Source: Actinostola sp. cb2023 (lineage: Eukaryota > Cnidaria > Anthozoa > Actiniaria > Actinostolidae). From it: a stretch of DNA of 64,000 nucleotides. Position 1 is the stretch's first letter. Each line of letters opens with the position of its first letter. The DNA lies in the NCBI GenBank assembly GCA_033675265.1, contig JAUJYZ010000453.1:1-64000 (forward strand), in the 5' to 3' direction. Below, piece by piece: positions 1 to 64,000 of the stretch. Both the position numbers and the translations under genes were made by a program. A model generated the notes under the pieces. It saw only the letters and a program-made list of their open reading frames with translations. It made no database searches and was not told the origin of the DNA.

Positions 1-480
1 ACAAGACTGTACTAGGTGAGAGGGTTTAATTTCATAAGTGACAGTAGGATGCAAAAGGGATGAAGGGATACATGGTAAAAAATATATGTTTTGTTTAGTA
101 AAATGAAAAATAGACACTCTTCGTGGACTGTGTTCTCTTGTTGTTTTATATGGTTGTTGGTCGTTGTTACATTTTTGCTGTTGCTGGTAACGGGCTACTC
201 TGTTGTTATCTGTTCACTCGGTGTTGTGTTGTCCTGTTTATTGTTTCTTCATTGAAGTAGGACTGCTTTCATGTTGTCAATGTCACTAGGAGTATGGAAC
301 TATTCCTGGATTGCAACACATTTGCACCTTATGTATTTGTTCTTGTTGATTGTATCACTAACATATTGTGGTCCACAGTTGTCTGGATTGCACTGGCTGC
401 ATCCATCATGATTTGACACAACGACGAGTAGACGAAGATTGGTCTTCTTATTTGATGATCACAATAGGTAAAGATTCTTG
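1..480. other. No gene seen
   Basis: AT/GT-rich sequence without a recognisable coding region, repeat unit or RNA. The short open frames here look like chance. Confidence 0.5.
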
Positions 481-1345
481 GGTTCCCTGTGGTCAGCATT
501 CCCACAGATTGCTGGTGACCCTGTGGTAGCCGCACAGTTTGCCTGGGCCACCTGGGTACAGATCACAGCTGGCTGGCTCACCTGTGTTAATAGATCACAG
601 TTTGCGGGTTTCTGTGTAAGATCACAGTTTGCTGGGGTCCCTGTGAGTACAGTATCACAGTTTTTGCTGGGGTTCCCATGTTAGGAATCACAGGTTGCTG
701 GTCCCTGTTGGACAGTCACAGTTTGCTGGGTAGCCTGTGGTACGATCAACAGCGTGCTGGGCTCCCGTGTACGATATCAAGTTTGCTTGGTTTCCCTGTG
801 TTCGTCACCAGTTTTGCTGGTTCCCCTGTGTAGCAGTCACAGTTTGCTGGTTCCCTGTGGGACAGTCACGTTTGCTTGGTTCCCTGTGTACTGGATCAAG
901 TTTGCTTGGTGTTCCCTGGGGTCGGATCACAGTTTTTTGGGTTTCCCTGTTACAGATCCGTTTGCTTAGGGTTTCCTGTGTACAGATCACATTTGCTTGG
1001 TTCCCATGTGTTACAGTTCAGGTTTTCTTGGGTTTTCCCTGTGCGTGACAGAACTCACGTTTGGCTTGGGTTCCCTGTTTAACCGAGCACTTGCTTGTGG
1101 TGCCCTGTGTACAGTCACAGTTTTTGCGTTGGGTTCCCTGTGTCAGATTCCATATTGCTTGGAGCGGGCCCATGTGGTATGAAATCCAGTTTGCTGGGTA
1201 CCTCTGTGGACGTCCCGTTTGCTGGGTACCCGGTGTACAGATCACAGTTTGCTTGTTCCCTGGGTACACGATCACATATTGCTTGTTCCCTGTGGTAGAG
1301 ATCACATTGCTTGGGTTCCCCCCTGGTGAGATACTGTGTTAAGTG
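481..1345. repeat. Degenerate ~31-bp tandem repeat
   Basis: A unit close to TTTGCTTGGGTTCCCTGTGT followed by ACAGATCACAG recurs more than twenty times. Almost every copy differs by one or more small insertions or deletions, often in G, T or C runs. The short open frames on both strands are products of the repeat and not genes. The irregularity resembles either an old minisatellite or uncorrected long-read sequence. Confidence 0.8.
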
Positions 1346-1489
1346 GGTTGCCTGGGGGCGCATTAGTTGTTGTTCGCATTAGAACTTCATCTGCTGTGCT
1401 TGATTGCTATGGTGGGGACGCCTCTTGTCTGGCCCAATACTGTTACGTGAGACAGTAGCCATATGTGCAGCCAACGTAAGTTATCGGGT

Positions 1490-2225
1490 ACTAGAATGGA
1501 GAATAATGAGGATACAATGATATTGGTGTGATATTGGGTGGTGATGACAAATGATAGTGTGGTGATGATGGGGATCATGTATGATGCCATGATATTGGTG
1601 GGGATATGGTAGCTTCTTGATGACAATGATATTTGGTGTGATGGGATTCATGATAGATGCCCAATATGTTGGTAGGTGATTATGTGTGCATGGACAGATG
1701 ATATTGGTGTTATGATGGTGATGGGTGATGACAATGATATTGGTGGTGTATGGTGATTCATGCTGATGATCTGAATTGGTGGTGAGGGTGTATGATACAA
1801 TGATATTGGTGTGTGGGATCCCCATAGGGATGACAATATGTTTTGGTGTGATGATGTGATGATGAGACATGATATTGGTGTGTGATGATGTGGATGGTGA
1901 TGACATGATGAGTGATGATGGTGTGGTGGTGATGGGTGAGACAATGATATTGGTGTTATGATGTGTGTATGACTGATATTGATGTGATGACAATGCTGTG
2001 GTGTGATGGTGATCATGAGTGTGGCTCATGATATTGGTGGGGAGGGTGTGATCACGATGAGGACCATGATATTGTAGGTGATATGTGATGGTGGATTAAA
2101 AGACTTTGTGATCATGTGATCATGAGCTGACAATTGATATTGGTGGTTGCTGACGGTGATGATGGATGAAATGATGTTGTTGGTGATGATGATGACAATG
2201 ATGTAGTGAATGTGTTGGCCACGTT
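1490..2225. repeat. Degenerate TGATGACAATGATATTGGTG tandem repeat
   Basis: The motif ATGACAATGATATTGGTGTG, with variable TGATGG filler, recurs about every 30-60 bp. It produces His/Thr/Ser-rich frames of 122 and 182 codons on the minus strand, which are repeat artefacts. Units vary in length as in the preceding block. Confidence 0.75.
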
Positions 2226-3235
2226 AATCGGTAGGTTCGTGTCATTAGCCATACATTGTTGTGATGTTACAAGTGGTTTTTTCTAGAGTAGATCGAACTG
2301 TAAGTTCTCTTCAATGGGGAGTTCTGGCTCTATGTAAATAATACTCATGTCATGTTTAGATCTGCTAAAACCTCCGCTATCAGCCCAAGATGGTGAACTT
2401 ATATTGGTGGTTACGAAAAGGATCGCTAACGTCAGGAGCCGACGTGGGAATCTCACACTACACAGTTACAAGTTACAATAGGAGATATATCAGAGCCGTT
2501 GATCCTGGCACTAGTTATATTGCCAATCCTCTTAGCTCTAGGCTGGCTAGCGCTGGGATGCCCGGTTTGCACAGTCTAGAAGAAACTTATACGCATAGCT
2601 GTGGTGATTACTCATTGTATCCCGTTGGGCGCAGCAGCGAAGCTGGGGGAGCAGGGTAGGGGCCCAAGAGTTTGTATTCCTGTATAATCTGCATACATAG
2701 GACAAACGACAGACGACAGACGACGACACGACGCAGACGACACGACGGACAGACAATTGAGGAGTAGGATAGATGTATAGATCGTGGCTTTATTATCAAG
2801 TGTCCCTTCAGCATTAGAGATTGCAATACATCACCCTCTATAGTGTTTCCCTTTATGTGTTACCCCGTGAAAAGAGTCGTCATCATCACATCATTTGTTT
2901 GTTATGTTGTCTTAGCGCGATAAATTGTTTGTTGGATGCCAGGCGTGTGGTGTATCTTGAGCATCTGGCTCGATGAGGTGAAGTAGTGAAAACGCTCGGA
3001 TGCGTTGTAGTAGAATGACATTTTCCCTTCTGTGCCCGTGGTCCTGCGTCTGTCCCACTGTCTTTCCCCTGTCGAGACGGTATCCCTTTGCATTCCCTAG
3101 TCCATGGCCCATCTTTCTCAGGTCACGGGGGGAGGGGTTTCTGATCTGCTTTAGACGCCAGCTTGCCTATGCCGACGGTGGGACATGGCTTTTAGATACA
3201 GGGTAGTGATTTAAGCGGAACGTAAATGATTGTTA
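2226..3235. other. No gene seen; short CGACGACA-rich tract
   Basis: This stretch links two tandem-repeat blocks. A simple tract of repeated ACGACAGACGACA lies at about 2700-2755. An 89-codon open frame at 2390-2659 has no family features that I recognise and is probably chance. Confidence 0.4.
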
Positions 3236-3998
3236 CATGCTATGATATTTGTTTGCTTGCGTGACCATAGAGCGAGTACGCATTGCGTGATGTATATGGT
3301 TACATAGCGGTGCTAGGGGTGGCTTCGTGACCACAGGGGAGACCATTGGCGTGACGTAATAGATGCGTAATCCGGTAGCGATGCTATTGGTGCGGTGCGT
3401 ATCCCAGGGAGAAGCCATTGGGCATAACGCGAAGAATTTTACATTCGCTGTGCTTATTGTTCTCGGGCGTCCACAGGGGGGACCATTGGCGTACGGAATT
3501 GTGTGGTACATAGCGGGCAAGGGGGATGACTCATGAGCTGACTAATTAATGTGTACTAGCTGTGCGAATGGGGGCGTGGGGCGAGGGAGGCCACGGGAGT
3601 ACCAGTGGCGTGCGTAAAATATGGTTACTTAGCTGATGCTATGGTTTGCTTGCGTGACCACAGGGGAGTACCATGGGCGGAACGGAACGAGGTTGTGGCA
3701 GAGCGGGGCGAAGTTGGTGGGCGGCATGAAACAGAGGGATGGACCGGAGAGCGGACGGAAAGTGCGTAGACTAGGGCTGGGCGAGTAGGGGTCTGGTGGC
3801 GTGCCCACGGGGGGACCGGTCGGGCGGGACAGAAGGAAGGGGCTGACAGAGCTGTGCGACGGGGTGGGCGAGCGGCCACGGGGGGTGAACCAGGGCGGGG
3901 CGGTAAAGGGGGGAACTAGCTATCTAATTGGGTGCGGGGCTGGGACACAGGGGAGTACCAGTGGCTGACGAAAGAGGCGCGACGAGCTGGGCTGAGAT
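3236..3998. repeat. Degenerate ~65-70-bp tandem repeat
   Basis: A unit built around TTGCGTGACCACAGGGGAG, ACCATTGGCGTGACG and TACATAGCGATGCTATTG repeats about ten times up to the edge of the palindrome. The copies are strongly divergent and become GC-rich towards 3900. No coding signal was found. Confidence 0.7.
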
Positions 3999-4376
3999 GG
4001 TTTGTACTCCGTGCTACATACTGGAATTCCTACTTTTGAAATACGTCTTTGAAGGTAAACTCGAAGGAGGTTTTCCTGCCTAGTTGCAAAGACAAGTACG
4101 TATAGAGCCCGAGAGTACCCCCAACAAAATCGTGTATGACAATATATCCCAAGGGTACCTGGGTGAAGTGGGGCGTCCCAAAGGTGAAGTGAAATGTCCT
4201 TACACTTTTGAAAATCGCAGCTTGAAAACGAGCCTTACGAGACGCCTGCGGAGGAGGCTACAAATATGTCAACTTGTGTCAATTTATCATAAAGTTTAAC
4301 AATGACAAATTGTGTACATTGTTGTACTACTATCCTGATATTTGAAATTTGCTGTGGTACTTTGCAGTTTTGAATT

Positions 4377-4835
4377 TCACGTGCTTACACAATTATCATG
4401 TAAATATTCATGCAAGGTCATCGAAGCAATGATCCTTGAAACAGGCCAAACAAATGCGTTTTCCACACATTTCACATCCCATTCGGCCAAAGGTTTTGTC
4501 CTTTTCTTTAAGCAGCACTTGCATCGTCCTCTGGACGTTGAAACTGGCCAGTGCCCTTCTTGAATTTTTGCCTCTGTGATAGTGTGCTTTCTTGAAGAGA
4601 AGTCTCCAAACAGTCGTTGAACAAGATCTAATCTGAAGCCTAACTGCTCTGTATTACGATGGTTTGTGGAAAATGGTTTGCAGTATATGAGCATTAACAA
4701 TGGAGACATCCACAAAGAACTACAGTAAATATCGCTCCATATCTGGGCACGACTAGCAATACAATAGTAACCACAAAGCTGGTCACTGAGATCGACCCCT
4801 CCCATGTTCTTGTTGTAAAGTTTTACAACAGGATT
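4377..4835 (-). pseudogene. piggyBac-like transposase, C-terminal part (left copy)
   Basis: The frame carries the piggyBac signature MGGVDLSDQL about 10 codons in, then the conserved Arg/Ile/Tyr-rich tail of the catalytic domain, and then the start of the cysteine-rich domain (CKCC). piggyBac transposases cut and paste DNA at TTAA. Only about 140 residues remain of a family usually near 550-600. After CKCCLKK the left copy loses one A in an A run (GAAAAGG here, GAAAAAGG in the right arm), so the remaining zinc-binding cysteines fall out of frame. Upstream sequence resembles the preceding family segment but contains stops. Confidence 0.8.
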
Positions 4836-5276
4836 ACTTCAATGATACTACGATCTTTCTGTCTCCTGTTCACTGTTTCACCACCTGAAGACCAGCCTGT
4901 TCTGTCAAGGATTTCTTAACAATGATGAATAGACTTTATTTATCGAGGGTAGCACGTGACAGTTTGTGTAAACTGATGACCCTGTGGTCCTCCAATAATA
5001 AATAATAAAATAATAAAACTTTATTAACATCTTTTTATATGATAGGTATTATGATACGTAACCTGTTTGCAAAGTTTCATTGTCCTACCTTAAAGTCGAG
5101 AAATAATTATCGGGAAGTAATGATAAATCACTGACATACTTCACACGTTCACCTTTAAGTACTGTAGGTCACAATCTTTATGAAATCTGTTTATTAGTTC
5201 CTGTAGCTCTTATTCTTAAAATACCCACCTCCATCACTTGTGCTCTATATTCTTTGTGTAGAGCAGACACACCACA

Positions 5277-5684
5277 TTAGAAAAATCCTTGGCACGGAGA
5301 CTGTTGACAGACTGTAACACGATGACCTCGATAATGGCAATTGCTACATGTAAACGCTATATTGTTCCAGCTGCTTCCCTGTACCTGGGGTTTTCTTTCA
5401 GGGATGACAAAAGTCACCATTGGAACACTTAGTCTGTATTCTAAGGCATTCCTTTGATCTTGAAGATTGTGCAGAAGATTTTCCACTGCATGTTCACTAT
5501 TCGAATCATTGTGCACTGGATTCACTGGAGGGTTCTTGGTCACAAAGAACGGCTCAATAATTTTTACCTTTACTTTGTCTCTGTCCCTTGTGTCGGTAAT
5601 ATCGACATCAACATATTCTTCCGAATCGGAATCGAATCGCTGAAGGGACACCCTTGTCATTGGCCCTGTCAACCGAAACCGCAA
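5277..5684 (-). pseudogene. CCHC zinc-knuckle protein fragment (left copy)
   Basis: An open frame of 135 codons with an acidic N-terminal half (FDSDSEEYVDVDITD) and a C-terminal zinc-knuckle-like cluster CSNCHYRGHRVTVC (C-x2-C-x4-H-x4-C), followed by two more cysteines. It stops right after CQGFF. The sequence past the stop (CGVSALHKEYR) still looks like the same protein, so the stop probably replaced a Tyr codon. The family is not identified; similar cysteine clusters occur in uncharacterised, often transposon-borne, invertebrate proteins. The N-terminus is uncertain. Confidence 0.45.
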
Positions 5685-5751
5685 ATACTTTTTCTACCAG
5701 TTTTTTTTGTTTACTCAGCATAGTGAAATCGATAGTTGTCACCTTTCTAAC

Positions 5752-5752
<1 letters not shown>

Positions 5753-5800
<48 letters not shown>
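5753..5800 (-). repeat. (TTGA)n retroposon 3' tail (left copy)
   Basis: Twelve TCAA units lie next to TGGTCTTTATTAT. Read on the minus strand this is AATAAAGACCA followed by a tetranucleotide array, the usual 3' end of a non-LTR or SINE retroposon. The body would extend to about 5801-5960 but was not identified. Confidence 0.6.
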
Positions 5801-5801
<1 letters not shown>

Positions 5802-7317
5802 GGTCTTTATTATAATAAGATAAAATTACATATCTTATTTAACACAGCAAATATCAAAAGAAGCAAAACAAAAAGCGAAATACAAATTTAAATATAATAA
5901 ATAATACAATTGATTCGTCTCGGCAATACAGGCTGGCCGATTATATTCTAATAAAATCGTAATAAAATGAAGTAAGTTTTATATAAGTTAAATAGAAAAT
6001 ATATTGTTCTCACAAACGTGACATGAATGGCGAGCAAAACAACACAATTCCTTTCTAAACAATATAGATTTTCATCCATATTTAAAACCGTAAAGACACA
6101 TAAACTGTGATAAAAAGAGGTTATTTTAGTTTCAAACAGCTTACTTTTCCAACAAGGCTGTCTGCTTTCTGCCATCTTGTTTGCACGTGCCAATTACGTA
6201 AACTTCATACTGGTCTTCATGTGGAGCTTGTCTATATAAGGAGGACCAGTTTGTTGAATAATCCAATCAGAATTCGAGTAGTGAATTTATTCTGTTTTGA
6301 ACACTGAAATCTTTGTTTTGTAAATGGAAGCCCGAAGCGAATAATCAACTCAATTTCCCAATATTGAAATCATTATCTTTATCCTTGGCATGATAAGAAG
6401 ATCACCTAGGCCCCATCATGTTTAATTTGTCATTACAATCGAGATTTGCCGCTCATTGCTGGATTTTTGTTACATTTGTAATAAATACCTAATCTCTACA
6501 TATGGGTGTAAACTAAATTCTTAAGGTTAAATCCTTATAAGCTTACCATTCTTCTGTCCTTTGGCAGACGTTTCCACATTTTCCCCACAGGGCCAAGTTC
6601 GTCAATAAAATCTTCCTGTCAAATTATGTGATTAACATAATTGTATTTAAAAAACTTAATTTAAAAAACACATTTGCCACATACTATTTCACTCTGTCAC
6701 GTGCAACCGAAGTCGAATGGTTAAAGGTCAGTGATCGCAAGCAGTCGGTCAGTATAACAATACACAACAGTTTTTTAAAATCGTTTTACTCTCTGCATCA
6801 ACGAACAAAAGTGAACAATGGATTCAAATGTAAAGAAAGAAAGAAAACAAAATTTAGTGCTACAAAAATGTTTGAACCATATTTTTACAAGTTTAGTTAT
6901 TGTCAAATCAGGTAGGTTTCCTGGTGCTGCCCTTTCGGATTGAAGTAGTGCTGCCTTCTGGGAAGAACCCGCTGTCTTGCTCTCCTGGTAGGAGAGGAAA
7001 CGACAAACTCTCTATTTGTTTTTGATTTTTGTGGCTACTCCTCTTCTTAGAAGAGAGTAGCCACTATGTCATCGAGTGTGAAAGTCCGTCCGTAAGTAAG
7101 TAAGTAACCCTAATCTTCGGATAGTGTTCGGAACTAGTCAGGTGATCGAAAATCAGCCACGATGTCGCGACGATGTACCCGATGGTTTATTCGTCTGGTT
7201 GTCGACATTTTATCGATTCGGATACATTCTTCTCGTGGTTGTCGACATTTTATCGATTCGATAGCGTTCAAAATACGTCGTGTTGGATTTCCATGTGCTT
7301 TTCGCTGCACGGCTTTG
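5801..7317. other. No gene seen; short direct repeat at 7195-7262
   Basis: Mostly AT-rich sequence. GGTTGTCGACATTTTATCGA occurs twice in direct orientation (about 7198 and 7236) inside a 76-codon frame that looks fortuitous. A GTAAGTAAGTAAGTAA tract lies at about 7092. No domain was recognised in any frame. Confidence 0.4.
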
Positions 7318-7975
7318 TTTAGAAGGGTAAGTTTACACTCTCTACTATTCTATTTTGCACCAGAAACCGGACAAATCTCTCGTGCAAAGTGACAAGTGTT
7401 TGATCATAAAGATATTTTCAAGTTTTTCAGTGACGGTTTGTTGAGATTATTTTCCAGCGGAAATTATATCGATTTGTGTTTGTGTTTGTTCGGCCTTTAA
7501 AATAGCTCCATCAGTCCATGACGATCGACTCTTGTCTGTGTAGTGGCTCCATGTAAACTACCAGATCTATAACCGATTTAAAGGGTCAAGTAATTCTCTT
7601 CGAGGAACAAATAATGTCTTTATTTAATGTTTATATGCGAGACACAAACAAACACGGCTCTCGTTTCTCTTTCAGTCTTTGTCCCAAAACTCGCTGAAAG
7701 CCGTTGTAATCGCTAAATAAATGACACGCAGGAGTGAAGTGCATATTCATCTTTATTTTGAAAGCAGTTTTAGAAATGCAAGATATCAAAAGGACAGGAT
7801 TCATTTCTAGAAGTGAATTTACGGCCATATACTGCCGATCGATCAAATAAGACACAGGAAGCCCAATACACAAACAGAGGGTGGTGATCTTTACACACGA
7901 GAGATGTGTCTAGTTTCTGGTGCAAAATAGCATAAAATCATAGTATATTAGAGTGTAAACTTATCTTCAAATTAG
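7318..7975. mobile_element. Inverted-repeat element, ~80-bp arms (left copy)
   Basis: AAGTTTACACTCT, TATTTTGCACCAGAAAC and ATCTCTCGTG in 7326-7385 return in reverse complement in 7890-7970. The arms are about 80 bp and imperfect, around a core of about 480 bp with no transposase. This fits a MITE or fold-back element; target duplications were not found. Confidence 0.5.
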
Positions 7976-9006
7976 ATATTCTATTTATTATACTTAAAGT
8001 TTTCATATATTTAGGTGAAGTCAAATAAATAAATAAACACCACTTCAGTTTAATTTTTTTTGGAGAAGCATAATATCGCAAAACTCAAAGAAAGGAAATG
8101 ATTTACTGAGCGACGTTTCGGAGTCATCATGACGCCATTATCAATTCATTGTTAAATTAATGTTAATATTCAATTACTAATGATATATCAATGCTGTTCA
8201 TATCGATTGTTTAATAACAACTGTTATTGTTCAATTATTTGTACGCTGTCACAATTGTTTTCAATTAAACTTTGTATTTTAATTTCTGATTCAGTAAATT
8301 AGCATTATATAGAACCAAAGAACAAGTTCCAGCAGATAGTTCAAACATACTACATGTAGTTCAACAGAGGAATCAATCCAACTACACATTGATTCTATAT
8401 ATTTCAAAACCGCAGTACCTACATGTAGTTATAGACTACCTGTTTTGTTTTTTTTTATAGTAGCCACATGCAGTCCTTGACTGCCTATTTTTTTGAGTTT
8501 GTTGCTGTCCCAGAGGAGCTTTTTTTTACTAGCAATATTTCTGTAACTATGTCTTTTTTATCCACTTTCCACGCTTCATCATATTGAGTGCTGCTTTCCT
8601 CTTGCTAAGTTTCATATTGTAATGTAAGCAATTTACTTGGAATGAGTATGTACATGAGAAAATGAATAACAGAAAACCCACTTACACAAATGGACAATTA
8701 CAATATTTTATAAAGAATTAATTTGAAAACAAGAGAAATGATATCATTTTTCTTAAAAGTCCTTAATTTGAAGTAATCTCGTGTCTTTCAAAGTTTGTTA
8801 TAATTTATTTGAGATTATGAAAGTATTGCCGCACAAAGCTAGAAATCGATTGTATCATTAGTAAGTAAGTTAAAACTGCGAAGGTGCTAAGCTCCAACTA
8901 GAGGAAGGGAGTTACATTAAAGAAACTGCGGAACAAAATCTAACGAGTATTTTTCTTAATTAGCTTTTAGGATAATGTATTGTTCCTCTCATATAATGCA
9001 TTGATC
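7976..9006. other. AT-rich interval with one PLE-like motif
   Basis: No coding region. At 8112-8132 the minus strand reads CATGATGACTCCGAAACGTC. This resembles the TGATGA...GAAACGTC signature near Penelope-like element ends, where degenerate hammerhead ribozymes are known. There is no stable stem II here and C3 of the core is changed, so it is at most a relic. The right-arm copy is at 38352-38372. Confidence 0.35.
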
Positions 9007-9125
9007 GATACAGAATACTTATAGAGCTTATTAGTATTCTGTATCTGATACAGAATACTAATAAGGTCTATTAGTATTCTGTATCAGATACAGAATACTA
9101 ATAAGCTTTATTACTATTCTGTATC
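9007..9125. repeat. Three tandem hairpins, 40-bp period (left copy)
   Basis: GATACAGAATACTAATAAG followed by its near-exact complement ending TATTCTGTATC repeats at 9007, 9047 and 9087. Each unit is itself a palindrome, and small differences sit at the hairpin tips. Confidence 0.85.
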
Positions 9126-9520
9126 ATAATTATGAACAATTGCAGTAATTAATCAATCCCACATATTCCCTGCCAACTATTCAAGCCCTCCCCGTGCTTT
9201 ACGTTTCTTGGGAATTGTATGGGAGTTACAAGGTAGCCACGTGACCAGAATGCTGAGCACAGATTGGACAGCTGCCTAATGAATTAATGAATATTATAAT
9301 TTATTATGTTTTCCAAAGGTAATTAGTTGATATAACACGGTACATTGTGCTCAGTTTCTTCAGAATCAACTATAAATCGGTTAAAAAATAGAAGTATATT
9401 TATAAATTTTAGCCAGTTCTAGTACCTTAAGCCCAAGAGTGACGACCTGCCATACTCATTGCCAGTTTTACTTCTGACCTTGGCGTAACCTCCAGAGACA
9501 GTAGTGGGGCAATATGGTGC

Positions 9521-10000
9521 AAAAAAATGGTTGAATTGTGCGATTTTGGTTAAAAGCACCAAACTTGCCACAATTGTAGTATTCGACGAGCTGAATAATT
9601 TCAGCTATGGACTCAACCGGAATTTGGTCAGGGGGGCCTATTTAAGACCAGAGGGGGGAGGGGTGGGTACAATATTGTCAAATGGTTGTTCGTTTTCGGT
9701 TAAAAACACCAAACTTGGCAAAGTTATAGTATTCGATGAGCTGAATGATTTCAGCTATGGGCCCACCCGGAAATTGGTCAGGGGGGGGGGGGGGGGGGAC
9801 TATTTTTAGATCAGAGTGGGGGAGGGGTGGGTACAATATTGTGGAATGAAGTTGTTCGTTTCAGTTTGGTTAAAAGCACCAAACTTGGCACAATTATAGC
9901 ATTCGATGTGCTGAATAATCTCAGCTATGTGCCCACCTGGAAATTGGTCAGGGATGGCGTTTTTTCTACACTGGAGGGGGTAGGGTTGGGTACGTACATT
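9521..10000. repeat. Three ~150-170-bp tandem units with G runs (left copy)
   Basis: GGTTAAAAGCACCAAACTTG recurs at about 9548, 9698 and 9868. Each copy is followed by AGTATTCGATGAGCTGAAT, a TTGGTCAGGG stretch and a G-rich end. The second unit contains an uninterrupted run of 18 G (9781-9798). The 101-codon and 63-codon frames across it repeat the motif KSTKLxTIxxFD and reflect the array. Confidence 0.75.
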
Positions 10001-10237
10001 TTTGGAAAAAATATATAAAAGTTAAAAACATGTTCAAAACAAGATATATGGCAATGCTATGGTTTGACATATCTCTTGCTTCTACAAGTATACAAATCCT
10101 CAAAATATCCAGGGTGTATTGATTTCCTTTCCTCTAGGGGGTGGAGGGGTATTGTTTGTTTTCTGGCCGGATTGTCATATTGAAGCAATAACTTTGCAAA
10201 AAATATACCATTGAACTAAAAAAGGTAAAGGTTATAC

Positions 10238-10519
10238 CTAATTGCGCTCACATTCCCCACCACATTTGCATGGCGCAGTACTTGGTATCTGATCTTTGGC
10301 ACACTTGCAACATCCCATGCAGCCTTTATCTGGTCTACATCCGCATCTCAAAAGTTCTTGGCAAACCTTTGACGCTTCAGGTAGTGTTGTCCATACCAGT
10401 AGCCATGAGCATGATTGTGCCGTTTTCATCCATCCCCATTCACCAGGAGAATGCAACTTGGGAAGACAATTCAAACACTGATCCCAGCAATGTGCAGCAT
10501 GATATGTTACTCTCTTCAC
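10238..10519 (-). pseudogene. C-terminal fragment of an uncharacterised invertebrate Cys-rich family (left copy)
   Basis: Ninety-three codons with the order YHAAHCWDQ, then GWMKT, then TLPEASKVCQELLRCGC, then a Cys-rich end (GCMGCCKCAK ... CKCGGEC). From memory, this order matches the C-terminus of an uncharacterised family widespread in invertebrate genomes whose central part has a HAFTGCD motif. The matching central part lies 250 bp away on the opposite strand (10765-10926), so the gene is broken and rearranged. Function is unknown; the Cys cluster suggests metal binding. Confidence 0.5.
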
Positions 10520-10764
10520 ATGCTGAAGTAAAAGGCTACTCTCTTTGTACGCTGACGTAAGGCATCTCTTGTCCGAGCAAACCGCAGTGTCTGAATCAGC
10601 ATGAAGCGAAAATCCTTATATCAACTGGAGATAATGACGTTCAAAGTTCATGGTTTTAAATGCTTCAGAACTGTGGAGTGGGCAAGCACTGTCCTAACAT
10701 TCCTGTACATAACATCGTCAAAGCTCTTGGTGATGACTAGAAGTCAATCATCTTCCACATCTTC

Positions 10765-10926
10765 CATGCATTCACAGGGTGCGATCAGGCAACAGCATTA
10801 AATGAACGTGGCATTAACGGTACCGCTTTGACAGTGTGGATTTCATATGAAGAAGCTACTATTACATCTTTGAGGCAGAACCCTTCCGAAGAGGATGCCG
10901 GTCCAGGATGCTATGCCATCACTTGA
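10765..10926 (+). pseudogene. HAFTGCD-motif central fragment of the same family (left copy)
   Basis: The frame opens directly with HAFTGCDQATALNERG and continues GTALTVWISYEEAT until a TGA at 10924. In the family this segment precedes the Cys-rich end on the same strand; here it is on the opposite strand. There is no start codon and no intact upstream part. Confidence 0.4.
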
Positions 10927-11861
10927 GCGATTTGTCGTGATATAATGTGCAAGTGCATGTGATCAGTGTCAATGTGAAAAAGGTATCAGGGGAGACAGGA
11001 GCGCCTGCAACGGACTACTGTTTAGGCGATATCCACCTCCCTTAATGCACACGTTGTTAGGGTCCTCATGCAACGCTTCCCCAAGAACGTCTGCGTAGAA
11101 CGCTATCAATTGTGTATGATTGAACAAGAGCTCTTACGAGAGGTTGACTGTAAAATTCGAAGAAAATGAAAGAAAGACGGAAAATGAGGATTAGCTGATT
11201 TCAATCACGTTTTGGTCATAGTTTGTGTTAGAGGTCTAAATTAAATCCACGGCATTAGTTTCTTAAAATATCATAATGCCGGCAATCTACAGGCCATGCA
11301 AATTTGGTGTATTGAGGAGTCCTGGGGCGAGAAGTGAAAATAGGAAATTTAGGGTATGTTTCAAGGGTCGTTACTCGTACGCAATAAGGATATTAGAACA
11401 AAAAACACATTTGGTATTATATTTGATCTATTTCTAATAAATCTAGCACAATTTTCTTCAAAACGTTAAATTTTCGAAGAATCTACAGCTCTATTTTGAG
11501 AAAGGGTTTTTGTCTAAGAGAAAAATATGAAAATATTGTATTTGAAGAGTAAGTTTTGGCGAAACGTCTGATCATCCAGCGGACTTGATTCTTAGTATTT
11601 ATAGAGTTCGAAGTATAAGAAAGCTTGTGAAATCAAGTTTTTCCTGGGTAATTTCATAGAAAGTTTGAAAAATCCAGTCAAATTCTCTGAAAATCACACA
11701 CACACAAAAAATATTGTTTTTGCATTTTATTCTGGAAATAAAGGAAATTTGACATTTGAGCAAATAATACCAATACAAACAAGACAGTTGTGATGCTTGG
11801 TTTATTATTTAGGAGGATCAAGGAGATTGAACATTATTGTTTTTGAAGAAATTGTGTGTCA
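10927..11861. other. No gene seen
   Basis: Sequence without long frames. GAGAGGTTGACTGTAAAATT at about 11142 resembles GAGAGGTTGACTGTAAACTT on the minus strand near 15460, which points to a dispersed repeat end. Confidence 0.4.
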
Positions 11862-13055
11862 CAATTAGTCACTTTGGAAAACGAGTAAAGGACTGGGAAC
11901 GAGTTTTTTAGAATTAATCTAATTAAGAAATGTTTCGATAGGTTCAGTTAGATATTGAACGAATAACAGCTTTCCAAACATCTCGAAATTTACCGCAAAG
12001 AAGTGTATGTGTCCCCTGTAACCATAGCCTCGACTAAAGCCCCGGTCAAACGTAAACGCAAGTCGCTGCAAGTTCATGCAAGTTTTGACTTGCGTAGACG
12101 TTTGATCTCTATTAAACTTGCAGGGACTTGCATCGACGCTATACGGGGACGTGCCGCTGGAGAGGGTATGATTTTTGGCCTCTCTGTCCTGAACAGGGTA
12201 GAACAGGGTATATGATTTTATGTGAGTCTGTCCTAAACAGGGTATGGTAATGCACGATTGTCGTCGTTAAATATGGTTTTATCCGGTATTTAGCCATATA
12301 TCTGAGATCCGAGATTTGCCTGTCTTTAGCAGGTCATCAGTCAATGAAAACGCGTTAGAATTGTGTGTATTTTGTCCTTCGTCCTAAACAGGGTCCTAAA
12401 ATAGAGGGTACGTGTACATGTTGTCCTAGACAGGGTATGTATTTTAGATTATTTTTGTCCCAAACAGGGTCAGGTTTTCAAACCCTCAGCGGCACCCCTA
12501 TACCCAAACATGGGAGGTTTCTTGGTGTTGCAGAACACCAGATGACGTTAGACAATGAACACAAAGAACGAGAAGAATGAACTTGAACCAAAACAATACC
12601 CTGCATACAAAGAAACCTAACCAAAAATACAATGCAGACTGTAGCACCAAGAAACACCCCAAGCATGGGTCAAGTACCTCCCCCCCCCCCCTTTTCACCG
12701 TCTGACCGGCAAACGCGAACGCATGCGCAATGCGCAAGTCACTGAAAGTGTCTTCGCAATTCAGCCGAACGAATAAACCACAGTTAGCTGGAGTAAAGAA
12801 ACATATGAACTTAATTGCATCAACTTGCGTTCACCGTTTGACCGGCTACTGGAGGAGGCTGCTCTAACCATACATTTCTTTGCAGTTTTTGAATGTCTGC
12901 AGTTCATTTACTACTTGTCCAAACCCTATCAAACTCCTGAAACTTACCAATTCTGATATGCTCTTTCTTGTGATGGGCCGTTCATTTTTCAATTATATTA
13001 ATTTTAAAAACTCGTTCCCAGTCCTTTACTCATTTCCAAAATGGCTAATTGGGTA
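11862..13055. repeat. Inverted repeat around a MITE, ~70-bp arms (left copy)
   Basis: GAGTAAAGGACTGGGAACGA in 11862-11935 returns in reverse complement in 12980-13055 as TCGTTCCCAGTCCTTTACTC, with imperfect matches on both sides. The inner arm abuts the 25-bp minisatellite. Confidence 0.7.
12042..12845. mobile_element. Non-autonomous TIR element, 804 bp (left copy)
   Basis: The ends are inverted: CCGGTCAAACGTAAACGCAA at 12042 against the complement of TTGCGTTCACCGTTTGACCGG at 12845, with one small gap. A further GTCTGACCGG copy lies at about 12702. The interior has a motif near GTCCTAAACAGGGTA about six times (12188-12475) and an imperfect inverted pair around GGTTTCTTGGTGTTGCAG. There is no transposase and no clear target duplication. 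Confidence 0.6.
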
Positions 13056-13056
13056 C

Positions 13057-13925
13057 CTTTAGCGGTCGGGATATAGCGTACCTTTTGCGGTCGGGATATA
13101 GGGTACCTTTTGCGGTCGGGATATAGCGTACCTTTTGCGGTCGGGATATAGGGTCCCTTTTGCGGTTGGGATATAGCGTACCGTTTGCGGTCGGGATATA
13201 GGGTACCTTTTGCGGTCGCGATATAGCGTACCGTTTGCGGTCGGGATATAGGGTACCTTTTGCGGTCGGGATATAGGTACCTACTGCGGTCGGGATATAG
13301 GGTACCTTTTGCGGTCGGGATATAGGGTACCTTTTGCGGTCGGGGTATAGCGTACCTTTTGCGGTCGGGATATAAGGTACCTTTTGCGGTCGGGATATAG
13401 GGTACCTTTTGCGGTCGGGATATAGGGTACCTTTTACGGTCGGGGTATAGCGTACCTTTTGCGGTCGGGATATAAGGTACCTTTTGCGGTTAGGATATAG
13501 GGTCCCTTTTGCGGTCGGGATATAGGGTCCCTTTTGCGGTCGGGATATAGCGTACCTTTTGCCGTCGGGATATAGGGTACCTTTTGCGGTCGGGATATAG
13601 GGTACCTTTTGCGGTCGGGGTATAGCGTACCTTTTGCGGTCGGGATATAAGGTACCTTTTGCGGTCGGGATATAGGGTCCCTTTTGCGGTTGGGATATAG
13701 GGTCCCTTTTGCAGTCGGGATATAGGGTACCTTTTGCGGTCGGGATATAGGGTACCTTTTGCGATCGGGATATAGGGTACCTTTTGCGGTCGGGATATAG
13801 GGTACCTTTTGCGGTCGGGATATAGGGTACCTTTTGCAGTCGGGATATAGGGTACCTTTTGCGGTCGGGATATAGGGTACCTTTTGCGGTCTGGATATAG
13901 GGTACCTTTTGCGGTCGGGATATAT
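13057..13925. repeat. 25-bp minisatellite, about 35 copies (left copy)
   Basis: The unit starts GGTACCTTTTGCGGTCGG and is completed by GATATAG. Copies are well conserved, with point variants such as GGTCCC, GCGTACC and CAGTCGG. Because 25 is not divisible by three, 75 nt cycle through all frames, and the minus strand has no stop in any of them. That gives overlapping frames of 320, 179 and 168 codons with the same shifted peptide repeat (e.g. YIPTAKGTLYPDRKRYP). I regard these as repeat products and not genes. Confidence 0.9.
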
Positions 13926-14164
13926 AATTGACGCGCCCAATTACACCGCTGTTTGTGTCGGTCCGACCTTTGTGTCGGAAAGCGATCAACACAAAGAGCT
14001 GCTGCAAAGGAGGCTACCAGCGTTATCATTGTTGCGACTTACAGTTTTACCAAATAAAACAGCGTCAGAAAGAACGTTAACATTTCTAGGATAGGGTATG
14101 GAAAATCGCAATTTTAGGTCTGGGAGAGGGTCGGGGGTCCGTCGTACACCTCTATCCGAATACG

Positions 14165-14260
14165 CCCTTAGTACCACCCAGGCATCATCGTCATCATCAT
14201 TAAACACCATGACCATCATCATGAACATCATCACCATCAACAACAAGAACAGCGGCAAGA
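14165..14260. repeat. Imperfect (CAT)n tract (left copy)
   Basis: CATCATCGTCATCATCATTA and further CATCAT/CACCAT triplets form a low-complexity stretch. Confidence 0.6.
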
Positions 14261-16142
14261 ACACCACCAAGACTGTAGCGATGCTTGGCACAAATAGTAC
14301 TGAGATGTCTCGTTATATCTCTGGTAGACTGGTACACGACCCCAGAGGCACTACATGATGAGGTAGATTTACACTTTCTGATACGTCTCCACATTCTGAG
14401 CCACTCAAATCTTGAAAAGAACACCACATGCCAATATATAAAGATTCGGAATCCTTTATAATGGCCGATTAACATCGCTCACGCTAGCTCCGTTTCGACA
14501 TAACAAACAAACGCACACAATGTATGTCTGACTCTGACTTGTAGATTGCAACTTTTATTCGGGCTTTTATTCCGCCGCCGGCAGGCAACTAATAAGCTGT
14601 AAAACTGCTTGTATCATAGTAGTTCACTTTGATCATTTAATTGTGCGATATATCATCAGTAACTTGAAGCATTTCAGTTGTTAAAGTATACATTTTTTAA
14701 ACTAACATTTTGCCGGGGATGATCTGGAATAGCGAAAACTTTCGTATCAAGTTTTTAGTTTTCCAGTACGATAATATCTGAAGTTAGTTTTCCTTTTAGT
14801 AGTAACTATTATTGCGAATCAGAAACAACAACTAGACGAATAAAGTTATTCAAATGTATCAATTAGTGAGGTGCGCCAGCTCTTGCTTGTTACTTGTTAT
14901 TCTCCTCAAATTTGCATAATTAACTAAAGTTGCTTCACGTGAATAACAAAACGAGTACATTTACCCTTCAAAAATGTCAGTCCATGTGAAAGGTAGATAC
15001 CCCTTCTTGTGAATGGACACTAATTCAGTCAGTCTAGTTGGTCAGACATTCCTAAAATCGGTTTAACTTCAGACACTAAAATCAGCTTCAATGATTTATA
15101 CAAAAATACTATATTTGCCAAACGTTTTTGTCAGCGATATAAAACAGACAACTAACAAAGATCCCACAAATTAGAAGCCCTTATGTAGATATTCCGAAAC
15201 GATGTAAAACTTTTTTAAAAATTCATTTTAATCAGCTGTGGCTTGCTTAACAAAATGTATAAATTCGCAATTATTTTACTCTCGTCCCAGGCCCTCTCTC
15301 TATAGGAAATACCAATCCCGTTTTTTACCATACCTTGAGGGGTGAGGCAAAAACCAACCCCACAGCTGTTGTCTGCTATCAATACTTTATCTATGGCAAA
15401 AAGGTGGTTAAGTTTGGAAGACCCCCATTTTCCGCTCAATCTTCGAAGTTTACAGTCAACCTCTCTTACAACCATATTAAGGTACCAGGGGACCTTCGTG
15501 ACCACTGTTCACTGAAAGCCACGTAGCTCGCTAGCCACTCGTCCAACATGTATAAAAGTATACATTTTCTTAAAGCTGAATAAATGCAGATTCTAAATAT
15601 GCTGGAGATTATTTCCTATTTTGTAAATATGTTTTGTTATTACACATTTTAGAAAATTTGACCGGCCTTGTTCAAAGAGTAGCGTGCACGCGGGAATTCA
15701 ATCGATTTCTAAAAGGAAAGTGCCATTGTAATGAGCACACTTTGTTCTAAAATATATTTGTTGAGGAGATATTTGTTGTCAAAGTTCTTTAATGTGTTTT
15801 TTAAGCAATTTACACATAAATCATCAAATAACTTTTAAACGAGGCAACGTATCAAAAATCGTAGACACGGTCTTGATGGGGTTGAGATGAGAGGGCTGAC
15901 ACTGGCCTAGGACCCCAAGTTACTGACTTATCAGATTGTTAGAGTCTTCCCCCACTCACTACTTGTTTTTTAGTAATTTTTTATTAGTACTATCATAACA
16001 ATTACACAATTACACAAAAATTATATATAATTATTTTACAGCAATATATGTTCATATAGATAGTTAAGTAATAAAACACACTCATAGAACATGACGCAAT
16101 AGTTTAGGATTCGTGTGTAGCGTGCAATGCTCTGAATAGAAA
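14261..16142. other. No gene seen
   Basis: Intergenic sequence. A 96-codon minus frame at 15215-15505 begins inside a dispersed-repeat end (GAGAGGTTGACTGTAAACTT) and shows no known domain. Confidence 0.4.
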
Positions 16143-17989
16143 CTACTGATCAGACAGAATGTCTTTTAGCAAAAGGCAGCGTGGATGACGGGTGGCAAAT
16201 ACTTTGATGATTTCATCAATGTCGATATATCGTTCGTAATGAATATTGATTAGTGCCAGCCTTGACTCCCTCTCCGTGGTTATTGTATTGCGTAAGTAGG
16301 TCTTGAGGCGTTTGAGAGTACTGAAGGACCGCTCACACGCCGCAGACGTTACTGGTAAAGTACAAAGAATGCGAAGGAGCACATGAATATTGGGGAAAAA
16401 TACAGGGTCGCATTCTTTTTGTGCGTCTGATGCACTACCTGGAAGGCTGGATTTCTCAACTTTTGACCATTTGCTACGTCAACGAACAAGCTCTACGTCA
16501 ACGTTATATACTTGAAAAAACAACAAATTTCATTTAGTGTTCCTATCATGTTCCTAATCATTTGAATCTCACACGAGTGTACAATAACAAGATTAAGGCA
16601 GTGTGCATTGTAGTGAGTGTAGACCGCTTTGGGGCTCTCTTGTCTGATAAATGCCTGCATACCTCTTATAGACGAGGACATACTGGATGCTCCGTCATAT
16701 CCTTGCCCCCTACAGTTCTTTACGTCTAAGGACCAGGTTTGCAGGGCCTCGAGGATCGACGTTGCCACAGCCTCACCTGTTGTACGTTCACAAGGAACAA
16801 ATCCAAGAAATTATTCATGTATGCTGTTCGGCATTGGAAACGTCAGATGCTTCGTCAGCTAGAATCGTGAAGAAAGGTGCTTGCTCTGGCATTTCACTGA
16901 TAATCTGGTTTCTTAAATACTCCCCTATTATCTTTATGATGTCATTTTGGATGGCAGCAGACGTGTACGTTGCATTTCTTGGGCACTCGCTTAGGTGCTT
17001 GGCAATAACTTCATCTTCTCCTTCTGCACGAAAATTTAGAAGTGCAAGAACATTTCCTTGATTCTTGCTATTGTTTTCTGCTCTGGATTCTGTATACCCA
17101 CGAAGTGCAATATTTTGCTTGCCACAAAATCTGCCACAAGATACAATGCTCCTTATAACTTTGCGGCAGAATTGAATCTGTGCTACTCTAGCAGATTCAA
17201 TAACAGATGATATTGCTCTTTCTGGACAATGCATTGTCTTTATGAATTCTTCAGCTTTAAGGTGCCAGGGGACTATGTTTTTTTTAGATGCTCTGTCTTT
17301 CACTTCTACAAAAGAAAATTGAACCATTTGACACTCGAACCCCTGCTAACTCGAACCGTTTTTCGTTTCGATTGGGAGTTAGCAGGGTTCTATGTAATTT
17401 CTGAAATGCCACGGATACTGTCAAGTTAGTTTTAGGAATGTTTGGTTTCTAACATTATCAAACACTTTCTTTTAGAAGTTTATTGCCATAACATTTCATT
17501 GTATGTGTTTCTGCAATGATGTTGTATGTCAACGGATCACAAACTTACCACAAGATGCTGTTTTTTCCCCCCACCATCGACATATCTGCATCATTTGACT
17601 CTGCGATTTAACAACAACAAAAAAGACAAAAACGACTACTACTACTACTACATTAACGTTCAGCATGTTTTTTTGACTCAAATAGAATCCAAGACTGAAG
17701 CATGTACTATATACTGTAGATTTTGTCTAAAAGATTACCGTTGCTCGGTTTACTTTTCTTGGAAGGCGGCTGCTCCTCTGCACTGTCAATGTCAGCGACT
17801 GCGTGCTCTAAACTACAACACATAAAAACTTATATAAGCTTAAATACTATTTTTAACGTGAAATCAACAACTTCTATTGCAAACTTTGGAGTAGACAAGT
17901 TTAATTTTAAATTGGATGTTAAAAAACAATATTTCTTACCTTCGTTCGCCTTGAAAATAGCTTGTGGAAATCTTTGTTTGTTTGGACAT
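16143..17989 (-). pseudogene. hAT-family (ZMYM1-like) gene with introns, decayed (left copy)
   Basis: Three small 5' exons join in frame: 17989-17940 (MSKQTKISTSYFQGER), 17812-17739 (LEHAVADIDSAEEQPPSKK...) and 17600-17549, all with GT/AG borders. A larger exon from about 17305 encodes the DUF4371-like part: GRFCGKQNIALRGYTES, then ALLNFRAEGEDEVIAKHL, then CPRNATYTSAAIQNDI, then FFTILADEASDVSNAEQ. A frameshift follows near 16815, then LDVKNCRGQGYDGASSMS. After a gap comes the hAT dimerisation end (VTSAACERSFSTLKRLKTYL, stop 16143). The TTF-type zinc finger expected before the large exon is missing, and a 21-bp hairpin-forming repeat sits there (17338-17391). Confidence 0.75.
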
Positions 17990-18814
17990 GATGCATGAAA
18001 CTCACTGACGGCGGAAACCTGCACGAGTTTGCACAAGTCAAACTGATAGATTATTTCGCGGGCTTTTCGCGCGCCCACGTCTTGACCACAGGAAGCCCAA
18101 GAAATACTTATTACATTTTTTTTTTCATTCCGCGTTTTAGGATTTGGGGTGATTTTCCGTCATTCCGCGTTTTAGGGTCGCCCATTCGAATGCTGGACTA
18201 CCGATCGAGCGAATCGAACAGATCTTAACCGAGGGAGACAGTCTTTACATCGATGCTCTTACAAGTGGAGTTATCCCAGATACTGAGATGATATCCCTGA
18301 ACTATCTAACACGAACAAATCGCCCACTGACGCAACCAAATCAAACCACATCAAATTAAAAAATCAAACCAAACCAAACTAGTCTATATATTCGCCTTGA
18401 AATATTACTAAGCCGTTCATGAGCTTGATGAATACTTCCAGAAGTAAATAAATTGTAGGTTGATATGATAATATTCGAGGAAAAGCACACTTACCGTTAG
18501 CGTCCCCTTCAAAACAATCTATGATTTTATACTCCTAGTTCTTATTGGATTTTAAATATTTAAAAATATATGTACATAACGACACCCGAAAAATCGTTAT
18601 ATCAGGAATTCGTTGTAACGATATCCCGATTTATCTATACTGGGTGATAGCAACGGTGATATCTGATATCTTCAAATGTGAAGATATCGTTTTTTTCGAC
18701 CAATCACAAGCCAGCATTTTCCCTGCTCCTATGGCTTTCAGGACGCATCTGCATTTACGAAAACAACGAAGCTTTGACATTGTTTACCTCAGTAGTTGGA
18801 AATTTTGGTTGAAA

Positions 18815-19141
18815 ATGGAAAGATTTGTCGAGGTAACCGACGAATAATTGTTAACTTTCGTAAAAGAACAAGAAAACAAAAATACTAGGAGGAAAACGGA
18901 CTACGATGTCCGGCAACTTTTCGTAAAGTTTTTGGATAAAGAAAGGCCTGATTTGAACAGTTCAATTCACGAGCTGACAACGACTGAACTCAATGACTTA
19001 CTCTCGAAGTTTATCTTCGCTGTTAGAAAGAAGGATGGCTCAAACTATGGCAAAGTTATCCAATGGCACAATGAACCGTCAAAAGTACGGCTTTACGATC
19101 TTCAAAGATCCTCATTTCGAAGGTGTAATCGGCCATTTTGA
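18815..19141 (+). pseudogene. Crypton-type (KIAA1958/ZMYM-like) recombinase N-terminal fragment (left copy)
   Basis: The frame starts MERFVEVTDE, meets a single TAA (18845-18847) and continues LLTFVKEQENKNTRRKTDYD, then LFVKFL, ELTTTELNDLLSKFIFAVRK and KDGSNYGK. This order matches the N-terminal DUF3504-associated region of Crypton-derived tyrosine recombinases. The single stop is in frame and looks like CAA to TAA. The catalytic domain is absent and the frame ends at 19141. Both arms share the stop. Confidence 0.65.
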
Positions 19142-19477
19142 AAACTAAGCAGAAGAAGCTAAAAAGCAAAGGTTAAGGCAATAGTCTTTATTTATCACTT
19201 TTTGAATCATTTTTCAATATTGCTGTTCTATTTCTTTTTTATTCAATACTCCGTAAAATCGTTTTGGAAGTTTTAGACATCAATGAACAGACTAAGTTCC
19301 TGTAAACTTTACTTATTATTGAAACTTTATTATTTTTAAATATATTTAGATGCTACAAACGGATCTGTGCAATGCGTGTGTGTTTTTCTGTAAAATTGAT
19401 TGTTATATGATAAAAAGTAAATTACATGGCTCACTCGTAAGAATATTGCTCAACACTCGAAGATAAATTCCGTATCT

Positions 19478-19566
19478 CCGCGCTGCCATGTAATATCCTC
19501 TATATAACGATTTAATTTGGTCAGTCCCTTGGCACATCGTTATATCAAGGTTCCACTGTAGTGGTG
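19478..19566 (-). mobile_element. pogo/Tigger-like terminal sequence (left copy)
   Basis: On the minus strand CAGTGGAACCTTGATATAAC is followed by several TATAACGAT/ATCGTTATA motifs, typical of pogo-type ends. A related sequence in the same orientation (CCTGATATAACGATTTTTCG) lies at about 18565-18640, so the two are not a matched pair. No transposase is nearby. Confidence 0.45.
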
Positions 19567-20087
19567 TAGAAGTGCATTTCCTCTTCAATTTCAGATGTTG
19601 TACTCAATTTGCGAACGCAGCACTTCACTTTCTCATAGAAATTTCTAGTTTATTTATTTTTACAGTACTAAAAAATTCAGAGATTTGAACATGAGTTAGT
19701 CACAAAGGTGCGACCCAAGAGAATGATGGGAGATAATGTTTACCAAATATTTCTAATGTCACGTGGTCAAATATGGTTTCGTGGTCTACTATGGTCACGT
19801 GGTCTAATATGATAACACTTCGCTTTTCTCGATGTGTTTCCCGCTTGATTCAATCAGCTGTTAAAAGTTCTTTGATCTCATTATTTGCCTTCGACTAAGG
19901 GGCAAATTAACACTGTCCTCCATGTGCTATCAATCGGAGAGTATTCGGCTATTGAAAAGTTGCAATTCAGCTGATGAAACCGGAAATGACGTTTACTGCA
20001 CCACACGGTGCTGCATACAACTGAATAAATTAGCTTTTTAAAGTTGCTCCAGACAGGTATTCTTTCCAGAACAAACTACACTTTTAA

Positions 20088-20638
20088 AGTGCTACTATGA
20101 CGGAATTCGTACCATTGCCAAAGAAATGATTTATTCGTAAAATAGTCTATTAAGCTCCAAGATAGCAGTTTTAGTTGTTTAAAAGTCGATATAAGAATAA
20201 AGGAGTGAAATATTGGACTCTCAAAACAGGGAAATCGTGTTCCTGCGAACAATAGACAGTTTTTCAATGTGAACGCGTTGCTACATGGCTCCCTGCACTG
20301 TATATGTCTAGTTTAATTATGAGTAAAACATTTGAACAAGAAACAGTGCCTTGAATTGCCAAACAATCGCCGTGTTGATGTGTCAGTGTAAATTAGCCAT
20401 GCGACGAACTAGCGACGAACGATGTTGAGAAACTGACGTCACTTTCTATTGTACAATTAGTCAACGGCCAGGAACCAGCTTGAATAATGGCGGGCGCGAA
20501 ATTTGTACAAAAGAAGCTCATTTTGTGGAAGTTATTTTTATCGTAGCGAAAAACGGTTTGGATATGATAATAAACATACTACCAGGATACGAAAAATGCA
20601 AAAACATCAACTTCGCAAAATTGCATCATAGTAGCACT
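20088..20638. mobile_element. TTAA-flanked MITE, 551 bp (left copy)
   Basis: The ends AGTGCTACTATGA (20088) and TCATAGTAGCACT (20638) are inverted and both are bordered by TTAA (20084-20087, 20639-20642). TTAA duplication is characteristic of piggyBac and Kolobok elements. The interior has no transposase. A piggyBac C-terminus elsewhere in the arm is a possible but unproven relative. Confidence 0.7.
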
Positions 20639-21133
20639 TTAAACATTCATTTGTTTGATTACTCAGCTTCTGTTCAGCTTCTGTTCAGCTGTGTATGGGT
20701 TTATAAAATATCTTACACTTCAACCGAGAATGCTCTCTCCTGATTGGCTGAAATTTTCATCTGAATTGTGATTGGTGCTCATTGTCTAAGTTTTACAAAG
20801 GCACCAACTCGAGGATTACCACCCCCTTGCCCCAAAGTCGTGAGCCTGCGATGTACTTCAGCGGCAACATAATGAAAGTTTACAGCCGAGTGAGTGAGTG
20901 ATCCCAAAATTGTCCCAATGCGTGGATTATGTACAGCGGTTGTCAATATTACGCGGGCTCAGAAGTCCAAACGGTTTTTTCTTTTTGCTTATGACAATCA
21001 AGGACACTAGGACACCCTCAGTCGTTCGATTGTATAGGTTTTGTTCGATTTTTTAAAGCCGTCTATTGTACTATTAACTCAACGGGTGCCTTTGATTGAC
21101 CGTTGGATCAAAGCACTTTCACCGCAAATTATA

Positions 21134-21345
21134 AAATAACTATGATATAATGCGCACTCTGATTGGCCAGAGGATGCGTATGCCGGAAAACTAAAATCAT
21201 AATTGTATTTTACTTGTCCGCTGTGTTGTGCAGTTTTAGAGCCATTGGTGACTGATCAGAACACTCGAACATTTCGCTCATGTTCAGATCAATTCTCGCG
21301 TGATAAATCTGCACAGTGGGGAAAAAAAAAAAAAAATCTGCACAG
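21134..21345. repeat. Dispersed GC-rich/TGATTGGCC repeat (left copy)
   Basis: TATAAAATAACTATGATATA, then GCGCACTCTGATTGGCC, then AAAATCATAATTGTATTTTA, then an ACTGATCAGAACACTCGA stretch and ATAAATCTGCACA. The same order of blocks occurs at 46116-46350 (inverted), and parts of it at 62610-62790 and 63828-63925. Confidence 0.6.
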
Positions 21346-21449
21346 CACAGCAGACAAGTTTTATATCTCTTCATTGGAAAAAAGGGAAAACGGGAAACAT
21401 CAGGAGGGAAAGAAAGAAAAGTACTAATGTCTGAACCACGTGTACTTAC

Positions 21450-21565
21450 TTTTGATACTCAGCAGCGATTTCGAATTTTCCTAATGCCACGTGCGCGTTG
21501 CCAAGGTTACCGCACGCTAGCATCTCAGCGGATTTATTGTTGAATTCGTGCGCGATGGCTAATCT
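21450..21565 (-). CDS. TPR-repeat exon (left copy)
   Basis: A 116-bp exon with a pyrimidine-rich acceptor (TTTTCTTTTGCAG) and a GTAAGT donor. It reads RLAIAHEFNNKSAEM, LACGNLGNAHVAL, GKFEIAAEYQK, which is one tetratricopeptide repeat with the canonical Gly/Leu/Gly/Ala and Ala/Tyr spacing (GNLGNAHVALG). The style is that of GPSM/TTC28-type proteins that bind partners through arrays of such repeats. It starts in phase 0 and ends in phase 2, so flanking exons must exist, but I find no second TPR exon within the arm. Confidence 0.7.
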
Positions 21566-21622
21566 CTGCAAAAGAAAATAAATCATACATTTGAGAACTG
21601 TTATCTGAGTATAAAGAGTATA

Positions 21623-21694
21623 AGCGCAAGCAGAAGCACAAGGAGAAGCGCAAGCAGAAGCGCAAGCAGAAGCGCAAGCAGAAGCGCAAGCAGC
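21623..21694. repeat. 12-bp tandem repeat GCGCAAGCAGAA (left copy)
   Basis: About six copies of GCGCAAGCAGAA, one altered to GCACAAGGAGAA. It lies in the intron side upstream of the TPR exon (minus strand sense). Confidence 0.85.
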
Positions 21695-21982
21695 TTATGT
21701 CATCTGCAACGGTGATCGAATATTAAAATACAACAAAAATGAGAAGGCAAGCATCGTTATTCCCCGAGGCAACAACGCAAACACATGTCTTAGTACACAA
21801 CTATTAACTACGCGGGTTCTACAATTTTCCTTCAAATAACGCTGTGATATAAAGGAAGTAACTTTATAAAAAGCATAAAATTAACGTTTGTGAAAATGGC
21901 CCATAGATTAAAAATCCTGTACAAATGAAGCAAGCTTTCGAATCTATGAAATGTTCGGGTCTTTGAATTAAGGATATGGTAT

Positions 21983-22028
21983 GCGGTCGCGCGGTCGCGC
22001 GGTCGCGCGGTCGCGCGGTCGCGCGGTC
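21983..22028. repeat. 8-bp tandem repeat GCGCGGTC (left copy)
   Basis: Between five and six perfect copies. The right-arm version has one extra C inside the array. Confidence 0.85.
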
Positions 22029-22478
22029 TCAGAACTCGAATTTGCTTTTTTGAGCTTATCAACAAGAAAATATTACAAACTATGATTTGGTGAAAATGTG
22101 CTCCGTCGAATAATATCGACAAACATGAAATGTGTCACCTAATTAACACTTGCTGGGTGCACTGGTGATGGCGCGTGAAAGAACGGCCGGGAATTTGAAT
22201 TTCCGTAGTGTTGTGATAAAAAGCTCAGTTCGAGAGCAAAGCGTCTTGCCATCTATATTAGTTTATACATTTTAGAAGTCTCGTTCGTTGGATTCTCGAG
22301 GTTTGTAGAACCAGTTTGGCGGCATGATGTAAACACTGGACTGGACTCCTGGACTGGACTCCTGGACTTTGATTCTTGAATATTTTTATTTTTTCGTTAT
22401 TGAATTGCACTAACCATTTTTATTAAACAAAACACAACTGTTATGGAGTTCACTGATACCTGTGGTTGTCCACGGTAT

Positions 22479-22772
22479 AGTCATTCCAATAAACCTGGGC
22501 ACTACTATTTAATGGCATACTGTAAACGCTTATAAATGTGTTGTCTCCTTTTGTTCCTTTGCATCAAATAAACACTAACAGCTAATAAGTAGTGCCTTAA
22601 TTTATTGGAATGACTCTAATCGATTCTTTAATGATGTCACGAGATAAACACAAAAACAGCTTTTATATCTTCGCTAAATATAAAATGACATAGATGCATT
22701 TCAGAAACAATGCCGTCCGAAATTTCTATATTTAGCGAAGATAAAGCTGTTTTTTGCGTTTATCACGTGACA
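22479..22772. mobile_element. Two adjacent small fold-back elements (left copy)
   Basis: Element one, 22479-22615: AGTCATTCCAATAAA and TTTATTGGAATGACT ends, with GGGCACTACT/AGTAGTGCC inside. Element two, 22635-22772: TGTCACGAGATAAACAC and GTTTATCACGTGACA ends, with CTTCGCTAAATATA/TATATTTAGCGAAG inside. Each is about 138 bp and can fold on itself. Neither contains coding sequence. Confidence 0.7.
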
Positions 22773-23228
22773 TATTATATCGTGGACAACCTCTTTTGAG
22801 AATGACTGTAATAAATATAATTATCAACCTTGGAGTGATGGCGAAGCCAAAGGCAAAAGCAACAATTCAGTTAACTTAAGTTTTATCTTTGTTATTTGCA
22901 ATTCCATTAAAAAAGATAAATGTATTTCATTTGTTTATGTATCAGATGCAAAATAACGATATGAGCACAAGCGAAAGTCAGGCGGCGCCGGCGGTGCCAG
23001 AACCTCAGGCACATTAGCTAGCGTGATATATAATACAAACTTGATTTCCTTTATTACCATGCATGTATACCATGTGTTTTTTTGTTTACTTATTATTCAA
23101 ATAATTATACCCATAATTATACTTGACACTTGCTTAGAATGCTTAGAATGATTAACAAATCGAAGTCACTTTTCTATGGTCTGTACTCTTATCGACCATA
23201 GAAATGACGTCAGAAAATGATCAAAACT

Positions 23229-23254
23229 TTGCAGTACGCTCGTGGTTCCACTTT
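23229..23254. other. 26-bp spacer at the palindrome centre
   Basis: TCAAAACT (23221-23228) pairs with AGTTTTGA (23255-23262), and the bases between are unpaired. An 11-bp inverted repeat, TTTCTATGGTC (23171-23181) with GACCATAGAAA (23194-23204), lies just inside each arm. A small hairpin therefore flanks the centre on both sides. Confidence 0.9.
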
Positions 23255-23708
23255 AGTTTTGATCATTTTCTGACGTCATTTCTATGGTCGATAAGAGTAC
23301 AGACCATAGAAAAGTGACTTCGATTTGTTAATCATTCTAAGCATTCTAAGCAAGTGTCAAGTATAATTATGGGTATAATTATTTGAATAATAAGTAAACA
23401 AAAACACATGGTATACATGCATGGTAATAAAGGAAATCAAGTTTGTATTATATATCACGCTAGCTAAGGTGCCTGAGGTTCTGGCACCGCCGGCGCCGCC
23501 TGACTTTCGCTTGTGCTCATATCGTTATTTTGCATCTGATACATAAACAAATGAAATACATTTATCTTTTTTAATGGAATTGCAAATAACAAAGATAAAA
23601 CTTAAGTTAACTGAATTGTTGCTTTTGCCTTTGGCTTCGCCATCACTCCAAGGTTGATAATTATATTTATTACAGTCATTCTCAAAAGAGGTTGTCCACG
23701 ATATAATA

Positions 23709-24003
23709 TGTCACGTGATAAACGCAAAAAACAGCTTTATCTTCGCTAAATATAGAAATTTCGGACGGCATTGTTTCTGAAATGCATCTATGTCATTTTA
23801 TATTTAGCGAAGATATAAAAGCTGTTTTTGTGTTTATCTCGTGACATCATTAAAGAATCGATTAGAGTCATTCCAATAAATTAAGGCACTACTTATTAGC
23901 TGTTAGTGTTTTATTTGATGCAAAGGAACAAAAGGAGACAACACATTTATAAGCGTTTACAGTATGCCATTAAATAGTAGTGCCCAGGTTTATTGGAATG
24001 ACT
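23709..24003. mobile_element. Two adjacent small fold-back elements (right copy)
   Basis: Mirror of 22479-22772, with the halves at 23709-23846 and 23866-24003. Confidence 0.7.
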
Positions 24004-24453
24004 ATACCGTGGACAACCACAGGTATCAGTGAACTCCATAACAGTTGTGTTTTGTTTAATAAAAATGGTTAGTGCAATTCAATAACGAAAAAATAAAAAT
24101 ATTCAAGAATCAAAGTCCAGGAGTCCAGTCCAGGAGTCCAGTCCAGTGTTTACATCATGCCGCCAAACTGGTTCTACAAAACCTCGAGAATCCAACGAAC
24201 GAGACTTCTAAAATGTATAAACTAATATAGATGGCAAGACGCTTTGCTCTCGAACTGAGCTTTTTATCACAACACTACGGAAATTCAAATTCCCGGCCGT
24301 TCTTTCACGCGCCATCACCAGTGCACCCAGCAAGTGTTAATTAGGTGACACATTTCATGTTTGTCGATATTATTCGACGGAGCACATTTTCACCAAATCA
24401 TAGTTTGTAATATTTTCTTGTTGATAAGCTCAAAAAAGCAAATTCGAGTTCTG

Positions 24454-24501
24454 AGACCGCGCGACCGCGCGACCCGCGCGACCGCGCGACCGCGCGACCG
24501 C
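24454..24501. repeat. 8-bp tandem repeat GACCGCGC (right copy)
   Basis: Mirror of 21983-22028, with one additional C (GACCCGCGCG). Confidence 0.85.
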
Positions 24502-24790
24502 ATACCATATCCTTAATTCAAAGACCCGAACATTTCATAGATTCGAAAGCTTGCTTCATTTGTACAGGATTTTTAATCTATGGGCCATTTTCACAAACGT
24601 TAATTTTATGCTTTTTATAAAGTTACTTCCTTTATATCACAGCGTTATTTGAAGGAAAATTGTAGAACCCGCGTAGTTAATAGTTGTGTACTAAGACATG
24701 TGTTTGCGTTGTTGCCTCGGGGAATAACGATGCTTGCCTTCTCATTTTTGTTGTATTTTAATATTCGATCACCGTTGCAGATGACATAAG

Positions 24791-24862
24791 CTGCTTGCGC
24801 TTCTGCTTGCGCTTCTGCTTGCGCTTCTGCTTGCGCTTCTCCTTGTGCTTCTGCTTGCGCTT
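24791..24862. repeat. 12-bp tandem repeat TTCTGCTTGCGC (right copy)
   Basis: Mirror of 21623-21694. Confidence 0.85.
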
Positions 24863-24918
24863 ATACTCTTTATACTCAGATAACAGTTCTCAAATGTATG
24901 ATTTATTTTCTTTTGCAG

Positions 24919-25034
24919 AGATTAGCCATCGCGCACGAATTCAACAATAAATCCGCTGAGATGCTAGCGTGCGGTAACCTTGGCAACGCGCACGTGGCAT
25001 TAGGAAAATTCGAAATCGCTGCTGAGTATCAAAA
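24919..25034 (+). CDS. TPR-repeat exon (right copy)
   Basis: Identical in translation to the left-arm exon: one tetratricopeptide repeat with the core GNLGNAHVALG. The acceptor TTTTGCAG ends at 24918 and the donor GTAAGT starts at 25035. It is phase 0 in and phase 2 out. No other exon of this gene was recognised on this strand up to 28.5 kb, so the parent gene is incomplete within the arm, or the exon is a stray captured copy. Confidence 0.7.
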
Positions 25035-25848
25035 GTAAGTACACGTGGTTCAGACATTAGTACTTTTCTTTCTTTCCCTCCTGATGTTTCCCGTTTTCCC
25101 CTTTTTTCCAATGAAGAGATATAAAAACTTGTCTGCTGTGCTGTGCAGATTTTCTTTTTTTTTTTCCCCACTGTGCAGATTTATCACGCGAGAATTGATC
25201 TGAACATGAGCGAAATGTTCGAGTGTTCTGATCAGTCACCAATGGCTCTAAAACTGCACAACACAGCGGACAAGTAAAATACAATTATGATTTTAGTTTT
25301 CCGGCATACGCATCCTCTGGCCAATCAGAGTGCGCATTATATCATAGTTATTTTATAATTTGCGGTGAAAGTGCTTTGATCCAACGGTCAATCAAAGGCA
25401 CCCGTTGAGTTAATAGTACAATAGACGGCTTTAAAAAATCGAACAAAACCTATACAATCGAACGACTGAGGGTGTCCTAGTGTCCTTGATTGTCATAAGC
25501 AAAAAGAAAAAACCGTTTGGACTTCTGAGCCCGCGTAATATTGACAACCGCTGTACATAATCCACGCATTGGGACAATTTTGGGATCACTCACTCACTCG
25601 GCTGTAAACTTTCATTATGTTGCCGCTGAAGTACATCGCAGGCTCACGACTTTGGGGCAAGGGGGTGGTAATCCTCGAGTTGGTGCCTTTGTAAAACTTA
25701 GACAATGAGCACCAATCACAATTCAGATGAAAATTTCAGCCAATCAGGAGAGAGCATTCTCGGTTGAAGTGTAAGATATTTTATAAACCCATACACAGCT
25801 GAACAGAAGCTGAACAGAAGCTGAGTAATCAAACAAATGAATGTTTAA

Positions 25849-26401
25849 AGTGCTACTATGATGCAATTTTGCGAAGTTGATGTTTTTGCATTTTTCGTAT
25901 CCTGGTAGTATGTTTATTATCATATCCAAACCGTTTTTTCGCTACGATAAAAATAACTTCCACAAAATGAGCTTCTTTTGTACAAATTTCGCGCCCGCCA
26001 TTATTCAAGCTGGTTCCTGGCCGTTGACTAATTGTACAATAGAAAGTGACGTCAGTTTCTCAACATCGTTCGTCGCTAGTTCGTCGCATGGCTAATTTAC
26101 ACTGACACATCAACACGGCGATTGTTTGGCAATTCAAGGCACTGTTTCTTGTTCAAATGTTTTACTCATAATTAAACTAGACATATACAGTGCAGGGAGC
26201 CATGTAGCAACGCGTTCACATTGAAAAACTGTCTATTGTTCGCAGGAACACGATTTCCCTGTTTTGAGAGTCCAATATTTCACTCCTTTATTCTTATATC
26301 GACTTTTAAACAACTAAAACTGCTATCTTGGAGCTTAATAGACTATTTTACGAATAAATCATTTTCTTTGGCAATGGTACGAATTCCGTCATAGTAGCAC
26401 T
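25849..26401. mobile_element. TTAA-flanked MITE (right copy)
   Basis: Mirror of 20088-20638, with TTAA at 25845-25848 and 26402-26405. Confidence 0.7.
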
Positions 26402-27347
26402 TTAAAAGTGTAGTTTGTTCTGGAAAGAATACCTGTCTGGAGCAACTTTAAAAAGCTAATTTATTCAGTTGTATGCAGCACCGTGTGGTGCAGTAAACGT
26501 CATTTCCGGTTTCATCAGCTGAATTGCAACTTTTCAATAGCCGAATACTCTCCGATTGATAGCACATGGAGGACAGTGTTAATTTGCCCCTTAGTCGAAG
26601 GCAAATAATGAGATCAAAGAACTTTTAACAGCTGATTGAATCAAGCGGGAAACACATCGAGAAAAGCGAAGTGTTATCATATTAGACCACGTGACCATAG
26701 TAGACCACGAAACCATATTTGACCACGTGACATTAGAAATATTTGGTAAACATTATCTCCCATCATTCTCTTGGGTCGCACCTTTGTGACTAACTCATGT
26801 TCAAATCTCTGAATTTTTTAGTACTGTAAAAATAAATAAACTAGAAATTTCTATGAGAAAGTGAAGTGCTGCGTTCGCAAATTGAGTACAACATCTGAAA
26901 TTGAAGAGGAAATGCACTTCTACACCACTACAGTGGAACCTTGATATAACGATGTGCCAAGGGACTGACCAAATTAAATCGTTATATAGAGGATATTACA
27001 TGGCAGCGCGGAGATACGGAATTTATCTTCGAGTGTTGAGCAATATTCTTACGAGTGAGCCATGTAATTTACTTTTTATCATATAACAATCAATTTTACA
27101 GAAAAACACACACGCATTGCACAGATCCGTTTGTAGCATCTAAATATATTTAAAAATAATAAAGTTTCAATAATAAGTAAAGTTTACAGGAACTTAGTCT
27201 GTTCATTGATGTCTAAAACTTCCAAAACGATTTTACGGAGTATTGAATAAAAAAGAAATAGAACAGCAATATTGAAAAATGATTCAAAAAGTGATAAATA
27301 AAGACTATTGCCTTAACCTTTGCTTTTTAGCTTCTTCTGCTTAGTTT

Positions 27348-27674
27348 TCAAAATGGCCGATTACACCTTCGAAATGAGGATCTTTGAAGATCGTAAAGCC
27401 GTACTTTTGACGGTTCATTGTGCCATTGGATAACTTTGCCATAGTTTGAGCCATCCTTCTTTCTAACAGCGAAGATAAACTTCGAGAGTAAGTCATTGAG
27501 TTCAGTCGTTGTCAGCTCGTGAATTGAACTGTTCAAATCAGGCCTTTCTTTATCCAAAAACTTTACGAAAAGTTGCCGGACATCGTAGTCCGTTTTCCTC
27601 CTAGTATTTTTGTTTTCTTGTTCTTTTACGAAAGTTAACAATTATTCGTCGGTTACCTCGACAAATCTTTCCAT
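27348..27674 (-). pseudogene. Crypton-type recombinase fragment (right copy)
   Basis: Mirror of 18815-19141 with the same in-frame TAA after MERFVEVTDE. The stop therefore predates the duplication, if the duplication is real. Confidence 0.65.
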
Positions 27675-28502
27675 TTTCAACCAAAATTTCCAACTACTGA
27701 GGTAAACAATGTCAAAGCTTCGTTGTTTTCGTAAATGCAGATGCGTCCTGAAAGCCATAGGAGCAGGGAAAATGCTGGCTTGTGATTGGTCGAAAAACGA
27801 TATCTTCACATTTGAAGATATCAGATATCACCGTTGCTATCACCCAGTATAGATAAATCGGGATATCGTTACAACGAATTCCTGATATAACGATTTTTCG
27901 GGTGTCGTTATGTACATATATTTTTAAATATTTAAAATCCAATAAGAACTAGGAGTATAAAATCATAGATTGTTTTGAAGGGGACGCTAACGGTAAGTGT
28001 TGCTTTTCCTCGAATATTATCATATCAACCTACAATTTATTTACTTCTGGAAGTATTCATCAAGCTCATGAACGGCTTAGTAATATTTTCAAGGCGAATA
28101 TATAGACTAGTTTTGGTTTGGTTTGATTTTTTAATTTGATGTGGTTTGATTTGGTTGCGTCAGTGGGCGATTTGTTCGTGTTAGATAGTTCAGGGATATC
28201 ATCTCAGTATCTGGGATAACTCCACTTGTAAGAGCATCGATGTAAAGACTGTCTCCCTCGGTTAAGATCTGTTCGATTCGCTCGATCGGTAGTCCAGCAT
28301 TCGAATGGGCGACCCTAAAACGCGGAATGACGGAAAATCACACCCCAAATCCTAAAACGCGGAATGAAAAAAAAAATGTAATAAGTATTTCTTGGGCTTC
28401 CTGTGGTCAAGACGTGGGCGCGCGAAAAGCCCGCGAAATAATCTATCAGTTTGACTTGTGCAAACTCGTGCAGGTTTCCGCCGTCAGTGAGTTTCATGCA
28501 TC

Positions 28503-30353
28503 ATGTCCAAACAAACAAAGATTTCCACAAGCTATTTTCAAGGCGAACGAAGGTAAGAAATATTGTTTTTTAACATCCAATTTAAAATTAAACTTGTCTA
28601 CTCCAAAGTTTGCAATAGAAGTTGTTGATTTCACGTTAAAAATAGTATTTAAGCTTATATAAGTTTTTATGTGTTGTAGTTTAGAGCACGCAGTCGCTGA
28701 CATTGACAGTGCAGAGGAGCAGCCGCCTTCCAAGAAAAGTAAACCGAGCAACGGTAATCTTTTAGACAAAATCTACAGTATATAGTACATGCTTCAGTCT
28801 TGGATTCTATTTGAGTCAAACATGCTGAACGTTAATGTAGTAGTAGTAGTAGTCGTTTTTGTCTTTTTTGTTGTTGTTAAATCGCAGAGTCAAATGATGC
28901 AGATATGTCGATGGTGGGGGGGAAAAACAGCATCTTGTGGTAAGTTTGTGATCCGTTGACATACAACATCATTGCAGAAACACATACAATGAAATGTTAT
29001 GGCAATAAACTTCTAAAAGAAAGTGTTTGATAATGTTAGAAACCAAACATTCCTAAAACTAACTTGACAGTATCCGTGGCATTTCAGAAATTACATAGAA
29101 CCCTGCTAACTCCCAATCGAAACGAAAAAACGGTTCGAGTTAGCAGGGGTTCGAGTGTCAAATGGTTCAATTTTCTTTTGTAGAAGTGAAAGACAGAGCA
29201 TCTAAAAAAAAAACATAGTCCCCTGGCACCTTAAAGCTGAAGAATTCATAAAGACAATGCATTGTCCAGAAAGAGCAATATCATCTGTTATTGAATCTGC
29301 TAGAGTAGCACAGATTCAATTCTGCCGCAAAGTTATAAGGAGCATTGTATCTTGTGGCAGTTTTTTTGTGGCAAGCAAAATATTGCACTTCGTGGGTATA
29401 CAGAATCCAGAGCAGAAAACAATAGCAAGAATCAAGGAAATGTTCTTGCACTTCTAAATTTTCGTGCAGAAGGAGACACAAAGTTATTGCCAAGCACCTA
29501 AGCGAGTGCCCAAGAAATGCAACGTACACGTCTGCTGCCATCCAAAATGACATCATAAAGATAATAGGGGAGTATTTAAGAAACCAGATTATCAGTGAAA
29601 TGCCAGAGCAAGCACCTTTCTTCACGATTCTAGCTGACGAAGCATCTGACGTTTCCAATGCCGAACAGCATACATGAATAATTTCTTGGATTTGTTCCTT
29701 GTGAACGTACAACAGGTGAGGCTGTGGCAACGTCGATCCTCGAGGCCCTGCAAACCTGGTCCTTAGACGTAAAGAACTGTAGGGGGCAAGGATATGACGG
29801 GAGCATCCAGTATGTCCTCGTCTATAAGAGGTATGCAGGCATTTATCAGACAAGAGAGCCCCAAAGCGGTCTACACTCACTACAATGCACACTGCCTTAA
29901 TCTTGTTATTGTACACTCGTGTGAGATTCAAATGATTAGGAACATGATAGGAACACTAAATGAAATTTGTTGTTTTTTCAAGTATATAACGTTGACGTAG
30001 AGCTTGTTCGTTGACGTAGCAAATGGTCAAAAGTTGAGAAATCCAGCCTTCCAGGTAGTGCATCAGACGCACAAAAAGAATGCGACCCTGTATTTTTCCC
30101 CAATATTCATGTGCTCCTTCGCATTCTTTGTACTTTACCAGTAACGTCTGCGGCGTGTGAGCGGTCCTCCTTCAGTACTCTCAAACGCCTCAAGACCTAC
30201 TTACGCAATACAATAACCACGGAGAGGGAGTCAAGGCTGGCACTAATCAATATTCATTACGAACGATATATCGACATTGATGAAATCATCAAAGTATTTG
30301 CCACCCGTCATCCACGCTGCCTTTTGCTAAAAGACATTCTGTCTGATCAGTAG
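28503..30353 (+). pseudogene. hAT-family (ZMYM1-like) gene with introns, decayed (right copy)
   Basis: The 5' exons are 28503-28552, 28680-28753 and 28888-28939, joining in frame with GT/AG borders. The DUF4371-like exon begins after TTTTCTTTTGTAG near 29183 and the hAT C-terminus ends at 30353. Compared with the left arm this copy has private changes. A two-base loss after RAEG breaks the segment read there as EDEVIAKHL. A change near TGTGGCAG breaks the GRFCGKQN segment. A 3-nt insertion turns CERSFSTLK into CERSSFSTLK. The TTF-type zinc finger is missing here as well. Confidence 0.75.
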
Positions 30354-32570
30354 TTTCTATTCAGAGCATTGCACGCTACACACGAATCCTAAACTATTGC
30401 GTCATGTTCTATGAGTGTGTTTTATTACTTAACTATCTATATGAACATATATTGCTGTAAAATAATTATATATAATTTTTGTGTAATTGTGTAATTGTTA
30501 TGATAGTACTAATAAAAAATTACTAAAAAACAAGTAGTGAGTGGGGGAAGACTCTAACAATCTGATAAGTCAGTAACTTGGGGTCCTAGGCCAGTGTCAG
30601 CCCTCTCATCTCAACCCCATCAAGACCGTGTCTACGATTTTTGATACGTTGCCTCGTTTAAAAGTTATTTGATGATTTATGTGTAAATTGCTTAAAAACA
30701 CATTAAAGAACTTTGACAACAAATATCTCCTCAACAAATATATTTTAGAACAAAGTGTGCTCATTACAATGGCACTTTCCTTTTAGAAATCGATTGAATT
30801 CCCGCGTGCACGCTACTCTTTGAACAAGGCCGGTCAAATTTTCTAAAATGTGTAATAACAAAACATATTTACAAAATAGGAAATAATCTCCAGCATATTT
30901 AGAATCTGCATTTATTCAGCTTTAAGAAAATGTATACTTTTATACATGTTGGACGAGTGGCTAGCGAGCTACGTGGCTTTCAGTGAACAGTGGTCACGAA
31001 GGTCCCCTGGTACCTTAATATGGTTGTAAGAGAGGTTGACTGTAAACTTCGAAGATTGAGCGGAAAATGGGGGTCTTCCAAACTTAACCACCTTTTTGCC
31101 ATAGATAAAGTATTGATAGCAGACAACAGCTGTGGGGTTTGGTTTTTGCCTCACCCCTCAAGGTATGGTAAAAACGGGATTGGTATTTCCTATAGAGAGA
31201 GGGCCTGGGACGAGAGTAAAATAATTGCGAATTTATACATTTTGTTAAGCAAGCCACAGCTGATTAAAATGAATTTTTAAAAAAGTTTTACATCGTTTCG
31301 GAATATCTACATAAGGGCTTCTAATTTGTGGGATCTTTGTTAGTTGTCTGTTTTATATCGCTGACAAAAACGTTTGGCAAATATAGTATTTTTGTATAAA
31401 TCATTGAAGCTGATTTTAGTGTCTGAAGTTAAACCGATTTTAGGAATGTCTGACCAACTAGACTGACTGAATTAGTGTCCATTCACAAGAAGGGGTATCT
31501 ACCTTTCACATGGACTGACATTTTTGAAGGGTAAATGTACTCGTTTTGTTATTCACGTGAAGCAACTTTAGTTAATTATGCAAATTTGAGGAGAATAACA
31601 AGTAACAAGCAAGAGCTGGCGCACCTCACTAATTGATACATTTGAATAACTTTATTCGTCTAGTTGTTGTTTCTGATTCGCAATAATAGTTACTACTAAA
31701 AGGAAAACTAACTTCAGATATTATCGTACTGGAAAACTAAAAACTTGATACGAAAGTTTTCGCTATTCCAGATCATCCCCGGCAAAATGTTAGTTTAAAA
31801 AATGTATACTTTAACAACTGAAATGCTTCAAGTTACTGATGATATATCGCACAATTAAATGATCAAAGTGAACTACTATGATACAAGCAGTTTTACAGCT
31901 TATTAGTTGCCTGCCGGCGGCGGAATAAAAGCCCGAATAAAAGTTGCAATCTACAAGTCAGAGTCAGACATACATTGTGTGCGTTTGTTTGTTATGTCGA
32001 AACGGAGCTAGCGTGAGCGATGTTAATCGGCCATTATAAAGGATTCCGAATCTTTATATATTGGCATGTGGTGTTCTTTTCAAGATTTGAGTGGCTCAGA
32101 ATGTGGAGACGTATCAGAAAGTGTAAATCTACCTCATCATGTAGTGCCTCTGGGGTCGTGTACCAGTCTACCAGAGATATAACGAGACATCTCAGTACTA
32201 TTTGTGCCAAGCATCGCTACAGTCTTGGTGGTGTTCTTGCCGCTGTTCTTGTTGTTGATGGTGATGATGTTCATGATGATGGTCATGGTGTTTAATGATG
32301 ATGACGATGATGCCTGGGTGGTACTAAGGGCGTATTCGGATAGAGGTGTACGACGGACCCCCGACCCTCTCCCAGACCTAAAATTGCGATTTTCCATACC
32401 CTATCCTAGAAATGTTAACGTTCTTTCTGACGCTGTTTTATTTGGTAAAACTGTAAGTCGCAACAATGATAACGCTGGTAGCCTCCTTTGCAGCAGCTCT
32501 TTGTGTTGATCGCTTTCCGACACAAAGGTCGGACCGACACAAACAGCGGTGTAATTGGGCGCGTCAATTA

Positions 32571-33440
32571 TATATCCCGACCGCAAAAGGTACCCTATAT
32601 CCAGACCGCAAAAGGTACCCTATATCCCGACCGCAAAAGGTACCCTATATCCCGACTGCAAAAGGTACCCTATATCCCGACCGCAAAAGGTACCCTATAT
32701 CCCGACCGCAAAAGGTACCCTATATCCCGATCGCAAAAGGTACCCTATATCCCGACCGCAAAAGGTACCCTATATCCCGACTGCAAAAGGGACCCTATAT
32801 CCCAACCGCAAAAGGGACCCTATATCCCGACCGCAAAAGGTACCTTATATCCCGACCGCAAAAGGTACGCTATACCCCGACCGCAAAAGGTACCCTATAT
32901 CCCGACCGCAAAAGGTACCCTATATCCCGACGGCAAAAGGTACGCTATATCCCGACCGCAAAAGGGACCCTATATCCCGACCGCAAAAGGGACCCTATAT
33001 CCTAACCGCAAAAGGTACCTTATATCCCGACCGCAAAAGGTACGCTATACCCCGACCGTAAAAGGTACCCTATATCCCGACCGCAAAAGGTACCCTATAT
33101 CCCGACCGCAAAAGGTACCTTATATCCCGACCGCAAAAGGTACGCTATACCCCGACCGCAAAAGGTACCCTATATCCCGACCGCAAAAGGTACCCTATAT
33201 CCCGACCGCAGTAGGTACCTATATCCCGACCGCAAAAGGTACCCTATATCCCGACCGCAAACGGTACGCTATATCGCGACCGCAAAAGGTACCCTATATC
33301 CCGACCGCAAACGGTACGCTATATCCCAACCGCAAAAGGGACCCTATATCCCGACCGCAAAAGGTACGCTATATCCCGACCGCAAAAGGTACCCTATATC
33401 CCGACCGCAAAAGGTACGCTATATCCCGACCGCTAAAGGT
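32571..33440. repeat. 25-bp minisatellite, about 35 copies (right copy)
   Basis: Mirror of 13057-13925. The stop-free strand is now the plus strand, and the three overlapping frames have exactly the same lengths (320, 179, 168 codons) as in the left arm. Confidence 0.9.
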
Positions 33441-33650
33441 ACCCAATTAGCCATTTTGGAAATGAGTAAAGGACTGGGAACGAGTTTTTAAAATTAATAT
33501 AATTGAAAAATGAACGGCCCATCACAAGAAAGAGCATATCAGAATTGGTAAGTTTCAGGAGTTTGATAGGGTTTGGACAAGTAGTAAATGAACTGCAGAC
33601 ATTCAAAAAACTGCAAAGAAATGTATGGTTAGAGCAGCCTCCTCCAGTAG

Positions 33651-34454
33651 CCGGTCAAACGGTGAACGCAAGTTGATGCAATTAAGTTCATATGTTTCTT
33701 TACTCCAGCTAACTGTGGTTTATTCGTTCGGCTGAATTGCGAAGACACTTTCAGTGACTTGCGCATTGCGCATGCGTTCGCGTTTGCCGGTCAGACGGTG
33801 AAAAGGGGGGGGGGGGAGGTACTTGACCCATGCTTGGGGTGTTTCTTGGTGCTACAGTCTGCATTGTATTTTTGGTTAGGTTTCTTTGTATGCAGGGTAT
33901 TGTTTTGGTTCAAGTTCATTCTTCTCGTTCTTTGTGTTCATTGTCTAACGTCATCTGGTGTTCTGCAACACCAAGAAACCTCCCATGTTTGGGTATAGGG
34001 GTGCCGCTGAGGGTTTGAAAACCTGACCCTGTTTGGGACAAAAATAATCTAAAATACATACCCTGTCTAGGACAACATGTACACGTACCCTCTATTTTAG
34101 GACCCTGTTTAGGACGAAGGACAAAATACACACAATTCTAACGCGTTTTCATTGACTGATGACCTGCTAAAGACAGGCAAATCTCGGATCTCAGATATAT
34201 GGCTAAATACCGGATAAAACCATATTTAACGACGACAATCGTGCATTACCATACCCTGTTTAGGACAGACTCACATAAAATCATATACCCTGTTCTACCC
34301 TGTTCAGGACAGAGAGGCCAAAAATCATACCCTCTCCAGCGGCACGTCCCCGTATAGCGTCGATGCAAGTCCCTGCAAGTTTAATAGAGATCAAACGTCT
34401 ACGCAAGTCAAAACTTGCATGAACTTGCAGCGACTTGCGTTTACGTTTGACCGG
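33651..34454. mobile_element. Non-autonomous CCGGTCAAACG-ended element (right copy)
   Basis: Mirror of 12042-12845. Confidence 0.6.
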
Positions 34455-35565
34455 GGCTTTAGTCGAGGCTATGGTTACAGGGGACACATACACTTCTTTG
34501 CGGTAAATTTCGAGATGTTTGGAAAGCTGTTATTCGTTCAATATCTAACTGAACCTATCGAAACATTTCTTAATTAGATTAATTCTAAAAACTCGTTCCC
34601 AGTCCTTTACTCGTTTCCAAAGTGACTAATTGTGACACACAATTTCTTCAAAAACAATAATGTTCAATCTCCTTGATCCTCCTAAATAATAAACCAAGCA
34701 TCACAACTGTCTTGTTGTATTGGTATTATTTGCTCAAATGTCAAATTTCCTTTATTTCCAGAATAAAATGCAAAAACAATATTTTTTGTGTGTGTGTGAT
34801 TTTCAGAGAATTTGACTGGATTTTTCAAACTTTCTATGAAATTACCCAGGAAAAACTTGATTTCACAAGCTTTCTTATACTTCGAACTCTATAAATACTA
34901 AGAATCAAGTCCGCTGGATGATCAGACGTTTCGCCAAAACTTACTCTTCAAATACAATATTTTCATATTTTTTCTTAGACAAAAACCCTTTCTCAAAATA
35001 GAGCTGTAGATTCTTCGAAAATTTAACGTTTTGAAGAAAATTGTGCTAGATTTATTAGAAATAGATCAAATATAATACCAAATGTGTTTTTTGTTCTAAT
35101 ATCCTTATTGCGTACGAGTAACGACCCTTGAAACATACCCTAAATTTCCTATTTTCACTTCTCGCCCCAGGACTCCTCAATACACCAAATTTGCATGGCC
35201 TGTAGATTGCCGGCATTATGATATTTTAAGAAACTAATGCCGTGGATTTAATTTAGACCTCTAACACAAACTATGACCAAAACGTGATTGAAATCAGCTA
35301 ATCCTCATTTTCCGTCTTTCTTTCATTTTCTTCGAATTTTACAGTCAACCTCTCGTAAGAGCTCTTGTTCAATCATACACAATTGATAGCGTTCTACGCA
35401 GACGTTCTTGGGGAAGCGTTGCATGAGGACCCTAACAACGTGTGCATTAAGGGAGGTGGATATCGCCTAAACAGTAGTCCGTTGCAGGCGCTCCTGTCTC
35501 CCCTGATACCTTTTTCACATTGACACTGATCACATGCACTTGCACATTATATCACGACAAATCGC

Positions 35566-35727
35566 TCAAGTGATGGCATAGCATCCTGGACCGGCATCCT
35601 CTTCGGAAGGGTTCTGCCTCAAAGATGTAATAGTAGCTTCTTCATATGAAATCCACACTGTCAAAGCGGTACCGTTAATGCCACGTTCATTTAATGCTGT
35701 TGCCTGATCGCACCCTGTGAATGCATG
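35566..35727 (-). pseudogene. HAFTGCD-motif fragment (right copy)
   Basis: Mirror of 10765-10926; same frame and same stop. Confidence 0.4.
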
Positions 35728-35972
35728 GAAGATGTGGAAGATGATTGACTTCTAGTCATCACCAAGAGCTTTGACGATGTTATGTACAGGAATGTTAGGA
35801 CAGTGCTTGCCCACTCCACAGTTCTGAAGCATTTAAAACCATGAACTTTGAACGTCATTATCTCCAGTTGATATAAGGATTTTCGCTTCATGCTGATTCA
35901 GACACTGCGGTTTGCTCGGACAAGAGATGCCTTACGTCAGCGTACAAAGAGAGTAGCCTTTTACTTCAGCAT

Positions 35973-36254
35973 GTGAAGAGAGTAACATATCATGCTGCAC
36001 ATTGCTGGGATCAGTGTTTGAATTGTCTTCCCAAGTTGCATTCTCCTGGTGAATGGGGATGGATGAAAACGGCACAATCATGCTCATGGCTACTGGTATG
36101 GACAACACTACCTGAAGCGTCAAAGGTTTGCCAAGAACTTTTGAGATGCGGATGTAGACCAGATAAAGGCTGCATGGGATGTTGCAAGTGTGCCAAAGAT
36201 CAGATACCAAGTACTGCGCCATGCAAATGTGGTGGGGAATGTGAGCGCAATTAG
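35973..36254 (+). pseudogene. Cys-rich C-terminal fragment (right copy)
   Basis: Mirror of 10238-10519, identical in translation. It lies 246 bp from the HAFTGCD fragment, on the opposite strand. Confidence 0.5.
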
Positions 36255-36489
36255 GTATAACCTTTACCTTTTTTAGTTCAATGGTATATTTTTGCAAAGT
36301 TATTGCTTCAATATGACAATCCGGCCAGAAAACAAACAATACCCCTCCACCCCCTAGAGGAAAGGAAATCAATACACCCTGGATATTTTGAGGATTTGTA
36401 TACTTGTAGAAGCAAGAGATATGTCAAACCATAGCATTGCCATATATCTTGTTTTGAACATGTTTTTAACTTTTATATATTTTTTCCAA

Positions 36490-36985
36490 AAATGTACGTA
36501 CCCAACCCTACCCCCTCCAGTGTAGAAAAACGCCATCCCTGACCAATTTCCAGGTGGGCACATAGCTGAGATTATTCAGCACATCGAATGCTATAATTGT
36601 GCCAAGTTTGGTGCTTTTAACCAAACTGAAACGAACAACTTCATTCCACAATATTGTACCCACCCCTCCCCCACTCTGATCTAAAAATAGTCCCCCCCCC
36701 CCCCCCCCCTGACCAATTTCCGGGTGGGCCCATAGCTGAAATCATTCAGCTCATCGAATACTATAACTTTGCCAAGTTTGGTGTTTTTAACCGAAAACGA
36801 ACAACCATTTGACAATATTGTACCCACCCCTCCCCCCTCTGGTCTTAAATAGGCCCCCTGACCAAATTCCGGTTGAGTCCATAGCTGAAATTATTCAGCT
36901 CGTCGAATACTACAATTGTGGCAAGTTTGGTGCTTTTAACCAAAATCGCACAATTCAACCATTTTTTTGCACCATATTGCCCCAC
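36490..36985. repeat. Three ~150-170-bp tandem units with C runs (right copy)
   Basis: Mirror of 9521-10000; the 18-C run is at 36692-36709, the same length as the left-arm G run. Confidence 0.75.
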
Positions 36986-37362
36986 TACTGTCTCTGGAGG
37001 TTACGCCAAGGTCAGAAGTAAAACTGGCAATGAGTATGGCAGGTCGTCACTCTTGGGCTTAAGGTACTAGAACTGGCTAAAATTTATAAATATACTTCTA
37101 TTTTTTAACCGATTTATAGTTGATTCTGAAGAAACTGAGCACAATGTACCGTGTTATATCAACTAATTACCTTTGGAAACATAATAAATTATAATATTCA
37201 TTAATTCATTAGGCAGCTGTCCAATCTGTGCTCAGCATTCTGGTCACGTGGCTACCTTGTAACTCCCATACAATTCCCAAGAAACGTAAAGCACGGGGAG
37301 GGCTTGAATAGTTGGCAGGGAATATGTGGGATTGATTAATTACTGCAATTGTTCATAATTAT

Positions 37363-37481
37363 GATACAGAATAGTAATAAAGCTTATTAGTATTCTGTAT
37401 CTGATACAGAATACTAATAGACCTTATTAGTATTCTGTATCAGATACAGAATACTAATAAGCTCTATAAGTATTCTGTATC
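37363..37481. repeat. Three tandem hairpins (right copy)
   Basis: Mirror of 9007-9125. Confidence 0.85.
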
Positions 37482-38507
37482 GATCAATGCATTATATGAG
37501 AGGAACAATACATTATCCTAAAAGCTAATTAAGAAAAATACTCGTTAGATTTTGTTCCGCAGTTTCTTTAATGTAACTCCCTTCCTCTAGTTGGAGCTTA
37601 GCACCTTCGCAGTTTTAACTTACTTACTAATGATACAATCGATTTCTAGCTTTGTGCGGCAATACTTTCATAATCTCAAATAAATTATAACAAACTTTGA
37701 AAGACACGAGATTACTTCAAATTAAGGACTTTTAAGAAAAATGATATCATTTCTCTTGTTTTCAAATTAATTCTTTATAAAATATTGTAATTGTCCATTT
37801 GTGTAAGTGGGTTTTCTGTTATTCATTTTCTCATGTACATACTCATTCCAAGTAAATTGCTTACATTACAATATGAAACTTAGCAAGAGGAAAGCAGCAC
37901 TCAATATGATGAAGCGTGGAAAGTGGATAAAAAAGACATAGTTACAGAAATATTGCTAGTAAAAAAAGCTCCTCTGGGACAGCAACAAACTCAAAAAAAT
38001 AGGCAGTCAAGGACTGCATGTGGCTACTATAAATAAACAAAAACAGGTAGTCTATAACTACATGTAGGTACTGCGGTTTTGAAATATAGAATCAATGTGT
38101 AGTTGGATTGATTCCTCTGTTGAACTACATGTAGTATGTTTGAACTATCTGCTGGAACTTGTTCTTTGGTTCTATATAATGCTAATTTACTGAATCAGAA
38201 ATTAAAATACAAAGTTTAATTGAAAACAATTGTGACAGCGTACAAATAATTGAACAATAACAGTTGTTATTAACAATCGATATGAACAGCATTGATATAT
38301 CATTAGTAATTGAATATTAACATTAATTTAACAATGAATTGATAATGGCGTCATGATGACTCCGAAACGTCGCTCAGTAAATCATTTCCTTTCTTTGAGT
38401 TTTGCGATATTATGCTTCTCCAAAAAAAATTAAACTGAAGTGGTGTTTATTTATTTATTTGACTTCACCTAAATATATGAAAACTTTAAGTATAATAAAT
38501 AGAATAT

Positions 38508-39165
38508 CTAATTTGAAGATAAGTTTACACTCTAATATACTATGATTTTATGCTATTTTGCACCAGAAACTAGACACATCTCTCGTGTGTAAAGATCACC
38601 ACCCTCTGTTTGTGTATTGGGCTTCCTGTGTCTTATTTGATCGATCGGCAGTATATGGCCGTAAAATTCACTTCTAGAAATGAATCCTGTCCTTTTGATA
38701 TCTTGCATTTCTAAAACTGCTTTCAAAATAAAGATGAATATGCACTTCACTCCTGCGTGTCATTTATTTAGCGATTACAACGGCTTTCAGCGAGTTTTGG
38801 GACAAAGACTGAAAGAGAAACGAGAGCCGTGTTTGTTTGTGTCTCGCATATAAACATTAAATAAAGACATTATTTGTTCCTCGAAGAGAATTACTTGACC
38901 CTTTAAATCGGTTATAGATCTGGTAGTTTACATGGAGCCACTACACAGACAAGAGTCGATCGTCATGGACTGATGGAGCTATTTTAAAGGCCGAACAAAC
39001 ACAAACACAATCGATATAATTTCCGCTGGAAAATAATCTCAACAAACCGTCACTGAAAAACTTGAAAATATCTTTATGATCAAACACTTGTCACTTTGCA
39101 CGAGAGATTTGTCCGGTTTCTGGTGCAAAATAGAATAGTAGAGAGTGTAAACTTACCCTTCTAAA
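38508..39165. mobile_element. Inverted-repeat element, ~80-bp arms (right copy)
   Basis: Mirror of 7318-7975. Confidence 0.5.
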
Positions 39166-40678
39166 CAAAGCCGTGCAGCGAAAAGCACATGGAAATCCAA
39201 CACGACGTATTTTGAACGCTATCGAATCGATAAAATGTCGACAACCACGAGAAGAATGTATCCGAATCGATAAAATGTCGACAACCAGACGAATAAACCA
39301 TCGGGTACATCGTCGCGACATCGTGGCTGATTTTCGATCACCTGACTAGTTCCGAACACTATCCGAAGATTAGGGTTACTTACTTACTTACGGACGGACT
39401 TTCACACTCGATGACATAGTGGCTACTCTCTTCTAAGAAGAGGAGTAGCCACAAAAATCAAAAACAAATAGAGAGTTTGTCGTTCCTCTCCTACCAGGAG
39501 AGCAAGACAGCGGGTTCTTCCCAGAAGGCAGCACTACTTCAATCCGAAAGGGCAGCACCAGGAAACCTACCTGATTTGACAATAACTAAACTTGTAAAAA
39601 TATGGTTCAAACATTTTTGTAGCACTAAATTTGTTTTCTTTCTTTCTTTACATTTGAATCCATTGTTCACTTTTGTTCGTTGATGCAGAGAGTAAAACGA
39701 TTTTAAAAAACTGTTGTGTATTGTTATACTGACCGACTGCTTGCGATCACTGACCTTTAACCATTCGACTTCGGTTGCACGTGACAGAGTGAAATAGTAT
39801 GTGGCAAATGTGTTTTTTAAATTAAGTTTTTTAAATACAATTATGTTAATCACATAATTTGACAGGAAGATTTTATTGACGAACTTGGCCCTGTGGGGAA
39901 AATGTGGAAACGTCTGCCAAAGGACAGAAGAATGGTAAGCTTATAAGGATTTAACCTTAAGAATTTAGTTTACACCCATATGTAGAGATTAGGTATTTAT
40001 TACAAATGTAACAAAAATCCAGCAATGAGCGGCAAATCTCGATTGTAATGACAAATTAAACATGATGGGGCCTAGGTGATCTTCTTATCATGCCAAGGAT
40101 AAAGATAATGATTTCAATATTGGGAAATTGAGTTGATTATTCGCTTCGGGCTTCCATTTACAAAACAAAGATTTCAGTGTTCAAAACAGAATAAATTCAC
40201 TACTCGAATTCTGATTGGATTATTCAACAACTGGTCCTCCTTATATAGACAAGCTCCACATGAAGACCAGTATGAAGTTTACGTAATTGGCACGTGCAAA
40301 CAAGATGGCAGAAAGCAGACAGCCTTGTTGGAAAAGTAAGCTGTTTGAAACTAAAATAACCTCTTTTTATCACAGTTTATGTGTCTTTACGGTTTTAAAT
40401 ATGGATGAAAATCTATATTGTTTAGAAAGGAATTGTGTTGTTTTGCTCGCCATTCATGTCACGTTTGTGAGAACAATATATTTTCTATTTAACTTATATA
40501 AAACTTACTTCATTTTATTACGATTTTATTAGAATATAATCGGCCAGCCTGTATTGCCGAGACGAATCAATTGTATTATTTATTATATTTAAATTTGTAT
40601 TTCGCTTTTTGTTTTGCTTCTTTTGATATTTGCTGTGTTAAATAAGATATGTAATTTTATCTTATTATAATAAAGACC

Positions 40679-40679
<1 letters not shown>

Positions 40680-40728
<49 letters not shown>
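40680..40728 (+). repeat. (TTGA)n retroposon 3' tail (right copy)
   Basis: AATAAAGACCAT precedes the TGAT array, as at a polyadenylated retroposon end. Mirror of 5753-5800. Confidence 0.6.
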
Positions 40729-40792
40729 GTTAGAAAGGTGACAACTATCGATTTCACTATGCTGAGTAAACAAAAACTGGTAGAAAAAGTAT

Positions 40793-41199
40793 TTGCGGTT
40801 TCGGTTGACAGGGCCAATGACAAGGGTGTCCCTTCAGCGATTCGATTCCGATTCGGAAGAATATGTTGATGTCGATATTACCGACACAAGGGACAGAGAC
40901 AAAGTAAAGGTAAAAATTATTGAGCCGTTCTTTGTGACCAAGAACCCTCCAGTGAATCCAGTGCACAATGATTCGAATAGTGAACATGCAGTGGAAAATC
41001 TTCTGCACAATCTTCAAGATCAAAGGAATGCCTTAGAATACAGACTAAGTGTTCCAATGGTGACTTTGTCATCCCTGAAAGAAAACCCCAGGTACAGGGA
41101 AGCAGCTGGAACAATATAGCGTTTACATGTAGCAATTGCCATTATCGAGGTCATCGTGTTACAGTCTGTCAACAGTCTCCGTGCCAAGGATTTTTCTAA
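40793..41199 (+). pseudogene. CCHC zinc-knuckle protein fragment (right copy)
   Basis: Same protein as 5277-5684, but one T is missing (GACTTTGTC here, GACTTTTGTC in the left copy). The frame therefore leaves the zinc knuckle after SVPMVT and stops at 41119. The knuckle itself is still encoded in the neighbouring frame up to the shared TAA at 41197-41199. Confidence 0.45.
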
Positions 41200-41439
41200 T
41201 GTGGTGTGTCTGCTCTACACAAAGAATATAGAGCACAAGTGATGGAGGTGGGTATTTTAAGAATAAGAGCTACAGGAACTAATAAACAGATTTCATAAAG
41301 ATTGTGACCTACAGTACTTAAAGGTGAACGTGTGAAGTATGTCAGTGATTTATCATTACTTCCGATAATTATTTCTCGACTTTAAGGTAGGACAATGAAA
41401 CTTTGCAAACAGGTTACGTATCATAATACCTATCATATA

Positions 41440-41480
41440 AAAAGATGTTAATAAAGTTTTATTATTTTATTATTTATTAT
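41440..41480 (+). repeat. (ATT)n retroposon-like tail (right copy)
   Basis: TTAATAAAGTTTTATTATTT followed by TATTATTTATTATT resembles a retroposon 3' end inserted just upstream of the piggyBac remnant. The left copy lies at about 4996-5036. Confidence 0.45.
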
Positions 41481-41639
41481 TGGAGGACCACAGGGTCATC
41501 AGTTTACACAAACTGTCACGTGCTACCCTCGATAAATAAATTCTATTCATCATTGTTAAGAAATCCTTGACAGAACAGGCTGGTCTTCAGGTGGTGAAAC
41601 AGTGAACAGGAGACAGAAAGATCGTAGTATCATTGAAGT

Positions 41640-42068
41640 AATCCTGTTGTAAAACTTTACAACAAGAACATGGGAGGGGTCGATCTCAGTGACCAGCTTT
41701 GTGGTTACTATTGTATTGCTAGTCGTGCCCAGATATGGAGCGATATTTACTGTAGTTCTTTGTGGATGTCTCCATTGTTAATGCTCATATACTGCAAACC
41801 ATTTTCCACAAACCATCGTAATACAGAGCAGTTAGGCTTCAGATTAGATCTTGTTCAACGACTGTTTGGAGACTTCTCTTCAAGAAAGCACACTATCACA
41901 GAGGCAAAAATTCAAGAAGGGCACTGGCCAGTTTCAACGTCCAGAGGACGATGCAAGTGCTGCTTAAAGAAAAAGGACAAAACCTTTGGCCGAATGGGAT
42001 GTGAAATGTGTGGAAAACGCATTTGTTTGGCCTGTTTCAAGGATCATTGCTTCGATGACCTTGCATGA
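41640..42068 (+). pseudogene. piggyBac-like transposase C-terminus with intact Cys-rich domain (right copy)
   Basis: NPVVKLYNKNMGGVDLSDQL opens the fragment. The tail of the DDE domain follows, and then a full zinc-binding C-terminal domain: CKCC, CEMCGKRICLACFKDHC and a terminal FDDLA. In piggyBac transposases this domain binds the element ends. A TGA three codons before NPVV and further shifts upstream separate it from the rest of the catalytic domain, so only about 140 residues survive. This copy is the better template; the left copy is frameshifted. Confidence 0.8.
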
Positions 42069-42475
42069 ATATTTACATGATAATTGTGTAAGCACGTGAA
42101 ATTCAAAACTGCAAAGTACCACAGCAAATTTCAAATATCAGGATAGTAGTACAACAATGTACACAATTTGTCATTGTTAAACTTTATGATAAATTGACAC
42201 AAGTTGACATATTTGTAGCCTCCTCCGCAGGCGTCTCGTAAGGCTCGTTTTTCAAGCTGCGATTTTCAAAGTGTAAGGACATTTCACTTCACCTTTGGGA
42301 CGCCCCACTTCACCCCAGGTACCCTTGGGATATATTGTCATACACGATTTTGTTGGGGGTACTCTCGGGCTCTATACGTACTTGTCTTTGCAACTAGGCA
42401 GGAAAACCTCCTTCGAGTTTACCTTCAAAGACGTATTTCAAAAGTAGAATTCCAGTATGTAGCACGGAGTACAAA

Positions 42476-42990
42476 AACATATTTTAATATCGAAATTGAA
42501 GAAAAGGTTTTCGAAATACACAACATGAAAGTCGAATTTGAAAAGCTACGGCTACAACCGCCATACAAGAAAAAAACACTGTCTAGATGTCTGGCAGCCG
42601 GACAGGGTTTTGAAAATACTACATGTCCGGAAGTCGATGTTTATGTATTAAGTTAACCGATTCAAACTATCCTAGCTTTGTCGGGGCTTCGATCGAATAC
42701 CTTGTGACAAGCCGGCCGTGGATTTGAATTTCGAATCGGTACTGACCTTCGATGACCTCAGTTTTAATATCGGTGAATCAACACAACACGTATGAGGTGT
42801 GATATCCGTCAAAAATCATTATCGATTTATGCAATTATGTCATGCCATTGTGGATTTTCAAATTCGCATTATGCTATCGTGATTTGACATTCACAACTTC
42901 AATTGTGGAATACGTCTTATGCGGTATGGCACTCAGAAACCCTTTTTGGGAAAAGCAGAGAGTTTCCTGCCAACTCGATTGAAAGTAAAG
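42476..42990. other. Unique flank, no gene seen
   Basis: First sequence outside the right arm. It shares nothing with 1-4000, the flank of the left arm. No domain was recognised. Confidence 0.5.
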
Positions 42991-43660
42991 ATGGCTGAAA
43001 ACTACAGTCGTGCAATGTCTTTGCTCGAGGAAGCTACTACTCTCCTTTCCGATATAACCGGGAGTAGTACCGGAAGTAGTCCTCAAACTTCGGCAACGAC
43101 AGTGAGTAGTTCAACAAATACATGTACTAGCAATACTTCCACGTCTTCCAGTAGTACTTCAATGGAATTACCTCGACAGTCGAACAACGTGCAAAGCAGT
43201 ACCGAAACCACCATGCGACAACGTGCATTGGGAAACATATCCAGCCCAGAGGACATTCACTAGAGTACCTGGTTCCTTGAGTAGGAAAGGAAAATGCCCA
43301 GCAACAGCCAAGTACAGACTCGAAACGTGGACTCACGAGTTTTTTGGCTTGGCGAGTTGTAACCAGAGAGTCGTACCTGAGAGAGCACTGAAGATAAAAC
43401 TGCAAATGGCTGGTCTTGGGCGAAAAAACATTTGTTTTGACTGGAAAACAAATGCTTTTGAATTTAAGAAAAAGTTGGAAGAATTGTTTCCAAAGCTATC
43501 TCAGGGCGGTAGAGTTTTCGATAATAAAAATGTTCCTCGGAAAATAAGTATTTGTGTGATCTTTTGGGTGTGAATTCGGCACAAATACTACAAGTATTTT
43601 TGGTACCGATCGAGGATGCATATGGCACATAGTTGGGAAATTGTGTCGAGTAAAACGATC
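42991..43660 (+). pseudogene. N-terminal fragment of a G2E3/HECT-associated uncharacterised invertebrate family
   Basis: ATG at 42991 in good context (AAAGATGG) gives MAENYSRAMSLLEEATTLLS, a Ser/Thr-rich linker and TMRQRALGNI, then a TAG at 43261. The next frame (+1) carries on with TWTHEFFGLA, MAGLGRKNICFDWKTNA, FPKLSQGG. A second shift near 43545 leads to YLCDLLGVNSAQILQVFLVP before the stop at 43618-43620. From memory, the order WTHEFFxLA, AGLGxKxIxF and FPKLxxGG matches an N-terminal module found in invertebrate proteins, some with a HECT-type E3 domain. No HECT domain follows. Two frameshifts make it a pseudogene or an error-containing exon. Confidence 0.45.
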
Positions 43661-44239
43661 TAAAAAGCATCAGGCCCGGTCAATAAATCCAAGATACAAA
43701 ATGGTCCTCAGCCACGTATATTGACCATGTATGCAATCTACCGAGTCGTGACCGCGTCCCGTCTGCGTAACGGAAAACAACACACAACGTCAGTGCTAGT
43801 CAAACGAAATTTAATCGTGATTTTAACTCGAATGAAACCCTCAGTCCGATTAAACGAATTTTGGTTGCAGTCTCTGGTCCACTAAGTCTTCATTTGGAAG
43901 TATTTTTCAGTTTCAATTCACAATTGTAGATTGATCATGACAGTTTACCTTATAACTTCAGGTCGTAATGTACCTGCACCATCGTTATCGATAGTGTAAA
44001 ACCATCTTCCCAAAGATTCCAACCAGCATTTAGAAATTACCATACAGGTATTTTTTTTTAATGTTTAAAACGGATAAAACGGCACAAAACTACTATTTAA
44101 GTTCAAGAGGTTTTACTGCCACGTGCAACAACCAAAAAGAACTGAAGCCAAAAAAATACACTACAGTGTCATGAAAATGAATCGATCCCACTGACAATAT
44201 GTACCACATGCAAGCCGCAAGTTACAGTTGCACTAACAG
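43661..44239. other. No gene seen
   Basis: No recognisable domain, repeat unit or RNA between the G2E3-like fragment and the reverse transcriptase remnants. Confidence 0.4.
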
Positions 44240-44470
44240 ACTAGATATTTCTGCAGTTGTGAGTTGAGTACACTCTAAAAGATCTTGATCCAAGTTCAGT
44301 CTAATCTTACCCACAGTTATAGCAACACCAGTCGGTATTGAAGTGAAGAGAGAAACAACATCAAATGAAACCAACTCTTTATCAGGAAGTAACTTGATGG
44401 TAGTTGCAAGTTCTTTCCAGTCTTTGTTAGCGTTCTGTTTGAACTCTACAGAATTCCAGTGCCATGGTAA
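44240..44470 (-). pseudogene. Penelope-like reverse transcriptase, N-terminal half
   Basis: The minus strand reads HWNSVEFKQNANKDWKEL, then ELVSFDVVSLFTSIPTGVAI, then IRLNLDQDLLECTQLTTAEI. SFDVVSLFTxxP is the first catalytic-aspartate motif of Penelope-like reverse transcriptases, followed by their RL..D..L..CT.L...EI helix. It ends where the family continues towards YRQIxGTAMGSPVS, a segment found 10 bp beyond this fragment's 5' end on the opposite strand. Confidence 0.75.
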
Positions 44471-44477
44471 ATTCTAG

Positions 44478-44680
44478 AGACAGATCTATGGAACAGCTAT
44501 GGGCTCCCCAGTGTCAGTTGTCGCATCGAACTTGGTGATGGAAGATCTAGAGAGTAGGGCAATAGCAACATATCCCAGCCCTCCTAGAGTGTTCAAGAGA
44601 TATGTCGATGACACAGTTTGTGTCATCAAAAGTGACGAAATTGATGCATTTCATAACCATCTTAAGGTGGCCCAATCCTA
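44478..44680 (+). pseudogene. Penelope-like reverse transcriptase, catalytic half
   Basis: RQIYGTAMGSPVSVVASNLV, MEDLESRAIATYP and FKRYVDDTVCVIKSDEID contain the GTAMGSPVS and catalytic YVDD motifs of Penelope-like elements. Similarity fades after HNHL at about 44665. Together with the minus-strand fragment it would make one continuous domain with only a few residues lost, so the 5' half has been inverted. The GIY-YIG endonuclease is absent. Confidence 0.75.
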
Positions 44681-45833
44681 TTTCGTTGAACGATGGGTCT
44701 CATTTCAAATCGATGATTTGAGCAGCAAAACGTTAACCGATTTCGGATATTTTTCATCCTGATAATCAGGTATTCGTAAATGTTATCAAAAGCACAATTT
44801 TATTGTAATAACGACAACATTTGTTGAGTTACAATTGATATTGAAACACTCCAAACTCCACTATGGATTTTTTTTTAATTACCTCAAACAAGTGTACAAG
44901 TGTGAAGGATTACTGGTGCCAAGTTTCAAGAAAATCCATATCTTGGAAAATGCTGCACAAGCGACTGCTAAATTTTAGTACAAAATACTATACTCGCACA
45001 CATTGTCAGCGCTTCCGTACAAATTTTAAAATAAAACTGAATTTGAAACTATCACCTGAAAGCTTCATATCACTCGCAACTGTAGGGAAAAGTTCACGCA
45101 AATCGGAAGCATGCAACAAACTTTATCGATGAGCAAAGTGCAAGAGGTTTATGTTGTGTATTATATGAAAATCCAAAATATTGTATTGTGCATATAAAAA
45201 CATTTCTGTCAATTTTTTTTGATATGATATAGAGCAACATATTTAAAAACACTTCACCAAGTTTCAGCGTGTTCTTTACATACAGTTTGGAGAACTTTGG
45301 CAGCAAACACAGCCACTTCAAGTCTTCCGTATTCGAAACTGCTTTGAAAACCTCTATCATTTTCAATGATAATGTCACTATGGCAGTTTGCGTGCCCGCT
45401 AGGTCCCTAGAGAGTCGCATTTTTTTATGCACATTTGGTGCATTCTGATTGGTTAATATCCCATGAAACAATAGGGAAGTGTTTTAAGTCGTTTCCAGCC
45501 TTGTAGAGGAGGGGGGACAACAATACATTCAAGGTGATTTTGTCGGCGCTCAGGAATAACGTGACATTTGAGACCGGCCGTGCTTGGGAGCGAAAGGGTT
45601 AATTGCCAAAAATAAGAACGCAATTTTTAATAGAGACTGTGGCAGAACCATTCCTAATAATTATTTTCCTCTTTTACGGCATTAGTGTGAATTATTAGAA
45701 TTAGCGCGCGCTATCAAAGAGTTCAACGGTAAAAGAATGCTATCACTTTACTGTGCGCATGCATAGCAACGCGTTTGTCATTTGTCAGTGTTTCCTACGC
45801 TAACTGAAAGTTCGTTAGAATTGCCTTCATTCC
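44681..45833. other. No gene seen
   Basis: AT-rich, with decayed repeat-like phrases such as AAGTTTCAAGAAAATCCATA. Open frames of 89 and 125 codons show no recognised domain. Confidence 0.4.
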
Positions 45834-45862
45834 CTGATGATGGGCCATGGGCCCGAAAGCTC
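45834..45862 (+). ncRNA. Hammerhead-like core (Penelope-type)
   Basis: CTGATGA (45834-45840) is followed by a perfect 5-bp stem, GGGCC-ATG-GGCCC (42-46 with 50-54 of the same hundred), and directly by GAAA (45855-45858), then GCTC. This is the CUGANGA / stem II / GAAA order of a type I hammerhead with the very short stem III known from Penelope-like elements. Stem I is weak: TCC before the core pairs with GGA after it, and one unpaired base precedes stem II. A Penelope reverse transcriptase remnant lies 1.1 kb upstream. Confidence 0.35.
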
Positions 45863-45909
45863 GGATATATTAAATCCTTTACGTAGAAGAAACATATCTT
45901 TATTATAAC

Positions 45910-45949
45910 ATGTTGTTGTACGTAGTGTTGCACCTACGTACAACAACAT
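45910..45949. repeat. 16-bp perfect hairpin
   Basis: ATGTTGTTGTACGTAG and CTACGTACAACAACAT are exact complements around an 8-nt loop. Confidence 0.9.
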
Positions 45950-46115
45950 ATTGAATAATAATATAATGCTACTTGGCTGATAGATAATATTTACAAAATG
46001 AATGTTGGTACTGTATGTATACATAGACCGTTACAATATTATCATATATACAGCCGGTTTTATACAGTCGAAACCATACAGTCTGATGAAGTACGCGTCG
46101 TGCTTCTCTTGACAC

Positions 46116-46350
46116 TTCTCTCGTGTTCTGATCAGTCCCAGCGTGCTATAAATCTGCACATAGCACGCGCGCAAGTTTTCTATTTCTTTTAAAAAATACA
46201 ATTATGATTTTAAGGCAAGTTTTCAATTTTGTTCGTTACAAAATAGTTTGAATATCTGCGCGCGCGTGCTGTGTGCTCTCATAAAGCACGCGCAAACGCA
46301 TCCTTTGGCCAATCAGAGCGCGCGTTATATCATTGTTATTTTATAAGATG
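46116..46350 (-). mobile_element. Dispersed GC-rich MITE-like repeat
   Basis: Inverted relative to the copy at 21134-21345. GTTCTGATCAGTCCC, ATAAATCTGCACATAGCACG, AATTATGATTTTAAGG, GCGCGCGTGCTGTG and GGCCAATCAGAGCGCGCG appear in order, ending at TATTTTATAA. Confidence 0.6.
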
Positions 46351-46374
46351 AAATAAAGAAAAGTTGATGTTATT

Positions 46375-47808
46375 TCAAGTGTCAATGTGTCCACCATTTC
46401 TTATAGCCTGTTGGATGTTCTGAGTAATCAGTCGGTTCAAGGGCTGATCATAGCTTCTTGCGAAGTCTTTGCGACTACAGGGTGATGTTGGAACCCAACT
46501 GATGGCTGTTGGTTTGTTCTTGATGAAGACGGAGACTTTATGTGCTGATCGTGGAACGCCCACTTTGACGAATCGGTCGTAAGTTTGCATAAGTTCTTCA
46601 GCACAATTTTCAAACTCTGGCTTTAGAATGGAGTGGAGTGCTCGTGTTGCAAATTTCTTGAAGGCTTGGTAAGTAACCATAGTTCCTGGAAATTTAAGAG
46701 TAGGTTGTCGTCTTGGAGATTCTGTTGACTTTTCGATGATTGTCTTCAAGAATTCTGTGAACATGTCCTTCTGTGAGTGAAGATACTCCACGTACACCAT
46801 TGATTTCTTGTAAATGTCTTCTGTAATTAGCTCAGGTGGATTGTTGACGGATTGTTCATTAAGAAGGCCAGAGATATGATATATCAAGGTGTTGAGTGAT
46901 ACTGCCACTCTTGCCACTAAATCTGATGCTTTAGATTTTGGCGGGACTTCTCCATTTTGTATGCCTGTATTCACTTCATTCACATGGTCGGTCAACAATC
47001 TTCTGTGCAATATTGCGGCCTGTTCGTCGAGAGTGCATGTCCTTGTGAGGTCAGTGTGACTCTCGTCAATTGCATTGAAAACACGATTGAAATCTTTCAG
47101 TGGCATATTTCTGAAATACTGAATGCTCTCTTCTTGTTGTTGTGGCGTGGGTTTTAATGCCATAGGGACAGTCACATGGAAACGATCAAGGAGTTCATGT
47201 CCCTTGTCCATTCGGTAAATAATGGTAGCAGCATTTTGGATCTGTGTTGCCCCGAGGATGGAGAAAGGCGTGTTGGCGTTGATTGATCTTGTGTTCCCCA
47301 TTGCAAAATGGTATGAGGATGCTTCGCCACTCCAAAGCTTGCACAACAGCTGCACATCTCCAGTGGCATTGTCGTCATCATTTATTAGAAGCTTGTTCAA
47401 AATGTCAAAAACTTCAGGAGAAGCCATGTCTCCCTTTTCTTGTTTGGACAATGTCTTGATGAGTCCTGAAGATGTAGTGGAGCTTATGAGTGTTTCAGGA
47501 GAAATGCAGTGCATGTGGCTGAGAGCATCAAGATTGGATTCGATCGCAGGTGACTTTCCTGTGCCAGGATGTCCAACTAATATGGTGTACATATTAAGTG
47601 GCTGAAGGTGGTCTCCCAGTCGAAGATGCACAAGTTTCGTTGATAGAAGATACGATGTCGATGTAAGGAGCGAAGGAATGAAGCAACCGACAGAACTTCC
47701 CATTGACTTTGCTTTCTGGTCGATGAAACCAAATACTTCATTGAGAAATAATTTGTAATAATCAAAGGGCATACTAGCAACCCTTCGATGAAATGAGGCC
47801 CAAGTCAT
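46375..47808 (-). CDS. DUF3987-like P-loop ATPase
   Basis: The longest believable coding region here, with no internal stop. From the ATG at 47808 it encodes 477 residues. The open frame runs on to 48012, but that part translates a CCCTGAC repeat. An acceptor-like TTACACGTATCTCCAG just upstream of ACAAAATG suggests this is an exon. Residues 79-86 are a Walker A motif (GHPGTGKS, then PAIESNLDALS). VFDILNKLL follows at a Walker-B-like position, then LWSGEAS, NTPFSILGATQ and LLDRFHVTVP. This order matches the DUF3987 family, helicase/primase-like P-loop proteins mostly known from phages and integrated elements. The C-terminal third is not recognised. Cellular role unknown; a mobile-element origin is plausible. 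Confidence 0.65.
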   Translation of the reverse strand: MTWASFHRRVASMPFDYYKLFLNEVFGFIDQKAKSMGSSVGCFIPSLLTSTSYLLSTKLVHLRLGDHLQPLNMYTILVGHPGTGKSPAIESNLDALSHMHCISPETLISSTTSSGLIKTLSKQEKGDMASPEVFDILNKLLINDDDNATGDVQLLCKLWSGEASSYHFAMGNTRSINANTPFSILGATQIQNAATIIYRMDKGHELLDRFHVTVPMALKPTPQQQEESIQYFRNMPLKDFNRVFNAIDESHTDLTRTCTLDEQAAILHRRLLTDHVNEVNTGIQNGEVPPKSKASDLVARVAVSLNTLIYHISGLLNEQSVNNPPELITEDIYKKSMVYVEYLHSQKDMFTEFLKTIIEKSTESPRRQPTLKFPGTMVTYQAFKKFATRALHSILKPEFENCAEELMQTYDRFVKVGVPRSAHKVSVFIKNKPTAISWVPTSPCSRKDFARSYDQPLNRLITQNIQQAIRNGGHIDT

Positions 47809-47934
47809 TTTGTCTGGAGATACGTGTAAGCGGATTCGACATGTTGTTACCATGAAGGACAGCATGAACTGATGAGGATAATGATAGATGTGAATAATAA
47901 AAACGTGCAAACTGTCAATCACGATGAATGGAAC

Positions 47935-48340
47935 AGGGTTCCCACTTTTCCCTGACTTTTCCCTGACTTTTCCCTGACCAAAAACTATTTGTTTTACTAT
48001 GATATCCGGCAATGCGACTTACTATAGTCTTGTTAATGCAATATACTGGTATGTATCTATGACGAAATACATTTACATGGACTATATATAGGTCAATGAC
48101 AACTTTTAAACTTTTTGGTGAGTTTTCATCATGATTGATCACAATCTGTCTAAAAGTTACCCAAAATTATGCCACACTGTACATATCGATTTTGTGAAGG
48201 CTGACAGAAATTCTCTGACTTTTCACTGACTTTTGAGTAAATTATAAAATTCGCTGACCAAAATCAAAATTCCCTGACAATTCCCTGACCTTGAAAAAAA
48301 ATCAGAATTCACTGACTTTTCAAGGTCAGTGGGAAGAAGC
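47935..48340. repeat. CCCTGACTTTT repeat element
   Basis: Three copies of TTTTCCCTGAC at about 47940-47980 and a looser series of TTCNCTGAC motifs at 48205-48330 bracket about 250 bp. A dispersed repeat with this motif probably accounts for the false N-terminal extension of the ATPase frame. Confidence 0.55.
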
Positions 48341-48385
48341 GGCAACAAGCCGCGGTTGGTGCAAAGGAAAGGCTTGATTGGCTGT

Positions 48386-48576
48386 GTCACCGACAACTTC
48401 ACTGTGCAGTTCAGCGTGGAAGTTAGGACAATAGGTGAGATAAGTCAAACAAAAGGAGGTGCAAACTGTCAATCATGCTAAGTCAATCAATGGCGGGACG
48501 AATTACAGACCCGAATTATGAATTACGTGAAACAAAAGGAGTCACCACAATAGAAGTAAAACAAAAGCAGTGTGTA
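48386..48576 (+). repeat. Direct duplicate A, interrupted by a transposon
   Basis: CGACAACTTCACTGTGCAGT, ATGGCGGGACGAATTACAGA and GAAACAAAAGGAGTCAC recur at 50207-50390. Copy A is interrupted after GTGTA by the element 48577-50068, and its short remainder (TAGGTAC) continues at 50069. Confidence 0.75.
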
Positions 48577-50068
48577 CAGTACAGCCTAGAAGTATGTTAA
48601 CATAACACGCATGTGTCGCGCGTGGGCCCGTCCACACGGACGGACTCCGTACGGACGGGCTCCGCGCGTATGGACGGGCTCCGTCCATATGCGTGTGCTG
48701 ATCAATAAACCCCACGCAGAACAACTGCTCATTAACTTTCTACGAATTCCCTAGAAGTTTAGAAGGTGTGATGTAGTTCAACACGAAGATTATATGAGTT
48801 CGAACGAACCAGCGATCCGCAACTCAGCGTAATGTTTCGTTGTTTACACCGACAATCGTGATTTATAAACTTCAATGTATGTGAACGATTGACAAATTAA
48901 TAAATATTTCTGGTTGAATCTCTGATGAAATACATGTACCTCAAGTATTCATTATTTTCGGTTGGATCTGCTGAGTTCAACATCGATCGTGTGTGTGACC
49001 CGCCGACCACACACAGTGAATACAACCATGTGACAGAAGTTTCTTTACTCAATAGGAGCTTTTACATTCTAACTTCAAATCAAGTCTATTATTCAGCCTT
49101 CATAAGACAGTCTGAAAAGTTCATATGTGAGTGTAATTTGGGTTCAAGGACCTTTGGTTCAAGGTGAAGCTATTTGTTTCTCAAATTGGTGTAAAACACG
49201 ATTGTTGTTTACGTCTCCCCAAAGTGGCGTGACGAGTCGTTCTTCAAAACGCATTCGAAGTGCACCACAATATTAAACGAAAGTTTCAATTCATAATTAA
49301 ATGTTCCTATGGTTTTAGAGTGAAAAAGTAGAAAATGTAGAGTTTACAGGGTCTTATTTTTCAATCCTAGCACTAAAACGGCAAAGTGACAACACATACG
49401 GTATGCAAATTATTTTGATCTCTGAGCTGTCACAACAACGCTTTTGACATCTACAATCAGCCGTCATGCTTTTACGTCTTCAAGGAAACCTGTCACTTTA
49501 TTAATGTATAGCATTCAAATACTGGTAAAAAGCTTTTGTAAAATAAGTTTTTCATCTAGTCTAGAAGCTGGGATGGTTAAAAGAGATCGTAATCATCTGT
49601 TGGCATCGTTAGTCTCATTTCACACATCGTGACCGGTTTGAACCGGTTCACGGCTGCACGTGAGAATTCATTCCGAGTCATTCACAACTTGAAACTTTTC
49701 GAATATAATTCTTCTCGTAGATAAAACGTTTCTTTCCTCAAACAGTTAAAATAGTATCATCAAATGTGAAGTAAGAAAACAGAATTCGAAAAAGAGCCAA
49801 AACATTCTTGAAATGCCGGTTGAGTTGTTTACGATCCACACTCGTACGGACGGGGTCTGCGCTTACGGACGGATCCTGCTGTTCTTTGTGAATCAAATTC
49901 ATGGTCAATTGCTCGATAACAATAACTGTATACAAAAGAAATGCCCATGCGTACCGACGGGCTCCATTTTACAGCAAAAACGGGCTCCGTCCATACGTGT
50001 GGGGTCCGTTAACGGAGCCCATGCAAAACCAGCGCGCGGGCATGTTAACATACTTCTAGGCTGTACTG
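48577..50068. mobile_element. Tc1/mariner-type non-autonomous element, 1492 bp, TA target duplication
   Basis: Perfect 27-bp terminal inverted repeats begin CAGTACAGCCTAGAAGTATG at both ends. TA flanks both sides (48575-48576 and 50069-50070). The uninterrupted sequence (GTGTAGGTAC) survives in duplicate B near 50380, so the insertion site can be read directly. Beside the TIRs are GC-rich clusters of ACGGACGG/GGGCTCCGTCC. No transposase frame was recognised in the interior. Confidence 0.8.
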
Positions 50069-50206
50069 TAGGTACCGGCAATTCAATGATTGCTGTAAAA
50101 CTGAAGTGTTGATAACATCACACAACATAGGTTGGCTCTTCGATTGATTGCATTGTATTACAAATAAAGCTAAAGAAATGCGACTGAATTGCAAAATAAC
50201 CTGCAA

Positions 50207-50390
50207 ATAGCCGACAACTTCACTGTGCAGTTCAGCTGGGAAGTTATGACAATAGGTGAGATAAGTCAATCGATCATGCTAACTGAATCAATGGCGGGAC
50301 GAATTACAGACCCGAATTATGAATTATGTGAAACAAAAGGAGTCACAACAAGCGGAGAAGTAAAACAAAAGCAATGTGTAGGTACATAAT
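50207..50390 (+). repeat. Direct duplicate B (empty transposon site)
   Basis: An open frame covers it (ADNFTVQFSWEV, MAGRITDPNYELCETKGVTT), but no family is recognised. It keeps GTGTAGGTAC uninterrupted, where copy A carries the TA-flanked element. Confidence 0.7.
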
Positions 50391-50637
50391 TGAGTATGGA
50401 AATGAGGTGATTTAGTCATTTGATCGCTCAGATGTTTTGACAACGACACGAGAAAGACTTGACTCTGTCGAAAGATGTTGTTTGTGGCGAAAATGGAAAA
50501 GTTTATCAGAGTATTGGCATCCAGGCAGGAGATTACACGACAACGGACAAAGGCACGCAATGTGGAGGTGCTGGAAGTCAGTCAAGTTATAATCGAAGAA
50601 GTGAGACTATAAAACATAAAAGTTGGACATAATTTAT

Positions 50638-51514
50638 GATGATCTGAAAGATGATATCCTAGCGAACAGAGACATATTATTTCAATGGCTTTTGGAAGAA
50701 GGATTAATAGCGAGGTAGAGACTATGTCCAGTTTGCAGTGAAGAAATGCACTGGGTGGCGTGTAATGATAGATCAGATGGCTTCAAGTGGGAATGTAGGA
50801 AAATAATTAATTCGAAAAGACACAAGAGTACAGTGAGCATCAGAAAAGGAAGTTGGTTTGAGCAAAGCAACATGACTTTGGAAGAAATACTTAAATTCAC
50901 GTATTGGTGGTGCCAAGGTTTAGATCAAGAACAGATTAAGAAACAGCTAAAAATAATTCCAAACACATATGTTTTGATATGTTTTGCAGAGAGACTTGCG
51001 AAGTGACACTCGAAACACAAAGTGAAAAGCTTGGCGGTGAAGGGAAGGTGGTTCAGATAGACGAGAGCAAGTTTGGAAAAAGGAAATACCACAAAGGACA
51101 TAGAGTAGAAGGTCAGTGGGTCTTTGGAGGCATAGAGAACGAAAGCAGGAGTTTGATGGTCGCAGTGGACAAAAGATATGAAGCAACTTTGCTGCCGGAA
51201 AAAAAAAAAATGGATAGAGCCTGGTACGATTATTGCATCAGATTGTTGGAAGCCATTGCAATTTGGAAAAGCATGGCTATGAGCACAGAACAGTTAACCA
51301 TTCGAAGGAATTTGTGAACGATGACAGTGATCACACAATCAGAATTGAGGGCCATTGGAGGCAGGCAAAGGTGAAAATGCCTAAGTTTGGAGTGAAGAAA
51401 CATTTATTTTCTTCACATCTTGCGGAGTTTATGTGGAGGTACATGAATAAAGAGGAAGACTTATTTGAAGTGTTCTTAAATGATGTAAAGAAAATGCACT
51501 GCTGCAATGAATAA
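50638..51514 (+). pseudogene. Merlin-type (IS1595/ISXO2-like) transposase
   Basis: Domains run in the family order. The N-terminal helix (DILFQWLLEEGLIAR) is followed by a TAG (50716-50718), then a zinc ribbon start (LCPVCSEEMHWVACNDRSDG). KRHKSTVSIRKGSWFEQSNM and TYWWCQGLDQEQIKK come next. After a frameshift near 50985 come FCRETCEVT and GKVVQIDESKFGKRKYHKG (first catalytic Asp) and GQWVFGGIE. After a shift at the A run (about 51200) comes GTIIASDCWKPLQFGKAW (second Asp). After another comes HGYEHRTVNHSKEFV with IEGHWR (catalytic Glu). The stop and three frameshifts show it is dead. Terminal repeats were not identified. Confidence 0.8.
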
Positions 51515-51968
51515 TTTAGATATTTACATTTGTAAGATAGATACCACTTTGTTAGAACACGACTCCGAACACACTACGGACTGAAATATATGACAGTGGT
51601 CATTGACATTTTTTAGTTTATTAATAGAGTAAATTCGTGTAACCCATGTTTTAAATGCTAATTAGAGTTGCAATATGTTAATGACTTAACAAGAAAAACA
51701 TGACAGTGACACGAAAAATGCTTAATATCTAATACATTTAATTGTTACGTTAGCAGCATTTTGAACTGAGTACCAGTAGCAAACCAGGTGTTTATGTTTC
51801 AACCACTTATAAACATGCTACGGAAAATTTTAATATTTCTTGAATCAGTTTTCTTGATTCGGTGGTCATTCTTTTACAATACACGACTAAGGTTTGAATA
51901 GCCTCATCGAGCAAAAACAAAACAAATAGAAAGAAACCCAGCATTTTGCTGTCTTACTAAGTCTTTTA
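51515..51968. other. No gene seen
   Basis: AT-rich sequence separating the Merlin and Harbinger remnants; no repeat or domain recognised. Confidence 0.4.
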
Positions 51969-53019
51969 TCAGAGTGTTTCAAATAACTTTAATCGCCTCT
52001 CAGCTAACATTGTTGCTAGCTCAACGCAAATAGGCATTAACCAGCGTGGATGTCTCCAGATTTGCCCCACTGCCTTGAACGTTTTAACCTCTTTTATAAC
52101 ATGTTCAACTTTCACTCTTCTTTTAGCTAATAGCCTGTTGAATTTTCTTGCGCGTATTCTTTCCCTTTGATTCAGCAAATGAATCTGCCCTTGTCGAACG
52201 GGTGTTAATAATGAACCACCATCAGGATACCCTCGGTCCGCTAGTAACACTGCATTTGGTGGGATGTCGAGAGTGAGTCCCGGTCCAATAGGCTGCATCA
52301 GGCTATACGATGTGGCATCGTGTGTGCTTCCCGTAAAACCTGCTTGAAGAAAACGAATGTGCCCTTCATTATCAATAACAATCTGAGTATTCATGCAGTG
52401 ATAATGTCTGTGACCACTATAGAACGGTCTCTGTGGCTCCGCGAGGGGACGGTAGATTTCATGCGGTGTGCCGTCAATTGATCCAATGGCATTGGGAAAT
52501 TCAGGCCAGTTTCCAATAAGGTATGCCCATTCAATAGGATTTGGCCACCGGATTTGATTACGAAAGTATTGCCAAAGTTCTGGTATCGTTCTGTATATGA
52601 TTCGAATGAAAGTAGTGGGATCGATGTCAAATAACAGTGCAAGAGTCCACGTGAAGATACTTTCGAAACCAGATCATCACAAGTAGAATCTGATTGACAA
52701 TGTTTATTTTCTGTCGCCTTTGACGTCTGCGGGGTAGTCCATCCAGCGTTTGATGAAAGAGTGTGGGAAGCACATCTGTTGCCAACCTTAGAAACGAAGC
52801 CAGAGTTTCACCAGTGTTTCTCCAGAACAAATGTGGCTGTTGTGATATCAATGAAAAAACGTCTCGACCGAAAAAGTGTTGTCCATGAAAATTCGGAAAT
52901 AATCGATGTTGTAAAGGATGGTTTTCTTGTTGACGTGGTGGATGCAAAGTTGCAAGAAGTACCAACAAAGCAAGTATATTTAAAAGCACTACATGTACAT
53001 CATGCACATCCATGATCAT
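51969..53019 (-). pseudogene. Harbinger/ISL2EU-like transposase (DDE_4 type) with one frameshift
   Basis: The 5' frame from 53019 covers NTGETLASFLRLATDVLPTL and ILLVMIWFRKYLHV, then leaves frame near 52645. The other frame continues LALLFDIDPTTFIRIIYRTI and WPNPIEWAYL. Catalytic motifs follow: FPNAIGSIDGTPHEI (first Asp), FTGSTHDATSY, ADRGYPDGG (second Asp) and RRVKVEHVIKEVKTF (Glu). It stops at 51969 after AERRLKLFETL. This is nearly the whole catalytic domain and helix-turn-helix of the family, broken by one indel. That indel could be genuine decay or a base-calling error. Confidence 0.75.
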
Positions 53020-53799
53020 TCATCACATGACCGTTTTGAACATGCGAATTGTTCATACATGTGATGAGTGGATGTGTAAGGTATTTTTATAGCTTTCACA
53101 TTCCAACGTAATTCCGCTCGTGGGCACAGTGTACTCACAGTTCTTGTACATACAAGGATTCAAGCTTTCTAAGCGAGTGAACCAAAACCACACAACAGGG
53201 AAAAAAATGAGCTACATTTGGACGTCATCTTGCCAAAACGAATCCTTTACTAGCCAACCAACTGCAGACACAGACGTTCTCTCAGGTATACGAGGGTTAG
53301 AGAATGATGCAAATGCTTTACCGTCAAATACATGCATGTGCACCAGCTTACTGTATAATTTTCTTTTCAGTAAAATCTAAAAGGAAGCGGGTTTCAATTG
53401 GAGACATAGAAAGGAACTTCGTATTAGACTGTTATAACCTTGTACCATCCAAAAATGGGAAGAGGTTGTGCGGTTTGCCAAGCAGAGGATTGCGAACGAA
53501 GCAAAAATGCCTGAGCATGTCGTTAACCTTTACTTATCGCAGCCCATAGCATCAATCACAAACCGTATGTGAATTATTGTCAGAAATGCTCTTGGTCAAC
53601 CGCAACAATCCCAGGCCATACAGTCAGGGGATATTAAAGCTGCAGCTGAAGTGCTTAAAGGGGCTGTGTCATGGTTAACAAGTGGACTGGGTACTAGTGT
53701 TAAACTTTAAATAGTGAGACTCACTATTTCAAGTTATCGAGTGCCATCTTGGATTTGAATCGTAACGACAGATCGTAGTTTGTATATTATCCAGTTGTA
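53020..53799. other. No recognised gene
   Basis: A TTTTCTTTTCAG acceptor-like site at about 53362-53373 precedes a short frame (KRKRVSIGDIERNFVLDCYN) that ends without a clear donor. Nothing else stands out. Confidence 0.3.
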
Positions 53800-55006
53800 C
53801 AGTACCAGTCAGAATAAAGCGAACAACGCACACGAAACGCAAACGCAAAAAAAAACGCAGCCCAAACGCAGTAACGCGTTTATTTAAACGCGTTTGCAAA
53901 CGCGTATTTCTTAAATGCGTATTTCTTTGTTACTCAATTTCTATAGGTATTGTTTTCTTTTGTGAAGTGAAACAGAAGAACCTCTCACGCACGGCAAACA
54001 TAATAAAGACTGTAAACCGAATCCAAGTTTATCAGACCGTATATTTAGCATGTCATTTGGGTCACAGAATGTTTGAAAGTTTACTTCGCTTCAATAAAAC
54101 GCTTCAATTCTGTTTCTCAACTTATAAGCTCTAATTTAAGCTAAGTTTGATAGTTCCTTGTTACGTAGAACCCGAGATATGAATACAAATATACTGCTTG
54201 ATCGACCACCGTGACAGACATGAACGATTGAACTCTGAATACACTTCAAAAGTTTACTTCGCTTCAATAAAACGCTTCAATTCTGTTTCTCAACTTATAA
54301 GCTCTAATTTAAGCTAAGTTTGATAGTTCCTTAATTGTTACATAGAACCCGAGATGTGAATACAAATAAACTGCTTGATCGACCGCCGTGACAAACATGA
54401 ACGATCGATTAGTGTCTTTTGGCGTCAAACATTTGAACTCTGAATACACTTCAAAAGTTAACTTCGCATCAATAAAACGCCCCAATTCTGTTTTTCAACA
54501 TATAAGCTCTAATTTAAGCTAAGTTTGATAGTTCCTTATTACGTAGAACCCGAGATATGAATACAAATAAACTGCTTGATCGACCGCCGTGACAGACATG
54601 AACGATCGATTAGCGTCTTTTGGCGTCACACATTTGAACTTTGAATACACTTCAAAAGTTTACTTCGCATCAATAAAACGCCTCAATTCTGTTTCTCAAC
54701 TTATAAGCTCTAATTTAAGCTAAGTTTGATAGTTCCTTGTTACGTATAACACATTTGAACTCTGAATACACTTTAGTAATTCGAAAGTTTACATGTACTT
54801 CGCATCAATAAGCTTCAAGGCAATGTTTGGTGATTAGTTGGCCGATTAGTTTTTAATAACCTGTATTGTGTCGGTCTTTACTGATATTTTCAGTCAAACG
54901 CGTTTGCCAAATACGTAAACGCAAACGCGCATACGCGTTTTTTTCAAACGCAATGCACACGCAAAATTAACGCGTTTTTTGGTTCGCTTTATTCTGACCG
55001 GTACTG
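53800..55006. mobile_element. Tc1/mariner-type non-autonomous element, 1207 bp, with internal ~203-bp tandem repeat
   Basis: The ends are CAGTACCAGTCAGAATAAAG and, in reverse complement, CAGTACCGGTCAGAATAAAG, each bordered by TA (53798-53799, 55007-55008). Sub-terminal sequence is rich in AACGCGTTT and AAACGCAAACGC. The middle holds four to five tandem copies beginning AAAGTTTACTTCGC at about 54072, 54248, 54451 and 54652, with periods of 176-203 bp. Confidence 0.75.
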
Positions 55007-55059
55007 TAGGAGTGGAGGGGGAGGGGGGCGCTTAATAGAGGGGAGGCACGTATTTGAGG

Positions 55060-55175
55060 GGGGCGCTTAATAATAATAATAAATTTATATAGCGCCATTT
55101 CCTTATAGCCCAATGGTGCTTTACAATGAGTAAAATAAATATAATCTAATAATCTTAATAGAAGGTTTACGGTAA
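55060..55175. repeat. Dispersed (TAA)n-TTTATATAGCGCC repeat
   Basis: AATAATAATAATAAATTTAT followed by ATAGCGCC and GGTGCTTTACAA is a common end of an invertebrate interspersed repeat. Confidence 0.5.
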
Positions 55176-55512
55176 GGATACTTGTGGTAATGTTTGATCG
55201 ACACTAAAATGAGAACAATTCACGATATAGTCAGTTATAATCATACTGTCGGTTTTATCAGGATAAATAAAGTTATTAGTAGATTCCAGGCCATCTCGGA
55301 AATATCCGCCATCTTGAAGTGGGCGTAAAATATAAAATCGCCCGAGCCGAAGAGCCAGTGGCTCGCAATCTATCTTCAGATTGGGCCCTGTATTCTGTAG
55401 TCTAGCCTAGCTGCCCTCAATTAAAAATATCGATTGATATCAATTTATTGATTGGTTTCCGATGATCGATTGGGGAGAATCGATTGGAGAGGACGACGAA
55501 AATTGTTGTATA

Positions 55513-56434
55513 CCCGACGTAGTCAATCGATAAAAATCGATATTGATACAAATCGATAAAAATCAAGAAATGGTTATCGATTTTTAATGGTAATCGGTAA
55601 AAATCGATGAAGAAAAAAAGTGTGATATCGATTTTTATCGATTTTTATCGATTTTTAACGGTTTGCTGTTATCGCGTAATAATGTGTTGAATATCATCTG
55701 ATTGGCCCTAGAGTACAATTACCGAGACGCATAAACCAAACTACTATTGACAACTGCAACTTCTTTTATTCTAAAATCAATATATATATATATTTTTATT
55801 GTTATTATCTTTTTATTTATTAACGATACTACCAATGTAACAAGATGTAGATGTTTTTAGGTCACAGTATGGTTTCAAAACCATCGCAACCGTGAGAAGA
55901 ACGGCGCTTACAAACCTGGTCGTTATCAACTCGCGTCTACCTCTACTGTGTAAACATCATGCAATTCTTAGTCCTCGTAACAAAGATTGTGCACGCAGTC
56001 AGGACCCGTTCCGGCAACATCCGGACTATGAATGAATGAATGAATGAACTTTATTTAGACACGGAATCAAAATCACTAAAATTAAAATTAATTACAAAGT
56101 GCTCTCCCTTTGAGCTGTGTAAAAAGATAATTCTACATAATTATTATAATATCTACAAACTGAGAATAAAAAAGCCTTCCTAACCAGTACTAGTCCCCTC
56201 TAGTAACTATGATACAACTATTGTGAATCAATATTATTTCATTACTTATTTTTTTATTATATAAGTAAACGTTTGCTAGAAAAGTATCCTTGTCTTGTCA
56301 TTATATAATATAATTTTGAAATGAATACGGCAAAATCGATAAATGACGTAAATCGATAAAAAACGTGAATAGATAAAAATCGATATTAAAGAAAAAAAGT
56401 GCGATATCGATTTTTATCGATTGACTACGTCGGG
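55513..56434. mobile_element. TIR element, 922 bp, TTGTATA target duplication
   Basis: Perfect 31-bp terminal inverted repeats begin CCCGACGTAGTCAATCGATA. Both ends are flanked by TTGTATA (55506-55512 and 56435-56441). ATCGATAAAAATCGA-type motifs repeat within about 160 bp of the left end and 110 bp of the right end, including an internal copy of the right-end block at about 55605-55645. A nested retroposon tail, (ATGA)n next to ACTTTATTTAGACACGG, sits at about 56031-56065. No transposase. Confidence 0.8.
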
Positions 56435-56575
56435 TTGTATACTGGGCCACGTTTTTACCATCCAACGACAACGGACTTTGGGTAAAATACGAATGATTGC
56501 TTTATCAAGCATTAACATACGATAGAACGCCAGTATATTGAACATTGTATGAGTCTGAAGTATAAAATGTGGCTT

Positions 56576-56595
56576 CCGTTTCGACTCTTCTTCAG
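56576..56595 (-). ncRNA. Degenerate hammerhead-like motif (PLE relic)
   Basis: The minus strand reads CTGAAGAAGAGTCGAAACG: CUGANGA, a very short stem II candidate, then GAAAC. It is weaker than the copy at 45834 and probably only a relic of a Penelope-type terminal repeat. Confidence 0.25.
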
Positions 56596-57287
56596 AATAG
56601 TAAAGTTTAAGTAGAAAAATGGCGCCAAGCGCCGAATCGGGTTCGCTTCGTTCGCTTACAACATTCGCACAAAACGCCAAAAAAATAACTCTTAACAGGA
56701 AAGTATCAATTAAAATAGACTACCAATTAATTCAGCCCTTACCAGTAGGAGTTTTTTAGGCAAAAAAGCCATTCAAAAAGGCGTAAAATCTCCAATCTTG
56801 GTCGACCTTGCACGCAACCTACAAACACGCCGGTTCCTCGAGTAAAAATGATGCATGATGGGAAAGTGACGTCATAGCACCACAGGCAGCCCAACCCATA
56901 GCCATCAATACTGAAGAAACCAGAAAACTATTTCGAGATTCAAATCCCAATGTATGTACATTCTGTTGGAGAGTGTGAGTGGAAGATTAGGAAGATATTG
57001 TTACAGAAAACGTTTTGAAGAGCGCGTGATTTTCCACCGTGCATAGAGGGGTGGGATGGGTGGGGGGGGGGGGTGGAGGGAGTGGGAGAGTTTATTTGAT
57101 ATTTTTCAGACGATAAACTCGTATTGCCTATACATGTACATTATTCTCGATACAGGATTATTCATATGTAATCTGTATTCCAGATTTTAGAGTATTTTTC
57201 GGCTTTGTGACTTGTATATAAATTTTGACAGGCTATTCAAGGTTCAGCACCAGTCTCCCTCAACGTCGATCGCCACGGCCAAACAAA

Positions 57288-57401
57288 ATGGAGGACTTTC
57301 AAGTCATCATTCCATCACAATGCTCGAGAATCCAGCGGTGCTCTTCGGCCTGGGCTCAGAAATGTACAGACGGTGACATTGAACAAGATAAAGAACGTTA
57401 A
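57288..57401 (+). CDS. Possible short coding exon
   Basis: ATG in good context (AAAATGG) gives 37 codons, MEDFQVIIPSQCSRIQRC ... DGDIEQDKER, running into the palindrome at 57375. No family is recognised. It could be the first exon of an unseen gene or chance. Confidence 0.2.
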   Translation: MEDFQVIIPSQCSRIQRCSSAWAQKCTDGDIEQDKER

Positions 57402-57425
57402 ACGTTCTTTATCTTGTTCAATGTC
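57375..57425. repeat. Perfect 25-bp palindrome with 1-nt centre
   Basis: GACATTGAACAAGATAAAGA plus ACGTT is followed by a single A and then its exact complement. No mismatch was found. Confidence 0.9.
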
Positions 57426-57568
57426 GCTCTACCACATACAAGAACTAAAGCGAGGACTGAAATATCATCACCACTCTGTCACTGTGTCCCTCTGGCACGT
57501 ACTGGAACAGCCGTATTGCTTGGGTTCGAGGGTGAGTCTTTTATACAAGGGAGGTCCTAGACTGGCTA

Positions 57569-57570
<2 letters not shown>

Positions 57571-57603
<33 letters not shown>

Positions 57604-57681
57604 GGGTAGAGGAGGGGGGGGGGGGGGGGGGGGGGGGGAGGGGGGGGGGGGGGGGGAGGGTAGAGGGAGGGGGGGGATGGG
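57571..57681. repeat. Poly-G tract, ~110 bp
   Basis: Almost uninterrupted G with occasional A and GGGTAGAGG blocks. It gives a poly-Gly frame end that is not a gene. Shorter G runs lie at 57061-57080. Confidence 0.9.
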
Positions 57682-57893
57682 CATTGCTGGAATTGACTGA
57701 TGCATTACTACTAAATAGTACTATTTCTGTTGCACAGTTTTAGTGTTTGTACTCTAGTAAGGACAGTAAGTTGTAAACATGTACATTGTGTATATTTTTA
57801 TTTTATTGGCCGGATATGTGGTAATCCAGTATATAGCCACTACTGTACTTGTAATCTTTATATTAGTGACTTGTCAGAAATTAGCAGAGGGGG

Positions 57894-59069
57894 GAGTTCA
57901 CCGACTGACCAAGTCAAATCCAAGTCCGAGTCAAATCCGAGTCCGAGTCAGATGTCCGAGTCAAATGTCCGAGTCAGACAAATATAACTAAAAGGCACAA
58001 ATCAACTTGTTTATTTGTATAAATAAGCTTAAAATCCTTTTGAATCAATTAGAATATCAGTTCCAAAATACAGTGATTTTGTATTAATTAGAATTCAACT
58101 TACACATGCCGACTACCCACGAAACCCTTCAAGGCTTGTTTCTTTCTCGTTGTTAATTGCTTAATTAATTGCCTTTGCACGAACCACGGGCAGTCCAGGC
58201 AATGGCTTTGAGCAGTGTCAGTTTTCGAATTATTTCGGTCGATGGTGATCGACAACTATTGGGCTGCCTGTGCTCGAACCGAAAGGATTGGGGCGAGCGA
58301 TCAGCGGTATTACGTGTCATGCCGGTTGTTCTTAGTTTTTTTTAAAGAAGGAATTTAACAAATTGAAGATGGTTTTGAGTTTTCAGACAACGAAAAATCC
58401 ATATTCAATTTGTATTTTACAATAACAAAGTCAAAAAACATCCAAAAACAAGGAAATAGTTTGAAAGAAAAACTGTTTCAAGCAAGCGCTGGCTCTGTGC
58501 GCGAGCGATTCGTCATATAGTGTGTCTGTATTCTTATTGACAATGGCTGAGAACCAATCAGATTGCGAGATTTCACTCTGTTATTGTGAAAATCGCAAAT
58601 TCTACTTGTAGCAACTAGCAATTGTCGTATCAATGCAAGGAGATAATCTACAAGAGTTTGTGTCTGCAATATGCTGATAGGGGTAGTACTCCAGTATGTT
58701 CATAGAAATCAAATGCAAATATTTCAATTGATATTTTAATATTTTATTAGCCCTCTCGATCATGTGTTGTAATTACTCCCTCCAAGAATAAAAATGGTAA
58801 CAAGAAATGTCTTTTAAATTGTTTGATGAACAATAATTCATAACTGCAACAGTGAAATGGCTGTATAACCTAATACTTGCCTGTGTCTATTAGTCTACTA
58901 ACTGTTTCACGGGTTTATTGCAATCACTCTATTTCCTGCAACATTCCCTTTTTAATTACATGTATAATTATGTATAACATTTTTGACGACTCGGACATTT
59001 GACTCGGACAGTTGACTCGAACTCGGTCTTGACTCGGACTCGGATTTGACTCGGGAAATGGATTGACTC
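57894..59069. mobile_element. Fold-back element, 1176 bp, GAGT...ACTC ends
   Basis: Both ends carry inverted arrays of CCGAGTCAAATGTCCGAGTC-type subrepeats (57911-57976 and 58985-59069). GCAGAGGGGG borders the element on both sides (57884-57893, 59070-59079), a probable target duplication of 8-10 bp. This suits a fold-back hAT or Mutator-like element. The AT-rich core has no transposase. Confidence 0.65.
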
Positions 59070-59079
59070 GCAGAGGGGG

Positions 59080-59639
59080 AGGTGGAAAATGGGAGAGGGT
59101 CATAACTATTTTAGCCTCTGAAAAGGAAGGGTCAAGAAAAAATAGGCAGTGAGGAGAAGGTGCTGCCTTTGTAAGTACATCTACAATAGTTAGACCTTCA
59201 CGTGGTTCGGCTGCCCACGTAAAATGACGGTCCCGTCTCTCTACACTCCACTACATTGCAACGGAGAGGTGTAAAATGTTCGACTAAGAGTAGGACACGA
59301 AGTTCTTGGTGTGTGTGGACATGGTCATCGGAGTAAGCTGTCACGTGTCACCCTCTTTATTTATTTTTTATTTAGTGAAAAAGGGAGTATTTGGGTATTT
59401 TAGGCCAAGCCCAAGGGGAGGGTCAGGAAATTTCATTCCCATCGCTAGGGGAGGGTCACAAGATTTTCAATGCTCAATTTAAAATTTTCACCCACACCCG
59501 CCCTCCCCCTGTTATTTTCTGACAAGTCCCTTAATGTACATACCTGGTACACTAAATTGAAGAATTTGTGACTCGAGACTAACCCTGTACGAATGCGTCT
59601 GATGTCAATAAGTACAGCAGTTTTACAACGGGATCTGTC
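59080..59639. other. No gene seen
   Basis: Contains CTCTCTACACTCCACTACAT and G-rich GGGGAGGGTCA phrases, but no frame or repeat that I can name. Confidence 0.35.
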
Positions 59640-59967
59640 AACTCGAATTTAGGGACTATTGGCAATAATTGAATAACTCACACAGATATATCACTCTACT
59701 TTTACAAAACCCAATACCTCACTCAAACCCCAGACCAAATTGTTATTTATCTGTGCATGTCTGGGGAGGGGTGGGTAGGTCTTTATATCTTGATGTACAG
59801 ATGAAAACCGAATTGACAATAATTGAATAATTTCCACAGAATTCAAAATGGTATATCGTGGTTTATAATGATTTATGTAGTAATAGTGATTTTAAGGATT
59901 TCAAGGCTACCATTAGTAATATGTGTTTTGATAATGCATAAATTTAGTACTATAGCCTATTTTTCAA

Positions 59968-60256
59968 TTACACTCAATTGCAGATTTAACGTTGTAGTAT
60001 ACATTTATACAAATATACAAATATCTAATGAGATGCAAAATGTTAGACATGCAAAAATACAACTGTTTAAGCACAAAATAGTGCTGAAAAGTATTGTGTT
60101 GTCCTTGTTGGACGCGATACTAATCTAAAATTGATGATTCTGATATATTAGAAGGAAATAAGCGATGTTTCGCACTTTGTATCTCATTAGATATCTTGTA
60201 TCTCATTAGATATTTGTATAAATGTATACTACAACCTTTCTGCAATTGAGTGTATC
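59968..60256. repeat. Inverted repeat, ~60-bp arms
   Basis: ACTCAATTGCAGATTTAACG and TTGTAGTATACATTTATACA with ATATCTAATGAGAT (59970-60035) return inverted at 60170-60256, where ATATCTAATGAGATACA is additionally duplicated. Confidence 0.8.
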
Positions 60257-61149
60257 TGTTTGTATATTTTATAACTTTCCAATTTTATTCATTTATTATT
60301 GTTAATATTGTTTTTCGGAGATATTAGCACATTCGTGCTATGTTGAAATCCGACTTTAAATACGATTTATGTTATGTTATGTGGTATGTTTTTGTCAAGG
60401 TTACATACAAGTCAGTGGTCTGAAGACTGCCGGAATGCTCTGCTGAAATTGATCAAAATACTTTTCAATTTTTTACAAACATTTGCAGGGAGAGGTATCA
60501 AAATTAAGAATCCAGATGGCATTTGAGATTCTCTCTGGGAGGATATTAATGTATGTCACATGCAAACGGTATAGGTAGATTTGCCGTATTTGTTGATCTG
60601 ATTTACACATCAACAAGACTGAGCAAAAAATAAATATAGAAGTTCTGACCAAATACTATATTCTCATTGTTACAGGGGTGAAAACGAGGTGTAAACCTCG
60701 TACTCCCATGTACAAGCCTCAAGGTTATTATCTGCATTATCAGTTATATTCTAATATATTTTGTTGACACCCTACTCACTCATTTCCTCTCCATATACAG
60801 AACTTACAAATTTTCTTGGAAAGGAAGGAAGGCCAAAAAGTGACATAAAGGTCGGTATAAAAGCCACACATGCTCTACTGACGTTTTTGTTCCATTAAAA
60901 ATTGACAATGAAATTATACAATCTTTCTTGTAGAGAAAATGCAAGTCGTCGGAATTCGATTTAACAAAAAAAGAAAGTACTTGGGGTGCGGCTTATCTGC
61001 GAGTACGGCTTATACGCCGGTGATTAATACGGTATGTCAGGGTTGACGATGAAGAGGCAAGTATGAAGAATAGAACAATTCAGTTGAGGATCAGTTCAGT
61101 GTTACTGTCTATGACTCAAAACTTATCATGATTGATTCTCTTCCAACAG
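60257..61149. other. No gene; GCGGCTTATACGCC-type repeat at 60980-61032
   Basis: GGTGCGGCTTATCTGCGAGT followed by ACGGCTTATACGCCGG and AATACGGTA resembles a widespread DNA-transposon end. The rest is unassigned. Confidence 0.45.
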
Positions 61150-61492
61150 GACGATATAGAAGAAAAAACAGATAAATATCTATTGAATCTTCAGCGTGAC
61201 AGCACCATGGACACCATAGTCGCTAATGCAAAGAAAGTGGGGTGCATGCTCGATAAAAACTTGGGCCTGCGGGGGTGGAAAAACTGGGCTCGCACAATTC
61301 ATGAGTGATTATGAGAAACACAGCGAGGTATTGCATGTAATGGCCTGCAAGACCCTAGCAGATGCGAAAGATGAAGAAATATTTGCCATTCATCAAAACC
61401 TATTGTACCGATATCCAAAAGTCTTTGTGAATGCCAGGCAACTATGCAAAACAAAGGACATTACACGACCATTGCCACCAGTGAGATCTTAA
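61150..61492 (+). CDS. Exon-like segment, unrecognised protein, one frameshift
   Basis: After an acceptor-like TCTTCCAACAG the frame reads DDIEEKTDKYLLNLQRDSTM, DTIVANAKKVGCMLDKNLGL and RGWKNWA, then stops at a TGA. Sense sequence continues one frame over as LAQFMSDYEKHSEVL, KTLADAKDEEIFAIHQNLLY and RQLCKTKDITRPLPPVRS, with a stop at 61490. The amphipathic, Lys/Asp/Glu-rich composition looks coding. There is a faint likeness to a death-domain fold (GWKNWxxLAQ), too weak to name. Confidence 0.35.
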
Positions 61493-61875
61493 CTATGATG
61501 AAGAAAAAACAAGAGCTAACAAATTAAATACATCTATCTTGAGAAAGGGTACATCCTTTTTTTGTAGTAACTGTAATAAATAAACAAGTTTCACGACTGA
61601 GTCTTGAGAGACGCGAAATGTCTGGAAATAATACCCAATGGAAAACTTGTGCTTGGTCTGGGGTCTGGGTGAGGTATTGATGATGATGATGATTAAGTTC
61701 ATTGAGTAAAAATAGAGTGATCGATATCTGTGGGAGTTATTCAATTATTGCCAATTCGGTTTTGGCTTGTATACGGACATTAAAGACCTACCTACCCCTC
61801 CCCCAGACATGCACAGATAAATAACAAGTTGTGCCTGGTCTGGGGTCTGAGTGAGGTATTGGGTTCATTCCAAAG

Positions 61876-62609
61876 GTTTTGTAAAATAGTCTGTAGAGTG
61901 ATTATGTTTTTGGTTTCTGCAAACAAGGGCATGTACATTTGTGTATGGTTCGATAAACACTTTTTTGTCAATAATTCGTAAGAGATTTTTTGGGAATGTG
62001 CGCACTTTTGCTTGTTGGTATATAAGTGTCATAAGCCTTCATTCGACTCATTTCTATCCGCAGTTTTCATTGGCTGAATGCCCTGCAAATAATAACAAGA
62101 CGCTCTGAGAGCGTTTTCTCGGCGGGTGTTAATATGTTGTTGTGAGTGATGTCTAGCCGGACAACGTCTCGTTTCGATTACTTTCGCAGTGCGGGTCGGC
62201 TTAGTTAGTTGTAGAAAATACGTGATCATTCTCTGAGAGTATCTACCAGCAAGCGATCAGTTATCGACAAAATGACTTCAGTCTGTCATGAGCTTCGTCC
62301 GAAAGAGGAAAATTCTCATCGAATCGAATGAGTCAAACGTGCACGTTTCGTATGAGCCTGCGATATACGTTTGAGCGCATGCGTTGTCGTGACGACTTGC
62401 CATTTTGTGACGGACGAAGAAAAAGAAAACCCATTTTTAAACTCGGCGTCTGCCACAGGCAGCCCCGCCGAGTAATAATAGTGGGGTGTTTTAGTATTTT
62501 GTGTTTTGGACTTTGCATTTGCGAGTTATAATAATAATATGTGTATGTATAATAAAGGTTTGAAATCGTGATATGCTAATTTGGTGATGTCATTAAGGTT
62601 GCAATTTAT
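61876..62609. other. No gene confirmed; TATA-like site near 62020
   Basis: GGTATATAAGTG lies at about 62018-62029 and short ATG-led frames follow at 62270-62530. None is recognised or clearly coding. Confidence 0.25.
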
Positions 62610-62790
62610 TATACATTATAAAATAACTATGATATATAACGCGCGCTTTGATTGGCCAAAGGATGCGTATTCCGCGTGCTTTATGAGAGTACACAGCACG
62701 CGCGCGCAGATATTCAAACTTTTTTGTAACGAACAAAATTGAAAACTTTCCTTAAAATCATAATTGCATTTTATATAAGAACAAGACGCT
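62610..62790 (+). mobile_element. Dispersed GC-rich MITE-like repeat, partial
   Basis: TATAAAATAACTATGATATA, GCGCGCTTTGATTGGCC, ACAGCACGCGCGCGCAGATA and AAAATCATAATTGCATTTTA match the first half of the 46116-46350 repeat in the opposite orientation. Confidence 0.6.
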
Positions 62791-63827
62791 CAATGAGCGT
62801 ACACTCGGGCTTATGAAAAGGACAATGTCAGTTGCGTGAGGAGAGACCTGACAATGACTGACAGTTGCGTGACGAGGGAGACTATATGTCTGCCAGATGA
62901 AGGGCTATACGATCTCGATTTACGAACATTGACCTTACTTGCCTTAAATGCTTTGATGTAGTTTTGAAGTACGATTTTTACGATTCCTTTTCCTTCTGAA
63001 TTTTTCAAACGTGGAATAAAATAAACATCCATCATGAGTTACTGAAAATAACTCGACTGGCTCGACTGTTTGCATGACTTCTGTACATAAAGCTTTCTGT
63101 CAATAGATGGAGTTATACATGACCGTTGTACGGCGTTGGTCGTGAGTTTAATTATAACAAGAGTCCGCGGAGATCTTTATCTATGAGTCAGACACAAGTC
63201 TCCCTCGTCATTGAGCGTCTTCTTCTGTAATAGATCCCTAAAATCTAAGGACGTTTTGATTTCGATTGTATTTTTGCCGTTCACTGACCTGTTTTGAGCG
63301 TGGAAATTCGGTTTTAAATCAACGGTTCTAAAATTAGGTCGCGTAATAGATGTATGACTCAGATAAGGATCACTTTACAACTGTCATCTTACTGAAAAGA
63401 ACACGGATTTTCGAACATTGACCTTGCTCGATCGCCTTTGTCTCAATTCATTTTTGGATATGAGTTCGAGTTCGTGGAAAGGCGTTATAGAACAGCCGAT
63501 AAAACACGGGCTTTAAACAGGCTCATTTCACAGACAAAAGCATACGGCTATTCGTGTGGGCCCACTCTGAAAGATGTCGTTTCATTTATAACAAAAGCAA
63601 ACGCGCCTTAGCTTCATCGTGGAATGATCAACTACAATCCTGAACTTAATAGCTTGAAGATCTATGATGAGAAATCTTGAAACTCGATAGGATCAAATAC
63701 ATCGCATTCTTCGCATTTTTTCTTCATTCCATCACCTGAAAAAACAAAAACAAAAAAAACAAAAAAGAAAGTGTATTTTCTAACTCGGGCTTCCTTCAGA
63801 AGGGCCCGAGTAAATAGAAAACTTGCC
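62791..63827. other. No gene seen; short diverged duplications
   Basis: CGAACATTGACCTTACTTG (about 62922) and CGAACATTGACCTTGCTCG (about 63412) are direct repeats. Other phrases (GACGCTCAATGAGCG, CATTGAGCGTC) are inverted. No coding signal. Confidence 0.35.
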
Positions 63828-63945
63828 CGCTGTGCAGATTTATAGCACTTGCGGACTGATCAGAACACTCGAGAAAACCGCGTGCTATAAATCTGCACAT
63901 AGCACGCGCGCTCGTTTTCTATTTCTTCAAAAGCGCCCTTGTGCA
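63828..63945 (+). mobile_element. Dispersed GC-rich MITE-like repeat, second half
   Basis: GCAGATTTATAGCACTTGCG, ACTGATCAGAACACTCGAG, ATAAATCTGCACATAGCACG and TTTTCTATTTCTTCAAAAGC match the other half of the 46116-46350 repeat. With 62610-62790 it may be one copy split by about 1 kb of inserted sequence. Confidence 0.5.
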
Positions 63946-64000
63946 AATTATTGACATTTTATAATCTGGCAAAAAGTATTCTATAACTTATATAAATGAT

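Follow-up and report, generated by a model that had tools for sequence, protein, structure and literature searches.

A near-perfect 38.5-kb palindrome at a contig end of likely anthozoan origin, very probably a technical fold-back

The palindrome and its surroundings

The window analysed here, a stretch of DNA of 64,000 nucleotides, consists of a left tail (1-4000, with no strand assigned), a palindrome (4001-42475) and a right flank (42476-64000, + strand) that has no mirror at the left end of the window. An earlier note had described the middle part as a near-perfect palindrome of ~38.5 kb with arms of about 19.2 kb around a 26-bp spacer, and self-BLAST agreed with this description: the longest minus-strand alignment ran from 4001-42475 against 42475-4001 with 99.585% identity. 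Alignment of the two halves placed the left arm at 4001-23228 (+ strand; 19,228 bases), the spacer at 23229-23254 (+ strand; 26 bases) and the right arm, the reverse complement of the left, at 23255-42475 (- strand; 19,221 bases). The longest exact arm-to-arm match was 2,435 columns, and the remaining minus-strand rows among the best 60 by length were offsets inside a minisatellite. This minisatellite has a 25-bp unit and 35 copies in each arm (13051-13924 on the + strand, nearly indel-free, with its right-arm counterpart at 32571-33444 on the - strand). The equal copy number reported earlier was thus recovered, as was the 18-base homopolymer, a G18 run of the same length in both arms. That such a palindrome arose by chance is out of the question. 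MITEs were checked solely in the form of short inverted repeats, of which the left arm holds 24 pairs. A search for structural RNA and tRNA found none.

Of the 76 listed ORFs with at least 90 aa, 20 were scanned for protein families, including 11 that lie in the arms; the families above threshold in these arm ORFs were transposon-related. A piggyBac-like transposase end is present as a left copy (4377-4838, - strand) and a right copy (41637-42068, + strand), and a hAT-type transposase remnant (DUF4371, Dimer_Tnp_hAT) lies at 16143-17345 (- strand) in the left arm and at 29230-30353 (+ strand) in the right arm. The right flank encodes a DUF3987 protein (46375-48018, - strand), for which 7994 candidates were scored and at least 89 relatives were listed. 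The best match among those listed, from a JGI/ENA source, had 99% identity over 64% of the query, and the best named match among them was from Actinia tenebrosa, with 58%. The hAT arm protein had 12 relatives, the single named one being from Actinostola sp. (81% over 47% of the query). Every named relative among the listed matches of this one flank protein and one arm protein belongs to an anthozoan genus, in keeping with the earlier placement of the structure in an animal, and the protein matches point to a likely anthozoan host for both arm and flank.

Two branches had been offered for the origin of the structure, a recent inverted duplication and an assembly fold-back, with a missed adapter read as one form of the latter. 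When the spacer was compared on both strands with four sequencing adapters, it resembled none of them (local scores of 6-11; lowest shuffle fraction 0.086 of 500). A missed adapter read thus finds no counterpart among these four adapters and is still a possible reading, a badly miscalled adapter being conceivable. Beyond its mirror copy, the centre (22901-23260) gave only three matches elsewhere in the window, of 23-39 bases and with E up to 0.01. An exact probe with the 26 central bases gave 0 matches in viral_contigs and 0 in genome_contigs, collections of viral and prokaryote contigs from which the source genome may be absent.

Differences between the arms

The arm alignment held 58 runs of difference, made up of 51 indels and 7 substitutions. 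Homopolymers of 3 or more contain 41 of the indels, and two of the substitutions, at 4934 and 23013, lie clear of homopolymers and other indels. In one unequal run, A15 at 21322 in the left arm faces A11 in its counterpart, where a G is also inserted. A predominance of small homopolymer indels is typical of long-read consensus error and unlike the mutation of two copies, and we count this composition, with its two isolated substitutions, in favour of a fold-back. On the other side, a very young real palindrome also predicts few substitutions. Given the excess of homopolymer indels together with the reading frames of the hAT remnant described below, the true divergence between the arms is probably near zero. 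This disfavours a joining of two haplotypes, and on its own it cannot tell an artefact apart from a real duplication of very young age.

Protein relatives allowed the indels to be judged at the few sites that they cover. In tblastn with five related proteins of the 12 found for the hAT remnant, the left copy was read in a single frame over up to 17303-16824, and the right copy was broken at the counterparts of 17126, 17012-17017 and 16692, three sites at which the left copy is open. A frame change near 16824 is common to both arms and hence is no arm difference. The contrast between a left arm read in one frame and a right arm broken thrice argues for a fold-back and suggests that the right arm is at fault at these three sites, as consensus errors would give. 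Since the hAT gene was already a remnant, the right-arm indels could also be late mutations. At 16325, the right copy has one extra codon, and here too the right arm is presumably at fault, judging by a sequence motif. At 5409, the left copy keeps intact a cysteine-histidine pattern, which we take to be a zinc knuckle and which would again point to the right arm; in Pfam, the protein gave only a sub-threshold HNH match. The piggyBac remnant pointed the other way. Its left copy departs from the frame of the right copy after 4502 and seems to lose a C-terminal cysteine motif, which in the right copy aligns very weakly (0.9 bits) to the piggyBat transposase; motif and alignment are only suggestive of a fault in the left arm. 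Over the sites judged by protein relatives, frame breaks were more numerous in the right arm than in the left. A simple fold-back model expects the left arm to be the worse, and this point, for which we have no explanation, counts against the model.

The differences are also unevenly placed along the arm. The outermost 225 bases hold 4 of the 58 differences against 0.68 expected (P = 0.005, for a stretch picked post hoc), a surplus that speaks for a fold-back. The sign of the indels shifts along the arm, the left copy being longer at 23 of 29 outer sites and the right copy at 18 of 22 inner sites (Fisher P = 1.8e-5, with the 16-kb cut picked post hoc). This change of sign counts against a fold-back and is likewise without explanation.

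The left tail and the palindrome edge

The left tail is made of GT-rich, gap-rich repeats resembling a raw long read. An array with units of ~30 bp (481-1330, + strand) showed 6.7% substitutions, 9.0% insertions and 6.1% deletions against the chosen unit, that is, 721 matches, 55 substitutions, 74 insertions and 50 deletions, and 44 of the insertions lie beside an equal base. The same counting in the arm minisatellite (874 bases) gave 839 matches, 35 substitutions, 0 insertions and 1 deletion, and the contrast between an indel-rich tail array and a near-indel-free arm minisatellite argues for a fold-back. A second repeat region of the tail (1511-2218, + strand), rich in GATGAT/TGATATTGGTG, gave ~65% matches, with an indel share that varied with the period and reached 21%. 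A third (3221-4000, + strand) runs up to the palindrome edge with gapped self-matches of 65-80% identity, and Tandem Repeats Finder reported no array in it, relaxed settings included. Among the rows of that program, five overlapping ones for the tail array had 13-22% indels; the four other rows of the window above 200 bp, two of which are the mirrored minisatellite, had 0-4%.

Pairwise comparison of repeat copies gave 494 gap bases in 4165 columns for 481-1330, 209 in 1680 for 1451-2260 and 35 in 417 for 3101-4000. Outside the tail, the counts were 18 in 7541 for the arm minisatellite, 8 in 443 for an array of the flank and 8 in 161 for another arm array. The gap share was thus 12% of columns in 481-1330 and 1451-2260 and 0.2%, 1.8% and 5.0% in the three non-tail arrays. 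Because the gap counts of the tail exceed those of the arm and flank arrays, the tail looks like an unpolished raw read, clearly so in its first 2.3 kb and less so in its last kilobase. Gap bases per mismatch in 3101-4000 amounted to 0.39, a value bracketed by those of the other arrays (0.03, 0.35 and 0.53). That the raw look is weakest near the palindrome edge, both in this ratio and in gap columns (35/417 against 8/161), counts against a fold-back.

The gapped repeats of the tail extend to base 4000, and the very next base, 4001, opens the clean arm homology, an abutment that argues for a fold-back. A clean left flank next to the left arm was looked for in the window and not found. Reads belonging to the left arm itself should extend beyond its outer edge and leave the adjoining stretch of left flank polished as well; a clean part that ends exactly where the homology ends is what is expected if reads of the right-arm locus polished the left arm. 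In addition, 4000 equals 8 x 500, which is relevant on the assumption that base 1 of the window is the start of the contig. Racon-like polishing is described as working in non-overlapping 500-base windows (PMC11392814), and we count this agreement for a fold-back as well.

The possibility that the tail is a noisy mirror of the right flank was rejected. The reverse complement of 3501-4000 scored 25 against 42476-47500, five shuffles scored 20-24, and shuffles of eight 500-base tail pieces ranged over 20-30. As a positive control, noise was simulated on the mirrored flank at three error levels within 22-33%, with 10 trials per level, and the copies scored at least 312 in 30 of 30 trials. Two 500-base tail pieces scored 47 and 55 as reverse complements against the arm, with one shuffle each at 25 and 28, and they exceeded the shuffles because of a GAT/TGG-rich low-complexity match: the best match of the tail to the rest of the window (2146-2203, 74% over 62 columns, E = 4e-5) is to such a stretch at 14183-14244 and to its mirror at 32251-32312. 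None of the other 500-base pieces stood out against the entire right flank and the arm. A tail that is unlike the mirrored right flank is a point that we count for a fold-back. Since the tail is not the mirrored flank, the turn at the centre does not suffice, and position 4001 calls for a further join or for another sequence.

Origin of the palindrome

Taken on what can be read from the sequence, the palindrome is very probably a technical fold-back at a contig end, produced in sequencing or assembly, and not a real structure of the genome. In the most direct scheme, a molecule or read would have folded on itself, a strand and its complement having become linked during library preparation, amplification or read calling. 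The folded molecule would also have included an additional 4 kb of different sequence and would have served to extend the contig. Ordinary reads of a single real locus, namely arm plus right flank, would then have mapped to both arms and polished both, while the 4-kb tail, covered by no or almost no other read, would have stayed raw. The centre and the tail would in this scheme come from one or very few molecules; the placement of the contig start at base 1 of the window is likewise presumed, as is the stage that produced the fold-back. Of the two branches offered earlier, then, the fold-back is the one that we favour, with the raw-like tail abutting the end of homology, and the recent duplication is not. 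One weakness is that folding of a single molecule explains the arms and leaves the 4-kb sequence beyond the left arm to a second join.

Comparable artefacts have been documented, which adds to the case for a fold-back. In the nanopore genomic data surveyed with Breakinator, ~0.55-0.6% of reads are reported as fold-backs and ascribed to library preparation, and in many of them the turn contains hardly any sequence or none (PMC12870357). The palindrome resembles those reads in its near-equal halves on opposite strands and in a 26-base gap that lies inside the 200 bases allowed by that tool between the turn and the second half, a likeness that holds at the level of the contig; it differs in lying in a contig, not a read, and in the different 4-kb sequence beyond one arm. 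The same survey reports virtually no fold-back reads in its PacBio HiFi data (PMC12870357), which would count against our reading if the contig was built from such reads. Whole-genome amplification is reported to yield similar palindromes, and the cases treated with Pacasus are like ours in that artificial inverted repeats are joined in long molecules, where they can form chains, whereas our sample bears no sign of amplification (PMC6218980). In the nanopore inverted-duplicate reads described in PMC7229812, base calling deteriorates at the junction, and the second arm is the degraded part. Poor base calling close to a single-molecule palindrome is common to both systems; here, unlike there, the arms are clean and the noise lies outside them in another sequence.

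The alternative that survives best, although we consider it improbable, is a real and very recent inverted duplication formed by fold-back priming at a broken end or by template switching, with the 26 bases as its loop. The near-identity of the arms speaks for it, and so does the size of the loop. Break-induced inverted duplications of yeast, in the cases reported, begin at short inverted repeats; two of the three wild-type ones used a 5-bp repeat with 35 bp between its copies. They share with our palindrome a short central loop and near-identical arms (PMC10622511). Those duplications were characterized with Southern blots, qPCR and whole-genome sequencing; here, no clean left-side sequence was found, and the clean part ends at the edge of homology. 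Longer, more similar and closer inverted repeats are also described as carrying a higher risk to genome stability (PMC7999016). Spelled out in full, this alternative is an extremely young 38.5-kb anthozoan inverted duplication with a 26-base loop, primed by fold-back at a break, tolerated despite the instability expected of it and lying beside satellite DNA that could not be polished, and to this too we assign little probability.

Overlapping with the readings of a real palindrome, and unlikely to a slightly greater degree, is the view that the contig is correct in the tail, which would then be genuine satellite DNA that has diverged strongly. Real repeat units are present in the tail, and the balance of gaps and mismatches in its last kilobase is like that of other arrays. 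The view is harder to reconcile with gap shares in 481-1330 and 1451-2260 above those of the three other arrays, with insertions that so often fall beside an equal base, and with a change to clean sequence that coincides exactly with the palindrome edge. The earlier suggestion of a tail-to-tail joining of two haplotypes during assembly fared worse and is very unlikely. Such joins are common in assemblies of outbred animals, and the alleles of outbred marine invertebrates usually lie ~0.5-1% or more apart. At that level, many more substitutions would be expected than the at most 7 found in 19.2 kb, and the minisatellite copy number is identical as well. An old palindrome held identical by gene conversion, in the manner of sex chromosomes, is barely credible: the arm identity of 99.585% exceeds the 99% reported for mammalian palindromes (PMC8981503) and is the one positive point for this earlier proposal, against which stand the transposon-related families of the scanned arm ORFs, a spacer of 26 bases and a clean left flank that was not found.

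If the palindrome is the technical fold-back that we favour, the assembly counts the genes and transposon copies of 4001-23228 twice, frameshifts specific to one arm would be misread as pseudogenes, and the 4-kb tail would be filed as a false satellite. A clean arm that meets raw-like sequence at the end of homology also suggests a simple check for fold-back contig ends that needs no reads. If the structure is real, it would be a test case for the survival of a closely spaced giant palindrome in an animal.

Length differences between the palindrome arms

Comparison of the two arms of the near-perfect palindrome (4001-42475) showed that the sign of the indels between them, 51 in total, switches along the arm. 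When these sites were split at 16 kb, a cut chosen after looking, the copy in the left arm was the longer one at 23 of the 29 outer sites and the copy in the right arm at 18 of the 22 inner sites; uneven read assignment in polishing is perhaps the source of this switch.

Inverted repeats and an ORF with a sub-threshold QRICH1 match in the left arm

Within the left arm, 24 bases short of its inner end, lies a perfect inverted repeat of 11 bp whose loop spans 12 bases (23171-23204). This repeat could favor a hairpin close to the turn, the 26-base spacer between the arms; its loop does not coincide with that turn. Farther out, a 40-bp unit is present in three tandem copies (9007-9126), each unit being an inverted repeat in its own right, and an ORF at 18848-19141 (+) gave a sub-threshold match to the QRICH1 domain (20.1 bits versus a cut-off of 30.8).

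Repeats, transposon remnants and a DUF3987 protein in the right flank

In the flank to the right of the palindrome, an almost pure G stretch of 106 bases (57571-57676; longest run, 32) consists of two 54-bp copies that are 96% alike; either a genuine G-rich repeat or faulty base calling could account for the stretch. A 201-bp tandem array of 2.6 copies lies at 54228-54750 (93% matches, 1% indels). Transposon remnants are represented by DDE_Tnp_4 (51969-52673, -), by a sub-threshold reverse transcriptase match (44478-44762, +) and by an ISXO2-like (DDE_Tnp_IS1595) match, under the curated cut-off, in the third of three overlapping ORFs (50719-51514, +). The same flank holds an open frame for a DUF3987 protein of 547 aa (46375-48018, -); among the matches listed, one to a JGI/ENA-source protein covered 64% of this DUF3987 protein at 99% identity, and named relatives come from anthozoans.
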